NCBI GenBank assembly: GCA_030374765.1
Contig: JARGXX010000105.1
Coordinates: forward strand, 868,001-932,000
Direction: 5' to 3'
Source of the DNA: Agarophyton chilense
Taxonomy: Eukaryota > Rhodophyta > Florideophyceae > Gracilariales > Gracilariaceae
DNA length: 64,000 bases
The first letter of the stretch is position 1. Every line of letters begins with the position of its first letter. Under the pieces are notes generated by a model. It was not told the DNA's origin and ran no database searches. It saw only the letters and a list, made by a program, of their open reading frames with translations. Positions 1 to 64,000 of the stretch are shown piece after piece. The translations under genes and the position numbers were made by a program.

Positions 1-439
1 ACGAGTAGATGCTAGAGATAGATAGTATGGGGTGAGACCGTCACTTCGCGCTCTGCAACTTACCTACTACGGAAGTTTCTTGTAATAACCCAAATATATC
101 TCTTGCTCCACAGCGGTTGTAGCTGTCAAACATTACAGTAGAACAGCCAAATCTAAGCTCACTAGAGGATTTACACAAAAGCAATTCTCGTGGTAAATTT
201 CGTATCCACGATTGACACGCACAGTGCGAGAATTCCCAAGACAACAGGAGAAGTGCACCTTGCGCATTCTTAAATATGGCACCATAGCTATGCGAGTCCA
301 ATCACGTGGGCGTCATCGTGCGGTTCCGAATCACAACCCAAACACCAACATATACAGTGCGTTTCAAAAACATATCCCTTTACAAAAACTGCGCCAAAAA
401 CGCATTTCACGAACTGTAGAGCACATTTCACAAAAAATA
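1..439. other. No gene recognised
   Basis: I see no convincing coding region, repeat or RNA gene here. The sequence runs into the recombinase relic that follows, and short open frames on both strands look like chance. Confidence 0.4.
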
Positions 440-1300
440 AAAACCACTAAGTCAATAACACTGTTTTTCCGGCTACTGAAAAAGATGTGTTGGCATACCT
501 GGGGTACCTTTACCTCAAAGAACCCATCAGGCCAAACTCTGTGAGACAATATGTCAGCGCCGTGGACTGGTTCCATGAAACGCAAGGTCTCAATGCTCCT
601 ACTCGTACCCCCCCCTTATCTCCGCCATGGTTTTCACTTACATCAACCGCACGGACAGGGATCAACCTCTTAGCCCAAAACGCCTTGATATGAGAGCTAA
701 GATAATGCATCGCGTCACACTGGCGGGTATGTCTTCGGAACGGATGCCGTAAGTCGGAGCATGTGGGGCATTGGTCTTTGCTTTCATTTTCCAGTGCCAA
801 ACCCTGTCAGTCGGGCATGTTGGACCAAGTGATGTGAACATAATGGACTCTGCAATGATCTTTATGCTCCCACATCGAAAGGGAAAGTACAGACGCCGTC
901 CAATTCGCCTTGGATACCCATTAAATCTCTCATGGAGTGGACCTCTAAACCTGATGCAGAAGTGAAATTCCGTTCAACCAGATAGTAGCGAGTTTCTGGA
1001 CAAAAAAGCATATCAGACCCTTGGTTAGACTAATATCGGTGAAACAGTGTACCAAGCCCTGTTAATTGTCTCCTTAACCGCACCAGAAGGATTTATTTAC
1101 GCGTCGCATAATGTTCACATTGGAGTTTATAATGAGTTGCTGGGACTAGGGTTTTCGGATGCTTGGATAATTTCAAGGCTAGACTTAGTAGCATCTGCCT
1201 GATGCAGGTCTACTACGAAAGTAGCATTGTAGTATTCTACTATGTCGGGGAATACGATATGTTGGGTTTTCGCGAAGTCGCGGTTGGAACTCATAAGTGA
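440..1300 (+). pseudogene. Decayed tyrosine recombinase (phage-integrase-like) of a mobile element
   Basis: Pieces of one recombinase can be read in order on the plus strand, in changing frames. A core-binding segment with YLGYLYLKEP and VRQYVSAVDWFHETQG lies at about 475-590. A segment starting LISAMVFTYINRTD lies at about 615. The region that normally carries the first catalytic Arg (FAFIFQCQTLSVGHVGPSD) is at about 770-830, and a C-terminal block GFIYASHNVHIGVYNELLG at about 1090-1145. The family signature His-x-x-Arg reads S-H-N-V-H-I-G, so its catalytic Arg is replaced by His. A tail with YYES follows at about 1210. At least two frameshifts and several stops make it non-functional. It could derive from a Crypton- or DIRS-type element; the sequence does not decide. 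Confidence 0.6.
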
Positions 1301-1768
1301 GTGATGTCATCAAACTTATGATATGAAACGGCACACCGCGTAAGATGTCTAGAGGCAGAATGTCTTAGTGGGAGAGGTGTGATCACGAGTGGAGTGGCTT
1401 GCAACGGCGCATGTAGTGGCAATCCACGTGGCTGGTCTTACTACCCTTTGTAGCTAGACGTCCATTAAGGACCGTACCCATACAGTGGTTTGGCTAGGTG
1501 GCTGACCACTGGGTATTATTTATATAGTTATTTGGGCACTCACCCTGGTACACAGTATATAGTGTACCAGAGGTGAGCGCCGACTCCAAGTAAAGGAGAC
1601 AACATGGGCATCATGACTATTCTGTTCATCGCTTAGGATTCCTTAACCGGAGATCCGGACGAACTATAATAGATAGTCAGCCCCCAACCACTTCACGAGC
1701 CGTCTCGTACCTACGTTCCATCAACGTTTTACAGTTGCACTGTTCACTTTCGCTGGCGAGTAGTGGCC
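1301..1768. other. Non-coding stretch with one hairpin
   Basis: No open frame here is convincing. The stretch separates the recombinase relic from the Plavaka-like relic and contains the inverted repeat at 1535-1581. Confidence 0.35.
1535..1581. repeat. Inverted repeat, about 19-bp arms
   Basis: The left arm (GGCACTCACCCTGGTACAC, 1535-1553) pairs with 1562-1581 with one mismatch and one extra base. The loop is AT-rich (AGTATATA). It may be a miniature element or part of an element end; nothing ties it to a particular family. Confidence 0.6.
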
Positions 1769-3429
1769 TTACACCCCACTTCCAGCTCGCTGGTGTTGTA
1801 GCTCTACCACCCCTTTTACTTCGCCGCAAGCGACCCATCGGCAGTACGAACGCTGTCGCAGGTGTCTGCTCTCTCCGTTAGAGCGGATACTACACAAAAT
1901 ATCGAAGGCGATGATGTCGTACAAGAAGAATGGCGTGGACCCCAGGCCATAAAATGACGCCAAAGCCGGGGGACAATCGTGCGCACTCATTTGGGACAAG
2001 AAGTTCCGAGCAACCTCTAGAGTATGTCTCTCCTGTGCTGGAAGATTCCGTGTACGCCTCGACTCTGAAAGCCTCTGCTTCGCCGTATGCAATTCGATTG
2101 CTACTGTTTTAGAAACATATTTTCGAGAAGCATCTGCAAGTGATATTTGAATATCGACGAGTTAAGCGGTACAATTGTCATTTTCATGCCTTTTGAGTGG
2201 CATAGTACAAAGAGAACAGTCTGCGAAGCTGTCAGCGTTTTTGAGACAGAAGAAAGTTCGCTCTTGCGGCTGACCGGCAACGACCATTGTCAGTCTGGGA
2301 AGAAATACGTTATCAAGAACAAGAAATCCTGTCCTAGAGGCCTTGATGAGATCTTGTCGAGAGAGAAACAAAAATCTTTGAAAGAGTTCGAGTCTTTCTT
2401 TCCTTAAGTCCCCTTTGGATCGCTCCTTTCCCTCTGTATTTACCCAAGGTGCAATACCTACTTCATGCCATTCCGAAGCTCGCCCTCGAATGTTATCGAA
2501 TCGGACTCGGAGAGCGCTGACGCTTTGCGATTCAGAGTTGGACAATATTGTTCCGTCGCAGTAGACATCTACGGAGACAAATTTAAAATGTATCCCTAAA
2601 ATATTGGAATTGCCTTTCATTATGTTGGAGTCCCATGCTGATGAAAAAACTCTCTCTTGTCCCTTCTTGTTCTCAGAGAATGGCTCAACTCCAGAAGCTC
2701 CGCCTACACATTTCAATTCTTTTAGTAACAATGGCAGAGAAGATGGGAATAATTCCGTCTTATTATGCCGTAAGCAGTCAAAATGGATGCCATTCGCCAG
2801 CCCTCCTTTTGAACAATCCACTTTCTTATCTGATCAACACATGCACCGGATGCCTTAGAACTCTGAAACTGGTTCGGGAGGTATCTCAGCAGTTCTGTAA
2901 GATTGATTTCGACATCTAGCACCATATGGGCCTCTCTTGCAGTGTGACAAAGCGGCCGCTGAAGGCCAATGCAGTGTTGTGGGAGAGTTTGAGAGGATGG
3001 ATGTATGTCGTCTTGGTCAGGGCATGGCTGTTTCAGACGTGGAAATAATAGGTGCGATGTATCATTGTATGCCTCAAAGAACGAGAAAAAATCGTCTTCT
3101 ACTTGTTTCCTGGAACTTGAACCGTGTATAGTGTTTGAATCTTGTCGGATATCATGAGTATGGGGAGTCTCATCCGTTTTATCTGTCATGTCCTCAGGGT
3201 TTGCCAGCGGAAGCTCTGCTTCGAAATTGTACGCGGTACATTCTGGAACAGGGTTTGGCTGAGTGAATTGTGTTTGTGGTTCATAGTTATTTGCTGATCT
3301 TCTTGTGACGGGGTGTGACCTCTTCATGGGAGGATGTAGGTTCACTCTTACTTCGAAGAAGCGATTGCAAACGATCCATTTGTACATTTCGAGGAAACCA
3401 CGTCGCTTCAAAAGAGATATTGATGTCAA
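1769..3429 (-). pseudogene. Decayed Plavaka-like transposase
   Basis: Reading down the minus strand, one finds features in the order expected for Plavaka-type transposases. First is a degenerate zinc finger (WIVCNRFFEVRVNLH, near 3390-3340). Next is a block with VDVYCDGT and VRFDNIRGR (about 2600-2500), the counterpart of the Dgt/...N.p..R block of the family. Then comes a block LPRLTMVVAGQPQERTFFC followed by a Cys-x2-Cys pair (DCSLCTMP, about 2310-2190). Last is PPALASFYGLGSTPFFLYD then FDIL (about 1990-1900). There is a frame change near 2750-2820 and an in-frame TAA at 2162-2164; the same frame stays open beyond it to 1769. It differs clearly from the transposase at 21,440-24,661, so it belongs to another subfamily. 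Confidence 0.55.
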
Positions 3430-3772
3430 AAACTAGGAATTTGAAGACGGGGGTGACATGGTATAGAAGGAACGTATTTGGTCAGCTTCAAACCGTTTTG
3501 AGGCAGACGAACAGGAAGCAAAACATTCCGATTTCTTCTTTTGCGTATTTTTTGTTTCACTTTGCGGGAACGAGCTTCGTGAGCCAAGTTTTCCCGGCTT
3601 GGCGGTAAGCCGTCGGTGACGGAAAGGTATCCAGCGTGGGCTGTTGTTCCAGCGCCACGGACGGTGTGGTACGGGACAGTACCAGATCGAAGGGCGTTAA
3701 TCAAGTTGTCCTGTGCACCTGCGTATTGTACGCAAAGCTGAGTTCATCAGTGAACAAGTCCCAATCTTTGGG
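3426..3772 (-). pseudogene. Broken integrase tail of the Ty3/gypsy element
   Basis: The pol frame stops at 3773-3775, but the same minus-strand frame continues with typical integrase sequence (PKDWDLFTDELSFAYNTQVH). It meets a second stop (TGA) and then reads LTPFDLVLSR before dissolving. No 3' LTR is recognisable beyond it; the Plavaka-like relic begins directly. The retroelement is therefore truncated at its 3' end. Confidence 0.6.
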
Positions 3773-6700
3773 TTAGTCTGCAACGTATGAACGGAGTGTC
3801 ACAAGTAATGTCCGGTTGAACTGTTCGGCCTGCCCATTAGTTTGGGGGTGGTAAGTGGTCGTAAACCGGTTCTTATTGTCCAAGATGCGACACACATCCT
3901 CGAAGAAACGAAAGGCGAACTGTCTCCCGTTATCGGAGAGGAGGTTGACCGGTGGGACGTAGACGAAGACCCAGTGTAGGACGAAGGCTTGAGCCACGCT
4001 CATAGCAAAGAGCTTCCGTAACGGTACGGTACGGACCAGCTTGGAGAAGCGATCCGTAATTACGAGTAAGAACTTGTAACTCCACTTAGTGGTAAGGAAG
4101 GGACCGAGTATATCGATGGCCTCAAACTCCAATGGAGCGCGAGCTGGAAACAGCTTCAACTTCGTCGCGTGACGGCGGAGCTTGACACGGTTCCGAGCGC
4201 AATCGGTACAAAACCGCGCAGTTGCGTAGCAGTCCACTGCCATGGCAGGCCAGTAGAAGTTATGGCGTAGGGTGAGGTAAAGTTTCCATCCCCCGACGTG
4301 ATCACTCAGTTTGGTGTAGTGCGACAACCGCAATACTCTCGACTGGAGGTTATGTGGTACCACGATTTGTGCGTGCGATCCAACGGTCCGTACAATGTAT
4401 CCGGAGTCATTCACCTGAAAGGGGAGAGTACCTCCTCCATTGAGTTGAGCGCGGACCTCGGCGCAGAACGGGTCAGTGAACTGCTCCCGTATCATCTCAT
4501 CTGGAGTAATAGGCACGAAGTTTCCTGGTAGGGGTTTCTCGGAATCTTCCGAGACAAGAAAGTCGTCCAATTCGGAACCCGAATGTGAAGAGTCCGTGTC
4601 TCGTTCCTCGTCCTCGATGGTAGCGTCGTTGCGATTCACTGCAAAGCAGGGTATTTCATCGTCTTTGACGGGTAGTGCTTCGCCAGTAGTGACCAGTAGG
4701 GAGACAGCATCGGCTTGGGTGTTGCACGATCCTTTTCGGTACTGCACGTCAAAGTCAAATTTCGCTAGACGGAGACGCCAACGCATCAAGCGGCCTGAAG
4801 GCTCCGAGATGGAGAGTAGCCATCGAAGTGATGCGTGGTCCGTAAAAACGGTGAAATGATTACCCATGAGATAGGGGCGCAACGTTTGTAATACCCACAC
4901 TACTGCAAGGCATTCCTCTTCCGAGACGGAGTAATTCTTCTCGTGGACGTTTAGCGATCGGGACCAGTACCCTACGGGGCGTCTTTCCCCATTGGGTGCT
5001 GTTTGAAACAGTGCACAACCTACTTGGTAGTCGCTGGCATCCGTATCTACGGTGAAGGGCCTTCCAGGCTCGGGCAACGAGAGGATCGGGGCGGAGACGA
5101 CAGAATCCTTAAGAGAGTTGAAAGATTCCGTTTGAACGGGGGTCAAGGGGTCCAGTTTTGGTGGTTGCTCTTTCCGCAAAAGCGCGTTTAACGGTGCAGA
5201 TTTGTCGGCAAAGTGCGGGATGAATCGTCGGTAGACGTTCGCGAGTCCCAGAAAGGAACGAAGCTCGGTTTGCTTCCGCGGTTCTTTAGCCTCTTTGAGT
5301 GAATTAACACGAGTCTCCTCGATTGTAACACGTCCTGGACGGATAACATGGCCGAGATACTTCACGTTGTCCGTGAAGAAGTCACATTTCTTCAACTTAA
5401 GAGTGACACCCGCATCTCGAAGCGTGGTCATGATATCCCTCAAATGAGTGAGATGTTTGTCCAGATTATCTGAGAAGAAGATTATGTCATCCAGGTAGAC
5501 CAGGCTGGTACGCCATTTGAAGCGGGCCAATAGGATTTCTATGGCTCGGTGGACAGTAGCGGGGGCGTTGGTAAGACCAAAAGGCATCCGTTTGAAACGG
5601 TAGAGACCGGAGTGACACGCGAAAGCGGTTTTATCCTCGTCTTGCTTCCTTACTGGAACTTGCCAGTATCCCCAATTGGCGTCCAGGGTTGTAAAGACGG
5701 TGGCGGTGCCTAGTGAGTCAATGTACTCGTCCATTCTTGGGATTGGATACACGTCCTTGACGGTGACGGCATTCAACCGACGGTAGTCGACGCAAAACCT
5801 CCAGGAACCATCCTGCTTTGGAACCAGTACTACTGGAGAAGCCCACGGCGACTGAGCCGGTTCAATGACTCCTGCTCGAAGCCTTTTATCCACCTGTGCC
5901 TTTTCCTCCGCGCGTGCGGCGGGTCCGGCACGGTATGGGTGCTGATAGATGGGTCGGGTGTCCGGTAGCAAATCAATCCGGTGTTCCGTAATGGCAATCT
6001 CACCAAGGGAGCCGTCCCACATAGTGGTGAAGTCCCTTAAAAGTTCTCGCAATCGATGGCAGTATGACTCCGGGACGTGGCTGAGATCCAGGTCCTCGAG
6101 TTCTTGGACTGGATCGGGGCGGTCACCACTCGTTGAAACGGACTGCGTCCCTGATGTTACAGGTTGAACCCCGGGTACTGGCGATGAAACGGGTTCCGGG
6201 CTGTCCCCCTCCTTAGAGCGAACGAGTCCGAGAACTTCAGCTGCGGTCAGCTTTGTCGGCACCAAAGCCATGGGGTGCGGCATGAAGGATTCTATCACTT
6301 GGTTCTTTACCAGGTACTGGGGTACAGTCCCTAGATAGGCGATCAACACGTGAAACGGTTGGTTTGGATCCACATGGACGATTCCATTCGCAATTGCGAG
6401 GCTATGCCGGTCATACAGTGACGATAATGGTTGCAAGACCCGGAGTCCGTGTTGACGGGAGGTTACTTTCACCATCATTTGGGACTCAAGCGGGATGAAC
6501 AACGACGCTGCAACGCGGAGCTTATTAGATTCATGGTTATCCGGTCCAGGTTCCTGTGCTGCCGGTAGCAGGACATGCTTCTTCGTGGCACGCCTAAGCG
6601 GACGACGAACGATCGGAGTGGACGATCCATCCTCCATCTCGACATGTCGTTGGCGGGGGAAGATCCCTTCGACGAAGCGGTCGCAAAAGTCGCAACCCAA

Positions 6701-6934
6701 GATGACTGGGGCGGCTATTTTCCGACATACGACGAAGTCGAGTCTCACCACGGGAGTGCCAACGCGGACTACCAGTTCTATGAAACCCACCGTATCTAAT
6801 GGTTTGTTGTTCGCGTCAGCGACCTCCGGGGCTTGATCGCGGCGGATCCTAGACTGCAAAGCAGGCGGTAACACTTCCTCCACGACAAAGTTCGGACCGG
6901 CACCGGTGTCTAAGACGGTAAGGTGTCGCACCAT
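3773..6934 (-). pseudogene. Ty3/gypsy Pol: protease, reverse transcriptase, RNase H, integrase
   Basis: This is a 1053-residue frame. Aspartic protease is at the start (LDTGAG at residues 8-13). Reverse transcriptase has the primer-grip/palm region and YLDD catalytic box, RNase H carries VDTDASDYQVG, and a zinc-binding integrase domain (H...H...C-x2-C, ending CTDCARN) is followed by the integrase core (FEAIDILGPF, LLSDNGRQF, HPQTNGQAEQFNRTL). Order and spacing are those of Ty3/gypsy elements. It ends at a TAA where relatives often have Gln in a D-x-P-K-D-W motif, so a C-to-T nonsense change is likely. Three further in-frame stops (about 6943-6973) lie just upstream of its first Met, so expression as one Gag-Pol is lost. 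The 18-kb transposon separates it from gag. Confidence 0.9.
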
Positions 6935-7171
6935 AAACTAGGGTTAAAGGCCAAGGTCAGCATAGACCTTTTAATTTCTTTTGGCCATCACCAGAACTCT
7001 ATCCGGGAATCGGTTATGGGAAACACTTTTCCACGGACGACACAGAACGCTAAATTGTTCCGAGGTCACGTCATTGACGGCCTCTTTTCTTGAAAGGATT
7101 TTGACCGGGGAGCGAGACTTGGACGCCTCGGGCGCCGTCGACCTCGACTCTGAGGGCGCCCCTCCTTGCGT
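6935..7171 (-). pseudogene. Gag-Pol junction segment of the Ty3/gypsy element (pol side)
   Basis: In the pol frame this stretch is open from the insertion point (7171) to a TAA at 6971-6973. It is followed by two more stops before the protease Met at 6934. If the interval 7172-25,170 is removed together with one copy of the CTG duplication, this frame is continuous with a minus-strand frame open from 25,401 to 25,171. That frame is shifted by one relative to the main gag frame, as expected where Gag and Pol lie in different frames. Confidence 0.6.
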
Positions 7172-7174
7172 CTG
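7172..7174. repeat. Target-site duplication CTG, left copy
   Basis: CTG directly precedes the left terminal inverted repeat. The same three bases directly follow the right repeat at 25,171-25,173. A 3-bp duplication fits the CACTA/CMC-related group to which I assign the transposase. The join restores an uninterrupted frame of the host retroelement, which supports the assignment. Confidence 0.65.
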
Positions 7175-7199
7175 TGTTCTCAGAATGCTAGATAAGTGT
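7175..7199 (+). repeat. Left terminal inverted repeat of the 18-kb transposon
   Basis: It begins TGTTCTCAGAATGCTAG and matches the inward-read sequence from 25,170 at about 21 of 25 positions. GCTAGTT-like motifs follow at 7209 and 7258, and GCAGTTTAA at about 7332. Confidence 0.7.
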
Positions 7200-7422
7200 G
7201 CTAGATAGCTAGTTTTGTAAATAAAAAGCCAAAAAATATATGAATTTTTCAGATTGCGCTAGTTCGGCAGCTGAAAAAAAAAAATTTGGAAATAAGAACT
7301 CCATGCATCTTAGTGTTTTGACCACTTAATGCAGTTTAATCTGCATTTGCAGTTTACTGATCACTTTTGACCGCTCTAGGTGGAGATCCATACCAAGGCA
7401 GTCGTCTGTACCTTTTACCTCA

Positions 7423-8074
7423 TTACTGGCCCTTTTGCTTACTAGGCTCCAGCGTTCCACCGGGAGGGTATTTGAGGTTGTAGAAGTCCATCACCTCATT
7501 CTCAACCTCGTCCACCTCCCCACTGCTCAAGTTCCTCACACCCGGCTGCCCCACCACACACACATTCCCACTCTTCTTCTCCACATCCTTACCAACCCTC
7601 CTCTTCTTCAGCCGACTCTCTCCAACTCCTCCCCCTTTCCATTCCTCTCTCCCCTTCTTCATCCCAGCCGGCTCCCCGCGTCTCCCTGGCGTCACCGGCA
7701 ACCCTTTCGCTCTCCCCCTCTCCTCTCCCACCTCCTTCAACACCTTCAGCGCACCCCAAATCTCCCCCACCCCTTCCATGTGCACTTCCAACACCTTCAC
7801 ACGCCTCTTCAGTTCCTCATTCGCCCTCCACAGCTTCCCCATCTCCAGCCCCATGGGGATCCGCTCGACATCGCCAACGCCCGCGAAAGCTATCGACAAG
7901 AGCCACCGCAAGCGCAAGCGCACTCACCTTAGTGCGGCCAGTAGTACCCGCAGCCTCCCACACAGCACCCCCCCTCGAAAATCCTCTCGCCCACCTCCGG
8001 CCTTTTATTTCCTTTTTTTGACCCGCTTTTCGCACGCGCTCGCCCAATTTCAGTACCCTCGTACACCCCTGCAT
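7423..8074 (-). CDS. Small coiled-coil, Lys/Arg-rich unknown protein, possibly two exons
   Basis: I do not recognise the family. The minus strand is purine-rich here and codes for a charged, partly coiled-coil protein (KLWRANEELKRRVKVLEVH) with a basic stretch (SRLKKRRVGKD). The long frame has no usable upstream ATG, but AAG|GTGAGT at 7928/7927 and an acceptor-like AG at 7844-7843 suggest an 85-nt intron. Joining 8074-7928 to 7842-7423 keeps the frame and gives about 188 residues starting MQGCTRVLK. Without the intron the first in-frame ATG is at 7854. It is the leftmost gene of the 18-kb transposon and is divergent from the reductase-like gene at 8466. Confidence 0.4.
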
Positions 8075-8465
8075 CTACGCTCTGGATGCCCTTCACCCCA
8101 CTCATTGCTCACTCACACACTCCCATCCATATTCCTATACCTTCTATCATGTTCAGCGCTCCCTCACTACTCCCAATTTCATAGCCTTCTCATTTATAAT
8201 AAATCACACTCATTCGTAACACAAACCGCCGATTACTCATAAGCCCTCTTTCCCGTTATGACTTCCATAACAGCACACACTCCTACACTTTTAACACAAT
8301 AAACACCATTCAATATCATAAATCTAACCTCCTTCCCAAAAACCCCTAACACTTATTCCTCCACAACCGTACTCCTTCTCTATTTAATCACATCTCCACA
8401 CTCGCCACCCCCACCACTTCTTCAATCCCAAGCACACCGCACTCCAAACGCCTTTTGCAATCAAC

Positions 8466-9290
8466 ATGACCGACTCTCTCACTGCCATCCCTTGCACCTC
8501 CGACCCAGCCGTTATTGTCGGCAGAGGCCGAATCGGCACTTTGCTTCGCAACAACGGCACCCCACAAGATGCTTTTCTCTCAACTCAAGAATTCATCTCC
8601 GCGCAATACATCCCCGACGGCCCCATTTTCTTCTGCGGCATAAATCATTCACTCGAAGACGTCATTCAATTCTGCCCTTCCTCCCGCAGAGAGGATCTGG
8701 TCTTCCTTCAGAACGGAAACATTCTCCCTCTTCTTTCAACCTATGGGCTCCAAAACTGCACCAAAGCCGTTCTCTTCCTCGCCGTCCCCTCCCTTAACGC
8801 ACCCCCCGAGGACAGTGTCACCCTCCTCAGTCCCCATGGTCTCACAACTGCCACCGGCAAATGGGCTCCCGCACTCGCCAATCGCCTCAGTACCGCAGGC
8901 CTCACTTGTCATGTCGTCGACCAGCCCTCCTTCTCTAAAGCTTACTACGAAAAACTCGTATGGATATCAGCTTTTAATCTCGTCGGCTCCTCTTATGGCT
9001 TTATCACAATGCACGAAGTTGCAGTACAACACCGCACAGTCGTTTCAACCATAATGAAAGAGCTCCTCGCCATCGTCACATCCGAAACAGGAATCGCCTA
9101 CAATACAACAGAAACACTCCAAAAACTTCTGGCCCACGGAAAAACACTTACACAGTTCCCCACCTCGTTCTCAGACTTTGAGTTCCGGAACGTCTACTTC
9201 TACAACGTTTCTAACGCCCAAAAATCCATTGGAAACCGTGACCCCGCCCCTTTCCATACGAACTTCTTGAACGTCCTCCTCAATGGGTAG
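8466..9290 (+). CDS. Ketopantoate reductase-like NAD(P)-binding protein
   Basis: This 274-residue protein starts with a Rossmann beta-alpha-beta (AVIVGRGRIG, residues 15-24). It has a middle segment typical of the ApbA/PanE fold. Its helical C-terminal half has a candidate catalytic Lys163 (YYEKLVWISAFN) and Asn171, matching the K...N pattern of ketopantoate reductases. The real enzyme reduces 2-dehydropantoate to pantoate with NADPH in coenzyme A synthesis. The nucleotide loop here is atypical (G-R-G-R-I-G instead of G-x-G-x-x-G/A), so substrate and even activity are open. The frame is intact, starts at the first ATG after a TATTTAA-like stretch near 8380, and sits as cargo in the transposon. 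Confidence 0.55.
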   Translation: MTDSLTAIPCTSDPAVIVGRGRIGTLLRNNGTPQDAFLSTQEFISAQYIPDGPIFFCGINHSLEDVIQFCPSSRREDLVFLQNGNILPLLSTYGLQNCTKAVLFLAVPSLNAPPEDSVTLLSPHGLTTATGKWAPALANRLSTAGLTCHVVDQPSFSKAYYEKLVWISAFNLVGSSYGFITMHEVAVQHRTVVSTIMKELLAIVTSETGIAYNTTETLQKLLAHGKTLTQFPTSFSDFEFRNVYFYNVSNAQKSIGNRDPAPFHTNFLNVLLNG

Positions 9291-9705
9291 TACTTCATTC
9301 ATATACCCCTTCCAATAAAAACAAGTCCTCCTTTCTAAAGCATATGTCCATCTCCTTCGCTGCCTCGATAAAGACTGCTATCCGCACGACACCACGTCAG
9401 AATATTTGAAACGATATTGAGAATTGCTTCGTACATCACAAATCATCACTACAACCACTCTTCATAAATCTTCCAACTTTGCAATTAAGTCTGTACCCAA
9501 TAACCGCTCCTACAGCCTATCAAAGGTTTTCATTCATAACAATTATTCATACTCCGCGACAGAGATACGGCAACAACCTAACAACTACTTTGATCACTAG
9601 ATATATATATCCACCGATGACCACCCTACTTCATTGCGCTCAACATACTGTATCCAGTCCCTCACAAATACCTTTCTACACAACACTCTCCTTTCCTTCT
9701 CAAGC

Positions 9706-10050
9706 ATGCAGCGCTACGAAGCACGTGTTTCCCTACCCCCTGGTTCTTCTGTCCAATGCTCAGCAGCTTTGGATATTCTTCCACAACGAACGGTTATCAC
9801 CATCGACAAAGTCCTTCAAATCAAACTTCCAACCACCCAGAATGTGGTCGAAGTCAGAGGGTTCCAGAATCATATCACCAACGAGCTCATGGACGAGATT
9901 CGTGACATTTGTACGACCACCAGGAGGCTCCCCACTCGCAACTCCCTACAGCTGCAAGATACTCTGAAACAACTGTTCAAAGAGCGGTATCATATCGTTA
10001 CCTATGTGCAGCGTACAAGGAAGACTAGCAAACCGGAACGCCTTTACTAA
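9706..10050 (+). CDS. Small unknown protein (114 residues)
   Basis: No family is recognised. The predicted soluble protein starts MQRYEARVSLPPGS. It has a Val/Ile-rich first half and a basic helical second half (TLKQLFKERYHI). The start is chosen at the ATG that begins protein-like sequence; the frame is open further upstream, but that stretch is low in complexity. Its stop overlaps a TACTAA sequence that resembles an intron branch site, followed within 15 bases by CAG and TTAG. Its 3' end could therefore be intronic to the next gene. It lies in tandem between the reductase-like and membrane-protein genes. Confidence 0.4.
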   Translation: MQRYEARVSLPPGSSVQCSAALDILPQRTVITIDKVLQIKLPTTQNVVEVRGFQNHITNELMDEIRDICTTTRRLPTRNSLQLQDTLKQLFKERYHIVTYVQRTRKTSKPERLY

Positions 10051-10063
10051 GGTGTTCAGTTAG

Positions 10064-10891
10064 CAAACACTCTTCACATCGACCTTAACGTTCACAATCA
10101 CACTAACTACACTCTTCGGAGTTATAGACCCAGCTCTGCAATATACGCTTCCATTCAGATTCAACTCTCTCCTTCGGTTCATTCTCATAACGCTATTGAG
10201 ATGTTCTATCCAAAGCCTGCTACACATTCTCATAATCGAAGGAGGCGTACAATGTATAAACGCGTTATACGGGTCTCTACAAACTACGCCGTTCAATCCA
10301 AACCAGCGATATACCTTGAAGAAACGAGCCTTTCTGGAATTCGGGGCTCTACTCCATACTCTACTCATCCCCCTCAACGCCATACTTTTCCTCGTTCACC
10401 GCTTCATTCCAGTCAGCGGTACCCTTTCATCAGACGTGAAGACAAATTGTATCGCCTTCTCCACAGGAGGGGCCGCAGTTGGCGCTTTGGCATATCTTCT
10501 CCAGCTTGTTTCTATATCCTTCTTTCCAGAGTCCTATCTTAACACAAAGTTCAAAATGACCCCGGAACCACGGAGAACCTCTTTTATGAACCTCGTGCTT
10601 GGCACCCTCTCCCACTCTTTTCAACAGGCTTTATTCATATCCAGTCCGGCTGTAACCTTCCGACTTCTCGGTATGAGGCTGTCGGCATGCACTTTCGCTG
10701 CACTCTCTTCAACCGCCTTCTCCACCTCTCGCATTGAGGGCCCTGGTGTTCCTATACTGCTTGGTAACACAGTGGATGTAGTAATCTTGATATCTTCGAC
10801 AGTTGTCATTCACTATGAGAAAGTGAAAGCAAGTGCTGCTCTCACGCGTTTCAATCCAGTTGTTCAGGAGTTTCTACTGAAAGACGACTGA
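10064..10891 (+). CDS. Polytopic membrane protein, 5' end unresolved
   Basis: The frame is open from 10,064 to 10,891 and encodes at least five hydrophobic segments. Examples are SLLRFILITLL, FGALLHTLLIPLNAILFLV, GALAYLLQLVSISFF, FISSPAVTFRLLG and VVILISSTVVIHY. The tail is charged (EFLLKDD). There is no ATG in frame until inside the protein, so the start is probably in an upstream exon. TACTAAGG...TTAG immediately before 10,064 looks like a branch site and acceptor. I cannot place the donor. No family is recognised. It is cargo of the 18-kb transposon; its 3' end is convergent with, and about 80 bases from, the end of the ParB/oxygenase gene. Confidence 0.45.
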   Translation, partial: QTLFTSTLTFTITLTTLFGVIDPALQYTLPFRFNSLLRFILITLLRCSIQSLLHILIIEGGVQCINALYGSLQTTPFNPNQRYTLKKRAFLEFGALLHTLLIPLNAILFLVHRFIPVSGTLSSDVKTNCIAFSTGGAAVGALAYLLQLVSISFFPESYLNTKFKMTPEPRRTSFMNLVLGTLSHSFQQALFISSPAVTFRLLGMRLSACTFAALSSTAFSTSRIEGPGVPILLGNTVDVVILISSTVVIHYEKVKASAALTRFNPVVQEFLLKDD

Positions 10892-10972
10892 TCACTATTA
10901 CAAGAAAAGGGGACTACTCCACATATTACCTCAAATTGTACTCTTTATTGTTCAATAGGTAACAGATACTAT

Positions 10973-13900
10973 CTAGTCGTCGTTGTCATCCATTATCATA
11001 CAGCCGTCTTCATAGTCTCCATCTGTGTTAGCGGAGTTGAGACCCATCCCAGGTTCATCATCCTCTTCTTCATACTCCTCTTCCCCACTTTCAACAACTT
11101 CCATTTTATAATCTTCATCCAACTCCTCATTCTCATCTACCTGGACGTCTTCATTCTCACCCTTGTTGGAATCATCCTCTTCGAACTTAGGCCGAAATGC
11201 TGGTTGCCTATGACCTGCGTCCGGTAGCTTGTACCCATCCGGTACCAAGTACATGTGATACCTCATGCAAACTTCCTTAACGAATGCATCTTCGTATCCA
11301 GCTCCAGCATGAAACACATCTCCTCTTCCAATAAAAATGAGGTACGGCGGAATCCTGAACTTCCTCACTACCATCGTCCGAGACAGCCGCTTCAAGCTCC
11401 TGTCCTCGGGCACGTACATGTTATGTGACCTCTCACAAACCCAAAGCATAAACGAACTCGCTCCCGACGCCATCATGAAGAACCCTGGAACCTCTCCGAC
11501 GTTCTTCTCGGCATCGATCAGTCCTCGAAAGTCCGTATGTAACACCTGCCTTGGACAGCCCTCCGCCGTACACAGCACTCGCCCCCCTGTTTCAGGGGCA
11601 TACATCCTCTTCTTCCCCGACCGGTTGTTGCACAACCGAAGAGCGGCCGCAATCAGTCCAAACCTCGCATCCAACAATGCCCTTTTCCTCACCATTAAAA
11701 CGTTGTTCTCGTCCCCCTCCACAGGACCCACAATCCCCACCTTCGTCGTAATGTACCGCCCAACTCCCTTCATTCTATCTCCAGCGTCTCTCTTCTCACC
11801 AGCGTTGATTATAGGGTCCCATTTCTTTCTATTCCCTTCAATCGTCAAGTCCGGCTGGTTCAAGAAATCCGTCTGGAAGAACTCTAGCAAAGTCCCAGTC
11901 ACATCCCCATCGAAGTTAACCCCCCTGTTCTTCGCCTCATCCGCCATCCCCTCGTCCGTGGCAAACTCTTCCAGCACACAAAATCCTTTCTCCATCAGCT
12001 CACTTCTCTTAGTCGCGAAGTACTCGCGGGCCAAGTCATCCCTCTCCATTGCTGCCATCCATATCGCCTGCTCTTCATTCAAAGGGTGGTCCTTCGTCGG
12101 TAGAATCACCCCAAGAACCGGTTCTTTCGTGGAACCCAGTTCCTTGTGCCTGTTATGAGCAGCACGCCAATAAACCGCATGGTGCACACTTTTCAAGTCT
12201 TCTACCCTCAAGCACTCCGCCCCGTGCTTGTTCCGTAGGTAAATCATCTGCATCCAGAGGCGCTGATGCTTCACTCCATTTTCACCCGCCGGCCACTCGC
12301 TCGGAAGTGCATTCACCAAGTACACCCACGACATACCCGACCCCCCCGCATACGGTCCCGCCCTCTTCAGCCCCTTCGGAACACCCTCCGGATTATTGTC
12401 TTCGAAGCCACGCATTTGCACACCTTCCTCCTCTTCGTCCCCTACAAATGCACCCTGCCCCCCGTCATCATCCAGTTCATCCTCACTCGATGAGAAAACA
12501 TTGAATACATGTTCCTTCAAGAAGCGCTTCAGCTCTTTCCTGCTCATCTTCTTGAACACATCCACCACGTCAGCCGGTATTTGAGCCGCAGATGTGCCCA
12601 CCGTCTTTCTCCTCTTCCTCTTCCGCTTTAAAGGCTGTTCATACTCGCGTTCATCATCACTAATGACCACAGCCTTTCTCTTCCCCTTTCTCTGTCTAGG
12701 TTCCATCACCCTCTCACCCGCAGCATCCAGCCCGCGCTCAGTACCTTTTCTAGTTCGTGTGATGCCTCTGGGAACCACGGTTTCCTGGTGGAGTACAGAC
12801 TCCCCAGCACTAGACGAAGGAACATTCACAGAAGGTGGCACCTCCACCACATCCTTCTCCGCACTTGGGGACGCCAGACTCACTTTCAGACCGCCTTCAA
12901 TCCGCCTTTGTGCGATTTTCATCCTCTTCGACACCAACCCCGGCCACAACCGCTTCGGACCACTGAGCTCCATCTTCGCCGTTTGCATGCAAAGGTACTC
13001 TCTTAAAGACACCTCGTTCTTTCCCATCACAATTGTGCTGTCTAGATCCTTCCCCGCCGTCAGACCCTTCTCCTTTCCCGCCCTTTCGCATAGTTGGAAC
13101 ATTCCTATGGCGCATTGGAAGAACTGCTTTCGCGTCTCCTGGAAACGACCCATATTACCCGTAGAACCCATCCTCAGCCTCACATGTAGCTGCAAGCAAC
13201 GGATTGTGAAACGAAATATTTCGTCTTCGAGTCCTAACAACAAGTCACTCGACACATGCGCAAGCGTTAGCACTGGAACCTCCTTGCATACGTTCTCAAA
13301 GAACTCCAGGAGACCTTCGCTCCTGACGAATTTCAACCCAAGAGTCGCATAGCGATTCAAGTGGCGCAAGCTGTAGATTCCTATAGCTTCGCTCGTCTTC
13401 AGCGCCCCAGCTATCCGTGTCGGAGTAAGGTCAGCCAACTTGGTTCTCTTATCGTCAATCAAGTTGCAAATGAAGGACACTGTCGAATGAACCTTGTCGG
13501 CGAAACTCATCTTCAACACATTTGAACTCATTTCATTGAGTACATTACCAAGACCGAGCACTTCGTTCAGCGATAAAGGCTTCCGGTCCTTGCGTCTCCA
13601 AAGAACGACATCAAGAGACCGCACAATTTCCAACCACTTTCTCCCTTCAGAGGGATCATTCTTCAGATCTCGCAGAACCAAGACGCGGTGATGACCGTCA
13701 ATGAGTATGACAGGCACCACTACCCTCCCATTGTGAACAATTTCACTGAAATCTAATTCCATTCCCCCGACGATGGCAACAGCAATCGACCCTGCCGACG
13801 CAAGCCAGCCAAACGTTTTGCACTTTGCCATCGTCGCCGCCTTGTGTTCCGCATTCACACTTCTGACAGTCTTCTCGGGGATTTGTATGTCATCTATGTC

Positions 13901-14659
13901 CACAATCAAGCGGCACTGGTCATAGTCTGAAACAGAGATCTTCTTTTCCACGAGAGTCCTATCCACTTCCTGCGAAGGAACGGCATCGCCGTCATCGAAC
14001 AACTCCAACTCGGGACCGGTGTGCGAATCCCCGCGTACATTCACCGCTGACCCCACCTCCACAACATCTTCATCAGAATCATCCACTATCGTCACCCTCT
14101 TTTTCGGCTTGACGGGTTACTTCATGGCCGGCGGCACTGTTGTTGGCTGTGCCCTTTTCCCCCTCAAAGGCGTAGCAGACTCCTTCGAGGGGGTCGCGCT
14201 TTTGGGAGTCTCCGGCCGAGGAGGCCCTGGAGTCAGCACAGAGGAGACGCGTGTCATCATCGAGGTATCCCATGCGTATATACCTGCCGACACCATATCC
14301 TTCAGCAACTCCGGCGGCTCCTCTGCTCCCTTGAAGGAGTACGGATACTTGGAGTTGATCCCCTCCTTAATTTCAGTCCTCCAGATGGCCACCAAGTCCT
14401 CTCCCGGCTTCGCAGACTCGCGCAACGAATGGCCATGCATCGCTCTGCAAAGCGCCTTCCCGGCCGCTCCACTGCCCCCAACACCTCTCAACTCCGCAGT
14501 GCCAACCATAGTACCCTTCTTCTTCCCTGTCCCATCCGCCAGGAACAACGCCACCCTATCCCCACCAGCCAGATTGTTTCCCGATGTAGCTTTTCGCGGA
14601 GTGGCGCGTGGAGTACCCCGCGGAGTACCCCTCGCTTTCGCTTTGCCTCGAGTCATCAT
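10973..14659 (-). CDS. ParB/Srx-like domain fused to 2OG-Fe(II) oxygenase-like domain; frame cut by one stop
   Basis: The minus-strand frame from ATG at 14,659 runs to 10,973 with a single TAA at 14,117-14,119. On either side the frame is the same, so one 1229-codon gene was probably cut by a Gln-to-stop change. The first part (about 180 residues) is basic with GTPRGTPRATPRKAT repeats. After the stop come an acidic leader, then a ParB-like domain with the diagnostic LIDGHHRVLVL. Next is an all-helical stretch, then a Lys/Arg nuclear-targeting segment (LKRKRKRRK). The C-terminal double-stranded beta-helix has candidate metal ligands HTD and FHAG and a following Arg (MRYHMYLVP), the H-x-D...H...R pattern of 2-oxoglutarate oxygenases. 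A long acidic tail ends it. Role inferred: DNA- or chromatin-directed oxidation; ParB-fold domains can bind DNA or hydrolyse nucleotides. The first ATG after the stop lies inside the ParB domain, so this copy may be dead unless TAA is read through. Confidence 0.65.
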
Positions 14660-14804
14660 TTGAATCGGATCGTAGTCGGTCGAGGTTGCAAATGGTCGCA
14701 GAGCGCTTTGAGCCTTTTATGGTATACAGACTAAGACGTATTAGATCGAGCTCCTTTGGTGGCGACTATCCGGAACACTCCCGAGAGCAGTTCGTTGCAA
14801 TCAG

Positions 14805-14856
14805 CCTGAACTACGTCCGCTTAGTTTCAACCTGAGCTACGTCCGCTTAGTTTCAA
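14805..14856. repeat. 26-bp tandem repeat, two copies
   Basis: CCTGAACTACGTCCGCTTAG... and CCTGAGCTACGTCCGCTTAG... follow each other without spacing and differ at one base. The unit could be a regulatory site duplicated between the divergent genes. Confidence 0.85.
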
Positions 14857-14952
14857 ACTCAAGAAACTCCTTGTCTCTTTCCATCGCAAACACGCCTATT
14901 GGCTTGGTAGGCGATACAAGAAAATAAAATTAAAAAATTAAAAATATCCTGA

Positions 14953-15023
14953 CGGCCGACAGAGGTGCGCTCCGACTTCATCGGGGGTCCCGATGAAGTC
15001 CCCGCGCACCTCTGTCGGCCGAC
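14953..15023. repeat. Long palindrome (about 33-bp arms)
   Basis: Sequence from GGCCGACAGAGGTGCGC through CGACTTCATCGGG is repeated in inverted orientation after a loop of only a few bases. Two or three mismatches lie near the middle of each arm. It would form a strong hairpin or cruciform. It may be a protein-binding operator, a nested miniature element, or a recombination product. Confidence 0.85.
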
Positions 15024-15197
15024 AAAGTGCAAGCAGGATAGCTGCGAAGTCGTTCCGCAACAACCGTTCTTCCGTGCGCGCTCCTCAACCGTACTCACAA
15101 TCTTTCCGTACCCACCCGCACCCACCCGCACCCGCTGCTCTTTTTCACTCAGGCTCTCGTGACGACCGCCCGTGAGGTTGTTTGAACATGTACATAA

Positions 15198-18100
15198 ATG
15201 GCTCCAGAACCCACGAGAACTTCTTCATCGCCTGCGGCAGACACCTTCGAAATGGGTAAACTGTTTGGTACGGGGGATGAAGTTATCAGGGCGTGTCTGG
15301 ATTTGCGTGATCGTTACGCATCAACGAGGCGGGAGGAAGATGAGCCGCGAAAAGTGGGGCACACTGCATTCATCGATTTCGCAATTGCCAATCGCCACAT
15401 CCTACCGGAGACCGCGAAGTTTTTTTATACTCTCCTAGGTCCCGACCACACCAATTACACAGAAGATGAGCTCCGAGTTGTAGGAATGAGGGGCTCGAAC
15501 TGTCAGAATTATTTCTCGGCGAGGTTGCTGGATATAAGGGATGGGGACCCAGATAGGCGCGTGAGGGACTTTTGGAACGCGTACGAGGCGGTGGAGTTCA
15601 AGGGCATCCCGAAGAATGTCACTTTGACAGAGTTCTTCAAAGGTCTGGATACAACCCGAAAGAAGGCGAGCAAAAGCCGGGCTCCATTCGCGACCGACTT
15701 CCCGACAATGTTCCAGAGGTTGCTGTTCCTCATTTGTATTCAGTCGGTCTCTATGGAGAAGAGAAGAGTCTCCCGTAAGCGAAGAAAGCGGGACAGAACC
15801 TACGATACGCCATTTTCGAAGGTGGCGATTTATGACAAACCAGTAGCTCAGCGTGTGGGCTTTGGTGTGCAGCTCGTCAATAACGCGTGGGACAGCTTCG
15901 CCCAGTATTTGGGATTCCCTGGCGTGGAATTCATGGTTTTGCCCTTTATCCATCTACGATATTCTGATATGCAGTTCCAGGCAATCGGAAACAGAAGGGA
16001 TGGGTTCTCTCACAAGGACATGGCCCAACGACTCCTTCCTGGTAGAAACCGTACTTTATTGGAGGAGGATGTCGTCCCATGGGCGTGGAACCTGCCGGAG
16101 TACGTTGACACTCCACTTCGTATGTTGGCCAAAGAGTTTCTCGCTGACCTGCACAAAGTGGTGGTGAATGAGCAGCTTTACTCTATATCAGCTCCGGAAA
16201 GATGGGACGTTCTAAAACCGTTTACATACACTTTGCCTAGAGTGTTTGCGGAGAGATTCGACTGCTTCTCGAACTCTCTTATCTCTACCATCTCGGAATA
16301 CATATCGCCACTAAAGCTGCGAGGGAGTGTGGAGGTGGAAGTGGTGGCTGCGACAAAGGCGGAACCTACTATGGTTATGGAAGAAGACGAGATAGAAGTT
16401 GTACCCCCTGAGAAAGATTCGGAGGCTCCGGCGGTGGAGGGTGGAGAGGGAGTGGAGGGTGGGACCGGGAATGAGGAAGAGAACATGGGTGTTGGTCAGC
16501 ATTCTTCCACAGCTGGACCAAGGTCGGTCGAATCTGAGTCGGTGGATATTCTGCCGCCTCACGACCTTACCTCTCTGGATGATATAATGTCTCTCCAAAA
16601 GTGCGAGTCGGAGATGGATAAGCACTGTCGAATGTACAATTGTACTTTCGAGAACCTGGTGGAGATTGACGAGACATTGCGCAGCAATGGGGTCTCTCCG
16701 ATAGGGAAAGTGCAGTTGGTTCTCACGGACCCGCCGTATAATATACGTGCGAAGAAGAACAGGAAAAACAGCTGGTACGACGTTCTTAACCGGCAAGACA
16801 TGGTGAAGACGGCGAAGCTCATCTCTAAACTTCTGCGTCCGGGAGGGCATTTCGTTATATTCTGCGCGATTGAGCAGGTGAACGAATGGAAAGAAGTGTT
16901 GGGTCGAATTGGTGCAAAGGATGAGAATGGACAGAAGAGCAGGTCGTTTGTCGTGGACAAGGTCCAGCTGCACTTCATTCGCTCTCAAGGCAATCCGATG
17001 CGTAATCCCGGACGTAGTTCGTGCTCCCTGTTTCCCGGAACAGAGTACGCCATTCATGGAGTTCGCAGCGGGTTGTCCTACGCCGAACAACATGGCATGG
17101 TGAACTATGAGAACTTCAGCTATGTACCATCGCGATATCCGGGTTACCATAGCGTGATTGACCAAGTGCCTCCCATGTCGAATGGTGAAACACTTCTATG
17201 GAGAAGGAAGAATGCCAAAGGAGCAGTTACGTATCAGAAAGTGCGGGCGGAACAGAAGTCACGCGCTTTGCTGAAGGAGCTCATCAGCAGGTTTTCTCAG
17301 CCGGGAGACATAGTGGTGGACCTCTTCGCCGGAACATTTTCAACGGCCATGGCATGCATGGAACTGGAAAAGCACCGTCAGTTTCTAGGGTGTGAGCCAG
17401 ATCCGCAGTGCTTTGCTCATGCGAAGCACGCCGCTACAGTGAAATTTGCGTCATGCATGCGGAACAACGAGACGGACATTCATATAACGCAAGATGTTCG
17501 GAACGCTGTGACTCGAGTGACATGCTTGTTTCCGGACGTCGTCATAAAGCGTTCGAAGTCCTGGAAAACACCTACCGGATTTCCCGAGCATCAGATGTTT
17601 CCACCCCATATCGTGGATTTTCTCTCCTCCATGTGGCAGGATAAGAATATATCGGAGATTGGGCGACGGCAGGCGCTGTATGAGTGGCCAAGAAGTTTTC
17701 AAGGAAAGATGTCACTGTTGGATTGGAATGCTATTCTGGCAGTGGAGGCGACAGTATGTGGTTGTCGGATTGCAAAGTCGACGATAAGGCACCCGAATGC
17801 TGGAGTTGGTGTGTACACAACACGCCGGGTGATACAAGGTGAGACTGTTTGTTACTTTTACGGGACTTTGGTGTACCATAATCTTTCAAAGCGGAAGGAA
17901 GTTCATAAGGCATACGGAGGGGGGCTATTGAAAGCGACTGCTGATCGTTTTCGGCAGTACGCGATGGAGATAAGCGTCCGAGGGGAAGTGTTTCACAAGC
18001 TACCAGGAAGAATTAGTGGGGTGTCTCTTATTCCGGTGTGGATTGTCCCTGCTCCATTTTGCTTGGGGGGAACAATTAACGACCCCAAGTATGTGGAAGG

Positions 18101-18329
18101 GGATAGGGACAGGGATGCGGTTGAAGACGGGTTAATGAGACGCCGAACTGCAAATGTTCGGGTCATCAGAACTCCGGGGACGGGGCGGACCCCATTTCAG
18201 TTGAGAGACTATAGATTGCTTTCTGTGCAAGCAATTCGAGATATAGAAATAGGAGAGGAGCTGTTCGCGGATTATGGGACAGAGTATATCTGGAGTATGA
18301 ATAACACGCCAGTCATAGTAATCGATTAA
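15198..18329 (+). CDS. DNA amino-methyltransferase fused to SET domain
   Basis: This is an intact 1043-residue protein. Residues 1-370 form an unknown domain with a basic patch (KRRVSRKRRKR, 188-198). An acidic linker follows to about 450. Residues 500-745 are a beta-class N6-adenine/N4-cytosine methyltransferase: LTDPPY (509-514) is the catalytic motif. LRPGGHFVIF follows, and DLFAGTFSTA (708-717) is the SAM-binding motif placed after it. That order (catalytic, target recognition, SAM) is typical of bacterial beta-class enzymes. Residues 855-1032 are a SET domain: HPNAGVGVYTTRRV, GGTINDPKY with a later NV in place of the usual N-H-S...P-N, and IEIGEELFADYG. Inferred role: writing both a DNA base methyl mark and a histone lysine methyl mark. 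It is cargo of the 18-kb transposon, divergent from the ParB/oxygenase gene. The DPPY form favours adenine-N6 but does not exclude cytosine-N4. Confidence 0.85.
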   Translation: MAPEPTRTSSSPAADTFEMGKLFGTGDEVIRACLDLRDRYASTRREEDEPRKVGHTAFIDFAIANRHILPETAKFFYTLLGPDHTNYTEDELRVVGMRGSNCQNYFSARLLDIRDGDPDRRVRDFWNAYEAVEFKGIPKNVTLTEFFKGLDTTRKKASKSRAPFATDFPTMFQRLLFLICIQSVSMEKRRVSRKRRKRDRTYDTPFSKVAIYDKPVAQRVGFGVQLVNNAWDSFAQYLGFPGVEFMVLPFIHLRYSDMQFQAIGNRRDGFSHKDMAQRLLPGRNRTLLEEDVVPWAWNLPEYVDTPLRMLAKEFLADLHKVVVNEQLYSISAPERWDVLKPFTYTLPRVFAERFDCFSNSLISTISEYISPLKLRGSVEVEVVAATKAEPTMVMEEDEIEVVPPEKDSEAPAVEGGEGVEGGTGNEEENMGVGQHSSTAGPRSVESESVDILPPHDLTSLDDIMSLQKCESEMDKHCRMYNCTFENLVEIDETLRSNGVSPIGKVQLVLTDPPYNIRAKKNRKNSWYDVLNRQDMVKTAKLISKLLRPGGHFVIFCAIEQVNEWKEVLGRIGAKDENGQKSRSFVVDKVQLHFIRSQGNPMRNPGRSSCSLFPGTEYAIHGVRSGLSYAEQHGMVNYENFSYVPSRYPGYHSVIDQVPPMSNGETLLWRRKNAKGAVTYQKVRAEQKSRALLKELISRFSQPGDIVVDLFAGTFSTAMACMELEKHRQFLGCEPDPQCFAHAKHAATVKFASCMRNNETDIHITQDVRNAVTRVTCLFPDVVIKRSKSWKTPTGFPEHQMFPPHIVDFLSSMWQDKNISEIGRRQALYEWPRSFQGKMSLLDWNAILAVEATVCGCRIAKSTIRHPNAGVGVYTTRRVIQGETVCYFYGTLVYHNLSKRKEVHKAYGGGLLKATADRFRQYAMEISVRGEVFHKLPGRISGVSLIPVWIVPAPFCLGGTINDPKYVEGDRDRDAVEDGLMRRRTANVRVIRTPGTGRTPFQLRDYRLLSVQAIRDIEIGEELFADYGTEYIWSMNNTPVIVID

Positions 18330-18653
18330 AAGTGCATCGCTTTTGTTACTTTACTTCATTGTAGTGTACCAGATATTGTGGGCTTTTACTATGTTTGTCG
18401 CTACATATAACGTCAAAGCGTGACGTAGTACATATGCTAAAGGAAAGTCATGTACACCGAAGGAGAATACTTTCCCAATATCTGGTGCGTTCGAGCGCAT
18501 ATTTAAAATATCTGAAAAGTTTGGGGGTTTTCTGAGAACACGAAAAGGGTGGAGGTATATTTTTGGAAGCAGAATGTTTCGAAGCTTCTCTCCCATCCAT
18601 CGCATTGCAACGCGTGGAAGACCATACCACGATCGCTCTCTCTCTCTTCAACC
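18330..18653. other. Intergenic region, no gene seen
   Basis: This is an AT-richer spacer between the methyltransferase-SET gene and the next plus-strand gene. A CT-rich run (about 18,636-18,650) immediately precedes the ATG at 18,654. No repeat or RNA gene is evident. Confidence 0.4.
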
Positions 18654-21330
18654 ATGGCTCCGAAGCGCAAATCGAGAAGCGAGAACACTAGCGGGCGCGG
18701 TACAAAATCACGGCGGCATGGAGGGGATGCGGAGGGCGGAAGGGACAAGGGGCGTAGGCTCCAGGGCGCGAGTGGAGAGAAGGGAGGCGTGCGCCTGAGA
18801 GGTAGATCAAGGCAAGATGGTGGGGAAGGAGAGGCGAGTGGGGGCAAAGGAAAGGCTGTTCGCGCAAAGGAGACGGTGACGGAGGAGAGTGCGGAGCAAA
18901 TCACGTCGCGCAAGGAGTAAATCACGTCGCGTACGGAGCAAATCACGTCGCCTACGGGAGAGATGGTGCGGAGCGGCGATGGAAAACGGGATGGCGTGCG
19001 AAGCAACCGCACGCGTGTACCTAGAAGTGGATTGCGGGGGAGGGCGAGCAGAGCTCCAGGGAGGACAAGGAGAGGGGATGCATCCGAGCGGACTCTAAGT
19101 GCTGTACTCACGTCTTCAGCTGATGTGGAGCCGGTAAATCCATGCTCTGCACCTGAAGGAGGTGAAGAGATTCCGAATGAGAGGACGAAGGGGCGTAAGG
19201 AGGGAGAGAGAATGATCGGAGAACGTGGATCCCGCCTCAGAGGCGTTGAAGAAGCAGGGGCATCGTTTACGGGTATGAGGGAAGAGGACGGTGATGATGA
19301 GATACAGAAAGGGAGAATAGAGAGTAGCCGTGGTGGGGAGGGTAGAATAGGTGGACCCAGTAGTGGTCTAATCGCGGGCGCAAGAGTCGTTCGAGAGAGA
19401 ACAGAAGGAGAGAGTGTTGGAGTTACCGCGGGGGAACAGGCGGAAAGATGGGAGGGGGCGAACTTGGATTACGTGGAAGAAAGGAGAGAGCGTGCAAGGG
19501 AAAGAATGGGGAGTGTTCGAGTTACAGGAAGAAGAGCGATAGACGAAAGGGAAAGCAGAGAAGTGCATGTGAGTGAGAGGGGGGAGAAGGGGGTTGGCTG
19601 GAGGGAGAACACGTGGTTCAGGGGAGGAAGGCGATGGAAGAGCAGCAGTTCTTTCTCATCAGGGAGAAGATGTCGAGCGTTTGCCACCGAGGAGAGGGGT
19701 GGGTTTGGGAGTTGAAGGGTTTGAGGTGAACGCAAGGCGAAGGACGCCGGAAGGTATGCGAGTAAGGAGAAACATTGTATTCACAAGGAATAATGATAAC
19801 GGGGAGAATGCGAATTTAAATGTCGTGGAGAACGCCGTCCGTATAGTGGAAGATGAAGCAAATGATGATGACATAGGTTTGTTGCCGCGGTCGATGCTAA
19901 TTGAGAAGATGAATGTGTTGAAGGGACAAATGGGACGTATGAAGGAAGACAGCTACAGTGTGATGGTGAGTTTGAAAATGACCCAAACGGAGCTGGATCG
20001 GGCGAGGGAGGAAATGAAGCAGCAGAATGTGCTGATTGAGAGTTTGAGGGAGGCGTTGAAAGGTAGAATCGCTGGGGAAGGGAGGGGGGAGGGAGGCGTG
20101 ACGCGGCGACGAAAGTATGACATTGGAGTGCAGGAATGCTTTTATGGATTTGCACGTCGTGTGTATGATAGGATTCTTCATTATGCAAAACTGGAGGCAT
20201 CGGAACTTTGCTTCGACACCGAGAATGTGGGTCGAAGCTGGAAGAATAGAAGTGAGGCGGTTGGGGAGAGTAGGGAGGAAAGTATGTTTGTGGTGGGAGA
20301 GAAGGAAATGGTTCCGAGATGTCCAATTGAGGTTGCATATGAGATGAGACCGTATACGCCGTCGACAGAGGGCGGGAGCCATTTGTTGTTGAAGCACGTG
20401 GTAGAGACTGAGTTAATGGGAGAGAAATGGGAGTCGATAAGGGAAGCGGGGAGGAGAGAGGAGTGCGTGGAAAATGTAAGTGCGGATAGGTGCTTGAGAC
20501 AGAGGATGAAGCAGACATTGAGCGATGTGGTTGGGGTGCGGAAGCGAGCAGCGCGTGATAAGCTGTTTTCCATGCTTGGATATGATTTGATCGCGAAACG
20601 AGCTAAGGTGACTGAAGGGACGGAGCTTTGGGCGGAGTTGAAGAAGCAGATTGAGGAGGCGCAGGAGAAGTTGATGGGGTCGGGGGAGGATGGGAGAGGT
20701 AAGCTGTGTGCGTGGAGAACGAGTGCGATTGAAGATATTACTTATTCTGGATCGAAGGTGTCTGAGAACTTGGAGGACTTTGGTGAGGCAGATATGTATT
20801 TTCGAAATCAGGTGTCGTTGAAAGTGTTGGAGGAGTTTATGGGCTACGCGGTAGAGAGTCACAGAAATGGAGAAAGGCAGTATGTGGATGGGACGGTGAT
20901 GCATCTTGCGCGACTTGATGCATGGATTGGATGTGTGGTGACCACGATGGATAGAGACGTTGGGCGGGGAGGCCAAAGGCAACTTTTGTTCTCGACGCTG
21001 TTTGGGAGGTTTCTGCCACTGGCTGTTGAGGACATATTGAGGGTTGCCTGGAACATGGTGAAGGATGAGTATGCTGAGGAGTTTGAGAATGATGGATTCT
21101 GTGGAGGGAATCGTAGAGATGTGAGTGGGAATAAGGAGAGAATCGCGACGGTTGGGCTATGGATACCGTCGAGAGAGAAAATCTATCTGGCGATAAGGGA
21201 GGAGTTTTTCATGGAGAATCTCACGAGAAGACTTGGAGCGGTGTTAGATTGCTATATAGCGTCATGTGGACCAGAAGAACCACGGTTCAAGCGCTTAGCG
21301 TTGGGGAGTAGGCAAGGAGTGGGAGAGTGA
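18654..21330 (+). pseudogene. Basic/coiled-coil unknown protein of the transposon, broken by a stop and a frame change
   Basis: No family is recognised. ATG at 18,654 starts a strongly basic, Gly/Arg-rich N-terminus (MAPKRKSRSEN). TAA at 18,918-18,920 interrupts it, but the same frame continues to 19,715. From about 19,640 the sense passes to another frame that runs to 21,330. Its C-terminal part looks like folded protein: a coiled coil (MLIEKMNVLKGQMGRMKED), then helical segments with conserved-looking aromatics (YDIGVQECFYGFARRVYDR, LFGRFLPLAVEDILRVAWN). The frame change may be an intron or an indel. The stop falls in the middle copy of a 21-bp repeat whose other two copies have CAA, so Gln-to-stop is nearly certain. 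It could be the element's accessory transposition protein or another cargo gene. Confidence 0.5.
18894..18956 (+). repeat. 21-bp tandem repeat, three copies, in coding sequence
   Basis: The unit reads GAGCAAATCACGTCGCGCAA plus one base, encoding E-Q-I-T-S-R-x. The middle copy has TAA instead of CAA, which gives direct evidence of the mutation that closes the frame. Confidence 0.85.
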
Positions 21331-21439
21331 TAAGGTACGGGGGGATAAGGGGGTAAGGAGGTGGAGCAAGATGGGGGTCGGCTATGGAAGAAAAGCAGCG
21401 GTGACTATTTTATTGGATCATGTGCCTTGGGAGGTATTA

Positions 21440-24400
21440 TTATGGGTGCCACCCAGTGGTGGTGTTGGAGAAGTAGGGCTTGGCAGTTGGGTCTCGGTAG
21501 AATCTGTTGAGGTAAAATCGATGGAAGCGCCAGTGCAATCGAGGGGTGAAGGGGGGTGCGGGGTATTTTTGGCGAAGTACATGAACGGGGCCGAGAATGG
21601 AAGAGGATGGTACGAGGCCGAACCAGGGGGAGACGTTGTCGGAGTTGGAAGTGTTTGAGATAGGAAGGGGGTGGGCGGTGTGGTTTTGTTCGTCGTCTGT
21701 TGCCCATCGGAGGCAGATGCAATTGAGAGAGACATCGACTTGATCCTGGGGTGGAACGAGTTCGAGGAACTGAACGAAGGCGAACTCGTTATGAGTGGAA
21801 GGGGAAGAAGGGGTGGTGAAGCGAAGAAGAGAGTTGAGCTTGCAGACCCAGGCGGTGGGAGTGGGGTTGGAGAAGCTGGAACCGGCAACGAGGATGTGGG
21901 AGAACTTTGGGGTTTTAGAGGGACCGAAGGAGGGAGCAGCGAAGATACGTTGAATGAGTGGGAGAGGGGGATCTTTGACGGCGAGCTCGTTTCGATCGGC
22001 GATGTAGTCGTCTAGGGTTGGGGTGAAGCCGCCGACGACGTATGCGGAATTGACGAATGTGAGACGGGTTTGGCGGAGAGTGGGGGAGTCCTGGTTGAGA
22101 GCTAGTGTTTCGAGTGTGAGTGTGACGAAGGAGGGGAGTGCGAGGGTTCCAATCTGTGAGATGATGGCGATAGTGTCTGGGGAGAAGAGGTCCTGAAGGG
22201 AAGAGATTGTTGAGTGGGGGTTTGCTCGAAGGAATTTGTGAGCGGTGATGAGATCGGAAAAGGAGGTGTGCTTGCCATCACGGACGAAACCTGGTTTGCG
22301 GGCTTGGAAGGGAGGAGGAGGGGCATGGGAGGATGAGGTGACGGAAGGATCAGCGGAGAGAGAAATCCAATTGTTGACGGCATCGGAGCGTTCGATGGCA
22401 CGGATGGTTTCGTTGTGCGCGGTGGGTCTGCGCTTGGAGGTTCGGGAGTAATGTGCTTTGAAGAGGGTATGGGCTTGTTCGAAGATGCCTGCATCGTTGA
22501 AGTGGAGACCCCCAAAGCGTCGAATGTCGTCTACGATGTGATCGAGGAGGTGGAATTTGAGGGTGCCAAGGTTGGAGGTATGGTATGGACCGAGAACATC
22601 GACAGCTCTGTGCTTGAAGGAATGGATTTGGGAGGCGAGTTTGGCAAGACGAGAAGTGGTCCATTCGGGGACGGAGTTGTAGCACATGGAGGTGAGGAGG
22701 AGGTCTGTGTACTTGGAGAAGACGGTTGTGATGGGAGCGGAATTGGCTTCGTCACAGCAGCGGTCGAAGAAGGCGCCGATGAAGGGGAAGACCATGTCGA
22801 GGGCGCGGTAGTCTTTTGCTTCTAGCATGCCGCGGACGCCGTCAGTTGTGAAGAAGCCGTTGAGGGACTGCCCGCTTTCGGAAGTAGAGAAGTCGATGTG
22901 GAGGCCGGTAGCTGGGGAATGATTTTCGATGGCGGTGAGGATGAAGTTGGAGTGCTTGAGGATGGAGGTGCGGACGGAGTGGAAGGAACGGCGGGAGTTT
23001 GTGGAGCTGATGGTGGTGAAGAGGTGTTCTGATCTGAGACGTTCGATGGCGGCGAGCTTGATGAGTTTGGAAACGCCGAGGTGGAAGTTGTGGAGGGGTT
23101 CGAAGGGGAAGATGTTGTATGGGGTGAGGAGGGGGGTGATGTTGAAAAGGGGGTAAGACTCGAAGAGGGAGGGGTATTTTGCGAGGGAGAGGGAGTGGAG
23201 TGCTTGGAGAGCTTGTTCCTTGAAGTTGCGCGAGACTCTTGGCTTGCGGGCGAGGAGAGCTGCTTCGGAGTCCTTGAGGAGGGAGAAGTGTTTGTTGCGG
23301 GCTGCAAGGGTGAGGGGAAGAGATCGAGGGGGATGGGCGTGAGAGTGTTGGTGGAGTTGTGAGCGAGGGACAGAGCATCTGTGGCAGGGGTGCTGGGGGC
23401 GGGTGCCGTGGGAGATGGCGAGAATATCCTTTGCCTCGGGAATGTCTGCGCAGTAGCTGGCGATGATGGGGTGGCATTGACGAAGAACGCCGTCTGCGTC
23501 GCGGAAGGGGAAACCGGGGAGGGCGGAAGAGAAGAGAGGTTGAAGGAGGGAGGAGATGGTCTGCTGTATGAGTTCCATTTTTGTTTGGCGGGGGATGGAG
23601 GAGGAATGAGTGATGATATCTGCATCTGGAGAAGGAGTGATTGGGGTGAAGGAGGTGGGAAGATAGCCGAGGAGTGTGAGATTGTCGGAGATGCATTTGC
23701 GGCGAAAGGAGTCGGAGAAGTTGAGAAGGGTGATGTGGAGGGGGTAGGAGGTGATGGAAGAAGATTTGAGAGAGGTAGAGGACTTGTCGGAGTAGATTTG
23801 GACGAGGCCGATGAAGGAGTCGATACCGGTGGAGTGAGGGAGATGCCAGACGATGTTATCTTTTGTGGACTGCATGATGGCGGTCTTGAGTGCGGGGACG
23901 ACTTTTGAGCCGAGGGTGGCTGCCATGGGGTGTGCGAAGGCGGGGGAGCCGGAGGCGGATGTTTGGGAGATGGGGTGGAAAAGGTGTTCTTGAAGTGTGC
24001 GAGGGCGAGCTGTTGTTTGAGGACATGGATTGCGTCTTTCTGGAAGAGGGTTGCGGAGAAGCGTTTGTGGGGATCGAAGATGGTGGAGGGGGCGAAACCA
24101 ATGGACCTGATTCTCTGGTGGAAGAGGTCTGCCTGGAGCTCGAGGCATTGCTTTGCGGAGGAGACTGAGTTCTGGAATGTTGATTCGGAGAAGTGGGGAT
24201 CATTAAGGAGAGTGATGAGTTCGTCAGCCTTTCGTTGTCCAAGCTTGGAGGCGATGGAGGAGATGTAGAGGACCATTTTCTCCAGGTGGGGGTTTTCGAG
24301 GGGGGGAGTGGAAGGAGGGAGGGGGGAGAGAGCGAGAGAGGAGGGGGAACCGAGAGGGGCAGTGGCGACGTGGATGGCGTCCTGGGTGTGGAGGGAGAGA

Positions 24401-24661
24401 GAGGGCTGGTATTGGAGGTAGGAGTCATGGTGTGCAAGAGGGACGTTGTCGGAAAGGCGATGTGAGTGAGGAGGATGAGGGGGGAGTTTGTGAGGTGGAA
24501 TTGTGGCGTTTTGTGCGGGGGGGGAAGTTGGGTTCATTTCCGCCAGGGGAGACGAAGCGCTTGTTGGCGGAGAGGCGATGAGGGCACCTTCTCTGGTGCC
24601 GCTGGAGGGCGGGGATTTCTCTGGCGAAGAAGGAGCAACCGTTGAAGCAGCAGGAAGGCAT
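21440..24661 (-). pseudogene. Plavaka-family transposase with N-terminal zinc finger, frameshifted
   Basis: Cut-and-paste transposase of the 18-kb element. From ATG at 24,661 comes a C2H2-type finger (CCFNGCSF...LQRHQRRCPH). A second frame carries LGQRKADELITLLNDPHF and LFHQRIRSIGF. From about 23,985 a third frame carries the long core to 21,440. The core shows the Plavaka signature blocks in order: SYPLHITLLNFSDSFRRKC then LLGYLP; SYCADIPEAKDI then CHRCSVP (metal-binding Cys pair); FEPLHNFHLGVSKLI; and KFHLLDHIVDDIRRFGGLHF followed by a His/Arg-rich region. Two frame changes, near 24,440 and 23,985, may be indels (a TTTT run sits at the second) or unrecognised introns. The C-terminal part (about 300 residues) has no recognised domain. 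Family assignment rests on motif order, not on a search. Confidence 0.75.
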
Positions 24662-25145
24662 GGTGGGTGGAGGAGAGGTAGTGGGAAAGAAGTTGGTAGG
24701 GGGCGTAGACGGAGAGAGAGTATGGCGCACACAGGGCACGTGAAAGGGGAGGGCGGTCGAGAATAATATAGAATGCAAGGCACATGAGGTCTGCCAGGTC
24801 TGGCTGCGATTCTATTGCGATTGATATGGATGGTACTAAATGTTCAATTTCTATTTTGAGGTCCATTTTGGGACCGGTTGTTTGTACTAATCTGTCAATC
24901 TAGAGCGCACAATGATTGAATCTGCTCCTGCACCACTTCTCTACTTTTACCTTTAAACTGCGGCGACAGAAAGATTCACGCTAGTTTTACCTCCATCAAA
25001 ACTATAAAAACTGCAGATATGTGCTAGTTTTCCTTCCTATACAAACTAGCACTAATGAACGAATGAAAATATTTTCGGAAATTAACACCTCCAAATTTGG
25101 ATAAATTCACGGGTTTTTCGGTCATTTCAATTCGTCCTTTTTTGA
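24662..25145. other. Right subterminal region of the transposon
   Basis: This is non-coding. It contains several GCTAGTT-type motifs in both orientations (about 24,982, 25,021, 25,046) and TTAAACTGC at 24,953, the inverse of the GCAGTTTAA near the left end. These look like subterminal transposase-binding repeats. The transposase promoter should lie in the leftmost part. Confidence 0.45.
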
Positions 25146-25170
25146 CCACTGAACTAGCATTCCGAGAACA
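25146..25170 (-). repeat. Right terminal inverted repeat of the 18-kb transposon
   Basis: Read inward on the minus strand it starts TGTTCTCGGAATGCTAGTTC. Differences from the left end are few. CTG at 25,171-25,173 follows it, matching 7172-7174. Confidence 0.7.
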
Positions 25171-25173
25171 CTG
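25171..25173. repeat. Target-site duplication CTG, right copy
   Basis: It matches 7172-7174. On the minus strand it reads CAG and forms exactly one codon of the retroelement frame that becomes continuous when the transposon is removed. Confidence 0.65.
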
Positions 25174-25195
25174 ACGTGAGAAAAGACTCCCACAT

Positions 25196-27259
25196 TTAGT
25201 GTTTCTGGGCCTCCTCCGCCGGAGGCGGCTGCTCAGGGCGTTGAGAGGGCAACGCCTGGGCATCAGGTGCAGAAGGTACCGCAGAAGCGCTGGGGTGACC
25301 GACCACGTCGGTGACACGGGATTCCGGTGCAGGTACCACCCGAGCTCGGGGAAGCGACACATGACGTGGAAAATCCGTTCGAGAACGGATATACGATGCA
25401 ATCGGAACAGCTGCTTTGTCCTCCGGGGATAGGGCCTCGTAATTGACTACGACTTGTGCCCATTCTCGGAGAGACAACACACATTGTGGAGAAGTATGGC
25501 CTGATTTGTAGCAGAGATGACAGATCAGACCAGAAGCCGGCGTTGGGTGGCGAGGCTCGGCGAACTTCACCGTGGGGCAGGTATCTCTCCAACCAGGACG
25601 CGAAAAGCGGACATTACCACTCTCGTGTGGGACGCGTGGCGCACAGACGTGACCTTTATCCGCATAGAGTAGCGTGTCATCCTCAATCATGTATTGTGAC
25701 TCGTACAAGGTTGAGGGTAACTCCGTTGTCAGGATGGAATAAACGTCGCTATGGGCTAGCTGCACGTTATCATAATCCCTTCGAGAGCCCTGTTCGTCGA
25801 TCATTGAAGCTGACGGGGTACCCCGGTTGTAACATCAACGCTTTTGCGGACCTAACCCTGGATCCAGGAGTGCGTACGCGCAGGGCTTCACCTTCTGCGC
25901 AAGCGAACTGCACTAGTTCCAAATACGTGGATTTAGGTCTATCTTCTCGACGTCGAGCAACAAGAGTCCGGATCGCCGGGTCCAAACCATCGACAAACAT
26001 GGTACAACGCTCTTCAGCGGGGTAAACATTGCCACAGCGGTGGAAGACCTTGTTAAGGCGCGACGAATAATCGGTTTCCGACTCGCCTGGACGTTGGCGA
26101 GTGTCCCGCAGGGCTAGTATACCCTGCTGAATGGCGGAGTTAGTAGCATACGACCTCAGGAGGTATTGAACTGCTTCAGGCCAGCATGTGACCCCTCCTT
26201 CGGAGACGCGTGATGAACCTCTGACAGAGTGATACTGGTCTTCTGCGAGCCCCCGTAAGAAGTACGGTAAGGCTATGTAGGCCGGTCTCTCGTTCATTCC
26301 AAGGATGTCAGCTTCCGCGACAAAGCGTGCCAAGAAATCCAACACCAATATTGGGTCTTCTCCGGAAAACAACTGGTTGCGAAGTGAGAGCTACATTTGC
26401 TTAATGCAGTCCTTCACTCTTCCCGTACCACGGGGTGTACGATCCAAAGAGGAGTCCTCCAAACGGTAGTACCGGTATGATAAGAGCTTCTTAAAGAGCG
26501 AACTGGTCGGTTTCAGCTCCTTCAAATATGTGTGCTTCCTTCCCTTCGTGCGGGCGCGGATCACACCATGGGTGGCTGTTGACCGCTTAGAGCGTGAGGA
26601 ACGCTCACGGCGAACTACTTCCACCGATGAATCGGAAGAGTCGGACTCCGAGGATGAGGAATCCGACGGTTCAGGATCCGTGTTTCTTCGCTTCTTTCGA
26701 GCCTGGCGGTTCTCTTCCTTATTTCCCTTGTGGGATACTGCAACCGGTTCGGCCGGATCATCCCCCGACATTAGGGTTTGTTCCAACGTCTCGAGACTGC
26801 TTCGGACGCGCGAGAACTTGTCCGCGACGTCCTTGACAAAGGCCGAGGTTCCACCAAGGGACTCTAGAATCGAGTTCACATCCGCACAGAGAACACGGAG
26901 AGGTCCTTAGAAAAATCCTGCGTAGCAGTGTCATCCACCTTCTTGCGAAGGGAATCAAACTCCTCTGCAAGCATGACTTGAGCTTCCCGCGTAGAGCGGA
27001 GTTGCTCTTCCACAGCTGCAAAGCTGGGATGGAGAGTGACATCGCTAGCAGGGGATAGCATCTGGGCGGCGGCAGACGCCGGTCCTGCTCCACTTGCTGG
27101 GGGTGTCGAATCAGAGACAGGAGGTCTCGAGGTCCTTCCACCTGGCACGCCAGTCGATCCACCGGTACGAGACCGTGAACGGACCGGTATACGGGATGGT
27201 TGCGATGGTTCCGGTGCCCCGGTTTGACTCCGCGTCTTCGGACGGTCTTTGGACGACAT
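25196..27259 (-). pseudogene. Ty3/gypsy Gag, decayed
   Basis: Four minus-strand pieces form one Gag. The first is an N-terminal basic, Pro/Ser-rich region with a coiled-coil stretch (27,259-26,876). After a frame change comes a segment with an acidic Ser/Asp run and Arg-rich sequence (26,879-26,391). After an in-frame TAG at 26,391-26,393 comes the capsid-like domain (LFSGEDPILVLDFLARFVAE, 26,372-25,770). After another frame change comes a nucleocapsid-like part with a CCHC knuckle (CHLCYKSGHTSPQC), ending at TAA 25,196-25,198. It packages the element's RNA in intact relatives. The stop lies 23 bases before the transposon insertion point; pol resumes on the far side at 7171. Confidence 0.8.
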
Positions 27260-28335
27260 GAGATCCGAATCCGTTACACGTGAGTATCCAAACCCGATCG
27301 GCTAGTGGGGCCAAGAAACTTCTTCAAAGAGGGCAACTGAGATCAACATCAATTTGTGAGTCCTCTTTCCGAAAAATCGTGACTGAGTGTGCCCGACTGA
27401 AACTTCTAAGTCTGGAGACCAGTTTGTAGGACAACGATTAGAGCGGAGACACCACGAAGATGTTCGGGTTCTTCCTCTCTTGAGAGACACGTCTCAGGCG
27501 GAGGAGACGCGTCCCAGTGGAGCACAGAAACAGAGCCACTCTAGAAAGGCACGACGAAGTCGGGTGTAAGACCGAGGCCAATCCGGCGGGATATACCTAG
27601 AGTGTTTAGGTGAGCACGGCACAGTCCGGGGTGTGACCAATCCTAGGCGGAGCGGTATCACGGCGATTGTCGGAAAAGGAGCGAGGAAACACTCGTATGA
27701 GGTGGACGAGCGAGGTGAGTGAGGCGGCCACTCACGAGAGCCAAAACGGAGAACAAGAGGAAAACGGGGGCGAAACCCTATACAAGGGCGAGACTACGAC
27801 AAGTGTCGGCGATTAAATATGAACCCACGGTGGTGGTAGCACTCTGGTCGACAGAGGGGTGGATGAACTAACGTGCAACAGGCGCTCACGCCGTATGCGG
27901 TGAAGACGCGCCGAAGGCGAAAAGTCCAGAGCCAAGACTCACTCCTTGGGATCTCCCAAGAGGGTGTTTACTAGGGAGCAGTGCTCAATTTCCTAAGTAG
28001 TGTGGCGCGCTGCCCCTGACAGTGGGGGCGCCCCCGAAAAATAGACACTGAATAGCGATAGCGTAGCTAAATAAATACTGAAAATTACTAAATAATACTA
28101 ACCATTAGGTAGAATCCGGGCCACGTGTGGCATGCCTCGCACTCGAGCGTCGGTATCCGTGCCGTCCAAGTGTTCCACCAGTGTGCACCTTCGGTCCTAA
28201 CTGCCGCCGGCACGCAATAGCGGTATAGCTTGTCATAGACCAAGCTAGTCCTCAATCGAGCGAAATCTCTAAGTCCTGGGAAGAAACCCCCTTGAACGGC
28301 ATTTTCCTTCAGGTGTAGCTCAGGAAAAATCAGCG
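27260..28335 (-). other. Leader and probable 5' LTR region of the Ty3/gypsy element
   Basis: No gene is seen. Position (upstream of gag on the minus strand) and low coding potential suggest the leader and 5' LTR. No matching 3' LTR exists in the window, so the limits cannot be set by comparison. A GC-rich palindrome (GGGGGCGCCCCC, 28,024-28,035) lies just beside TGTCAGGGGC, which is a possible LTR start on the minus strand. Confidence 0.3.
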
Positions 28336-29080
28336 TTGGAATTTTTTCTCCCCGAACTCATCGGGAAATTGGCATTGGCGAATCAAAGTATACAGGGCTG
28401 GACAGAGTCGCGCCCTAACCTTCATTTTGGCGTGTGTCCGGAAATCGTTGTATACGGATTGGCATTGGATCTTTTCAAACACGGAGATCCGGATCTGGGG
28501 ATAGGATTGCTGCTGCTGTTTGATGGGTATCTCAGGCTAGGGGATTTTTTGCAGCTAAAAGTATTGGACGTCGCCATGCTGCCGCTAACCGAAAAAGCGA
28601 CCACACTATGGAATGCTCAACAATGCGATAGGAAAACGTGGTCGTAATGAATTTGTCACGATAAGGCCGTATTTTTTGGCGGTTTTGTTAAACAAATTTG
28701 TTAAAAGAAAAAAATTGGCAGAAGCAGAAGTTCTTTTCCCGTATCAACTAGCCCGATTTCGGGCCGGTCTCCGAAGAGCCGTCGAACGTCTAGGGATTCC
28801 GTTCGCGATCACTCCACACATGCTTAGGTACGGCGGGGCGACCACCGATAAGCTTTACGCTCTTCTCGCCGACAAGGATATGAAATGAAGAGGACGTTGG
28901 CAAAGCGATAAGAATTTTAAGGGATATATTGAACCACTCAAATGATACCAAGCGCTCAACGAACTATCCCCGGCCCAACATCAGTCATTTGAAACGATTT
29001 ACACCAGGGCATACACATTTTTAAACGTGCCGCCGCCAGCTTGGGCTGGGAGGTTGGATTATCATGTGGAAACTTAAGCC
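28336..29080 (+). pseudogene. Second tyrosine recombinase relic
   Basis: A first frame (28,336-28,610) includes GYLRLGDFLQLKVLDV, the region of the first catalytic Arg. After a frame change the second frame (28,613-28,885) carries the C-terminal catalytic motif ITPHMLRYGGA (His-x-x-Arg). A stop (TGA) is followed, in the same sense, by RGRWQSDKNFKGYIEP, the conserved Trp and the catalytic-Tyr region. The N-terminal part is missing. It differs in sequence from the relic at 440-1300. Confidence 0.6.
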
Positions 29081-30934
29081 GAAAATCGTTTTTTCGTTTA
29101 AGTCAGTTCGTCAGAATTCGGCACCCAACCTGCAGAATTCTGACACTCGGAATCAGTTTTCTGAAAAAATCATTATAACAGAAAACTTTCTCCTGGGATA
29201 TCAACTTAGAGCTTGGGACCTATATCAGAAAGAAGTTTAGTTTGGATAGTAGTACTGGACTTAGTTGTAGGAATTTAATGGGTTTTGGTCTAGGATTGGT
29301 TTTTGGGGAGTGGGGGTGAGCTGGCTGGGATTTAGTTATTTTTTTGGTTAAGTCGCTCAAATGCCATCGCGTGGTAGTTTTAAACACTATAGCTTCGTAT
29401 TAAAAATTGAAATGTTGTGGTCAAAAAATTATTTTTTACCTTGTCAATAGTAGTTGGTTAAAAAATGCGAAGCGTAATAGTACGAGCGTAGCGAGCTGTC
29501 ATGTAGTCAATGAGAGGAAATGACCGATTAGAGCAGAAAAGGGGGTGATAAACGAACGAGGTAGACAAAATAAAATTAGTCAGTCATGAGTACGTCCCTG
29601 GTTAAAAAAGAATATACACATTCAGAAAATCTAGAAAAAGTTTTAATTAAAAAGCATAAACCGACAAAGTTTTATAAAAAAACAGAAAAAAAGGTAGCCT
29701 AAAAACAAACGGGGCTTGTAGTATTTAGTACGGACACAAGAACATCGATTAACCTAGAGGCGCATCATGTTTTCTACTATGTCTTGAAGAATGCAAGATG
29801 TTTTTTGCAAACAATGGATTCAACGAGGAGCATATAAAAATGAAATTAAAGAGAGTTTAGAGCTCGTATTGTTCACAGAAAAACGAGAAGTGGCTCTTCG
29901 CAAAAGAATCGTTTGAAATAAGTGCACCTGTGATAACAGTTTTTTGAGACTTGCAGAGCATTTATCATATTGCTCTAATTATTAATAGAAATGAGTCAGT
30001 CTGGCGCATGTTTGCTGGTCTCTTGTAGCTAGATCATAGTCCATAACTATTAAAACAACTGAGCAAACCCTGCGCATATTTGCTGGTCTTCTGTACCTAG
30101 ATCATATCTTTTATACTTATGACGGAAAAGCATGTCGTGGAGGAGTTTGTAGGGGATCAAAGTATTGGAGAGAGTCATAATCAGAGCTCTTGGATCTTCG
30201 TGGGAAGGAGAGCGGAGCTCCACAAAAGACCGGGGCTTCGCCTTTTTCTAAGTTCTAGGGCTCTTTTATATTTTGCGTCTCCTGCAAATACGAAAGGACG
30301 CGAGTTTCCGTCGCAGTTGCTCGTCGGCGACATGTCCAGGTTTTTTTGAGAGGTTTTTAATGTAATAATGAATCAAAGTTTCTTATTTTTGCGTTTACTT
30401 CACTTCAAATGATCTTCACAAAAACCCCACGGGGAAGGCTCACGACGAGTCCAAACTCCAAGACTTGGCAACTCCAAAAAAGGTTGGGTTTGGGTTGCTA
30501 AAGTGAAGTTATTTTTAGCTCTCCTCGTTGCAATTACTATCAACATACAACACTTTGAGCTGCAATTTTTGGTGCCTCCCCGGAACCCACGATTATGGGG
30601 CGAAGTATTCGGTTGGCCAGCAGGGCACCAAACAGCAAGGATGGATCGGGAACCACTCCCGAAGGCGCGTGGCACTTCCAAAGCTTGGAATCCAAACACG
30701 ACGCCGAGGACAGAACAGCCGGAGCTGCCTCTTCGTGTCCTACTGCACCTACTAAGGTATCTGGCTGTAACCTACCCGTGCTAAGGATTGCCCTTTAACT
30801 GTCCAGCCGTTTTCTTCATCACTCGGAAAGTTCATCCACGGCTAATTGTCGTCACACTCCTTTGCCCGCTTTTTTTTCTTTTCGCCGCAACGCGTGAGCT
30901 ACGGTAGTGTCCCGTTTCCAATTCGGCGGCCTCC
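29081..30934. other. AT-rich, gene-poor stretch between transposon nest and host genes
   Basis: I see no convincing gene. Much of 29,080-30,130 is AT-rich, decayed-looking sequence. A partial direct repeat lies at 30,004-30,106. Open frames at about 30,503-30,800 in three phases are mutually exclusive and unconvincing. The promoter of the RING-finger gene must lie at the right end. Confidence 0.4.
30004..30106 (+). repeat. Imperfect direct repeat, 35-bp units 68 bp apart
   Basis: GCGCATGTTTGCTGGTCTCT... (30,004-30,038) recurs as GCGCATATTTGCTGGTCTTC... (30,072-30,106), with both copies ending in TAGATCATA. Function is unknown. Confidence 0.75.
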
Positions 30935-31783
30935 ATGCTCTTTCCTACATGGCGCTTGTCCGCCTCTCCAGCGTTGTATCTCATGCACTCTGATTTGCCA
31001 TCATTATCTCGCCAGTCAGAGAGTAACAACCCTGCATGGATTATCGTATGCGTCGTGCTGGCTGCGATGCTGTTCTTGGTGGTCACTATGTTGGTAATTC
31101 GCTTCATTACCCGGGCTCGTCAGAATCCTGCCACTCTCGCTGAGGAAACAGAAAGTGGAATCACCCAGCGCCGTGCCGATCGCGAGCGATTGGTTTTCGC
31201 ATACCTGCCTGCACAAGCACCCGCCATTGTTCGCATGCAGCGCCTCGCAAAAAAGGCCGGTCTTTCCACACAGGAATTGGACTCTGTGGCACCTGTTTCG
31301 GCATATGCGAGAAAAGCCTCTGACTCATCGGACCTCGCATCGAACAAGAGCGGTGATCACGTGTGTGCTGTTTGCTTGGAGGAAATGGTCGACGGTAGCA
31401 AAACGCGGCGTCTTCCTTGCGGCCATTGGTTCGATGCAGAGTACGTTGCGATCGACTATAATGCCTTTAAGCGCCTGAGCGCTCTTGATTTACTAACAGT
31501 TTGTTTCCTTTTGTTCTTGCGTAGTTGTATCAGCGTATGGGCGACCAAAGCCAATCGCTGTCCAGTTTGCAATACTAAAATCATTGATGAAAAAGAGTTG
31601 GAGCGAAGTCGACTCGGATCGCTCGAAACAGCAGACCACAGCACTCGACAAAGCGGAAGACGGAGTCGCGGAGGAAATGCCGCATTCGAGCTAGCAATTG
31701 TGGATGAGCCTAACTTTCTGGCCTCAGTGAGCAATGTGCCCCCCTCTAGAATGCCACCAAACCTAGTCATCGCAAGCCCGTAG
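30935..31783 (+). CDS. Single-pass membrane RING-finger protein (probable E3 ubiquitin ligase), two exons
   Basis: CDS join(30935..31440,31525..31783), about 254 residues. A transmembrane helix (AWIIVCVVLAAMLFLVVTMLVI) is followed by a basic cytosolic segment. Then comes a RING finger starting CAVCLEEM and ending CPVC. Read without splicing, the ring is split by an unnatural insert. The 84-nt intron has GTACGT at its start, TACTAAC at 31,491-31,497 and GTAG at its end. Removing it gives LPCGHWFDADCISVWATK, a standard ring core. The usual fifth ligand (His or Cys) is Asp here (C-G-H-W-F-D), which may weaken or alter zinc binding. The intron is a multiple of three with no stop, so an unspliced message would encode a ring-disrupted protein. 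The family (ATL/RNF-like) is typical of ligases in endomembranes. Confidence 0.7.
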   Translation: MLFPTWRLSASPALYLMHSDLPSLSRQSESNNPAWIIVCVVLAAMLFLVVTMLVIRFITRARQNPATLAEETESGITQRRADRERLVFAYLPAQAPAIVRMQRLAKKAGLSTQELDSVAPVSAYARKASDSSDLASNKSGDHVCAVCLEEMVDGSKTRRLPCGHWFDAEYVAIDYNAFKRLSALDLLTVCFLLFLRSCISVWATKANRCPVCNTKIIDEKELERSRLGSLETADHSTRQSGRRSRGGNAAFELAIVDEPNFLASVSNVPPSRMPPNLVIASP

Positions 31784-31893
31784 TGTCGCAGAAAACTGAA
31801 TTGTCACATAGACATGTATCGTGTAGGTAGATTTATATCCACACCCTTAAAAATCTGTATGTATAGGTGCGACAACAATGTAAACCTTATTTC

Positions 31894-32406
31894 CTATCGT
31901 TTCCTTTGAGATGCAGACCCTGGCAGTACCGCTTGCGCGGCCTGGAGTGCCAGAGCATCAGCCGCCAACGCAGTTATTTGATGCTTCCGACGAGCAATTC
32001 TACCTACGTTGCGAGATTTGGAAATTTGCTGTGCAAGACGGGTGGCGGTGTTGCGTAGAGCAGACGCGGGAATGTGGTCATTTGAGCTTGCCACCCGCAC
32101 CTTGGTAGTGGCATTGATATCGATAAATTTCACATCGGCGAGGTCATGTCCGGCTCGACGAAGCTCGACGGCAAGCTCAGCCGGTATGTCTCCTTTAGTG
32201 GTGTTTAACTGTGACGTTTCGGCGAGTTGTTTGTCACAGTTCTCAAATGAGGGTGATCTGGATTGGATCTTCGGCTTTCCCGATGCTTCCGGGGTAATTG
32301 ACAAAGATTCTTCTGGCAGATTTTGCGCGCAGAACGGTAGCTTTCCCGGGGCGACGGATTCTTCAGAGGAATCGGAGTCGTAAGTGCTGAGCATGGCCAG
32401 TGACAT
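31894..32406 (-). CDS. PRCC-like nuclear protein
   Basis: This is a protein of about 170 residues. Its N-terminus (MSLAMLSTYDSDSSEES) resembles the acidic start of PRCC proteins. Near the C-terminus a VKFIDIN block is followed by ARRKHQITALAADAL, matching the conserved R-R-K-H-Q-I-T-x-L motif that defines the PRCC family. In animals PRCC binds MAD2B and splicing factors. The start is set at the ATG at 32,406 rather than the non-ATG frame opening. It is much shorter than human PRCC (491 residues) and lacks its Pro-rich region. It is convergent with the RING gene. Its start lies about 550 bases from the next plus-strand gene, giving a shared divergent promoter region. Confidence 0.55.
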   Translation of the reverse strand: MSLAMLSTYDSDSSEESVAPGKLPFCAQNLPEESLSITPEASGKPKIQSRSPSFENCDKQLAETSQLNTTKGDIPAELAVELRRAGHDLADVKFIDINATTKVRVASSNDHIPASALRNTATRLAQQISKSRNVGRIARRKHQITALAADALALQAAQAVLPGSASQRKR

Positions 32407-32960
32407 TACGTACGTCACGGTGATACCAGAAGTTATTCTTGCTAGCAACGCTGTAATGCTCTTTACTGAACACCTACAGCTAACAACGATGAAAGGTGGT
32501 AGACAGTTCAGACAGAATAGCGGACGAGAATGTGGACGAGGTCTACGTTGGGGCGCATGGACAGAGACATTATCGGGCTTATGGGGCCGGGGTACAAAGA
32601 GCGCCTGGCGGTCATGTTCGGTTCTTGGCTCCAGTTCGTACGTTAATGTCTCGGTTTACAATGATACAGTAGAATTTGTTCTGTGCTCCCAAAGGAGAGC
32701 CCGCGATATGGCGATTTTGAAATCAAAAATGAAGTTACACAGAGCTACATCGCTATTGCGCAAATGGGATGCCGTACCTTCGCTCCCCCCGTGCTTCTGC
32801 GTTCCAAAACGCATGTCGATTTGTTCCGCTTCATACGCTTGGGCCAACTCCTTCATCGTTTTCCGAGTTCTTTCTTCAGCTCTTCGTCCGTACTCAGCCT
32901 TACTCTGCCTTTGAGAAAAGATCGAGCGGCTCCACGCACAAATGCTTCACAACCTACGCC

Positions 32961-34121
32961 ATGAAAACGCCGCGACCTTCACCCCGCCTCCTCGCAGCGC
33001 TTGCGCTCGCGTACGCCCTACTGCGACACCGCAAACCGATTCAACAAAGTCTTGAGCACTTGCTTGACATTTTTCGCCGCATGCTCAGAGCTGCACAACT
33101 AACCTCCAATCTGTTTACAGAAACTTCGAATGACCTCCGAGCCTATCTGCGTGTATCGAACGCGCGCCGGATTCAGCGCGGTCGCCGAGCTGCAGTTTCC
33201 GCCCGCCAAGTCGTAGTGCCGACTGTCCCGCGAAGTATTCGACGTGTATTACGCTTGTTAGCATCTGAAGATGGCCTAGCCGTAGTGTACAATATTGCCG
33301 GCGGTGCTGCGCGAGGTCTAGCTCGTGAGGTGCATCGACCTCCTTCTTGTAATCACGCCCAGGGCGAGAGCGTGCAGCAAGTTATAGAAACTCTGGCTTC
33401 TTCCAGTGGTCAGAAGCTTGTCAATGGCGCTGTGTCTACGGCCGTTCGAGAAGGGGTCCAAACCTTAATGCAGTGTCAACAAGACCGCGGAACGCAAGTT
33501 GCAGATGTAGACTGGCCTCAAAAGATAATTGATGCCGTATTGAGTGAAAAAGGTCAGGCGCTCGTCATCAAGCTTACCCATGAGCTCACACGCTCCGTCG
33601 TGCCCATATTGATGGAGGGCGGATCACGAGCGTCTCTGGAAACCACAGAAACGTTGCCTCAACCGGTCGGCTCACAATCAGTTGCTCCTGAACAGGTTAC
33701 TACGCGCACTTCATCGTTGCAAGTCACGCCTCTTGTCAAGAGACAATTGTCTTTCACAAACATAGAGAAAGTCCATCCGCAAAGCACGCCGTCAAGGCTG
33801 AACAAGGAGTCTCCTGTAACGCGCCATTTGTTGAAGACTGTGATGCAAGCACAAGGTCAGATGGGTGTGATTGAGCGTCTGGCTTTGCTTGCTATTCGTG
33901 ACAAAGATCTGGTGCGAGAGGTGGTGAGAACAGTTGTAGCGGAGGCGATTCGAACATATCTAACAACCCAGGCGGAGCTGCGCGTGTACGGAACCAAATC
34001 GAGCGGTACTCAGCAAGTGCAACAATCTCTGTGGAAAGCTTTGATACGTTCCGCGGTTGTAGACGTGAAGCGAGCACTCTTGTCGCACGGAGAAGCAAAC
34101 ACTGGTTGGGTAATTTTCTAA
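32961..34121 (+). CDS. PHLOEM PROTEIN 2-LIKE A10-type protein
   Basis: This is a 386-residue helical protein. After a short basic N-terminus comes a hydrophobic stretch (LLAALALAYALL). Then there is a region resembling plant P2A10-like proteins: IRRVLRLLASEDGLAVVYNIAGGAARGL, followed by a second similar unit (VIETLASSSGQKLVNGAVSTAV) and a third (IIDAVLSEKGQALVIKLTHEL). Function in plants is not well defined; a membrane or organelle location is inferred from the hydrophobic N-terminus. The start is the ATG at 32,961, as the longer frame upstream has no protein-like features. The gene ends 119 bases from the convergent ALKBH6 gene. Confidence 0.5.
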   Translation: MKTPRPSPRLLAALALAYALLRHRKPIQQSLEHLLDIFRRMLRAAQLTSNLFTETSNDLRAYLRVSNARRIQRGRRAAVSARQVVVPTVPRSIRRVLRLLASEDGLAVVYNIAGGAARGLAREVHRPPSCNHAQGESVQQVIETLASSSGQKLVNGAVSTAVREGVQTLMQCQQDRGTQVADVDWPQKIIDAVLSEKGQALVIKLTHELTRSVVPILMEGGSRASLETTETLPQPVGSQSVAPEQVTTRTSSLQVTPLVKRQLSFTNIEKVHPQSTPSRLNKESPVTRHLLKTVMQAQGQMGVIERLALLAIRDKDLVREVVRTVVAEAIRTYLTTQAELRVYGTKSSGTQQVQQSLWKALIRSAVVDVKRALLSHGEANTGWVIF

Positions 34122-34239
34122 GCGCGTCTTTTGCCGTATGGGTGTTTGCCGTTTTTGAGATATTGAACAAAGCATGTTCCGCTAGTTGAGGTAGTTGCGA
34201 TTATTTGCAGGGGTTGTGGTCGTTTGTTGGGGGCAGCGT

Positions 34240-34887
34240 TTATCTGTTTCTACCCAGCGGGTTTCGAATGGTGCGGCAGCTGGTACGCACAGTAAGTGAG
34301 GTGCGCTCCGCTCTCGGTATGGAAGTATTTAATTCGTCGTGAGCAGCATTGAGCACTGAATGATCAATGTTATCGACGTGTCTCTCAGCGATAGCGTGAT
34401 ACATTTGCTCATATACATGACCTGATATAAGGAGCAAGGAGCGCGGCCGAAGAAGCATAGAAGCTGCGTGTTGACCGATTTGGCCATTTTCTGCTGCTTT
34501 ATAAAAGTCCATGACGATGGCGGACTGAAGAGATATTATGGCAGCTAACGGTTTATAAGCAGGCCCGTCTTTGTGTGGGTGAATGCCTTGACCGGGAAGA
34601 TAACGGTTGATTAAGACGTGGTTCGGAGGGGCGCTGAATATGTTTGACTGGGCTAGTTGTTGGGTTAAAGGTTGCAGAAAGGTCGGTAGAGGAATGGGAA
34701 GCATGCCTTTAACGTGTGGCAGACCCCCCCAGTTTTGCAGAGTACGATTGTTTAGGTGTTTCCAAGCTGAGCGGTGGGTGTTGACATCGTGTACGAGTTG
34801 GAGTTCTTGGGGGCGGGTTATGAAGTGGTTGTAGTAACGCATGGACGGCAGCTTTGGGTGTTCGAACGGTGTGGTTGAGGGAGCCAT
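34240..34887 (-). CDS. ALKBH6: AlkB homolog 6 (2OG-Fe(II) dioxygenase)
   Basis: The 215-residue protein matches ALKBH6 along its length. It has the family block LQNWGGLPHVKGM, then NHVLINRYLPGQGI, then the metal-binding HPHKD (His105, Asp107), a distal His164 (YEQMYHAI) and the 2-oxoglutarate-binding Arg201 (RTSLTVR). All four catalytic positions are present. The reaction is oxidative demethylation using Fe(II), O2 and 2-oxoglutarate; ALKBH6 substrates are debated, with nucleic acids proposed. The start chosen is the first ATG in frame; the longer frame begins at a non-ATG codon. It is divergent from the MDR oxidoreductase gene. Confidence 0.85.
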   Translation of the reverse strand: MAPSTTPFEHPKLPSMRYYNHFITRPQELQLVHDVNTHRSAWKHLNNRTLQNWGGLPHVKGMLPIPLPTFLQPLTQQLAQSNIFSAPPNHVLINRYLPGQGIHPHKDGPAYKPLAAIISLQSAIVMDFYKAAENGQIGQHAASMLLRPRSLLLISGHVYEQMYHAIAERHVDNIDHSVLNAAHDELNTSIPRAERTSLTVRTSCRTIRNPLGRNR

Positions 34888-35401
34888 ATGTGCACATGAG
34901 AAAACGCTACAAAAAGGTAAGGGGGAAGTGTTGGTATCCCTTTCACGTCTCACAGGAGATGGAGGTTGGAAAGAGCGGAAAAGACGTTGACCGGGTTTGC
35001 TGCTGTGTCGGAGGGGTTTTACGAGAGATTGGTGCTATTTCACGGATATGGTGGAGCCAAAAAAAAGTAAAAGTGAAGCCATCGAGACGAAAGCGCAGAG
35101 ACATTGCTGTGTGCAATGTCTGATCTTGGCGTTCAGCACTGTGTTGGCAAGCGCGCCTATCAAGTGTAAAGTGCCAATTACAAGGGCGCGTGGCTCAAAG
35201 CGACGGCATACATATGTACTGCACCATACAGTATGAGTGTCCTGCATGTATTATTGCGAGGGAATCGAAGGGCACTTGGTGCAGACTGCGAAAGGTTTAA
35301 TCAAGCGGCAGGGAGATTGAAGATTGAAAACATCGATCTCGGTGTAAAGCACATCTCTTCCTCAGCGCACGGGCACCGGTTCCGCAGCTCGATCAAAAGA
35401 C
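34888..35401. promoter_or_regulatory. Divergent intergenic region
   Basis: This spacer lies between the ALKBH6 start and the MDR oxidoreductase start. No gene or strong repeat is seen in it, so it probably holds both promoters. Confidence 0.35.
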
Positions 35402-36436
35402 ATGACCACAAACAAAGGCGGTGCGCGCTTTATACAATTTGACGCGCCAAAGCAAGTGTCGGTGAGAGACGGAGAGGTAGGCGAGTGCGAGATTGGGGAG
35501 GTGCAAGTATCGACAATAGTGTCTGCCGTGTCCACAGGAACGGAGCTGCTGGTGTACAATGGACACATGACGAGCGACATTGCAGCAGACGCAGTATTCG
35601 AATCGCAACAGCAACGATTTTCATACCCATGTCGGTACGGATACGCGGCGGTGGGGACGGTGGTTCGCTCACGAGACGATACGGTGGCGACGGCAAGCAG
35701 GGTGTTTGCGTTTCGAGAGCACAGCTCGGCGTTTTGCGAGAAGGCAAACAACGTGCACGTGGTTCCGAGCGACGTGGACGCGCTGGACGCTTGCTTGTTC
35801 GCCAACGTGGAGACGGCGGTGAGTCTTGCGTTTGATGCGGCGCTGTTGCCCGGAGAGAGTATCACAATCGTTGGGCAGGGCATGGTAGGACTACTGTTAA
35901 CGGCTGTGATACGGCGGCTGTACCCGTACAGCAGCGTGGTGACGGTTGACACGGTGGAGCAACGACGCAAGCTTTCGGTGCAACAGGGCGGGGCGCACTA
36001 TTCGTTTAGCGTGGACGAGGCGAGGGGGGAGCGCATGAAACAGGTGTTTGGCAGCGGGACAGATGTGAGTGTGGAGGTGTCGGGGTGCGGGGACGGGTTG
36101 CAGACGGCCATCTGCTGCACGAGGGATCACGGCAGGGTAGTGATCGGGTCGTGGTACGGAACGAAACGCGTGGTTGTGGATGGGTTGGGCGGACGTTTCC
36201 ATCGCAGCCACATTGAGCTGGTGGCGTCGCAAGTGAGCGAGATTGCTCCGCGCGTGGGCGGCAGGTGGACAAAGGCGCGGCGTTTCGAGCTGGTGTGGAG
36301 GCTGTTGCGAGACATTGAGCCAGCCAAGCGGTTTCCCGTTTGGGTGGTGGGCATTGACGAGGCAGCGGCGGCGTACGAAAAGACGGCAAACGGAGAGGTG
36401 CTGCAAGTGATGGTGCGCTACAACGACGACAGTTGA
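35402..36436 (+). CDS. Medium-chain dehydrogenase/reductase-superfamily oxidoreductase
   Basis: This 344-residue protein has the N-terminal GroES-like half with STGTELLVYNGHM and GYAAVGTVV. The C-terminal Rossmann half has a G-x-G-x-x-G-like motif (VGQGMVGLLLTAV), TVDTVEQRRKL and VEVSGCGDGLQTAI. The overall pattern resembles the branch that includes bacteriochlorophyllide dehydrogenases and related sugar or alcohol dehydrogenases. The Cys/His zinc ligands of classical alcohol dehydrogenases are not evident, so it may be zinc-free. Substrate is unknown. Its last codons overlap the end of the convergent METTL18 gene by 19 bases. Confidence 0.7.
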   Translation: MTTNKGGARFIQFDAPKQVSVRDGEVGECEIGEVQVSTIVSAVSTGTELLVYNGHMTSDIAADAVFESQQQRFSYPCRYGYAAVGTVVRSRDDTVATASRVFAFREHSSAFCEKANNVHVVPSDVDALDACLFANVETAVSLAFDAALLPGESITIVGQGMVGLLLTAVIRRLYPYSSVVTVDTVEQRRKLSVQQGGAHYSFSVDEARGERMKQVFGSGTDVSVEVSGCGDGLQTAICCTRDHGRVVIGSWYGTKRVVVDGLGGRFHRSHIELVASQVSEIAPRVGGRWTKARRFELVWRLLRDIEPAKRFPVWVVGIDEAAAAYEKTANGEVLQVMVRYNDDS

Positions 36437-37278
36437 TGAACGATGCGCAGGATTTGTCTGACGTTACTGTGGCCATCGCGCACTTCGTGCACGACGGAGA
36501 CGTGTAAACGAATGCTGGGGACAACGGCGGCGGCGGCGCGTTCAAGATGGCGGCGGAAGGCGACGGTGCCGCCGTTGAGGCCAAAGTAATAGGTCTTGGC
36601 GGCGACGAGGGCGACGCCGCGCGGATGCAGACAGGCGCAAATGCAACGCGCCAGCGCGGCGCATTGCGGCGGGGCGTACACGGTATCGGCGGAGAGCACG
36701 AGATGAAACGGAGCGGGCAACAAAGGCGGCAAATGAAGCCAATGGCCGCAGAAGAAGCGCGCAGGCACGTGCGGCACATTAGCGCACACATTGGGCATGG
36801 AGACGTCGCGCAGCACGTGAGAGTTGTAGTCATGCACGAAGAGGGCGGCGGCGGCGCGTTGCGCGGCGGCAATAGCAGGTAATGCATGGCCCGCGCCCAA
36901 CTCCAACACGTTGTTGGCGGCGCACAGCGAAGAGGGCGCGGCGAGTATGTAGCACGCCAGATCGGACGCACACTCCCATAGCTTGTAGCCGCCCTCGTAC
37001 ACGGCGGGAACAATGTCGCAGGCGGAGGGCGCGAGCGAGCGCGGCGCGGTCGCGGCCGACTTGAGCACGTGCATCTCGCCCAGCTGCACCGCCTCCAACG
37101 CGACGTGCGGCGCGGTCGTGCGCGGCGGCGCGTGCACCTCGCGCGCGCGCACGTGGCTGTCGCTGTCGCTGTCGCTGTTGGGGACGGGGCCGCTGTCGGC
37201 GACGAGGCCGCTGTCGGCGACGAAGTCATCGGCGGCAGTGGCGCCGGCTGGGGCGCTGAAGTTGAAGCGAAACGCCAT
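36418..37278 (-). CDS. METTL18/HPM1-like protein-histidine methyltransferase
   Basis: This 286-residue protein has the family signature DIVPAVYEGGYKLWEC (YEGG at 94-97). SAM-binding NNVLELGAGHALPAI follows, then FHLVLSADTVY and AAKTYYFGLNGGT, which corresponds to the A-K-x-Y-Y-F-G-x-G-G motif of METTL18. The enzyme methylates a histidine of ribosomal protein L3 in other eukaryotes. The frame stays open 300 bases further upstream through a repetitive Cys run, but that part is a CAG/CAA repeat in the leader. The ATG at 37,278 is therefore taken as start. It overlaps the MDR gene end to end. Confidence 0.85.
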   Translation of the reverse strand: MAFRFNFSAPAGATAADDFVADSGLVADSGPVPNSDSDSDSHVRAREVHAPPRTTAPHVALEAVQLGEMHVLKSAATAPRSLAPSACDIVPAVYEGGYKLWECASDLACYILAAPSSLCAANNVLELGAGHALPAIAAAQRAAAALFVHDYNSHVLRDVSMPNVCANVPHVPARFFCGHWLHLPPLLPAPFHLVLSADTVYAPPQCAALARCICACLHPRGVALVAAKTYYFGLNGGTVAFRRHLERAAAAVVPSIRLHVSVVHEVRDGHSNVRQILRIVHQLSSL

Positions 37279-37302
37279 GTGCGTGCGCACGGCACAGCGG
37301 GA

Positions 37303-37348
37303 ACAGCAACAGCAGCAACAACAGCAGCAACAACAACAACAACAGCAG
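37303..37348. repeat. CAG/CAA trinucleotide repeat
   Basis: An impure (CAR)n run of about 15 units lies just upstream of the METTL18 start, in its presumed 5' leader. On the minus strand it reads CTG/TTG and would be a poly-Cys or poly-Leu run only if translated. Confidence 0.85.
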
Positions 37349-37888
37349 TCAGTGGCAGCAGCAGTGTGCATTGCATGCACATGCCCAGACGACGGCGGCG
37401 ACGGCGGGGCGACGTGTGCAACGGCAACGGGCACAGGGCACAGGGCACAGGGCACAGGCACGTGTGAGGCGCACGCGCGCGCGGCGACCGCCGCAGCTTC
37501 CACTCTGGCGACTCTTCGCTGTCTCTCTCGCGAGCTGCAATATGCGGCGCCAAATTCAAAGCGTGCGCTTACGCCCACATTCTACACGCATCACACGCGT
37601 GCGACGTACCACACGCGTTGTCGAGTCAGCCCCCCTTCGTCTCAACTTGTGTGCTACTATTGTATATGTGTTGTTTACTGTGCTATCTACAGTACTCAAA
37701 AGTTAACCCTACGTCTCCGCTTTTTTTTTTGTTTCTTTTTGTACATTTTGTGCTTTTTTTGCTTTTTCTGTTCAACATTGCTACCCTTCATACATATATA
37801 TACACACACACACAGCCGCATCCACCTCACAAAAATCACAACAACACATACACACCATCACATATGTTGTACGTCTCTATTCGTGCTT
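37349..37888. other. Intergenic region with low-complexity runs
   Basis: The GC-rich leader side of METTL18 gives way to T-rich stretches (37,721-37,760) and short CA/TA runs (about 37,795-37,815), probably the 3' region of the next minus-strand gene. No other gene is seen. Confidence 0.4.
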
Positions 37889-39619
37889 TCACAATTCCAT
37901 TCGTTCCACCGCTCCATCTTCTTCATCGCTCATCATGGCGTCCTCATCTTTGCCTTTCCCGTTGCTCTTGTCGTCGTCCACGTCCACGTCCACGTCATCG
38001 TCATCGTCATCGCCATCGTCGTCCATCTCCAGCGAGGAGCTAGAAACGCTCGACGTCATGCCGTTTCTCATGCTCCTCGCGCTTTGGGACAGCACCAGCA
38101 GCCCTTGAAGCGCCTCATTGAAGTGTGGCGACTCCGGTTCCACGGCCTCCACAGCCACCGCACCCACCGCCAATGCGTGTGCACGCCTCTTCTTGGCGCT
38201 GCTGCCTGACAACTTGTCGTCTTCCGATGCCATTGTATGAGGCGCCACCAGCTGCTTGCGGTTACGGTTGCGCCGCGACGAGCTCAATTGCCCTTCCTCC
38301 TTGGGCACCCACCCGGGGTGCTGCTGCATCCACGCCTGCAAGTTACGCCGGCACGGCGCCGCGTTGCCAGAGATTGTTCTCCCGTTAGCCGGGTTCCACA
38401 CCGTCACGCGCGGCTCGCGCGGCGCCCGGAACGACCGCTCCAGAAACGCCGCCCCCAGCTCACACTGTTGTGCAACACTCGCCACGGCCATATCATGCGA
38501 ACCAAACGAAGACGGCGAACCGACGACATTGCGGTTGTTGTTCATGGCCGGTAGTAAGCCGCCAAACGAACACGACGACGACGACGACGACGAGCACAAC
38601 GCCGCCGACGGCGTACGCAGCATGAGCGACACGTGCGGTTGCATTTGCTGCATGCCGAGCTTCAGCATGTGGTGCGCGCAGTACAGCACCGTAGGCTCCA
38701 ACTTGGGCGCGCCCACCGATGTGAGCACTTTTTGCCAGCGGTTCACGTCAATGGCATGCCGTGCGCACGACAGCGCGTGGCAGTGCTGCCCCAGAGTGAA
38801 CAACGCCTCTTGCAGACGCACAAAGTCGTCGGCGCTCCACGACATGATGGCGTTGCGGTCCTCGCCGTTGCCACTGTTGTTGGGCGTGCGCGACATGGAC
38901 AGCGCGGCCAGACGCGTGGCGGCGTCCTCGGCCAGAAATGAAGCCACCGGGTAGCAGCACAGCACGGAGAAGCAGTTTGCGGCGGCGCGCGCGCGGCGAG
39001 CGGCCGATCGACGTTTTGAGGACTTGAGCTCGTCAGCTTTCTCCTCCCACCCCGGGTGCGCGTTGAGCCATGAGGACAGGTTGCGACGGTACGGGGCGGC
39101 GTTGCCGGCAACGGTCTTGCCGGTGAGCGGCTCCCACACGGTGACATGCTCATCTTCCGGCGAGAGTGCGCCGAATAAGGTGGCCGGGTAACTGGGTGGC
39201 AGGTGCGGCAGCGAGTGTGGGATGGCAACGTTCGGCGACAGGTCGAGCGCAGGTTGGGCGACGGCTGCGGCGGCGGCTGCAGCGGGCGCAGCGGGCACAG
39301 CGGTGGGTGCGGACGAGGAGGCGGGCGGCGGGGCGGGAGAAGAGGAAACACGGTGTAGTGATTGATGGTTGCGATGGTGGTGGTGGTGGTGGTGGTGGTG
39401 GTGATTGTGGTGATTGTGGTGGTGGCGTGGGCGCGGGCGAGGGATGGGGACGGGGGCGGCGGGCTTGAAGGCGCGGTGCATGGGGAGGGTGGCGGGTGGA
39501 GCGGCTGCGTTGTTGATGGGGAGTACGGAGGTGTTTGGGAGGGCGGTGTTGAAAGCGGTTGCGGGGGCGGGCAAAGGGGGGGATGGCTTGGGGCGCGGCG
39601 TGGAAGAAGGTGCGGACAT
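37889..39619 (-). CDS. Unknown nuclear-type protein with a duplicated 37-residue motif
   Basis: About 576 residues from ATG at 39,619; the frame upstream is Pro/Arg-rich and has no further support. It has a Pro-rich N-terminus, a poly-His run and an Ala/Ser-rich stretch. Then come two copies of a motif, VTVWEPLTGKTVAGNAAP and VTVWNPANGRTISGNAAP, at about residues 158-194 and 404-440. Each is followed by RRNL..W...HPGW and a basic tail. A Lys/Arg patch (SSKRRSAARRAR) and an acidic C-terminus follow. I do not recognise the motif family for certain. Conserved W-x-P...G-N-A-A-P and H-P-G-W suggest a small DNA- or chromatin-binding unit in a transcription regulator. The name is deliberately left open. 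Confidence 0.55.
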   Translation of the reverse strand: MSAPSSTPRPKPSPPLPAPATAFNTALPNTSVLPINNAAAPPATLPMHRAFKPAAPVPIPRPRPRHHHNHHNHHHHHHHHHHRNHQSLHRVSSSPAPPPASSSAPTAVPAAPAAAAAAAVAQPALDLSPNVAIPHSLPHLPPSYPATLFGALSPEDEHVTVWEPLTGKTVAGNAAPYRRNLSSWLNAHPGWEEKADELKSSKRRSAARRARAAANCFSVLCCYPVASFLAEDAATRLAALSMSRTPNNSGNGEDRNAIMSWSADDFVRLQEALFTLGQHCHALSCARHAIDVNRWQKVLTSVGAPKLEPTVLYCAHHMLKLGMQQMQPHVSLMLRTPSAALCSSSSSSSCSFGGLLPAMNNNRNVVGSPSSFGSHDMAVASVAQQCELGAAFLERSFRAPREPRVTVWNPANGRTISGNAAPCRRNLQAWMQQHPGWVPKEEGQLSSSRRNRNRKQLVAPHTMASEDDKLSGSSAKKRRAHALAVGAVAVEAVEPESPHFNEALQGLLVLSQSARSMRNGMTSSVSSSSLEMDDDGDDDDDDVDVDVDDDKSNGKGKDEDAMMSDEEDGAVERMEL

Positions 39620-40797
39620 TGGTGTGGCGTTGGGGAGGGGCGAGTGGGGGAGTGGCGAGTGGGGGAGAGGGGGAGAGAAGGTTGGAGGGAAGAAGAAGGG
39701 GGGGAAGGGGGGGAAGGGGGGGGGTGAGCTTGGTTGTGAAGGAAGTGCAGATGTGAGGGTATTTGGGGTGAGTGCGGCGGGGGTGCAGGGGGTGGCGACG
39801 GCGATGGAGAGGAGGAGGAGGTGGGGGGTGGAGGTGTGGCGGTGGAGTGGCGGGCGTTGAGGTTGCGTATTTTTGCGGCGATATTGAAGCGGGGCACACG
39901 GGGAGGGTGGGGGGCGGCACCGGCGCGCATGCACGCACAGACGGGCGCGCAGCGGGCGCGCGGCGGATGCGCAGTGGGACGCGCTTGCAGCGGTGCGCAC
40001 GGCGGGGGGGCGCGCGAGAGCGACGGAGACGGCAATGCCGTTTGCACGAGCGTTTGGGCGGTTTGTTTGTATCGCAATGCGCGCGCGCGCATCCAATGGA
40101 CGCGCGCGTGGCCTGTTGCTTACGTGTGGCGTTGTGTGCTATTTTTTTGTTTTTTTTTTTTGTTTTTTTTTTTTTTGCGTGGCGTGCCGCGCGAGAGAGA
40201 GAGAGAGTCAGTCACCAAAGATACAGCATGTATGTGGCGCGTGGCGCGCGGCGGGTGGGGCGCGTGGGGGCGCGTGGGGGCGCGTGGCAGGATGGCACGT
40301 CGCGCGTCGCGCGTTGCGGGCGGGCGCGTGTGTGTGTTGTCGCGGTTGGTGTCGCGTGTGTGTCGTCGGAGCGTGTGACTAGCAGTGTGCGTGTGCGTGT
40401 GTCCCGCGGCAGTGACGACGCGCCTCTTGCGCCGCACGATGCAAGCATGCAAGCAAGCTGTTATGCCGTTCGGCTTGGGCGCGCAGCGCTGTGTGCTGCG
40501 TGTGGTGCTTTTTTCGTTTGGACGTCTTGCCTTGCGCTTGGCGCCTTGCGCTTCGCACCTTGCGCTTGGCGTTGCCTTGCGCTTGGCGTTGCCGTTCGCC
40601 TGGCGCGCAGCTTTTACGATCGGTCGGTCGTGTCTGCGTTTGGCGCTGTCTGCGTTTGGCGCTGTCTGCGTTTTGCGCTGTCTGCGTTTTGCGCTGTCTG
40701 CGTGGCATCTGGCGCGCGTGCCGCTTCAACGCCACTGCCCACTGCGCGTGCGCCCCAAAACAGCTGCTTCATGTGTCTCGCTCGCTACCTACACTAC
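39620..40797. other. GC-rich intergenic region
   Basis: This 1.2-kb stretch is very GC-rich, with poly-T (40,142-40,176), GA-repeat (40,196-40,206) and short degenerate repeats such as TGTCTGCGTTTGGCGC (about 40,628-40,710). Open frames occur in all phases because of base composition, and none looks like a protein. It should hold the promoter of the 39,619 gene and the 3' region of the B56 gene. Confidence 0.45.
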
Positions 40798-42375
40798 CTA
40801 CTTTGTGTACACGCGCGCCCTGTTCGCGCTCGAGCTCGCGCTCGCGCTCGCGCCCGCGCTTGCGCCCAGGCCGCCGACGTCCGTCTCCTTCGTGCGCTCC
40901 ACGCCGCCGCCGCCAACGACGACGACACCGCCCATGCCGCCCGCATCCTTGTTGCGTTCCAACCCCCCGCCTCCACCACCACCACCATCATAACTACCAC
41001 CAGCTCCATCAGCACCACCGCCACCGCTGCGCGACCCGCCTGCGCCGCGTGCAGCCGCCGCCAGTCGGTACACCTGCCGCCACCGCACGTCGCGCTCCGC
41101 CGCGCGCCGCTTCTCGTCCGCCGCCTCGCGCTCGTACACCGCGCGACACCGCTCGAATAGGTTACCATCCATTTCGCGCAGCAGTTTTTGCACGTTGCAC
41201 GACAACGACAGAACATTGGCATTCCAGTGCGATGACACATTACGACACAGTGATCCCACCACGGCCGTCATCACCTCGCGTCGGTATTGCATCATCAGGC
41301 TCACCACAAATTCATTATTCCAGTAGAACAGCGCGCGTTCAGCCACTTGAAAGTGCGCCGACTCGATGCACCGCCCGATGCGTCGAAAAAGTGCTTTCAT
41401 CACCGCTCCCATCTCCTCGCTGCGTGCCAGCTCCAGAAGCTCCTCCAATTCGTTCAGCACCATCACCTCCTTGCGTGAGTTGGTGCTGGGCCAGTGCCGC
41501 AGTAGAAAGCTCACAATCTCCGAGCAAAGCGACGCGTCCTTCTCGCAAAATTGCGTCACACAAAAGCTCAGTTGCACGTTGAACTGTCCCATGCTTGCCG
41601 CTAGGTGAAGCGGCAAAAGCGTCTGTCGCAGCAATTGCTTGTGTTCCTCCTTGAGCGGCACCGCAAACCCGTTGATGATGGAGCCTAGAATTTCAAGCAG
41701 CTCCGCCACCCCATTGAATCGAGCCTGTTCGTACGCCACACGCTGGAACACCGTCGTCATTGCCTGCCGGATTTCGGCCCGCAGCCCCATCATCTTGCCG
41801 TAGATGCGGTGCAGAATCGTTTTGAGACACTCGCGCTCACGCGCGTCCGCCGAGTTGAACTGTTCCACCATGCCGCACACAAAGCGCTCCGTTATGCACG
41901 CCCGCGCTCGCTTCGGCTCCAAGTCGGCTGAGATGAGGAATCGTCGCAACAGCTCGTACACAATTTGCAACTGCGCCCAGTCCGGGTCTAGAAACGGCTC
42001 GTCGCCGCCGTCGCCGTCAAACTGCTGTTGCTCATCTTGTTCGTGTTGTTGTTGCTGCTGCTGCTGTTGCAACGGCCGCAACACGTTGGCGCTGATCATG
42101 CGCATGAACGGCTTGCATGTGGTATCATTGAGCGCGTTACGGTGTGACGAGATGTACGCCGCAATGTCTATAAGCATGCGTTGCTTCACTTCTCTGGACG
42201 GCAGCCGCAGCGTGGGCGTCATCATGCCCGCCATTGTTTCGCATTGTTTCAGTTTGGAAAGGAAGGTGCGAGTCTGTTGGCGCGGCGGAAAGTCTTGTGG
42301 TTGTTGTAGTGGTGATGATGAAACGTTAGCGAGGCGAGGCGGCTGTAGACGGTGCGCGAGGAGAAGCGCGGACAT
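40798..42375 (-). CDS. PP2A regulatory subunit B56 (B')
   Basis: This 525-residue protein matches the B56 family through its HEAT-like core. Landmarks are FLSKLKQCETM, DPDWAQLQIVYELLRRFL, ERECLKTILHRIYGKMMGLR, GVAELLEILGSIINGFAVPL, KEEHKQLLRQTLLPLHLAAS and HFQVAERALFYWNNEF. It recruits substrates (LxxIxE motifs) to the PP2A trimer. Unusual parts are a poly-Gln/Glu/Asp insert after residue 100, and a C-terminal Gly/Ser-rich extension of about 90 residues after the core in place of the usual tail. The ATG at 42,375 is the first in frame. It is divergent from the pyridoxal kinase gene. Confidence 0.9.
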   Translation of the reverse strand: MSALLLAHRLQPPRLANVSSSPLQQPQDFPPRQQTRTFLSKLKQCETMAGMMTPTLRLPSREVKQRMLIDIAAYISSHRNALNDTTCKPFMRMISANVLRPLQQQQQQQQHEQDEQQQFDGDGGDEPFLDPDWAQLQIVYELLRRFLISADLEPKRARACITERFVCGMVEQFNSADARERECLKTILHRIYGKMMGLRAEIRQAMTTVFQRVAYEQARFNGVAELLEILGSIINGFAVPLKEEHKQLLRQTLLPLHLAASMGQFNVQLSFCVTQFCEKDASLCSEIVSFLLRHWPSTNSRKEVMVLNELEELLELARSEEMGAVMKALFRRIGRCIESAHFQVAERALFYWNNEFVVSLMMQYRREVMTAVVGSLCRNVSSHWNANVLSLSCNVQKLLREMDGNLFERCRAVYEREAADEKRRAAERDVRWRQVYRLAAAARGAGGSRSGGGGADGAGGSYDGGGGGGGGLERNKDAGGMGGVVVVGGGGVERTKETDVGGLGASAGASASASSSANRARVYTK

Positions 42376-43025
42376 TTACGTACCGGAAATGGGCGAAAGC
42401 AGGTCCATAAGTAGAAACAGGCGACGTAGTTGGTACTTCCATGCGAAAGGTTGCAAAAGACACCAAGAGAAGCGCTGTGCGCGACGCGCACACTCCCACA
42501 CACACAAACTGCACACTCACAAAGTTTCCGCGGTGGAGACAAAAAGGGGGGTGTAGTTACACTGCTGAGAGCGAACAGCGCGCGCGCTGTGCACACCCCA
42601 GCCGGAGCCCCCCATCCGGGGCAGAGGCCGCTTGCGACGCGCGCCTATGCGCGGCTCTCGCAGCCGCGCAACACGTGTGCCAACGCGCTTTGCATTCGTA
42701 GCCAATCGTCGCCGCGCTCTGCTTTATTGCTCTACGCATACCGTGCAACCGCCATTACTACTACCTTTGTACCCTTCGTAGCTAGCTGAGTCTCTTCCAG
42801 TCAAAAGTCCTCTTCCCAGCCGTGCCCATTCTCCTACTTTTTACCTACATGATCCTCGTTGCACCCCTTTCCCCCTCGCTTTCCCCCTCCTCGCTTTCCC
42901 CCTCCTCGCTTTCCCCCTCCTCGCTTTCCCCCTCCTCGCTTTCCCCCTCCTCGCTTTCCCACTCGCTTCCCCCTCGCCTTCCCCCCTTCCCCCCTCCCCC
43001 CCTTACTCGCCACCACCACCCCGTA
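42376..43025. promoter_or_regulatory. Divergent intergenic region with 15-bp tandem repeat
   Basis: It separates the B56 and pyridoxal kinase starts. It contains a pyrimidine-rich 15-bp repeat (unit CCTCCTCGCTTTCCC, about six copies, 42,873-42,960). The repeat is in frame with the kinase and would add a Leu-Ser-Pro-Ser-Ser repeat if translation began at 42,822, but a leader or promoter role is more likely. Confidence 0.5.
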
Positions 43026-43943
43026 ATGGCCGCCGTCGCCCGTCGCGTGCTCTCCGTGCAAAGCCACGTCACCTCCGGCTACGTCGGTAACAGGGCCGCC
43101 GCCTTTCCGCTGCAGCTGCTCGGCTACGACGTAGACATTCTTAACTCATGCCAGCTCTCCAATCACACTGGCTACAAGCACGGTGCCCCCGGCATCCGTC
43201 TCGACGCCGACGACCTGCGCACACTGCTTACCGCCATGCGTGCCAACGGCCTCCTCGCATCCACCTCCCATCTGCTCACAGGCTTTGTCGCAACCCCCAG
43301 CTGTCTGTTGGCCATCGCCGACGCCGTCACCCTGCTGCGTGCCGAATCCTCGCGTCAGCTCGTGTACGTCTGCGATCCGGTCCTGGGCGATAATGGCAAA
43401 CTGTACGTTCCCGAGCAGCTTATCGATATTTATAAACGTTCCATTCTCCCATTCGCAACCGTTCTTACTCCCAACGCCTTCGAACTTTCGCTGCTCACAA
43501 ACTCCACCATCACCAATGAACAAGACACTTTTGCCGCATGTAACTTTCTCCACCACCGCTATCGAATCCCCACTGTCATTGTCACGGGCACCATGTTTCA
43601 CAATCCCTCTAACACCATGTCCGTTCTCGTATCGCGTCACACACCACATCGCCATATGCGCTTTGCCGTCGACACAAACTATATTCACGGCAACTTCACG
43701 GGGACTGGTGATTTGATGGCTGCTTTATTGTTAGTCTGGTCCGATAAGTTCCCAGAAGATCCCGTGCGTGCCTGCTCCAATGCCACTGCTTCTGTCTCGG
43801 CCGTCCTGGCAAACACCACAAAATTTCCAAAGAGAGAAGGCCAGTGCCCGTTCCCAGAGCTGCGTCTCATTCAAAGCCAAAAAGACATTCTCGATCCGCC
43901 CCTCAGTTTGGTTTCAGTGCGCCACATATGCATTCCGCAGTGA
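43026..43943 (+). CDS. Pyridoxal kinase
   Basis: This 305-residue protein of the ribokinase-like fold starts with MAAVARRVLSVQSHVTSGYVG (VQSHV is typical). It has DILNSCQLSNHTGYKHG for substrate binding, YVCDPVLGDNGKLYV, LTPNAFE and IVTGTM. The catalytic motif is GNFTGTGDLMAALLL (Asp229). It phosphorylates pyridoxal, pyridoxine and pyridoxamine with ATP in vitamin B6 salvage. The frame is open upstream to 42,822 through a repetitive pyrimidine-rich stretch, but homology begins at this ATG. It is convergent with the small four-exon gene at 44,110. Confidence 0.92.
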   Translation: MAAVARRVLSVQSHVTSGYVGNRAAAFPLQLLGYDVDILNSCQLSNHTGYKHGAPGIRLDADDLRTLLTAMRANGLLASTSHLLTGFVATPSCLLAIADAVTLLRAESSRQLVYVCDPVLGDNGKLYVPEQLIDIYKRSILPFATVLTPNAFELSLLTNSTITNEQDTFAACNFLHHRYRIPTVIVTGTMFHNPSNTMSVLVSRHTPHRHMRFAVDTNYIHGNFTGTGDLMAALLLVWSDKFPEDPVRACSNATASVSAVLANTTKFPKREGQCPFPELRLIQSQKDILDPPLSLVSVRHICIPQ

Positions 43944-44109
43944 TCGTACCTTTGCTACAGAGAACAATCAAAACAACGTTCGCTTTTACCGCCATCAAAA
44001 ACAAAGCCAAACATTGTTCGCAACTTATCCGTGCTAACGATTACCACTTTACTCTGTCCGTGCTTCTCGCGTGCGCTTTGTTGTGTTTAAAGCGCACTAA
44101 ACACTGCGC

Positions 44110-44800
44110 TCATTCCTTTTTCTCAGGCGATTTGTCAAAGAACGATCTGATGTGATCCGGGTAGATCATTACGGACGCTACTGCAACCGCCAAGCCTGCA
44201 TTTCGAATAATGGCTCGCGGCCCAACTGGTATACAAACACATAACAAAACAATGCATGTAGTTTTTTGGAAACAGGTCAGCTATAATTGTCGCTCGGGTG
44301 TTTTCATGTGGTGTTATTACGTACACGGCAACGATGGTGTGGCACCCAACACGGCGGCTGAGCCGAGAATCACGACCGGATTCCCATTAACAGCAATTCG
44401 CTTTACAGCTTGGTACGCCTCTGCAAAAAAAAAGCACGTAAACAATATCAAAGACGTCGATCATCATCGTGTCGGTCTCGCTGGTTAGAAGTGGCGGCCA
44501 CTTTTCGACGTGGGGAATGAAAGATATAAGCCGTACTGTGAATGACGCCCGCGACGGCGTCGTCAGCGGTTTTAAGCTTTTCTTCATTTAGCGGAGAGTG
44601 TTTCTATCAAACAATTTTAGAGCAGAGAATGAATGTTAGCATGCTCGGTGGCACGTTTGTTGTCTTTGTGGGCACGTTGGAAAAAGGCCTTACCGTACCT
44701 TGGCTCCTTCGACCGCGCGATCCAAGAGTTGGTGGGCGTTCCGAATGACGTCATTCAAACCTGAGTGGGGCTCTTCGTTGACTGTGTCTTTTGAGCTCAT
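44110..44800 (-). CDS. Small two-TM protein in four exons (candidate mitochondrial membrane protein)
   Basis: CDS complement(join(44110..44225,44325..44420,44537..44603,44699..44800)), 126 residues. Each junction has GT-AG ends and consistent phase: exon 1 MSSKDTVNEEPHSG..., exon 2 with EEKLKTADDAVAGVIH, exon 3 with AYQAVKRIAVNGNPVV and a hydrophobic LGSAAVLGA stretch, exon 4 with NAGLAVAVASVMIYPDH and a charged tail SPEKKE. Introns are 95, 116 and 99 nt; all three donors begin GTACG, and the first two introns contain CTAAC branch-like sites. Two hydrophobic segments follow an amphipathic N-terminal half. No family is recognised; size and layout would suit a mitochondrial inner-membrane protein. 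No long unspliced frame exists, which is why it is easily missed. Confidence 0.6.
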
Positions 44801-45477
44801 AATGCGCCTTTTTGAGGCGGTAGTGATTTTGCCAAGTGCCAGCGACAGTGAACCAGTGTGACGCAATCTGGCGCAATCTGGCTCAGGGGGGGGGGGGGGG
44901 GTCTCTCAAGCTCAAGAAGATCCACAACGGCAGCTCTTTGTCTTTATCACAGCTGTGCGAGTCAACTGAGACGCGTCTACGTATCCTTCGAATGTACCGA
45001 ATCCGCAGATGAGACTTGCAAAGGCTCCGAAAGCTGAAGCTTTGCATAACTCCAAAAGTGAACATTTGATTTATTTCGAGAAATTGCGGCCTGATTTTAG
45101 TCCAAATCAAGGACCAGGATGCGTGGCCAGGCGCCAGGCCACCGTAGCGAAGAATACAGTGCCCGCGAGCAGAGAAGGTGAATGGATCAGCGCCCTTCGC
45201 CATCCAGATAAAAATTGTATGTTCTGTGAAACACCCTCCCCCTCCGTGGGGGCATTTTTCTCATCCCACCACCGGAGAAGGCGTGCCGTTGTCCCATTCG
45301 CCAAGTACGAAGTCAGGTAGCTAGGAACGCTTCGTAGCACATCATTTTTCCCTCCCCGCCCTCTCTCAGAGCTCATTCGAACACGCCGTAGTTTTCGCTT
45401 CTGTCTTCACACATGACTTAGCAGCTGTTTCCACCGCCTTCTCCAAAACCAAGTGCAGACCTTGAGCCCTCTGTCAC
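44801..45477. promoter_or_regulatory. Divergent intergenic region
   Basis: It separates the four-exon gene from SEC6. It holds a short duplication (GCGCAATCTGG / GCAATCTGG, about 44,861-44,880), a run of 16 G (44,886-44,901) and several short open frames that are not protein-like. It probably contains both promoters. Confidence 0.4.
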
Positions 45478-48183
45478 ATGTCAGAAATCCAGCAGGAGGC
45501 TATCAGGATAGTTTCTGAAGCCATATCTGGCGCTGAGGGCAATCTTCTTCCGCTCATCGACACTGTGCACGAAAAATGGCAAATAGAGCTTTGCGACGCC
45601 AAGTCGACTGCGAGGAAGTTGCTGGCGGAAGTTCTGGAAGAGAAGGAAACCCTACGCAAGTCCCTGGCATCTGCAGCTGACTTATGGCATATTCTTCAGC
45701 CCTGTAATCCTGCTGACAATGGCGATGACGAAGCTGAACAACCTCCATTCTCTAGCTTGGGCTCCTTCCCAGCAAGCCCAGCTCAGCTCTCTGCAGTTAC
45801 CGCGTTGCAGAATGTTTCGCAAACTCTATTCTGGGCAGAGTTTACCATGGAGGCTCCTCGTGCGCTGGAGCTTGCCACCACCTATCTTGAAAATATTCAT
45901 AGCAACGGCTTGGACAAAGTCGTGAAGGGGAACGCTGCTTTACTTGTCGATGCCCATGCAAATCTAACCGCGGCCGAAAGACTACGCGATCTTATTTTGC
46001 TTGGAAATCCGACGTGCTCTGAAAATTCTAGCCCTGCCAAATGGTTTGCCAAGGCTGTGGAGACTCGCAACCTTCTCGAGGATATAGTGCTTCGAGGCAT
46101 ATTCAGAAACGTTGTTCAGCTCTCGCAAGTAAACCCTTGTATTCTCGTTGCGGGAGCTCGGGTGGTTGAAAGTGAAGAGGCCGAGGATCTATGGTGGAAG
46201 AGTCGCATCCAAAAAAGCGCCCTCGAAGAACGTGGTGCAGCTGTTCGTGCCTTTGGAACTCATGACTATAAAAAACGTGCACTGAACGCTATAGTGGAGT
46301 CCCTTCAAGCACAATTTTGGCAAAGAGAACGCGAGTTGCGCGTATTCAGGGACCACATGTCCAACAGCGACAATGATATTAACCCTAGTCCGCGCCACGA
46401 AATTCATGTTTCGAGCATTCTGGAATGGATTGCACAGCGACGGTCTGAAACCGAAATAGTACGACGCTATGTCACTCCATGCTTGCCCCCATCTTTTGAA
46501 GTTTCCCAGCTTTACGAAAGCGAGCTACACAGGCAATTCATGCGACTTCTCAGTCAACTCCTTCACCTCAACAAAGCTGATGGTTCTATGTTACTCTCAG
46601 AGGCCGATCTCATCAGACTTACGTCTTGGTACAGCAAGTATAGAAGTGAAGTTGACGAACAAGGTGAAACAATAGATTGCTTTTTAAGTGAAAACGACCG
46701 ACAGCGCCTCATAGTTGCATTGCAACAACATTGTGCTCACAGGGTCATCGACGGTATCACATCCCGACTTCACCCTGACGATCACACGGATGCTAGCCTC
46801 GACGTAAAGCAGCACGCCACGTCAAAACGGAAGCGGCTTAGAATCTCCAAAAGTGTGTTACGTCGCAGCGATTTATCGCAGATCGTGATGGACTGTGTTG
46901 GCGAACAAGTACGACGAATGTTGGACTTAAAGATGAGAGACTTAGATCAAGCAATTGCCCAGGCGGTTTCGGACATCCTCATAGATTTCCAAACGGAGGT
47001 GCGCCAGGTCATCGCAAACGACAAGATTGATACCACTGCAGAAGAAGGAGGTTCGTATCTTTGTGCAACAGCAAATCACATGGCCAAGTGCCTTGGGATT
47101 TCTGAGGAATTGAGGGATTCCTTTATTCCTCTAGGCCTCGATCACCATCGGCCGGAAATTGAGGAGAGAATGGAGAGCGTAATCGACGGATTTCGCTCTA
47201 CTGCAGCGGAAGCCATCCATGTCCTTATTGATGGAATGAGGCCAAGCCTAGAAGTTCATGTAACACGTCTTTTCGCTCCAAACACGGGTACAGAGGTAAT
47301 ATTGGATATATTAGCAGTTCTAGCCGACTATTTCAAGGAGTACAAAGAGGCTCTCCTTGACTACCATTTCGAGTACCTGGCCATTGAAACCCTGAAGCGT
47401 ATTGTTGTGTGGTACCTAGTCCCATTTTTGCGATTGACACATCCTCGTCTTGATGAAAGTGTGGCACGGCGATTTACCTCCCTTCCCACATTTGATGACC
47501 ATACTGAAGATATGGAAGAGATTTCTGAAAGTGTGAGTCGGGCAGTCAGCACAAGGCGGAGCGATGCTGGTTCGAGAGCCCTCTCCGCGAGTGTGGGGTT
47601 AGCCTCTATGAGCGGAGGAGCCGTGCTCGCTCTTGTCGAAAAAGATATCTCAAACGTATCTACATTCATGGAGAAGCAAGTTCCACTGTATCAACGGAAG
47701 CAATTAAAACCAGCGCTGGAACCACTGTGTGCGATTCAAACATTATATAATTGTGACCCCACAGCTTCAGCACTGGCTGAGGCTTTTCGAGATTCCAAGC
47801 TTATAATCGATAGAGCCCTTCGCCCTCTTTGGGCGATGGAATATGGAGCCCATGGTCATTTTGGCATAAGAAATGCTGAGAAAATCTGGGAGACTCGTCA
47901 GGACTTGAATCCCTCCATGATTCTAGAAGCCATGAATATGGCCAGAACTAATATGGATCGTATTGAAACTCAAACACCCAGCAGGATGTCAAGTGTGGAT
48001 GATGGTCGCATATGGAGCTCAAGATATAGTGAACCAAATGGTTCTTTTTCTGAACGTTTTACGGAGAGATCTGGTGGCTTCCAAGAGCAAAACCTTTCAT
48101 CCTCATCTTTGATATGGACGCCAAAATCTTTTAACAGTGGCATCGCGAGGAGGACATCCACTGAAAAGGGAACTCGAAGATGA
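45478..48183 (+). CDS. SEC6: Exocyst complex subunit SEC6/EXOC3
   Basis: This 901-residue, almost entirely helical protein has an N-terminal coiled coil (residues 1-70). The conserved mid region includes LIRLTSWYSKYRSEVDEQG, corresponding to the W-Y-x-x-Y motif of SEC6. The C-terminal cargo-type bundle carries ILDILAVLADYFKEYKEALL and YLAIETLKRIVVWYLVPFL. It tethers secretory vesicles to the plasma membrane as part of the octameric exocyst. A Ser-rich disordered tail (after about residue 830) extends beyond family homologues. A second frame continuing from 48,137 past the stop reads as protein-like sequence, so the annotated C-terminus is not entirely secure. Confidence 0.8.
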   Translation: MSEIQQEAIRIVSEAISGAEGNLLPLIDTVHEKWQIELCDAKSTARKLLAEVLEEKETLRKSLASAADLWHILQPCNPADNGDDEAEQPPFSSLGSFPASPAQLSAVTALQNVSQTLFWAEFTMEAPRALELATTYLENIHSNGLDKVVKGNAALLVDAHANLTAAERLRDLILLGNPTCSENSSPAKWFAKAVETRNLLEDIVLRGIFRNVVQLSQVNPCILVAGARVVESEEAEDLWWKSRIQKSALEERGAAVRAFGTHDYKKRALNAIVESLQAQFWQRERELRVFRDHMSNSDNDINPSPRHEIHVSSILEWIAQRRSETEIVRRYVTPCLPPSFEVSQLYESELHRQFMRLLSQLLHLNKADGSMLLSEADLIRLTSWYSKYRSEVDEQGETIDCFLSENDRQRLIVALQQHCAHRVIDGITSRLHPDDHTDASLDVKQHATSKRKRLRISKSVLRRSDLSQIVMDCVGEQVRRMLDLKMRDLDQAIAQAVSDILIDFQTEVRQVIANDKIDTTAEEGGSYLCATANHMAKCLGISEELRDSFIPLGLDHHRPEIEERMESVIDGFRSTAAEAIHVLIDGMRPSLEVHVTRLFAPNTGTEVILDILAVLADYFKEYKEALLDYHFEYLAIETLKRIVVWYLVPFLRLTHPRLDESVARRFTSLPTFDDHTEDMEEISESVSRAVSTRRSDAGSRALSASVGLASMSGGAVLALVEKDISNVSTFMEKQVPLYQRKQLKPALEPLCAIQTLYNCDPTASALAEAFRDSKLIIDRALRPLWAMEYGAHGHFGIRNAEKIWETRQDLNPSMILEAMNMARTNMDRIETQTPSRMSSVDDGRIWSSRYSEPNGSFSERFTERSGGFQEQNLSSSSLIWTPKSFNSGIARRTSTEKGTRR

Positions 48184-49039
48184 TTTGTATCATAAATGCC
48201 TGGCGTTTTCTACTGCTTTGGACTCGCTCCGCGGCATTTATGAGAGAAGCCATGCTTCAATGGTTCATCGAACCATCATGTATCCCGGTGCGGCAAGTGA
48301 GTCGCATACTCAGCCTTCCCCCCCTTCTGCAAGGTTTCACTCAATGTAGACTGGGCATTCTTCATCGTGACGTACAGCCAGCTGGTGATCGATAGTGTTT
48401 TACTTCGTAAAGCCTGTGGACTTTAGAGTTAGCTCCGAAAACCGAATACTCATTGCTCCAGATTTGGGGATACAGCCTATCACTAACTCTTGCTCACGGA
48501 TTGCATGTACCTCTGGTTTTCCGTGGAAGTCTTCAAGCAAGCGATCAGTCACGCCTGCCGAAACTCGATGAGACAGCGGTCATTCGGCTTTACCCGTTCG
48601 CTGATCAAGCGATCAGCCAGCTTGCGTAACGTTGCTGCGTTGCTGGGTAGCAAATAAAAGAACCACCTAGCTACACCCGAACAGCATGTCACAAAACCAA
48701 GCTAGAATCGGAAGATTGTCCAACGACGGTTTCTCTGTTCCGCCACCCTGTGAGAGCAAGAGTTTCGTCGGACGGATTATTTCCTATTTCAGGCTTCGCT
48801 TACTACCGTCGGGGATGGAGAATGGTTTGGGCTACCAGTTGATTCTCTCTCTTGACCTCTTGAGATGTGAGAAGACCAAGATTGCCAAGAATGAGAGGGC
48901 GTAAATCATCACCAATGAATGACTCGGGAACAGTTAATGTCTCAGGTTTTTTGTTCAAGGAAACAGTAGCTGTGTATACAATAGTAAAATAATTCTGTGT
49001 GGCACTTCCCCAGGTTTCGTTTTTTTTTCTTGGGAAACC
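48184..49039. other. Intergenic region
   Basis: A plus-strand frame overlapping the SEC6 end runs to 48,349 and looks protein-like (LEDDLYHKCLAFSTALDSL); it might be an alternative 3' exon. A 72-codon frame at 48,686-48,904 has no support. No RNA gene is recognised. T-rich sequence at 49,018-49,030 lies at the 3' end of the minus-strand gene. Confidence 0.35.
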
Positions 49040-52000
49040 TTAATCAGAAAAAGAAGATTCGGGAATCATCATTCCCTGTTGTTTCAAATGTCTGTGCAAA
49101 CTTCGAGCCCTAGGCTCGTCTGGTTCCACATCTTCATCACCGCTCAAGAGCAACAAAGCAAGTTGAGCTCTGGAGTCATTGTCATCACCGATATCGATAG
49201 CCAATTGGTATAGCGTCACCGATAACACGGGGTTCCTTGACACACCGTCACCCTGACGGTACATGCTTGCTAATCCTCTCATTGCACGGAAATCATTGAC
49301 GTGCATGATTGCCCCTTGATATAGTGCCGCAGCTCGTAAAGGGTCTTTCGAAAGCCCAGCTCCAAAATGATACAAATTTCCTAGCTCATACATGGCCTCA
49401 CCATCGTTATCCTCGGAAACGGCTCGCCAGTACATTTTCACTGCATAGTTCAGGTCTCCTTTTCTTTCAACCAACTGTGGCGCCCCTCGACGGTATAGAT
49501 CTCCGAGGGCTTTCTTCGCGCCGGAAGTATGGCCGTTTTCAATAGCCATGTGATAAAGCGCAGCAGCTCTGGCTTCATCGACTTGAAGGCCTCTTTCTCC
49601 TTTTTCGTACATGCGCCCTAGCTCAAACATAGAACTTGCGCTGTGTCCTTCCGTAATTGCTCTGTCGTAAAAGGCGAATTCAATATCCTGCGTGGTAAGG
49701 TGTTCAAAAACTCCACGAGTGCCTGCAATATTGCTCATGTTGCCGGGAGGGAATTGCCCTAGTTCAAACACGATATCGTAATCCTTTGTGTGCATAAATG
49801 TGCGACGCATAGTGGATTGCAATGAACTCGAGTTCAAATCTCCTGATGACATCAAATCCAAGAATTTGAAGTAAGACCAGAATACCTGGGCTTCATAACC
49901 ATGTTTAGACATCAGGTAATCGTACATTGCTGCAATGTCCTCCTTCTTAATGTCAAAGTCTATATTAGGCCTCCTATCGGGTTGTTGGGCGATGTAGAAC
50001 TTAGCGACGCATCTTTCGATAAGACCTACAGCCCTACTGACATCGGAAGCGATATGATGGTGTTCAATAAGATGCATGACACATGCACGGAGAGCAGCAG
50101 GATTGCCCAATTCGACAGCTGCTATCTCGAGCAGTATGACAGCTCGATGAAGCTTTCGAGCTCCAGCCTCGAAGTACTCGCGTGGCTTGTCCAACATTCG
50201 TCTCACTTCTTCGCCTAGGTGTATGTTCGTTTCAATCGGTCCCTGTGTATCAGAAGTGAGGTAATCTTGAATTACTGAGCAAGCATACATGAGATACTCA
50301 GGGTCAGAGTCTTCGTATCTGAAAGAGAGTAACTCAAACCCAGGGAATCTCGCTGTTGACTGCTGATGATCCAGCCGACTAGTAAAAGAAACTTCAAGGT
50401 TCGATCGGCGGGGATATTGCTTGAGGAATTCAGGGTGCTCGACTTCATGTCGACAGAATTCGAATCGGAACGGAAGCCATCCAACCCATCTGCTCACTTC
50501 ATCGCCAGTTCCAATGGAACCGGTGGTTATGCGATCTGGGTTCGTTGAGATACTGTGGGTGCTTCTCACAACCTCTGTGTGTGGGAATTTGTGGTCTTTC
50601 TGCCATTCTGCCATTGCTTGCAATCTGGCGGTGAAAGAATCTCGCCAGCACTCCCATAGAAAGCTATAATCGGATTTGTTTTCTTCTCTTCCAAGTAATG
50701 CAAAAGCTCTGAAATCATCTTCTTGTCCCATATCACAGTGAATACATACGAACAGTTTTTGCGGAGCACATGACGGTCTGATATTGATCTTCACGAAACT
50801 GATGGAAGATGGGTCCTGTTTTTGACGAATCAGGGAGATTGTTTTCTTCTGATTCTTTTCCGCTTCACCGGAGATACTAACATCTACATGAAGCGAAGGA
50901 AAAGACAAAATACACAACACCATTAGAATCTCAGATGAAGGACTGCTCCCTTCTGTGCCGATGCTCGTCTGGAATACCGTTTGAATCTTCCAAATCAGTC
51001 GATTCTGGACCCCTTTCCGCGAAAAGTAGGATTTGAACCTTCCATGAGCTATTTCGGGTATGAACTCTCGCAGTATATCGGTAACGTCTACGACCTTATT
51101 CGACATTAATGGATTGCGCTCAGAGTACTCTATTCGTGGTTCCCACACATCTGATGGTGTTCCAGGGTTGTGGTGTAGAAAGCGAGCGATATATGTGCGA
51201 ATGCTTTCCATTGTGTAACCCATAAATGATATTGTTTGTTCCAAATGACCATATCTGTGTCCCGTTTTTGCAAACTGTATCATGAGACGGGCTTTCTCAG
51301 CGTCTTTCTGTACATCAAACAGAGATCTACTCCGAACTGAGATTTTTCGGGCGCGGTTAAAAGAACTTGCCATGCGGTGCAACACATTGTCGTGATTTCC
51401 GACGTCTATCCGCGAATCACTCAAACATAGTTGTTCCCAGCTCTTATCTACAGACAATAAGAATTCAAACTGTTCCCCAGCTGTAAGCGACATCCAGACA
51501 TCGATAAGCTCTCCGGCCTTCATCACAAGTCGATTTGTATCAGAGCGAAGCGTTAAACAACGAGCGGCAATAGGAAAAGAACAAAGTCGAGAAATGTGAA
51601 TTGCATCTCTTGGTTGCCGAGAACCATCTTCAAGGTAGTAAACAGAAAACCCAAGTTGGTCTCGCAGGTTTTCCAGAGCTGGATCTGTGCTCTTGAGAAC
51701 TTCATCAAACGTGTCCGGAATCCACTGTGTCGGAAATTTCTTCCGATGGGACTTGGCTCGAGCTCCCAGGCTTAACAAAATGGCAAACCAGTCGAGCTTG
51801 GCAGTGTCAAGATGGGATACCTCTTCCCCGAATTCGACTGGCAATGATTCGATTATTTTCTTCAGATTGAATGCCTGAGGACCGTATCCATTATCCGCCA
51901 CTGTTTTCCTGTTGGGGTTCTTGTTAAGGGCGTGGAAATGCGGATGGGAAAAAGGCAACCCGATTCCACTGGTCATAGCGCTGAGAAACAAGTCGTTTTT

Positions 52001-52984
52001 GGTCAATCTCCCGTCCCTCACATCTGAATACCAATCCCATTCCTCCCATAGAAACAAGCTACTCCTCTTTTCAATTGGAGCAACAATATCTTTAGGGCCC
52101 TTAAGAGAATTTTGCCCTTTGCCGTATTCTGCGCACAAATGTAAACCTGCACTAGAGAGAAGCTCCCCCGCAAAATAGTCTCTCCTTTGCATAAAATGGC
52201 GATGTATCTGAGAAGTCGCAGACGGCACCTGCGGCTCGGGTTGTGTCGGAGCCCGAAACTCTTCAACCCAATGCCCAAACCCTTGGGCGATTAGCGCTGA
52301 AGACCAACGAAGCCAAACCTCAATAGGATTATAGGGGGCTTGATGCAGTTTATGAACCTTTACCCCAGTCCAAAGATAATAAAGGTAGTCTATCAGTACC
52401 CTAACGGCTATGATTCCGAACCGAAACAAGAACAACCCTCTCTGAAACAAGAAGCTGCCATCGGCTTTCGAGATTCGCAGAGAAAGAGAGCCGTACTTGA
52501 GATAAGTTTGAGTGTCGCCGTGAGTGATTTGGTTATCTACAAGCGTCTCGTTGATGAGCATTTTTTCGGCGACTTGAAGCGGATGTTGTTTGGACATGTC
52601 TACGGCTCCTTGTGGCTTGTAGTACACTCCCATGTGTTGTAGATTTTGAATGCTGTTCGCAACCCAATAGTGGAGCTCATTGATTTGAAGAAGCCCCCAA
52701 ACGGTTTTAAAGAGGTGTATGATGGAGAATATGAGGGCGACGAAGGATGCAAACATTTCTTTGAAGTCACGAGTGGCGGCCTGGACAACAATGTAAAAGA
52801 TTATGTACGTGATAGGGAGCATAACTATGATGAGATGGATCGTACCTTGGCGGCGAGTGGCGGCAATGGATTTCCATTCCGGGCCGATAAAGTCGGAGGA
52901 ATCGAGCACAGTCCAAGGCAAGAAAGCAAGAAGGTATGCTGATAGGATGACGTATATATTTTCGGCCAGATCTTGGACAGTCAT
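49040..52984 (-). CDS. Large membrane protein with C-terminal Sel1-like repeats
   Basis: This 1314-residue protein has several hydrophobic segments in the first 210 residues (IYVILSAYLLAFLPWTVL, IHLIIVMLPITYIIFYIVV, FVALIFSIIHLFKTVWGLL, FLFRFGIIAVRVLIDYLYYLW). A long soluble region without recognised domain follows. At the C-terminus are at least four Sel1-type repeats: SMFELGRMYEKGERGL, AKKALGDLYRRGAPQL, AMYELGNLYHFGAGLS and AMRGLASMYRQGDGVS. Sel1 repeats are protein-interaction solenoids, often in quality-control or signalling complexes. The start ATG at 52,984 opens directly before the first membrane helix. No intron signature is needed. Function is unknown. Confidence 0.7.
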   Translation of the reverse strand: MTVQDLAENIYVILSAYLLAFLPWTVLDSSDFIGPEWKSIAATRRQGTIHLIIVMLPITYIIFYIVVQAATRDFKEMFASFVALIFSIIHLFKTVWGLLQINELHYWVANSIQNLQHMGVYYKPQGAVDMSKQHPLQVAEKMLINETLVDNQITHGDTQTYLKYGSLSLRISKADGSFLFQRGLFLFRFGIIAVRVLIDYLYYLWTGVKVHKLHQAPYNPIEVWLRWSSALIAQGFGHWVEEFRAPTQPEPQVPSATSQIHRHFMQRRDYFAGELLSSAGLHLCAEYGKGQNSLKGPKDIVAPIEKRSSLFLWEEWDWYSDVRDGRLTKNDLFLSAMTSGIGLPFSHPHFHALNKNPNRKTVADNGYGPQAFNLKKIIESLPVEFGEEVSHLDTAKLDWFAILLSLGARAKSHRKKFPTQWIPDTFDEVLKSTDPALENLRDQLGFSVYYLEDGSRQPRDAIHISRLCSFPIAARCLTLRSDTNRLVMKAGELIDVWMSLTAGEQFEFLLSVDKSWEQLCLSDSRIDVGNHDNVLHRMASSFNRARKISVRSRSLFDVQKDAEKARLMIQFAKTGHRYGHLEQTISFMGYTMESIRTYIARFLHHNPGTPSDVWEPRIEYSERNPLMSNKVVDVTDILREFIPEIAHGRFKSYFSRKGVQNRLIWKIQTVFQTSIGTEGSSPSSEILMVLCILSFPSLHVDVSISGEAEKNQKKTISLIRQKQDPSSISFVKINIRPSCAPQKLFVCIHCDMGQEDDFRAFALLGREENKSDYSFLWECWRDSFTARLQAMAEWQKDHKFPHTEVVRSTHSISTNPDRITTGSIGTGDEVSRWVGWLPFRFEFCRHEVEHPEFLKQYPRRSNLEVSFTSRLDHQQSTARFPGFELLSFRYEDSDPEYLMYACSVIQDYLTSDTQGPIETNIHLGEEVRRMLDKPREYFEAGARKLHRAVILLEIAAVELGNPAALRACVMHLIEHHHIASDVSRAVGLIERCVAKFYIAQQPDRRPNIDFDIKKEDIAAMYDYLMSKHGYEAQVFWSYFKFLDLMSSGDLNSSSLQSTMRRTFMHTKDYDIVFELGQFPPGNMSNIAGTRGVFEHLTTQDIEFAFYDRAITEGHSASSMFELGRMYEKGERGLQVDEARAAALYHMAIENGHTSGAKKALGDLYRRGAPQLVERKGDLNYAVKMYWRAVSEDNDGEAMYELGNLYHFGAGLSKDPLRAAALYQGAIMHVNDFRAMRGLASMYRQGDGVSRNPVLSVTLYQLAIDIGDDNDSRAQLALLLLSGDEDVEPDEPRARSLHRHLKQQGMMIPESSFSD

Positions 52985-54079
52985 GGTAAGAAGACAACAC
53001 GCTCAGTAGCATAAAGGACGTATGAGGGGTAAGTGGCACAAATGAAGAAAATGAACATGTACATTGCAAGTGATGGGAGGGGTTTGGTTTTCGAGCTAAC
53101 GCATGACGCAAAAAAGGAAAGAGAAATGGAGGGTAACTCGATGAAAGAGTATGCTGTGCGGGACCTCTGTGGTTCTGAGGTTGTTGTACAAGTGAACAGG
53201 GACAATGGCTTTGAGGTGGCTAGCAGTGCAGTAAAAGGTGGCAGATCTAAACGACGATGGGGACAGTGGTACATATATTGGTCCAAACATAAACGGCAAA
53301 GGCATTTGGCCATTGAAGCTATTAAAGGCTGGGGGAGTGGGCTACAAACGGGGCCGCCTGGTGCGTGCTACACAAGAGGGTTTGAAGAAGAAGCGCTCTG
53401 ATGGGGCCATGGAGAAGGTGAGTTGAAGACACAAGCTTCACCGTTTCGCTTCGCAGCACAGGGGCTGCGAGCAAGCAAACATCAGCTAAGGGTCAAGTGG
53501 AGCGAGTGACAGGGTGACACGTTGCCTCCTTGGCATAGAGACAACTGAACATGTCGCGAAAACAAACGGGTCAGCGCACGCGCCAGCGCGCTGTGTGCCG
53601 CTTCTAAAATTCGAAACGGCGCGCGCTCGGTCGAAAGGTCCCGTCGGACCAGCACGGCGCTGCAGCGGAAAATAAATTAAAGCGGCGCTGCCAAAAAAGG
53701 TCCGTGAGCGTGAGTGCGCGCGCCTTTATGCGAAGCGTCTCCCGCAGTGGTGACCTATCGCGTCGGCAAGCGGCCAACCGCCCATCTCGCGCCCTCCCCC
53801 CTCGCGCTCCTCAAAGCCAGGCCATGACGAGTCTACAAGCGCTTCCTCCACCATTCCCCCCGTTCTTCCGTCTCATCCATTCCGTTGCCCCCCCTCCTTG
53901 ACTCGTTGCTTGCTTCTTGCTTCCAAAGCGCCTTGTAGCCTGCCCCACTTTTTGCCCCACTCTCCCCTCCCCCCTACTTACTCCCAAACCTCGCCTTCGT
54001 GCTCTGCACCCACACTCACTCGTGTGCTCGTCGAGTGCCGTGCAGTCGCTGCCCTGGTCGCCTCTCGCTCGCGTCCCCC
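52985..54079. other. Intergenic region, possible small unknown gene
   Basis: A purine-rich plus-strand stretch at 53,033-53,426 gives protein-like sequence in two successive frames, but no family and no splice pattern that I trust. 53,430-53,700 is GC-rich with no frame, and 53,700-54,079 is CT-rich leader of the acidic-protein gene. Promoters for both flanking genes should be here. Confidence 0.3.
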
Positions 54080-55687
54080 ATGGATCTTAACGCACATGTG
54101 GCCAATCTTCCCCTGCGTCCCATCACAAAGAACAGAGCGCACCCGATCATGGGTCGTACCTCGTACCGCTGGTCCAATTTCGAGCTCAAGCCGCCCGGAT
54201 CAAATTTGTCAGTCACCGATATCAATGGTAGTCGCTCCACTGTGGCATCCTTCCGCCCGGACGCACCCGGCTACTACCGACTCAACCTGGCCGTCAAGGG
54301 TCATGGCGTCACATACTCTGATCCCATCAATGTGTTTGTGTTCGACCTTGACGATGACGCGCAGCTCACGGCAGCGCAGTCTCTCGCCGCATCGCCTGAG
54401 CAGCAGTATTACGTAATTGGTTGCCGCTTTGCAAAACCGACCGCAGAAGGTAATGACAATGACACACAGCACTCACAACAGTCGAAGAGAAAGATGGACA
54501 TAGCGAATTTGTCGTCAAGCTCCGCCGCCCCGACACGTGGCGCGGCCAACCAACCCACACCCACACCTGCACACTCCCCTGCTGCCAATGCCTCACACCC
54601 CCCCGCTGCATGGAAACGCTCCAAACCAAATCCGCGCCCCGCTTCCGGTCCTCCCAACGACCGACAGCCGCTACCAGCCGCCCACTCGCGCACTATGGCG
54701 CTCGCCTCTGGTGAACCCGCCTCCACTCCGCGTGGATACGATGACAACGACGACGATGATGATGACAACGTGCATGATGACGACGATGATGATGATGATG
54801 ATGATGATGCCGTCATTGGCGGTGGCGGCGGTTACGAAGACGATGACGACGAAGACTTGGAGGGTTTAGAAAGTGCCGATGATGATGACGATGATGAACA
54901 TCTGGGCGATCCTGGCGGCGATGATGATGATGGCGGCGATGATGATGGCGGCGATGATGATGGCGGCAATGACGATCAGGGCGCCGGTGACGACGATGAC
55001 GGCGCCGATGATGCTGACGGAGACGGTGCTGATGACGATCCGAATCAAGGTGACGGCCAAGATGACGACGATGGAAGTGACGATGACGAAAACCAGGAAG
55101 AAATTGAAATCGACGAAGAGGAAGAAATTACTTCCGACGTTGATATCGACACTGCCGACCTCCCAGATCCTGCTACTATTCCCCAAACTGGAGAAGATTT
55201 TGAAGAAGAGGATACTGAGATGGGCAAAGGTGGCCAAGAGGAAGGCGATGACGAGGAGGAGGAGGAGGAAGATGATGAAGAAGAAGAAGGAGAAGAAGCT
55301 GGCATGTACGATGAAGGTGAAGATCCCCAGCAAGATAATGACGGCGATGACGAAGACGCTGAAGATGACGATGAAGGCAGAGGGGACGATGAAGACGCTG
55401 ATGAAGAACTAGGGGGAGATGATGATCAAGACCAACCAAAGATCCCAATACATGATGACGACAACGGCGAAAATGATGATGATGATGATGACGACGACGA
55501 CGACGACGATGATGAAGATGACGAAGATGATGACATGATGGAGGAGCAAGAAGGTCAAGATCACTACCCATCTGCCAATATACAACAAGAAAAGAACGTG
55601 GAAACTCAGTACAATGACGACAATGTTGGCGATAATGAAGAGTACGAGGATGTAGAAGTAGACAATGATGACGACGGAGATGAATGA
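54080..55687 (+). CDS. Protein with N-terminal beta-sandwich-like domain and long acidic tail
   Basis: This 535-residue protein has a compact domain in residues 1-115. Its YRWSNFELKPPGSNL, STVASFRPDAPGYYRLNL and DPINVFVFDLDDD strands resemble PKD/immunoglobulin-like folds. A Ser/Pro-rich linker follows, and then more than 300 residues dominated by Asp and Glu. The acidic run is encoded by GAT/GAC/GAA repeats. Such tails occur in histone chaperones and nucleolar proteins, so a chromatin role is possible but unproven. The start at 54,080 is the first ATG with homology-like sequence; the frame is open upstream to 53,999 through a CT-rich leader. Confidence 0.6.
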   Translation: MDLNAHVANLPLRPITKNRAHPIMGRTSYRWSNFELKPPGSNLSVTDINGSRSTVASFRPDAPGYYRLNLAVKGHGVTYSDPINVFVFDLDDDAQLTAAQSLAASPEQQYYVIGCRFAKPTAEGNDNDTQHSQQSKRKMDIANLSSSSAAPTRGAANQPTPTPAHSPAANASHPPAAWKRSKPNPRPASGPPNDRQPLPAAHSRTMALASGEPASTPRGYDDNDDDDDDNVHDDDDDDDDDDDAVIGGGGGYEDDDDEDLEGLESADDDDDDEHLGDPGGDDDDGGDDDGGDDDGGNDDQGAGDDDDGADDADGDGADDDPNQGDGQDDDDGSDDDENQEEIEIDEEEEITSDVDIDTADLPDPATIPQTGEDFEEEDTEMGKGGQEEGDDEEEEEEDDEEEEGEEAGMYDEGEDPQQDNDGDDEDAEDDDEGRGDDEDADEELGGDDDQDQPKIPIHDDDNGENDDDDDDDDDDDDDEDDEDDDMMEEQEGQDHYPSANIQQEKNVETQYNDDNVGDNEEYEDVEVDNDDDGDE

Positions 55688-56563
55688 AAGAAAAAAAGAC
55701 TAATTACCGCTCAGTAAAGCCTATTGTCGTTTCCGCTCTAGCTTCGGAGCGCATTTAATGCTACTGATTCGTACCTTTGTGATTGCTGTCGCGTTGTCAC
55801 AAAATGCGTTTTCTTGTGCTGCAAATGTTAACAGCAGGTATGTACATTTACTGTTTCGGACTCGAAACACTGAGGCCACTATAGAGAGAGATGGGGTAGG
55901 AGTACCAACTGATTTGAGCAGCAAAGTAGAAACGAATCTACAAATCCGATCCATGCCTTTAAAGAAAAAAGACTTCACATGTTCACATCTGCCACACTTC
56001 AAGTATTACTGATGCAGCTCGCCTGATTCAGGTCACACACACACTGATTCGGGTGATGTGGAGTGGCAAATAATGCGAACGTACTCGTAACCCTGGGGGT
56101 GAATACGGCAAAGAGCACAATACATGTCCTATCAGCTGGGCACGGGTGCGCTCATTGGTTTCAATGAATACGACGGCTCTGAACCGAGCTACTGTAGATA
56201 CCGTATCTGCGGGCTAGCTAGAGATACTGTAGCCCGCAGAAATTTTATTTCTCGCTGTCTGCCATCTAAACCATGCGAGGAACGCGCGTGTGCCAAGACG
56301 TCATTAGCTCTGGCGCACCCTTCGTCCCGGGCGTTGATGTGGCTGTCCTCAGAGACCTCTTGTATGTTTAATACCTGTTCTTCAGTGGTAAGATTTCGTG
56401 GAAGATTAGCACCTCCAAATGCCTTATAAGACCCAGCAGTGATTGTGAACTGCGTTTTGTCTCACTTCCTCACCTTCGCGATTTGATCTTCTTCCTCTCA
56501 CCAACATCCTACAGTCGCCATCCACCTCGGTGCCGTCCCATATTCAAAGCATTAGCCGTCTTC
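55688..56563. promoter_or_regulatory. Intergenic region with a perfect hairpin
   Basis: No gene is convincing. A short frame at 55,758 with a signal-like start and a GTATGT after it was considered and not accepted. The perfect 11-bp inverted repeat at 56,206-56,240 lies some 320 bases before the WDR26 start, and CT-rich leader sequence lies at 56,480-56,520. Confidence 0.4.
56206..56240. repeat. Perfect 11-bp inverted repeat with 13-base loop
   Basis: TCTGCGGGCTA at 56,206-56,216 is mirrored exactly at 56,230-56,240. Flanking TACTGTAGATAC and GATACTGTAG are also similar to each other. It may be a small insertion relic or a regulatory hairpin. Confidence 0.8.
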
Positions 56564-58357
56564 ATGAACGGGGTTAATATTACTGGAAATGGCGTTCATC
56601 CTGACGTCGACCTCCTTGAAGACGCGACCTCTTCCGATACGCCGATGGAGCCGAACGCCACGGAACGAGGTCTGGACCGTCGTGAACTTGTTCGAATAAT
56701 TGTCCAGGCGATCGACGCTCTGGGATACACGTCGTCTGCACGTGCGCTAGAAAAGGAAACCGGTGTAGAAGCCATGAGCCAGCAAATGCGAACGTTACGG
56801 CACTGTGTGCTTGAGGGAAAATGGGACCAACTAGAGCGTGTACTTGCTCAGGTAACAGTATTCAAGTCTGACAATGACGCTCGTGCAGCGCGTTTTGTCC
56901 TTTACGAACAAAAGTTTCTCGAATTGCTCGAGGCTGGCCATACTGCAGATGCCTTGGAATGCTTGAGAAACGATTTAACACGTCTAAGCCCTGACCCAAA
57001 GCTACTTCACAAGCTTCCCTTACTCTGTATGTGCACAACAGCAGATGAAGTACGTGATCGCGCCGAGTGGCCTGGTGCGGGCCCGGAGTCGCGAACAGCC
57101 GTTTTAGAGAAGCTTCAGCGCTATATTCCGGCAAGCGAGCTCTTGCAAGAGAACCGACTGGAGAATTTGTTATGGCAAGCGATTGAGCAGCAAAAGCGTG
57201 ATACCATGTTTCCATACACGCGACAGAGTCGTGTCAGTTTACTAGAGGATATGGTGCATTGCGAGGAACGTGTTCCAAGAAAGATACTACATCGGTTAGA
57301 AGGCCATACGGATGAGGTATGGTTTGTTCAGTTTTCTCATCGCGGTGAGTATCTCGCGTCTTCTTCCAAAGATGCTTTGATTCTTGTGTGGAGATGTGGG
57401 GCACTCTTAGAGGGGAGATGTAACAAGAGCAATGTAATACTACACAAGTTGAGGGGTCATACGCAAATGGTCTGCTTCTTGAGTTGGTCCCCAGATGACC
57501 AATTCCTTCTCAGTACTAGCAACGATCAAACGATACGCTTGTGGGATATGAAGACAGGCGAATGTTGTCGCGTTTTTGAGAAGCACACCGACCCCGTCAC
57601 TTCCTGTGCGTGGATGCCAAACGGGAAGACTTTTGTTTCTGGCTCACAAGACCAGAAACTACTGGAGTGGAACGTTGAAAGTGGCGAAGTAATCGCATCA
57701 TACACTGTGCCGAATCGGGTGAATGATCTCACCATATCAACCAATGGAAAGCTGCTCGTAGCTACGTGCTCGGACAACACAATTCTTGTATTTGATACAG
57801 GAAAAAAGCAACAGCTATGCTTAATGAAGGAGCTCTACAGCATCACATCCCTTTTCTTGTCTGCAGACAATGAGTCTCTTATTGTGAGTATCAATTCTCA
57901 AGAAGACCCGGAGGCCAGCGACCCAGAAATTCACGTTTGGAATATTTCAAAGCAGCGAATTGTACAGAGGCTGACTGGATATAAACAAACAAGATATGTA
58001 ATTCGTGCATGCTTTGGAGGACATAACCAGATGCTCGTTCTTTCTGGATCAGAGGATGAGCTCGTCTACATATGGGAACGACGAAGTGGAAAGCTTATCG
58101 CAAAGCTTAGAGGACATGATGGAACCGTGAACACGATTACTTGCAACGAAAACAATCAGAACTTATTCGCATCAGGCTCCGACGATAAGACCATCATAGT
58201 AAGTTGCTTTCAGGACTCTCCAAGCTCTTTTCAAACAAGTTTAACTCACAGCGTTCTTTTTTTGATGTTGTATAATTGCTTCATGTTGATGTGGCGAATC
58301 TATTGTTGGGATGTTTTCCGTCATCAGATCTGGGGACCGGCTAATGGATCGAAGTAA
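56564..58357 (+). CDS. WDR26/Gid7-like subunit of the CTLH/GID ubiquitin ligase
   Basis: CDS join(56564..58198,58328..58357), 554 residues. LisH-like RRELVRIIVQAIDALGYTSSA is followed by a CTLH region (VLEGKWDQLERVL to ALECLRNDLTRL) and a WDR26-type linker (ENRLENLLWQAIEQQK). Seven WD40 blades begin at LEGHTDEVWFVQFSHRGEYLASS. The last blade is completed only by removing a 129-nt intron (GTAAGT...TCAG), which restores the usual ending (DDKTI...IWGPA). The intron is a multiple of three and stop-free, so the unspliced frame also stays open. The protein is a scaffold and substrate-recruiting arm of the GID/CTLH E3 complex. The ATG at 56,564 is the first in frame followed by homology. Confidence 0.85.
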   Translation: MNGVNITGNGVHPDVDLLEDATSSDTPMEPNATERGLDRRELVRIIVQAIDALGYTSSARALEKETGVEAMSQQMRTLRHCVLEGKWDQLERVLAQVTVFKSDNDARAARFVLYEQKFLELLEAGHTADALECLRNDLTRLSPDPKLLHKLPLLCMCTTADEVRDRAEWPGAGPESRTAVLEKLQRYIPASELLQENRLENLLWQAIEQQKRDTMFPYTRQSRVSLLEDMVHCEERVPRKILHRLEGHTDEVWFVQFSHRGEYLASSSKDALILVWRCGALLEGRCNKSNVILHKLRGHTQMVCFLSWSPDDQFLLSTSNDQTIRLWDMKTGECCRVFEKHTDPVTSCAWMPNGKTFVSGSQDQKLLEWNVESGEVIASYTVPNRVNDLTISTNGKLLVATCSDNTILVFDTGKKQQLCLMKELYSITSLFLSADNESLIVSINSQEDPEASDPEIHVWNISKQRIVQRLTGYKQTRYVIRACFGGHNQMLVLSGSEDELVYIWERRSGKLIAKLRGHDGTVNTITCNENNQNLFASGSDDKTIIVSCFQDSPSSFQTSLTHSVLFLMLYNCFMLMWRIYCWDVFRHQIWGPANGSK

Positions 58358-58376
58358 TGGATGGCATACCTGTTTG

Positions 58377-58649
58377 TTAAAATAGGTATGGCTTGTCATA
58401 ACTGATAAGTTTAGAATCAAACGACACGAATAGCTTGTCCAACCGGGACACGGAGCTCTTTGTTCTACTTCGGCAAGGCTGCCAATTGGAGGCAGATGGA
58501 AGAGCTCGACACATCCCCATGCTCAGCTGCACATTAGACGAAGTGTAATATATTCGACCCAATGGCTCTAGAACACTAGCCTTCTGTGATTTGGAGAGGT
58601 CATCTGGATAGTACCCTTTTCTTAACGGAACCTCCAAAATCCTGGACAT
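58377..58649 (-). CDS. Small hypothetical protein
   Basis: A 90-codon frame from ATG at 58,649. The sequence (MSRILEVPLRKGYYPDDLSK) has balanced composition but no recognised domain. It is convergent with WDR26, 20 bases from its stop. Length and isolation make it uncertain; it could also be part of an unrecognised spliced gene. Confidence 0.3.
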   Translation of the reverse strand: MSRILEVPLRKGYYPDDLSKSQKASVLEPLGRIYYTSSNVQLSMGMCRALPSASNWQPCRSRTKSSVSRLDKLFVSFDSKLISYDKPYLF

Positions 58650-59475
58650 CTTTGATCATGCAGACGACACAAATATGCAGCGAGACTCGCTCTCAAGCCT
58701 CATGTGAGGAAATAACTCTACAATAGTTCTACCATTCGTCCGCAACTCATGGGGAATGCCTTACAGCGATGTGTTTCAGAGCGCTTTGCTACCGGAGGAG
58801 GAACCAAATATCTTTCGGATGAAGGTGAGCTATTGTGTGCCTTGAACCGCGACAAGTCGCCCATAGAGCGCAGACTTACTAGCTACAAAATGCTTTATTC
58901 TTGCCAGGCAAGCAGCGAAAACGGGGCGAATCCATTGTGGCGGTGCAGAGTGAGAGAGAAGGGGTGGGGGCGAGGAGCGGTACAATTGAGCGGTCACGCC
59001 CGCATTGTTGATAGGTAAACGTAAGGTGTTGTTCAACTGAACAGTCCTCTTCCCCGTCCATGCTGGCAAGAGTGTGTTTCCCGAAGGCTCGTGTATCGCA
59101 ATTATTCACAGAGAGGTGTTGTGAGAAGCGAAAGAACGTCTAGTATAAAGTTCTGAAGGAACGAAGGGAAGAACGACTCTAATTTCATTCTGAAAGAAAG
59201 TGGTGGATTTATCTTAAGGAACTTGCAGGCATTTTGAACTTGATCGAAAAGGGAAATAGCTTTAGCTAGAGAGCGCCGACAGAAGAATGAGTGTTTTTTA
59301 TCGCTGTTTTTTTCAAACCGATTCAAATTAGACTCATTGATATCTTCGCTCTACCCGCCTCAAATATCATCACGCCAGACCACATACCGTACAGTACAAG
59401 TATCTTTTTTCTCGTCTGTTCCTGCAGCTGGGCTGGAAGCTTCTCCTATTGTCATCTGTTTGAGTTTTTTGCATC
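58650..59475. other. Intergenic region, possible small gene
   Basis: An 89-codon plus-strand frame at 58,749-59,018 begins MGNALQRC, a possible N-myristoylation start. It has no recognisable domain after that and may be chance or a first exon. Nothing else is seen, apart from the leader of the 59,476 gene. Confidence 0.3.
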
Positions 59476-60000
59476 ATGACTTTAGGAAAACTAGAAGACG
59501 CAGAAATGATCGCACGCATGACGGAATGGAATGACATCGAAGCTTGGGATTACTCAGAAGACGAGGAGTCATCCGCAGAGAACAATCTCGCAGCTGCGAA
59601 GCGCTTTCTTGCTGCACAATCGTTCCTGCTGTCGTGGCAAGAGGGAAAAGTACCAACAAGGTGGCGCAGACCTCGAAAACTCACTGATTTTGACGGAAAA
59701 TATCCAAAGTCTGTTGTGGATGAGGCAGAGGATATTATTGCTGAACGAATTGCTGTGAGAAACTTGGAAAAGACAGCTAGATTAAACGCTGTCCTATCTG
59801 CAAGGAAGAGCGACTCCCTCGGAGATGGTGGTAAAACGAGAGATGCAGTACAAAAGAAAACTGAACTAGATGCGCTAAAGACTGACTTCGCCGCTTTCAA
59901 TACCGATTTCTTCGAAGCCAAGAACTGTCTAACAAAGGCAACCTCGTCTATTGCAGACATCTCCTTTAGAATTCAAGCTCTATCAGAGTTTCTCAAATGA
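59476..60000 (+). CDS. Unknown 174-residue protein with C-terminal coiled coil
   Basis: It has an acidic N-terminal segment (DYSEDEESSAENN). A helical region with conserved-looking WQEGKVPTRWRRPRKLTDFD follows, then EAEDIIAERIAVRNLEKTARL and a C-terminal coiled coil (LKTDFAAFNTDFFEAKNCL). The layout resembles small subunits of kinetochore or cytoskeletal complexes, but I cannot name it. The ATG is the first in a frame preceded by stops. Coding preference matches the neighbouring genes, so it is probably real. Confidence 0.55.
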   Translation: MTLGKLEDAEMIARMTEWNDIEAWDYSEDEESSAENNLAAAKRFLAAQSFLLSWQEGKVPTRWRRPRKLTDFDGKYPKSVVDEAEDIIAERIAVRNLEKTARLNAVLSARKSDSLGDGGKTRDAVQKKTELDALKTDFAAFNTDFFEAKNCLTKATSSIADISFRIQALSEFLK

Positions 60001-60362
60001 GCATTGGCTGTCGAAACAAGCGGATTTCTAAATAACTTCCACACCGCCTGATAACATTTTAACCCTGTTCCATGTCCAAGGATACCGGTAAAAATGTATA
60101 ACTATCACTGTATTTCCTACAACTTTTAACGGTCTCTAGTTCCGCGAGTATGAAATTGCTCCCGTCGACGAAAAAGCCAACCTTCCTTCTGCTCACAATG
60201 CCATCGCCGATCGGCCCTCCTCGAGAAATGCCATCGATGATATTCAATATCCGGAACAAAGCAAAACAAATGAAAGAAGCTGCTAATTGTATAGAAAGTC
60301 GACATATTGAAGCTACACGACTTCAATCTTTGTAGAAAAACGAGTTCGGGTAGTAGGAACCG
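60001..60362. other. Intergenic region, possible exon
   Basis: TTCCGCGAGTATGAAATTGC after TCTCTAG (60,138) begins a 47-codon frame of plausible composition (REYEIAPVDEKANLPSAHNA). It might be an exon of an unrecognised plus-strand gene, since a donor-like GGTAAAA lies 50 bases upstream. I cannot assemble a full gene. Confidence 0.25.
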
Positions 60363-60709
60363 TCAGTATCTTTCACGAGCATTGCAACTTCTAATACCTG
60401 TTCCAATAGCCAGAAAGAACCCGAATACAATGCTCCCGCCAACCGAGTTGCGAAGTACTAAACCAAACTTCTGTAAAGGAAAACACAGGCCAGACATCAG
60501 ATGCAAATTACGTCAGAATCTTTCGAGGTAAAGAGGGTTTTGATAAAACTGGGAAGCTGCCATACCTGTGACACGGGAATCCCCCGAATTTGTGCCGCTT
60601 CGTACGAACCGAATAGAAACCCTGCTGCGCTTCCAACACTCCCACCAAGAATTGCTCCGTTCTTCATTTTTTTCAGGCAGTCACGTCGGCTGCTATCAAG
60701 AAAACCCAT
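60363..60709 (-). CDS. ROMO1: ROMO1/Mgr2-like mitochondrial inner-membrane protein, two exons
   Basis: CDS complement(join(60363..60470,60566..60709)), 83 residues. Exon 1 has MGFLDSSRRDCLKKMKNG and the glycine-rich first helix (GGSVGSAAGFLFGSYEAA). Exon 2 has the second helix (VGGSIVFGFFLAIGTGIRS). Both match the ROMO1/Mgr2 family of about 80 residues. The 95-nt intron begins GTATGG and ends TTTACAG, in phase 0 (VSQ|KFG). The family acts with the TIM23 translocase in lateral sorting of inner-membrane proteins. Without splicing the second helix is lost, so the family match strongly supports the intron. Confidence 0.8.
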
Positions 60710-61338
60710 CTTTTTAGGATGTAACACGGACAAATGTACGTACACCTTTCTTGGCCGTGAAATCGGGTGCACTGAAGAACCCCGCAGTTATGATCACCGG
60801 ACCCAACAGACCTTTGAAAACGATGGAGTGTATTCCGATGTCCAGAAACACTAACTGTCCAAAGCACAATTTTTTTGCTTTGTCTCTCGTAACCACACTC
60901 ACGACGTGATATGAAATTCTGCAGGGGTTTTATACTGGTGGGCGAAAAGACTAAGGTCCGACGAGATCTTGTTGAGGCTTTTGCCTCTTGACGAAACGGT
61001 AGGGTACAGTATTCCTGTCAAACCAAAACAAGGAATTTGAGCGGATTATGGATCCCATCGCCATGTTTGCAAAAACAAAAAGTAATTCTCTGCTCTCTTG
61101 GACACGTCTGCACGCCTGTAAACCCCATTTCTGCTTCAAAGAGGCAGTCGCGATTGGGATTGGCTGCAGAGATACGATAATTACCATCCCCATCATATTC
61201 ATAACCCTGGTGCATTCCTCATGCTCTGAAACTCCCCCTTCACCGATCCCGATACATTACTTCAACAGGGATTTGACTGATTTATCAACGTAGAGCCGTT
61301 TGATTATCGTCGATTATTGAAGTATTGTCGTAGTACAA
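60710..61338. other. Intergenic region with unassigned short frames
   Basis: A 62-codon minus-strand frame (60,902-60,714) ends just before the ROMO1 start and reads plausibly (LGPVIITAGFFSAPDFTAKK). It could be an upstream frame in the same message or a separate small protein. Minus-strand frames at 60,951-61,215 overlap in two phases and are not resolved. The promoter of the 61,339 gene must be at the right end. Confidence 0.3.
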
Positions 61339-62241
61339 ATGCCATCGCAAGAAACGAGTGCGATGAATGAAGACCCAGACTCGTCGGCCGACTCTGTTTC
61401 AGACGGTAAATCACTAGCTCGTAGCATCGTTGTTCAGGTTCAATCCACAGAAACTATCGTTTCCAAGCGGCCAAGGACATCCTCGACTCAGTGTCTCGGC
61501 AGTCAAGAAGACCCTTACCCGACTCCGACCAGTGACACTCATGAACCTGAGCGCTTGAAGAAAGAAAACGCTGTCCTTCGCATCGGTTTGCGAACGTTGA
61601 CTTATTTTATATACGATGGGTTTCCTGTTTCTAGCGGCTATCGGGAGTTTGCTCGTGTCTGCAAGGTTATGGTCGAAACTGTCGTGGACGAGAGGTATCC
61701 CCCTCCTCACCGAGCAGATATGAGTCTGTCTCGGAAATGCGCGGAGTTCCTCCTGGCGCCAGCCTCTTCTTCACTGATATGGTTCGTTCTTAGAACAATT
61801 CAAATGCAAAAGCTGCTTGAAACGACCGGGTTTGGGGCCGACAAAGGTTTCTGGCAATGGCTGAAAGCCTTTTGGACCGTCACTCATCGGATAGCGAGAC
61901 AGGCTCTCATCTATCGCCTGTTCTTCCGAATTGGGTCTTTAAAATATTCACTTGCATCGGCGCTTGGAATCATGTGTTGCTTCTTCAGAGAAACTATTTT
62001 CCCGGACATCATACATCTACATCTCTGGCCCAAGCATTTTTCCGCTTCACAAGGTATTGCTGCCGTTTTTCGCAGTCTCATCTATGCTACTGCTTTCGCC
62101 TTACCGTTGCAAAAATGTTCGAAGCTATTCAGAGACAGTCCGCGCAGAAGAGGCAACGTGAAGAAGCTTATTTTCGCCTTGGTCTTAGCTAAAATACAAC
62201 GAAGTGTTAGGCTGTACAAGCTTGTTGAAGCATCACAATGA
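61339..62241 (+). CDS. Unknown 300-residue protein
   Basis: It has a Ser/Asp-rich disordered N-terminus to about residue 70. A short coiled-coil start follows (PERLKKENAVLRIGLRTL), then a folded helical domain rich in aromatics (GFWQWLKAFWTVTHRIARQ, LASALGIMCCFFRETIF) and a basic C-terminus (RRRGNVKKLIFALVLAKI). No family is recognised. The start ATG at 61,339 follows in-frame stops. Single exon, with composition like the neighbouring genes. Confidence 0.5.
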   Translation: MPSQETSAMNEDPDSSADSVSDGKSLARSIVVQVQSTETIVSKRPRTSSTQCLGSQEDPYPTPTSDTHEPERLKKENAVLRIGLRTLTYFIYDGFPVSSGYREFARVCKVMVETVVDERYPPPHRADMSLSRKCAEFLLAPASSSLIWFVLRTIQMQKLLETTGFGADKGFWQWLKAFWTVTHRIARQALIYRLFFRIGSLKYSLASALGIMCCFFRETIFPDIIHLHLWPKHFSASQGIAAVFRSLIYATAFALPLQKCSKLFRDSPRRRGNVKKLIFALVLAKIQRSVRLYKLVEASQ

Positions 62242-62390
62242 ACGAAAACGTCATCATGGTCTCGTCTACTTCATAGGCAATTGGTTTCACTGAAGATCAA
62301 AAGCCGTCGACGCTAACATTCGAGTGATGCTGTAAGCTCACTATATCTCACTTTCTTGATATTAACTTACCTTCCCTAGAGATTTTTTGT
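62242..62390. other. Convergent spacer
   Basis: A short spacer between the 61,339 gene and the convergent phosphopantetheine adenylyltransferase gene. No feature is seen. Confidence 0.4.
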
Positions 62391-63305
62391 CTAAGCTGTG
62401 TCAAACTGGGGGTTTCCCTCGGCTTCCGCTTCCCGCAGAGCTGAAGAACTGAGTTTCACACCCTTGGTATCCAGCACGTCAACGATGATAAAAGTCATTG
62501 GATTCAATCCGACTTCTTTGCGGGTGTCGTTAATTTTCAGCGCCCCAGGTGCCGTTTCCTTGGAAACCACGAGGGCGGTTATGGCTGGCTCATAAGATGT
62601 TGGGCCAGAAGAATCCGTCAAGTGTGTGACGAACACATTTGGTATAGATGGTTTGACACGCTTCGAATATGCTACGGCCCTTTCACTTCGCATCTCCAGA
62701 CTTTCAATAAGATCCCTATGTTCCTTCTTCTGCAGCATCGCATCAGATGTTACACCAACGCGAAGCGTCGCTTTAGCAGCCCATACTGCAGCTGTTAAGA
62801 GCAGTCTATGTCCAGCATGTAATCTGTCAAACGTACCTCCTACAGCCACCGTCTTGTACTTGTTGTAGAAATCATCATTTGAATGGTCCCCGAACTTGTA
62901 GTCTTGCGATCCCATTGGGAGCCATTCTTGAGATGCCATAGGCTCACGATACGCAAGATCTTTCGCTGCGTGCGAAGTGATTTCGTCGATCCTAAGAAGA
63001 TGTTCGTTAAGTTCTGCGCGTCTCCGGACCACCACATCAGCTCTAGGTCTACTTTCCTGGACAACAATTGAGAAAACACACGTTGCCAGTCGAAGATAGC
63101 TCAAGCCATTGTCCCGCTCCGGACACACATATAGTGTCGATAAGTCTGCCTCCCTGCTTCTGAGACAGTCTCGAAATACTCCCAAATTCACTTCTAAATT
63201 ATGACCGTCGCCACGAACTGGAAGCACGACTGCCTCGAGTTTGGGGCTGGTATTTGATTGCTCAGAATTCTTAGCGCCTCGATCTTCATCCCCATTGCAC
63301 ATCAT
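62391..63305 (-). CDS. Phosphopantetheine adenylyltransferase (eukaryotic type)
   Basis: In this 304-residue protein the nucleotidyltransferase domain starts at about residue 150: VAVGGTFDRLHAGHRLLL with the H-x-G-H motif at 163-166. Then come LRVGVTSDAML, ALVVSKETAPGALKIN and KLSSSALRE, the counterpart of the I-S-S-S/T-x-x-R motif. It transfers AMP to 4'-phosphopantetheine, giving dephospho-CoA. The N-terminal 145 residues resemble the poorly conserved leader domain found in plant and animal homologues. No dephospho-CoA kinase domain is attached, as in plants and unlike animal COASY. The start ATG at 63,305 is the first in frame. Confidence 0.85.
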   Translation of the reverse strand: MMCNGDEDRGAKNSEQSNTSPKLEAVVLPVRGDGHNLEVNLGVFRDCLRSREADLSTLYVCPERDNGLSYLRLATCVFSIVVQESRPRADVVVRRRAELNEHLLRIDEITSHAAKDLAYREPMASQEWLPMGSQDYKFGDHSNDDFYNKYKTVAVGGTFDRLHAGHRLLLTAAVWAAKATLRVGVTSDAMLQKKEHRDLIESLEMRSERAVAYSKRVKPSIPNVFVTHLTDSSGPTSYEPAITALVVSKETAPGALKINDTRKEVGLNPMTFIIVDVLDTKGVKLSSSALREAEAEGNPQFDTA

Positions 63306-63794
63306 ACCTGCTCCTACCTGATTACCTGATAGCCTTTAACGGCTGTATCGAAGGGGGGCTTGTTTTCAGATCTGTAACTAGAGGAAGCTTCCAACGCAAT
63401 GTCCTCTGTTCTCCAGACTCTAGAGACAAATTCGTTAGAATAGTTATTTGCAGAACAGTTTGCAATTGTCGCTTGTCGAAATAACACCAGTTGCTGATTA
63501 TCTGCAAAAAGAATGCTGTTACTGAGGGAAGCTTCGAAAGGGGTGACACTACCTTAGAGCGCATTAGTGAAAGATGTGTCGATTGGCTAAAGAGTAGCTC
63601 AAGTTTGTGGCCTTGAAAACCTACCGACACTGGCCAGTACCCATTGCCCGCAGTACGTGCCCAGCTGCCAGCCGGGCAGGTTTGGCATCATAAGAGATTC
63701 TGACATGCCAACCCTCGGAATGCATGAATAGCGCTCATATGTAGTGAAAATTGGTTTAATCACTGGTCAAACCGTGAGAAACAAGGGCCTTACT

Positions 63795-63846
<52 letters not shown>

Positions 63847-64000
63847 CACGTTTGTCGCCAAAGAAACTATCGACAACGTCTTTCCTATCTCACCGTCATA
63901 CCATTGGCGAGATCAGGTGCAAAAGTCAGCAACCCCCATCTTCATCTAATCCAAGTATTGTCTCTCCAAGAAAAAAACCCTACAAACCCCCGTCCTCATA
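63306..64000. other. Terminal non-coding stretch with CT microsatellite
   Basis: No gene is recognised. It should include the promoter of the PPAT gene. A pure (CT)22 run lies at 63,801-63,844. Confidence 0.4.
63801..63844. repeat. (CT)22 microsatellite
   Basis: An uninterrupted CT dinucleotide run of 44 bases, flanked by CTCTT and ACCACG. Confidence 0.95.

Follow-up and report, generated by a model that had tools for sequence, protein, structure and literature searches.

The large mobile element found in the window (the whole stretch of 64,000 nucleotides that was analysed) is almost certainly a Plavaka-type transposon carrying genes for predicted DNA and histone modification. Comparison among its copies shows that what moves is a unit of about 18.6 kb that contains a methyltransferase-SET (MT-SET) fusion, oxygenase-like and reductase-like proteins, a membrane protein and proteins without assigned function. 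By analogy with known systems, we infer a role of this cargo in chromatin control: an element with a predicted DNA methylase-SET protein and a candidate oxygenase may set marks on its own chromatin. If so, it would provide a natural test of a selfish element that writes DNA and histone marks together, with a candidate eraser alongside, and bacterial or phage-type DNA methylation enzymes would have entered eukaryotic chromatin via a transposon. Copies with the cargo and copies from which it has been deleted occur side by side in one genome (we examined 11 long copies, including that of the window, and five short ones), so a single organism would allow the cargo's influence on chromatin, expression and mobility to be compared.

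Boundaries, insertion site and copies

The original prediction placed an 18-kb element at positions 7175-25170, with inverted terminal repeats and a 3-bp duplication enclosing a Plavaka-like transposase and cargo. One transposon copy does lie there, its limits now being 7169-25176 (18,008 bp), and the repeats were borne out as 23-bp sequences, CGTCTGTGTTCTCAGAATGCTAG on the left and, in reverse complement, CGTCAGTGTTCTCGGAATGCTAG on the right, with 21 of 23 positions matching. The duplication proved to be 2 bp (TG/TG) instead of 3. Other copies have the same ends and duplications, as anticipated: the 2-bp flanks match in every long copy read at both ends (10 copies, at nine independent sites), and in four of the five short copies, L032 being the mismatch. 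Among the 10 other fetched long copies, the left end was present in 10 and the right end in nine; in the eleventh long copy (C12b), no right end was found within the fetched stretch. An empty-site comparison, also proposed at the outset, revealed that the window copy is precisely inserted in a Gypsy-type retrotransposon, with the joined flanks aligning gap-free over 385 bp (92%) to a second retrotransposon copy, L034, which represents a paralogous empty site.

Both ends are abundant in the genome, with at least 40 matches to the left end (the best 40 of 105 candidates scored) and at least 40 to the right (the best 40 of 134). Of the other long copies fetched, nine (eight of them spanning both ends, at 18.5-18.9 kb) are approximately 96-98.6% identical in their main aligned blocks, which indicates that the cargo travels with the ends. 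A comparison of 11 long copies, with that of the window among them, found cargo DNA retained in 10. The idea that two host loci or an assembly join had been mistaken for an element is refuted by the empty site and by the number of copies whose ends are nearly identical and whose duplications match, and we give it practically no weight. At the 44 places with MT-SET among the matches listed, the reductase gene lies at the expected distance upstream in 28 and the transposase downstream in 27, with at least one of these neighbours in 37 and both in 18; these counts used 42 of 58 reductase and 50 of 51 transposase matches, with a second family and the additional fragments of split genes set aside. 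Wherever they were seen, the cargo genes sit in element copies and are not fixed, syntenic host genes without the repeats. Nor do the repeats bound merely a much smaller unit: five smaller units share its ends, but two of them are clearly mosaics of the large element and three are stripped of most cargo. These shorter copies appear to have arisen from the large element by internal deletion or rearrangement, and a shared-deletion form was found at three sites.

Judged against copy C86, the window copy is decayed: one in-frame stop splits its oxygenase gene into ORFs 14117-14659 and 10973-14095, and three frameshifts interrupt its transposase, whose longest open piece is 21440-24148. No CpG or RIP-like decay was found (CG-to-TG 0.069, CC-to-TC 0.064; CpG observed/expected 0.86), and nothing therefore points to cytosine methylation as the threat that the element needs to evade.

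Table 1 Features of the transposon copy, in window positions
Feature	Position	Strand	Basis or remark
Whole transposon	7169..25176	.	18,008 bp; ends common to other long copies and empty site
Target duplication, left copy (TG)	7167..7168	.	2 bp
Target duplication, right copy (TG)	25177..25178	.	2 bp
Left terminal inverted repeat	7169..7191	+	21/23 identical to right repeat
Right terminal inverted repeat	25154..25176	-	21/23 identical to left repeat
Small ORF adjoining left end, coiled-coil-like (by eye)	7423..7923	-	ORF list
Ketopantoate-reductase-like protein, 274 aa	8466..9290	+	Sub-cut-off profile matches; 58 genome matches
Small membrane protein, about 231-248 aa	10196..10891	+	Three hydrophobic segments; open in 9/10 copies
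ParB-like motif / 2OG-Fe(II)-oxygenase-like protein, 1228 aa in intact copies	10973..14659	-	Motifs
Inverted repeat with 36-bp arms, TGTCGGCCGACA cores (up to 1 mismatch)	14950..15024	.	Between divergent oxygenase and MT-SET genes
DNA methyltransferase (beta class, DPPYN) with C-terminal SET domain, 1043 aa	15198..18329	+	Pfam, motifs, family profile
Basic low-complexity ORF (U350 of copy C86), frameshifted here	18654..19715	+	Open in 1/10 copies; gene model uncertain
U524, 524-aa protein without assigned function	19756..21330	+	Open in 6/10 copies
Plavaka transposase, 1087 aa in intact copies	21397..24660	-	PF18759; outer limits estimated from copy C86

Proteins encoded by the element

The proposed fusion of a DNA methyltransferase to a SET domain is confirmed within a single 1043-aa frame by matches to N6_N4_Mtase (PF01555; 3.4e-18) and SET (PF00856; 8e-5, with 23.4 bits barely above the cut-off of 22.4); 13 of 44 places (the best 44 of 232 candidates) are stop-free within the match. 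DPPYN at residue 511 precedes FAGT at 710, the beta-class arrangement, and the window protein contains ND and GEELFADY, which we take to be the SET core motifs. Nineteen relatives from outside could be aligned, at 28-49% identity over 47-97% of the length. In the resulting family of 20, the window's protein included, Pfam matched N6_N4_Mtase in all members and SET in 16 at E ≤ 0.1, leaving four with no SET match at that threshold. A search with the family profile returned the adenine-specific enzymes DpnA, CcrM and MboIIA first, RsrI also, then the SET enzymes KMT2C and KMT5A; an N4-cytosine methyltransferase was matched weakly (0.0054). The methyltransferase is thus not a cytosine-5 enzyme but of the bacterial/phage amino-methyltransferase type with the adenine-type DPPYN, to which SPPY is the contrasting (4mC) motif (PMC8885841).

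These matches bear on two alternatives to marks that keep the element mobilisable. The first, which we consider improbable, is that methylated adenines at the ends or in subterminal DNA act as a switch for the binding or timing of the transposase, with SET and oxygenase as modulators. Dam methylation controls IS10 and Tn5 transposition in a comparable way, and the adenine-type motif and closest PDB relatives are as such a switch would predict. DIRS retrotransposons likewise carry Dam-like methylases (PMC5890265), but a SET domain would be unnecessary. Somewhat less probable again is heterochromatin seeking or self-limitation, in which SET and DNA methylation would build silent chromatin, restraining the element or letting its high copy number be tolerated. 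Bdelloid N4CMT with SETDB1, a proposed silencing loop of the same enzyme classes (PMC8885841), and the location of the window copy inside a retrotransposon are in line with this; however, the weak SET matches are headed by KMT2C and KMT5A, EZH2, a silencing enzyme, comes in at only 0.13, the family profile search lists no H3K9 enzyme, and the oxygenase is left unexplained.

The suggested ParB-oxygenase fusion, a divergent protein, is a reading from motifs, with no matching Pfam family. An H853xD855...H929...R945 signature is invariant in all six aligned family members, and we read HxD...H with the downstream R as the ligand pattern of 2OG-Fe(II) dioxygenases, which makes this protein a motif-based candidate for such an enzyme. 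The gene is open in only three of 10 copies and has five relatives elsewhere, of which only P0026 matches Pfam, in a protease domain; the best Pfam match of the oxygenase itself is DUF6887 at 0.2, and NCBIfam and PHROGs gave none. Against the PhyH profile it scored 21.9, compared with 10.8-16.5 in 12 shuffles (Prob 0.9%), with only 20 columns aligned near the N-terminal side. Alignment to ParB by hhalign, including the DGxHR motif, gave E 0.0078, Prob 5% and a score of 24.5 versus 10.8-22.1 in 12 shuffles; in Pfam, ParB_N (PF02195) had no match in the window protein (1040-aa piece) or the five relatives. Pfam does not support a TET/JBP identity either, with no Tet_JBP match in the window protein or its five relatives; a Tet_JBP search of the genome found none, and control genomes gave none either. 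The relatives P0002 (MT-SET) and P0022 (oxygenase) are each listed with four contigs, the longest 20,528, and this identity suggests that the two may be linked elsewhere too.

The Plavaka-like transposase is well supported (PF18759; 1.4e-22, 80.8 bits versus a cut-off of 26.3) in a multi-copy element with its own ends, and the expected membrane protein does have hydrophobic segments. A ketopantoate-reductase-like gene is carried by the element as proposed, but its family profiles fall below cut-off (ApbA_C 0.038, 14.8 bits versus 22.7; PRK06249 8e-4, 18.7 versus 360). In short copy L031, the position of the small ORF adjoining the left end is occupied by a longer ORF of 290 aa. By eye, the transposase N-terminus is Cys/His-rich.

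Relation to known elements

The original prediction cited DNA-modifying cargo on fungal transposons as a precedent, and TET/JBP genes are indeed found on Plavaka (PlavakaB) and KDZ elements (PMC12730594). These share with our element a Plavaka-type transposase, the occurrence of 2-bp duplications and a DNA-mark oxygenase, proposed there as anti-silencing cargo; they differ in that the element here, of about 18.6 kb with about eight genes, adds the MT-SET fusion, and Pfam does not place its oxygenase in Tet_JBP. The element ends read CGTCT..TGACG, and the exact PlavakaA (TGT..ACA) or PlavakaB (CATCA..TGATG) termini of fungi are not present there, the PlavakaB end CATCA.. being one base apart from the right end CGTCA.. 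(PMC12730594). It had also been claimed that no described element has this gene set; the set was not found in the available text of the papers compared, but there are precedents (PMC12730594, PMC6431247, PMC11244446).

In the red alga Chondrus crispus, EnSpm (CACTA) families of 16-20 kb with 4-5 ORFs (Kojima 2013 via PMC6431247) are alike in size, multi-gene content, CACTA/Plavaka-related transposase group and possibly host group, and, as compared by size and ORF number, could be the same kind of element. The Plavaka giant repeats of Amoebidium appalachense are a precedent for giant Plavaka elements; their recombinase genes match only distant lineages including red algae, and the available description of their cargo gives tandem intron-poor genes with many tyrosine recombinases, MT-SET not among them (PMC11244446). 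Bdelloid N4CMT likewise joins, in a eukaryote, a beta-class amino-methyltransferase of bacterial/phage type to a chromatin domain, but is a host-resident silencer with SPPY (4mC) and a chromodomain reader, whereas ours is transposon-borne, with DPPYN and a writer-type SET (PMC8885841). Elements carrying DNMT or Dam also encode their own DNA methyltransferase, but are retrotransposons with cytosine or Dam-type enzymes, no SET being described in the available sections (PMC5890265).

The nearest non-eukaryotic relative found for the methyltransferase domain is in phage-like ParB-MTase proteins (viral contig L036; PHROG 67), where both parts form one protein, whereas here the ParB-like motif is on the oxygenase gene and the methyltransferase is fused to SET. 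HarbingerS transposons (cited in PMC12730594), as far as their available description goes, also bring a SET domain onto a DNA transposon, but belong to another transposase superfamily. We know of no DNA methyltransferase fusion in them.

Possible role of the cargo

In the original prediction, the cargo could let the element control its own chromatin state or target preference. The explanation we put forward, whose chances we judge to be about even, is a cargo transposon of about 18.6 kb that moves by cut and paste, as would be expected from its transposase group, and whose dual-mark writer and candidate eraser sustain mobilisable chromatin. The MT-SET protein would mark the element's own copies in two ways at once, with N6-methyladenine in the DNA and lysine methylation on adjoining histones, and the divergently transcribed oxygenase-like protein may remove or convert methyl marks, on DNA or histones. 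Jointly, they would hold the element in expressible, mobilisable chromatin despite host silencing, resembling the anti-silencing role proposed for TET/JBP genes on fungal transposons (PMC12730594 section 4.2), but with writers added to a possible eraser. Going by that analogy, we place an anti-silencing role of the cargo somewhat below even.

Against such a role, the same ends are borne by cargo-less short copies, four of five with duplications, and the cargo is thus dispensable for being carried. The near-neutral pN/pS among copies, the few open oxygenase genes, the missing CpG or RIP-like decay, the want of a relevant family match for the oxygenase, the borderline SET score and the weak N4-cytosine match weigh on the same side. 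The cargo-less copies also fit an explanation that we think unlikely, in which captured genes are passengers that ride along or help the host and have no role in the element's life cycle. Further consistent with it are a pN/pS of 0.61-0.84 among copies, near neutral after insertion, with many genes broken, and the existence of giant transposons with odd cargo (PMC6431247). However, cargo DNA persists in all long copies compared except one, MT-SET is conserved in 19 relatives and the oxygenase domain in five, where the pair may be linked too, and cargo that differs between elements would be expected of passengers.

A bolder form of the chromatin explanation, possible but tentative, is a self-contained two-layer programme, in which one polypeptide writes a DNA-base and a histone mark on copies of the element itself, the divergently transcribed oxygenase edits the mark, the variable inverted-repeat array between the two genes could be the binding or nucleation site, and the module would be an ancient one, common to mobile elements across distant eukaryotes. 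The TGTCGGCCGACA cores number two in the window copy and 9-15 in the nine other long copies without nested inserts, and a related 21-mer occurs at 661 sites genome-wide.

Element ends and unit of movement

The analysis confirmed a Plavaka-type transposon that is present in many copies, holds several genes and has a striking cargo predicted to modify chromatin. Searching the genome (79.8 Mb in 135 contigs, eukaryotic judging by its contents) gave at least 40 matches each for the left end (the best 40 of 105 candidates) and the right end (the best 40 of 134 candidates), and the left end is common to all 11 long copies compared, that of the window included. In each of the ten long copies with both ends read, the dinucleotides that flank the inverted repeats on either side match (TG, AG, AT, TA, TT, CA, TA, AA, TA and TA); no right end was seen in the fetched stretch of C12b. 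C2 and C12c have their flanks in common, so the ten copies stand for nine independent insertion sites. Matching 2-bp flanks were also seen in four of five short copies, the exception being L032, in which the right flank differs. Thus, the target duplication is 2 bp rather than the 3 bp of the original prediction, and the table gives the limits of the window's element. Furthermore, the window's flanks joined with one TG match a second copy of the retrotransposon, in locus L034, in an ungapped alignment of 385 bp (92%), providing the empty-site comparison that had been proposed. This match is a paralogous empty site, not an allelic one. The recurrent ends, matching duplications and empty site led us to reject both a reading of the cargo as host genes and one of the element as an assembly artefact.

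Coordinates of the element and associated features
Feature	Location	Coordinates	Strand	Remarks
Plavaka-type element	window	7169-25176		2-bp target duplication
Polyprotein ORFs	window	3773-6934 and 25196-26372	minus	either side of the element
Inverted repeat with TGTCGGCCGACA cores	window	14950-15024		between two divergent genes; arms 36 bp, 89% complementary
Hypervariable TGTCGGCCGACA array	C86 element	7782-8586	both orientations	between two divergent genes
Duplicated or allelic locus with element, L027/L028	C2	40-60 kb		flanks like those of L025/L026 on both sides
Duplicated or allelic locus with element, L025/L026	C12	654-674 kb		flanks like those of L027/L028 on both sides
Long copy with nested insertion, L011/L012	C3	203-223 kb		
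Stretch common to L031 and L032	L031 element	687-1147		460 bp; without counterpart in C86
Second reductase-like family	L029	4911-9713		
Second reductase-like family	L030	4150-5016		

Aligned to the long copy C79, nine copies (C117, C70, C12a, C2, C92, C86, C12c, C12b and the window's) are ~96-98.6% alike in their main blocks over nearly all of the 18-19 kb. The exception is a repeat array at about 7.9-8.6 kb, which varies between copies, and C12b is without the last ~265 bases of the element. The cargo travels together with the element ends, as had been predicted. We also examined the neighbors of the gene for the 1043-aa DNA methyltransferase-SET fusion (MT-SET). This took in 42 of the 58 matches to the reductase-like gene and 50 of the 51 to the transposase; a diverged second reductase-like family was left out and, for split genes, so was the second fragment. 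Among the matches listed, 18 of 44 MT-SET places have a reductase-like gene upstream as well as a transposase downstream, each at the distance expected; at least one of the two is present at 37 places and neither at 7.

A smaller true unit, bounded by the same ends, is the alternative on which the short copies bear. Five such copies, of 4.5-8.1 kb, have ends as in the long copies. Two of them, L032 and L035, are mosaics that combine blocks lying apart in the long form. In the other three (L031, L033 and L034) most of the cargo is missing, and there are stretches that match nothing in the long copy C86. A smaller unit is thus unsupported. One deletion junction is common to L033, L034 and C3, at three different sites, indicating that the deleted form has moved as such. 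C3 still has the ends along with a portion of the transposase gene, and we rejected it as a copy with different cargo since it contains a nested Gypsy-type retrotransposon; palindromic repeats are also nested there. By eye, a Gypsy-type retrotransposon also encloses the window's element. A 460-bp stretch common to L031 and L032 but absent from C86, together with a leftmost ORF of 290 aa in L031, hints at a second subfamily.

Gene intactness and decay

We scored ten copies, C3 being left out, against gene models from C86, in which all eight genes are open, so that the counts lean towards C86. Free of frameshifts and stops were the leftmost small ORF in six copies (one at 88% coverage), the reductase-like gene in seven, the membrane protein gene in nine, the oxygenase-like gene in three, U524 (an ORF of unknown function) in six and the transposase in four. 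A second such ORF, U350, is open in one; it differs from C86 in nine copies, which makes the model doubtful. MT-SET is open in nine, a count biased by the choice of copies, since eight of the ten other than the window's (C117, C92, C70, C12a, C12b, C12c, C86 and C2) were picked from the MT-SET match list, mostly from its top. Among the best 44 of 232 candidate MT-SET places, the match is stop-free at 13. In the window's copy, a single in-frame stop interrupts the oxygenase-like gene and the transposase gene carries three frameshifts, so this copy is probably non-autonomous.

Among the copies, pN/pS is 0.61-0.84 for all genes, which reflects mostly decay after insertion. pS is 0.006 for MT-SET versus 0.011-0.037 for the other genes, and we do not claim extra conservation from this because most long copies were chosen from the top of the MT-SET match list. 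Rates of C-to-T change in the ten copies depend on the following base (CG 0.069, CC 0.064, CT 0.054 and CA 0.042) with less than twofold spread, and CpG observed/expected is 0.86. No signature of RIP or of strong CpG methylation was seen in this mutation spectrum, making it less likely that the oxygenase-like protein simply removes 5-methylcytosine.

Predicted chromatin-modifying cargo

The predicted DNA methyltransferase-SET fusion was confirmed by Pfam matches to N6_N4_Mtase (3.4e-18) and SET (8e-5) within the single 1043-aa frame. Searching 5.8 billion proteins gave 21 relatives, of which seven have both domains according to precomputed Pfam annotation. The first 19 have 28-49% identity over 47-97% of the query and were aligned with the window's protein; P0020 and P0021, which match a small part only, were left out. 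The methyltransferase matches in all 20 aligned sequences and SET in 16 (E<=0.1). In searches with the family profile, the adenine-specific enzymes DpnA, CcrM and MboIIA came top, with RsrI slightly lower; the profile also matches an N4-cytosine enzyme (0.0054) and the SET enzymes KMT2C and KMT5A (0.004-0.01). The motif order, DPPYN then FAGTF, is that of the beta class, and in relative P0016 YPPY replaces DPPY. As DPPY is described as the usual N6A motif and SPPY as the usual N4C motif (PMC8885841), 6mA is the better guess for the mark made by the predicted methyltransferase. The nearest non-eukaryotic relative found, at one locus from the viral-contig scans, is a phage-like ParB-methyltransferase protein (PHROG 67; viral contig L036), matched in 744 phage records. 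A prokaryote genome scan gave three weak methyltransferase matches (22-24%), and 41 PADLOC models match MT-SET, the best 25 of which are nearly all methyltransferase models.

For the oxygenase-like protein, the whole-length query found no relatives in the protein search; residues 590-960 as query found five, at 31-51% identity. H853, D855, H929 and R945 are invariant in all six aligned sequences, an arrangement that corresponds to the ligands of 2OG-Fe(II) oxygenases. No relevant match was found in Pfam, NCBIfam, PHROG or the PDB, including a PDB profile search with the family. Comparison with a PhyH profile built from seven sequences gave a score of 21.9 versus 10.8-16.5 in 12 shuffles, but with a Prob of 0.9%. 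With a ParB profile built from ten sequences, the match was colinear with the DGxHR motif and scored 24.5 versus 10.8-22.1 in 12 shuffles, with a Prob of 5%. Both labels are thus provisional. A TET/JBP identity is unsupported, with no domain match in the window protein, its five relatives or the genome, in a scan that gave none in control genomes either. Relatives P0002 of MT-SET and P0022 of the oxygenase-like protein have equal contig entries (both 4 contigs, the longest 20,528), which suggests that the pair occurs together in another organism. P0022 also has a weak PADLOC match to SduA (0.0073). Another oxygenase-domain relative, P0026, also matches Peptidase_C48 (Ulp1), a domain often seen on transposons, suggesting other mobile-element contexts for the oxygenase domain.

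The single ingredients of this element are known. TET/JBP genes are carried by fungal transposons, on Plavaka as well as the KDZ elements that had been invoked as precedent, and an anti-silencing role was proposed for them without experimental validation (PMC12730594). Genes for DNA methyltransferases are also found on retrotransposons, DIRS elements among them (PMC5890265). Plavaka giant repeats of Amoebidium reach 50 kb, and the tyrosine-recombinase genes in these repeats match only distant lineages, red algae and dinoflagellates among others (PMC11244446). En/Spm elements of 16-20 kb with 4-5 ORFs in Chondrus crispus, as told in a review (PMC6431247), may be of the same kind as this element. 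The combination, a fused DNA/histone writer with this oxygenase family on a DNA transposon, was not found in the literature covered. Nor did that literature show a methyltransferase-SET fusion on any Plavaka element or on any element of red algae; Repbase (1181 Chondrus families) lay outside this search and may hold such an element. A chromatin role would be the likeliest reading of the cargo, one that we hold tentatively.

Repeat array and second reductase-like family

The TGTCGGCCGACA cores lie in both orientations. With at most one mismatch allowed, the window's copy has 2 of them, nine further long copies have 9-15 each, C3 has 26, L033 has 9 and L034 has 14, and none were found in L031, L032 or L035. 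A 21-bp version (at most two mismatches) has 661 sites genome-wide, inside or outside the element, versus 0 for the reversed control. We speculate that the array could be a binding site.

The second reductase-like family has eight genome matches (38-45%) and was seen in two fetched loci, with further places on contigs C32, C76, C63, C25 and C95. Most of its places are close to contig ends, and it would be a subtelomeric repeat rather than a piece of the element. In L029, a RecQ-like helicase ORF, identified by eye, adjoins the gene of this family.
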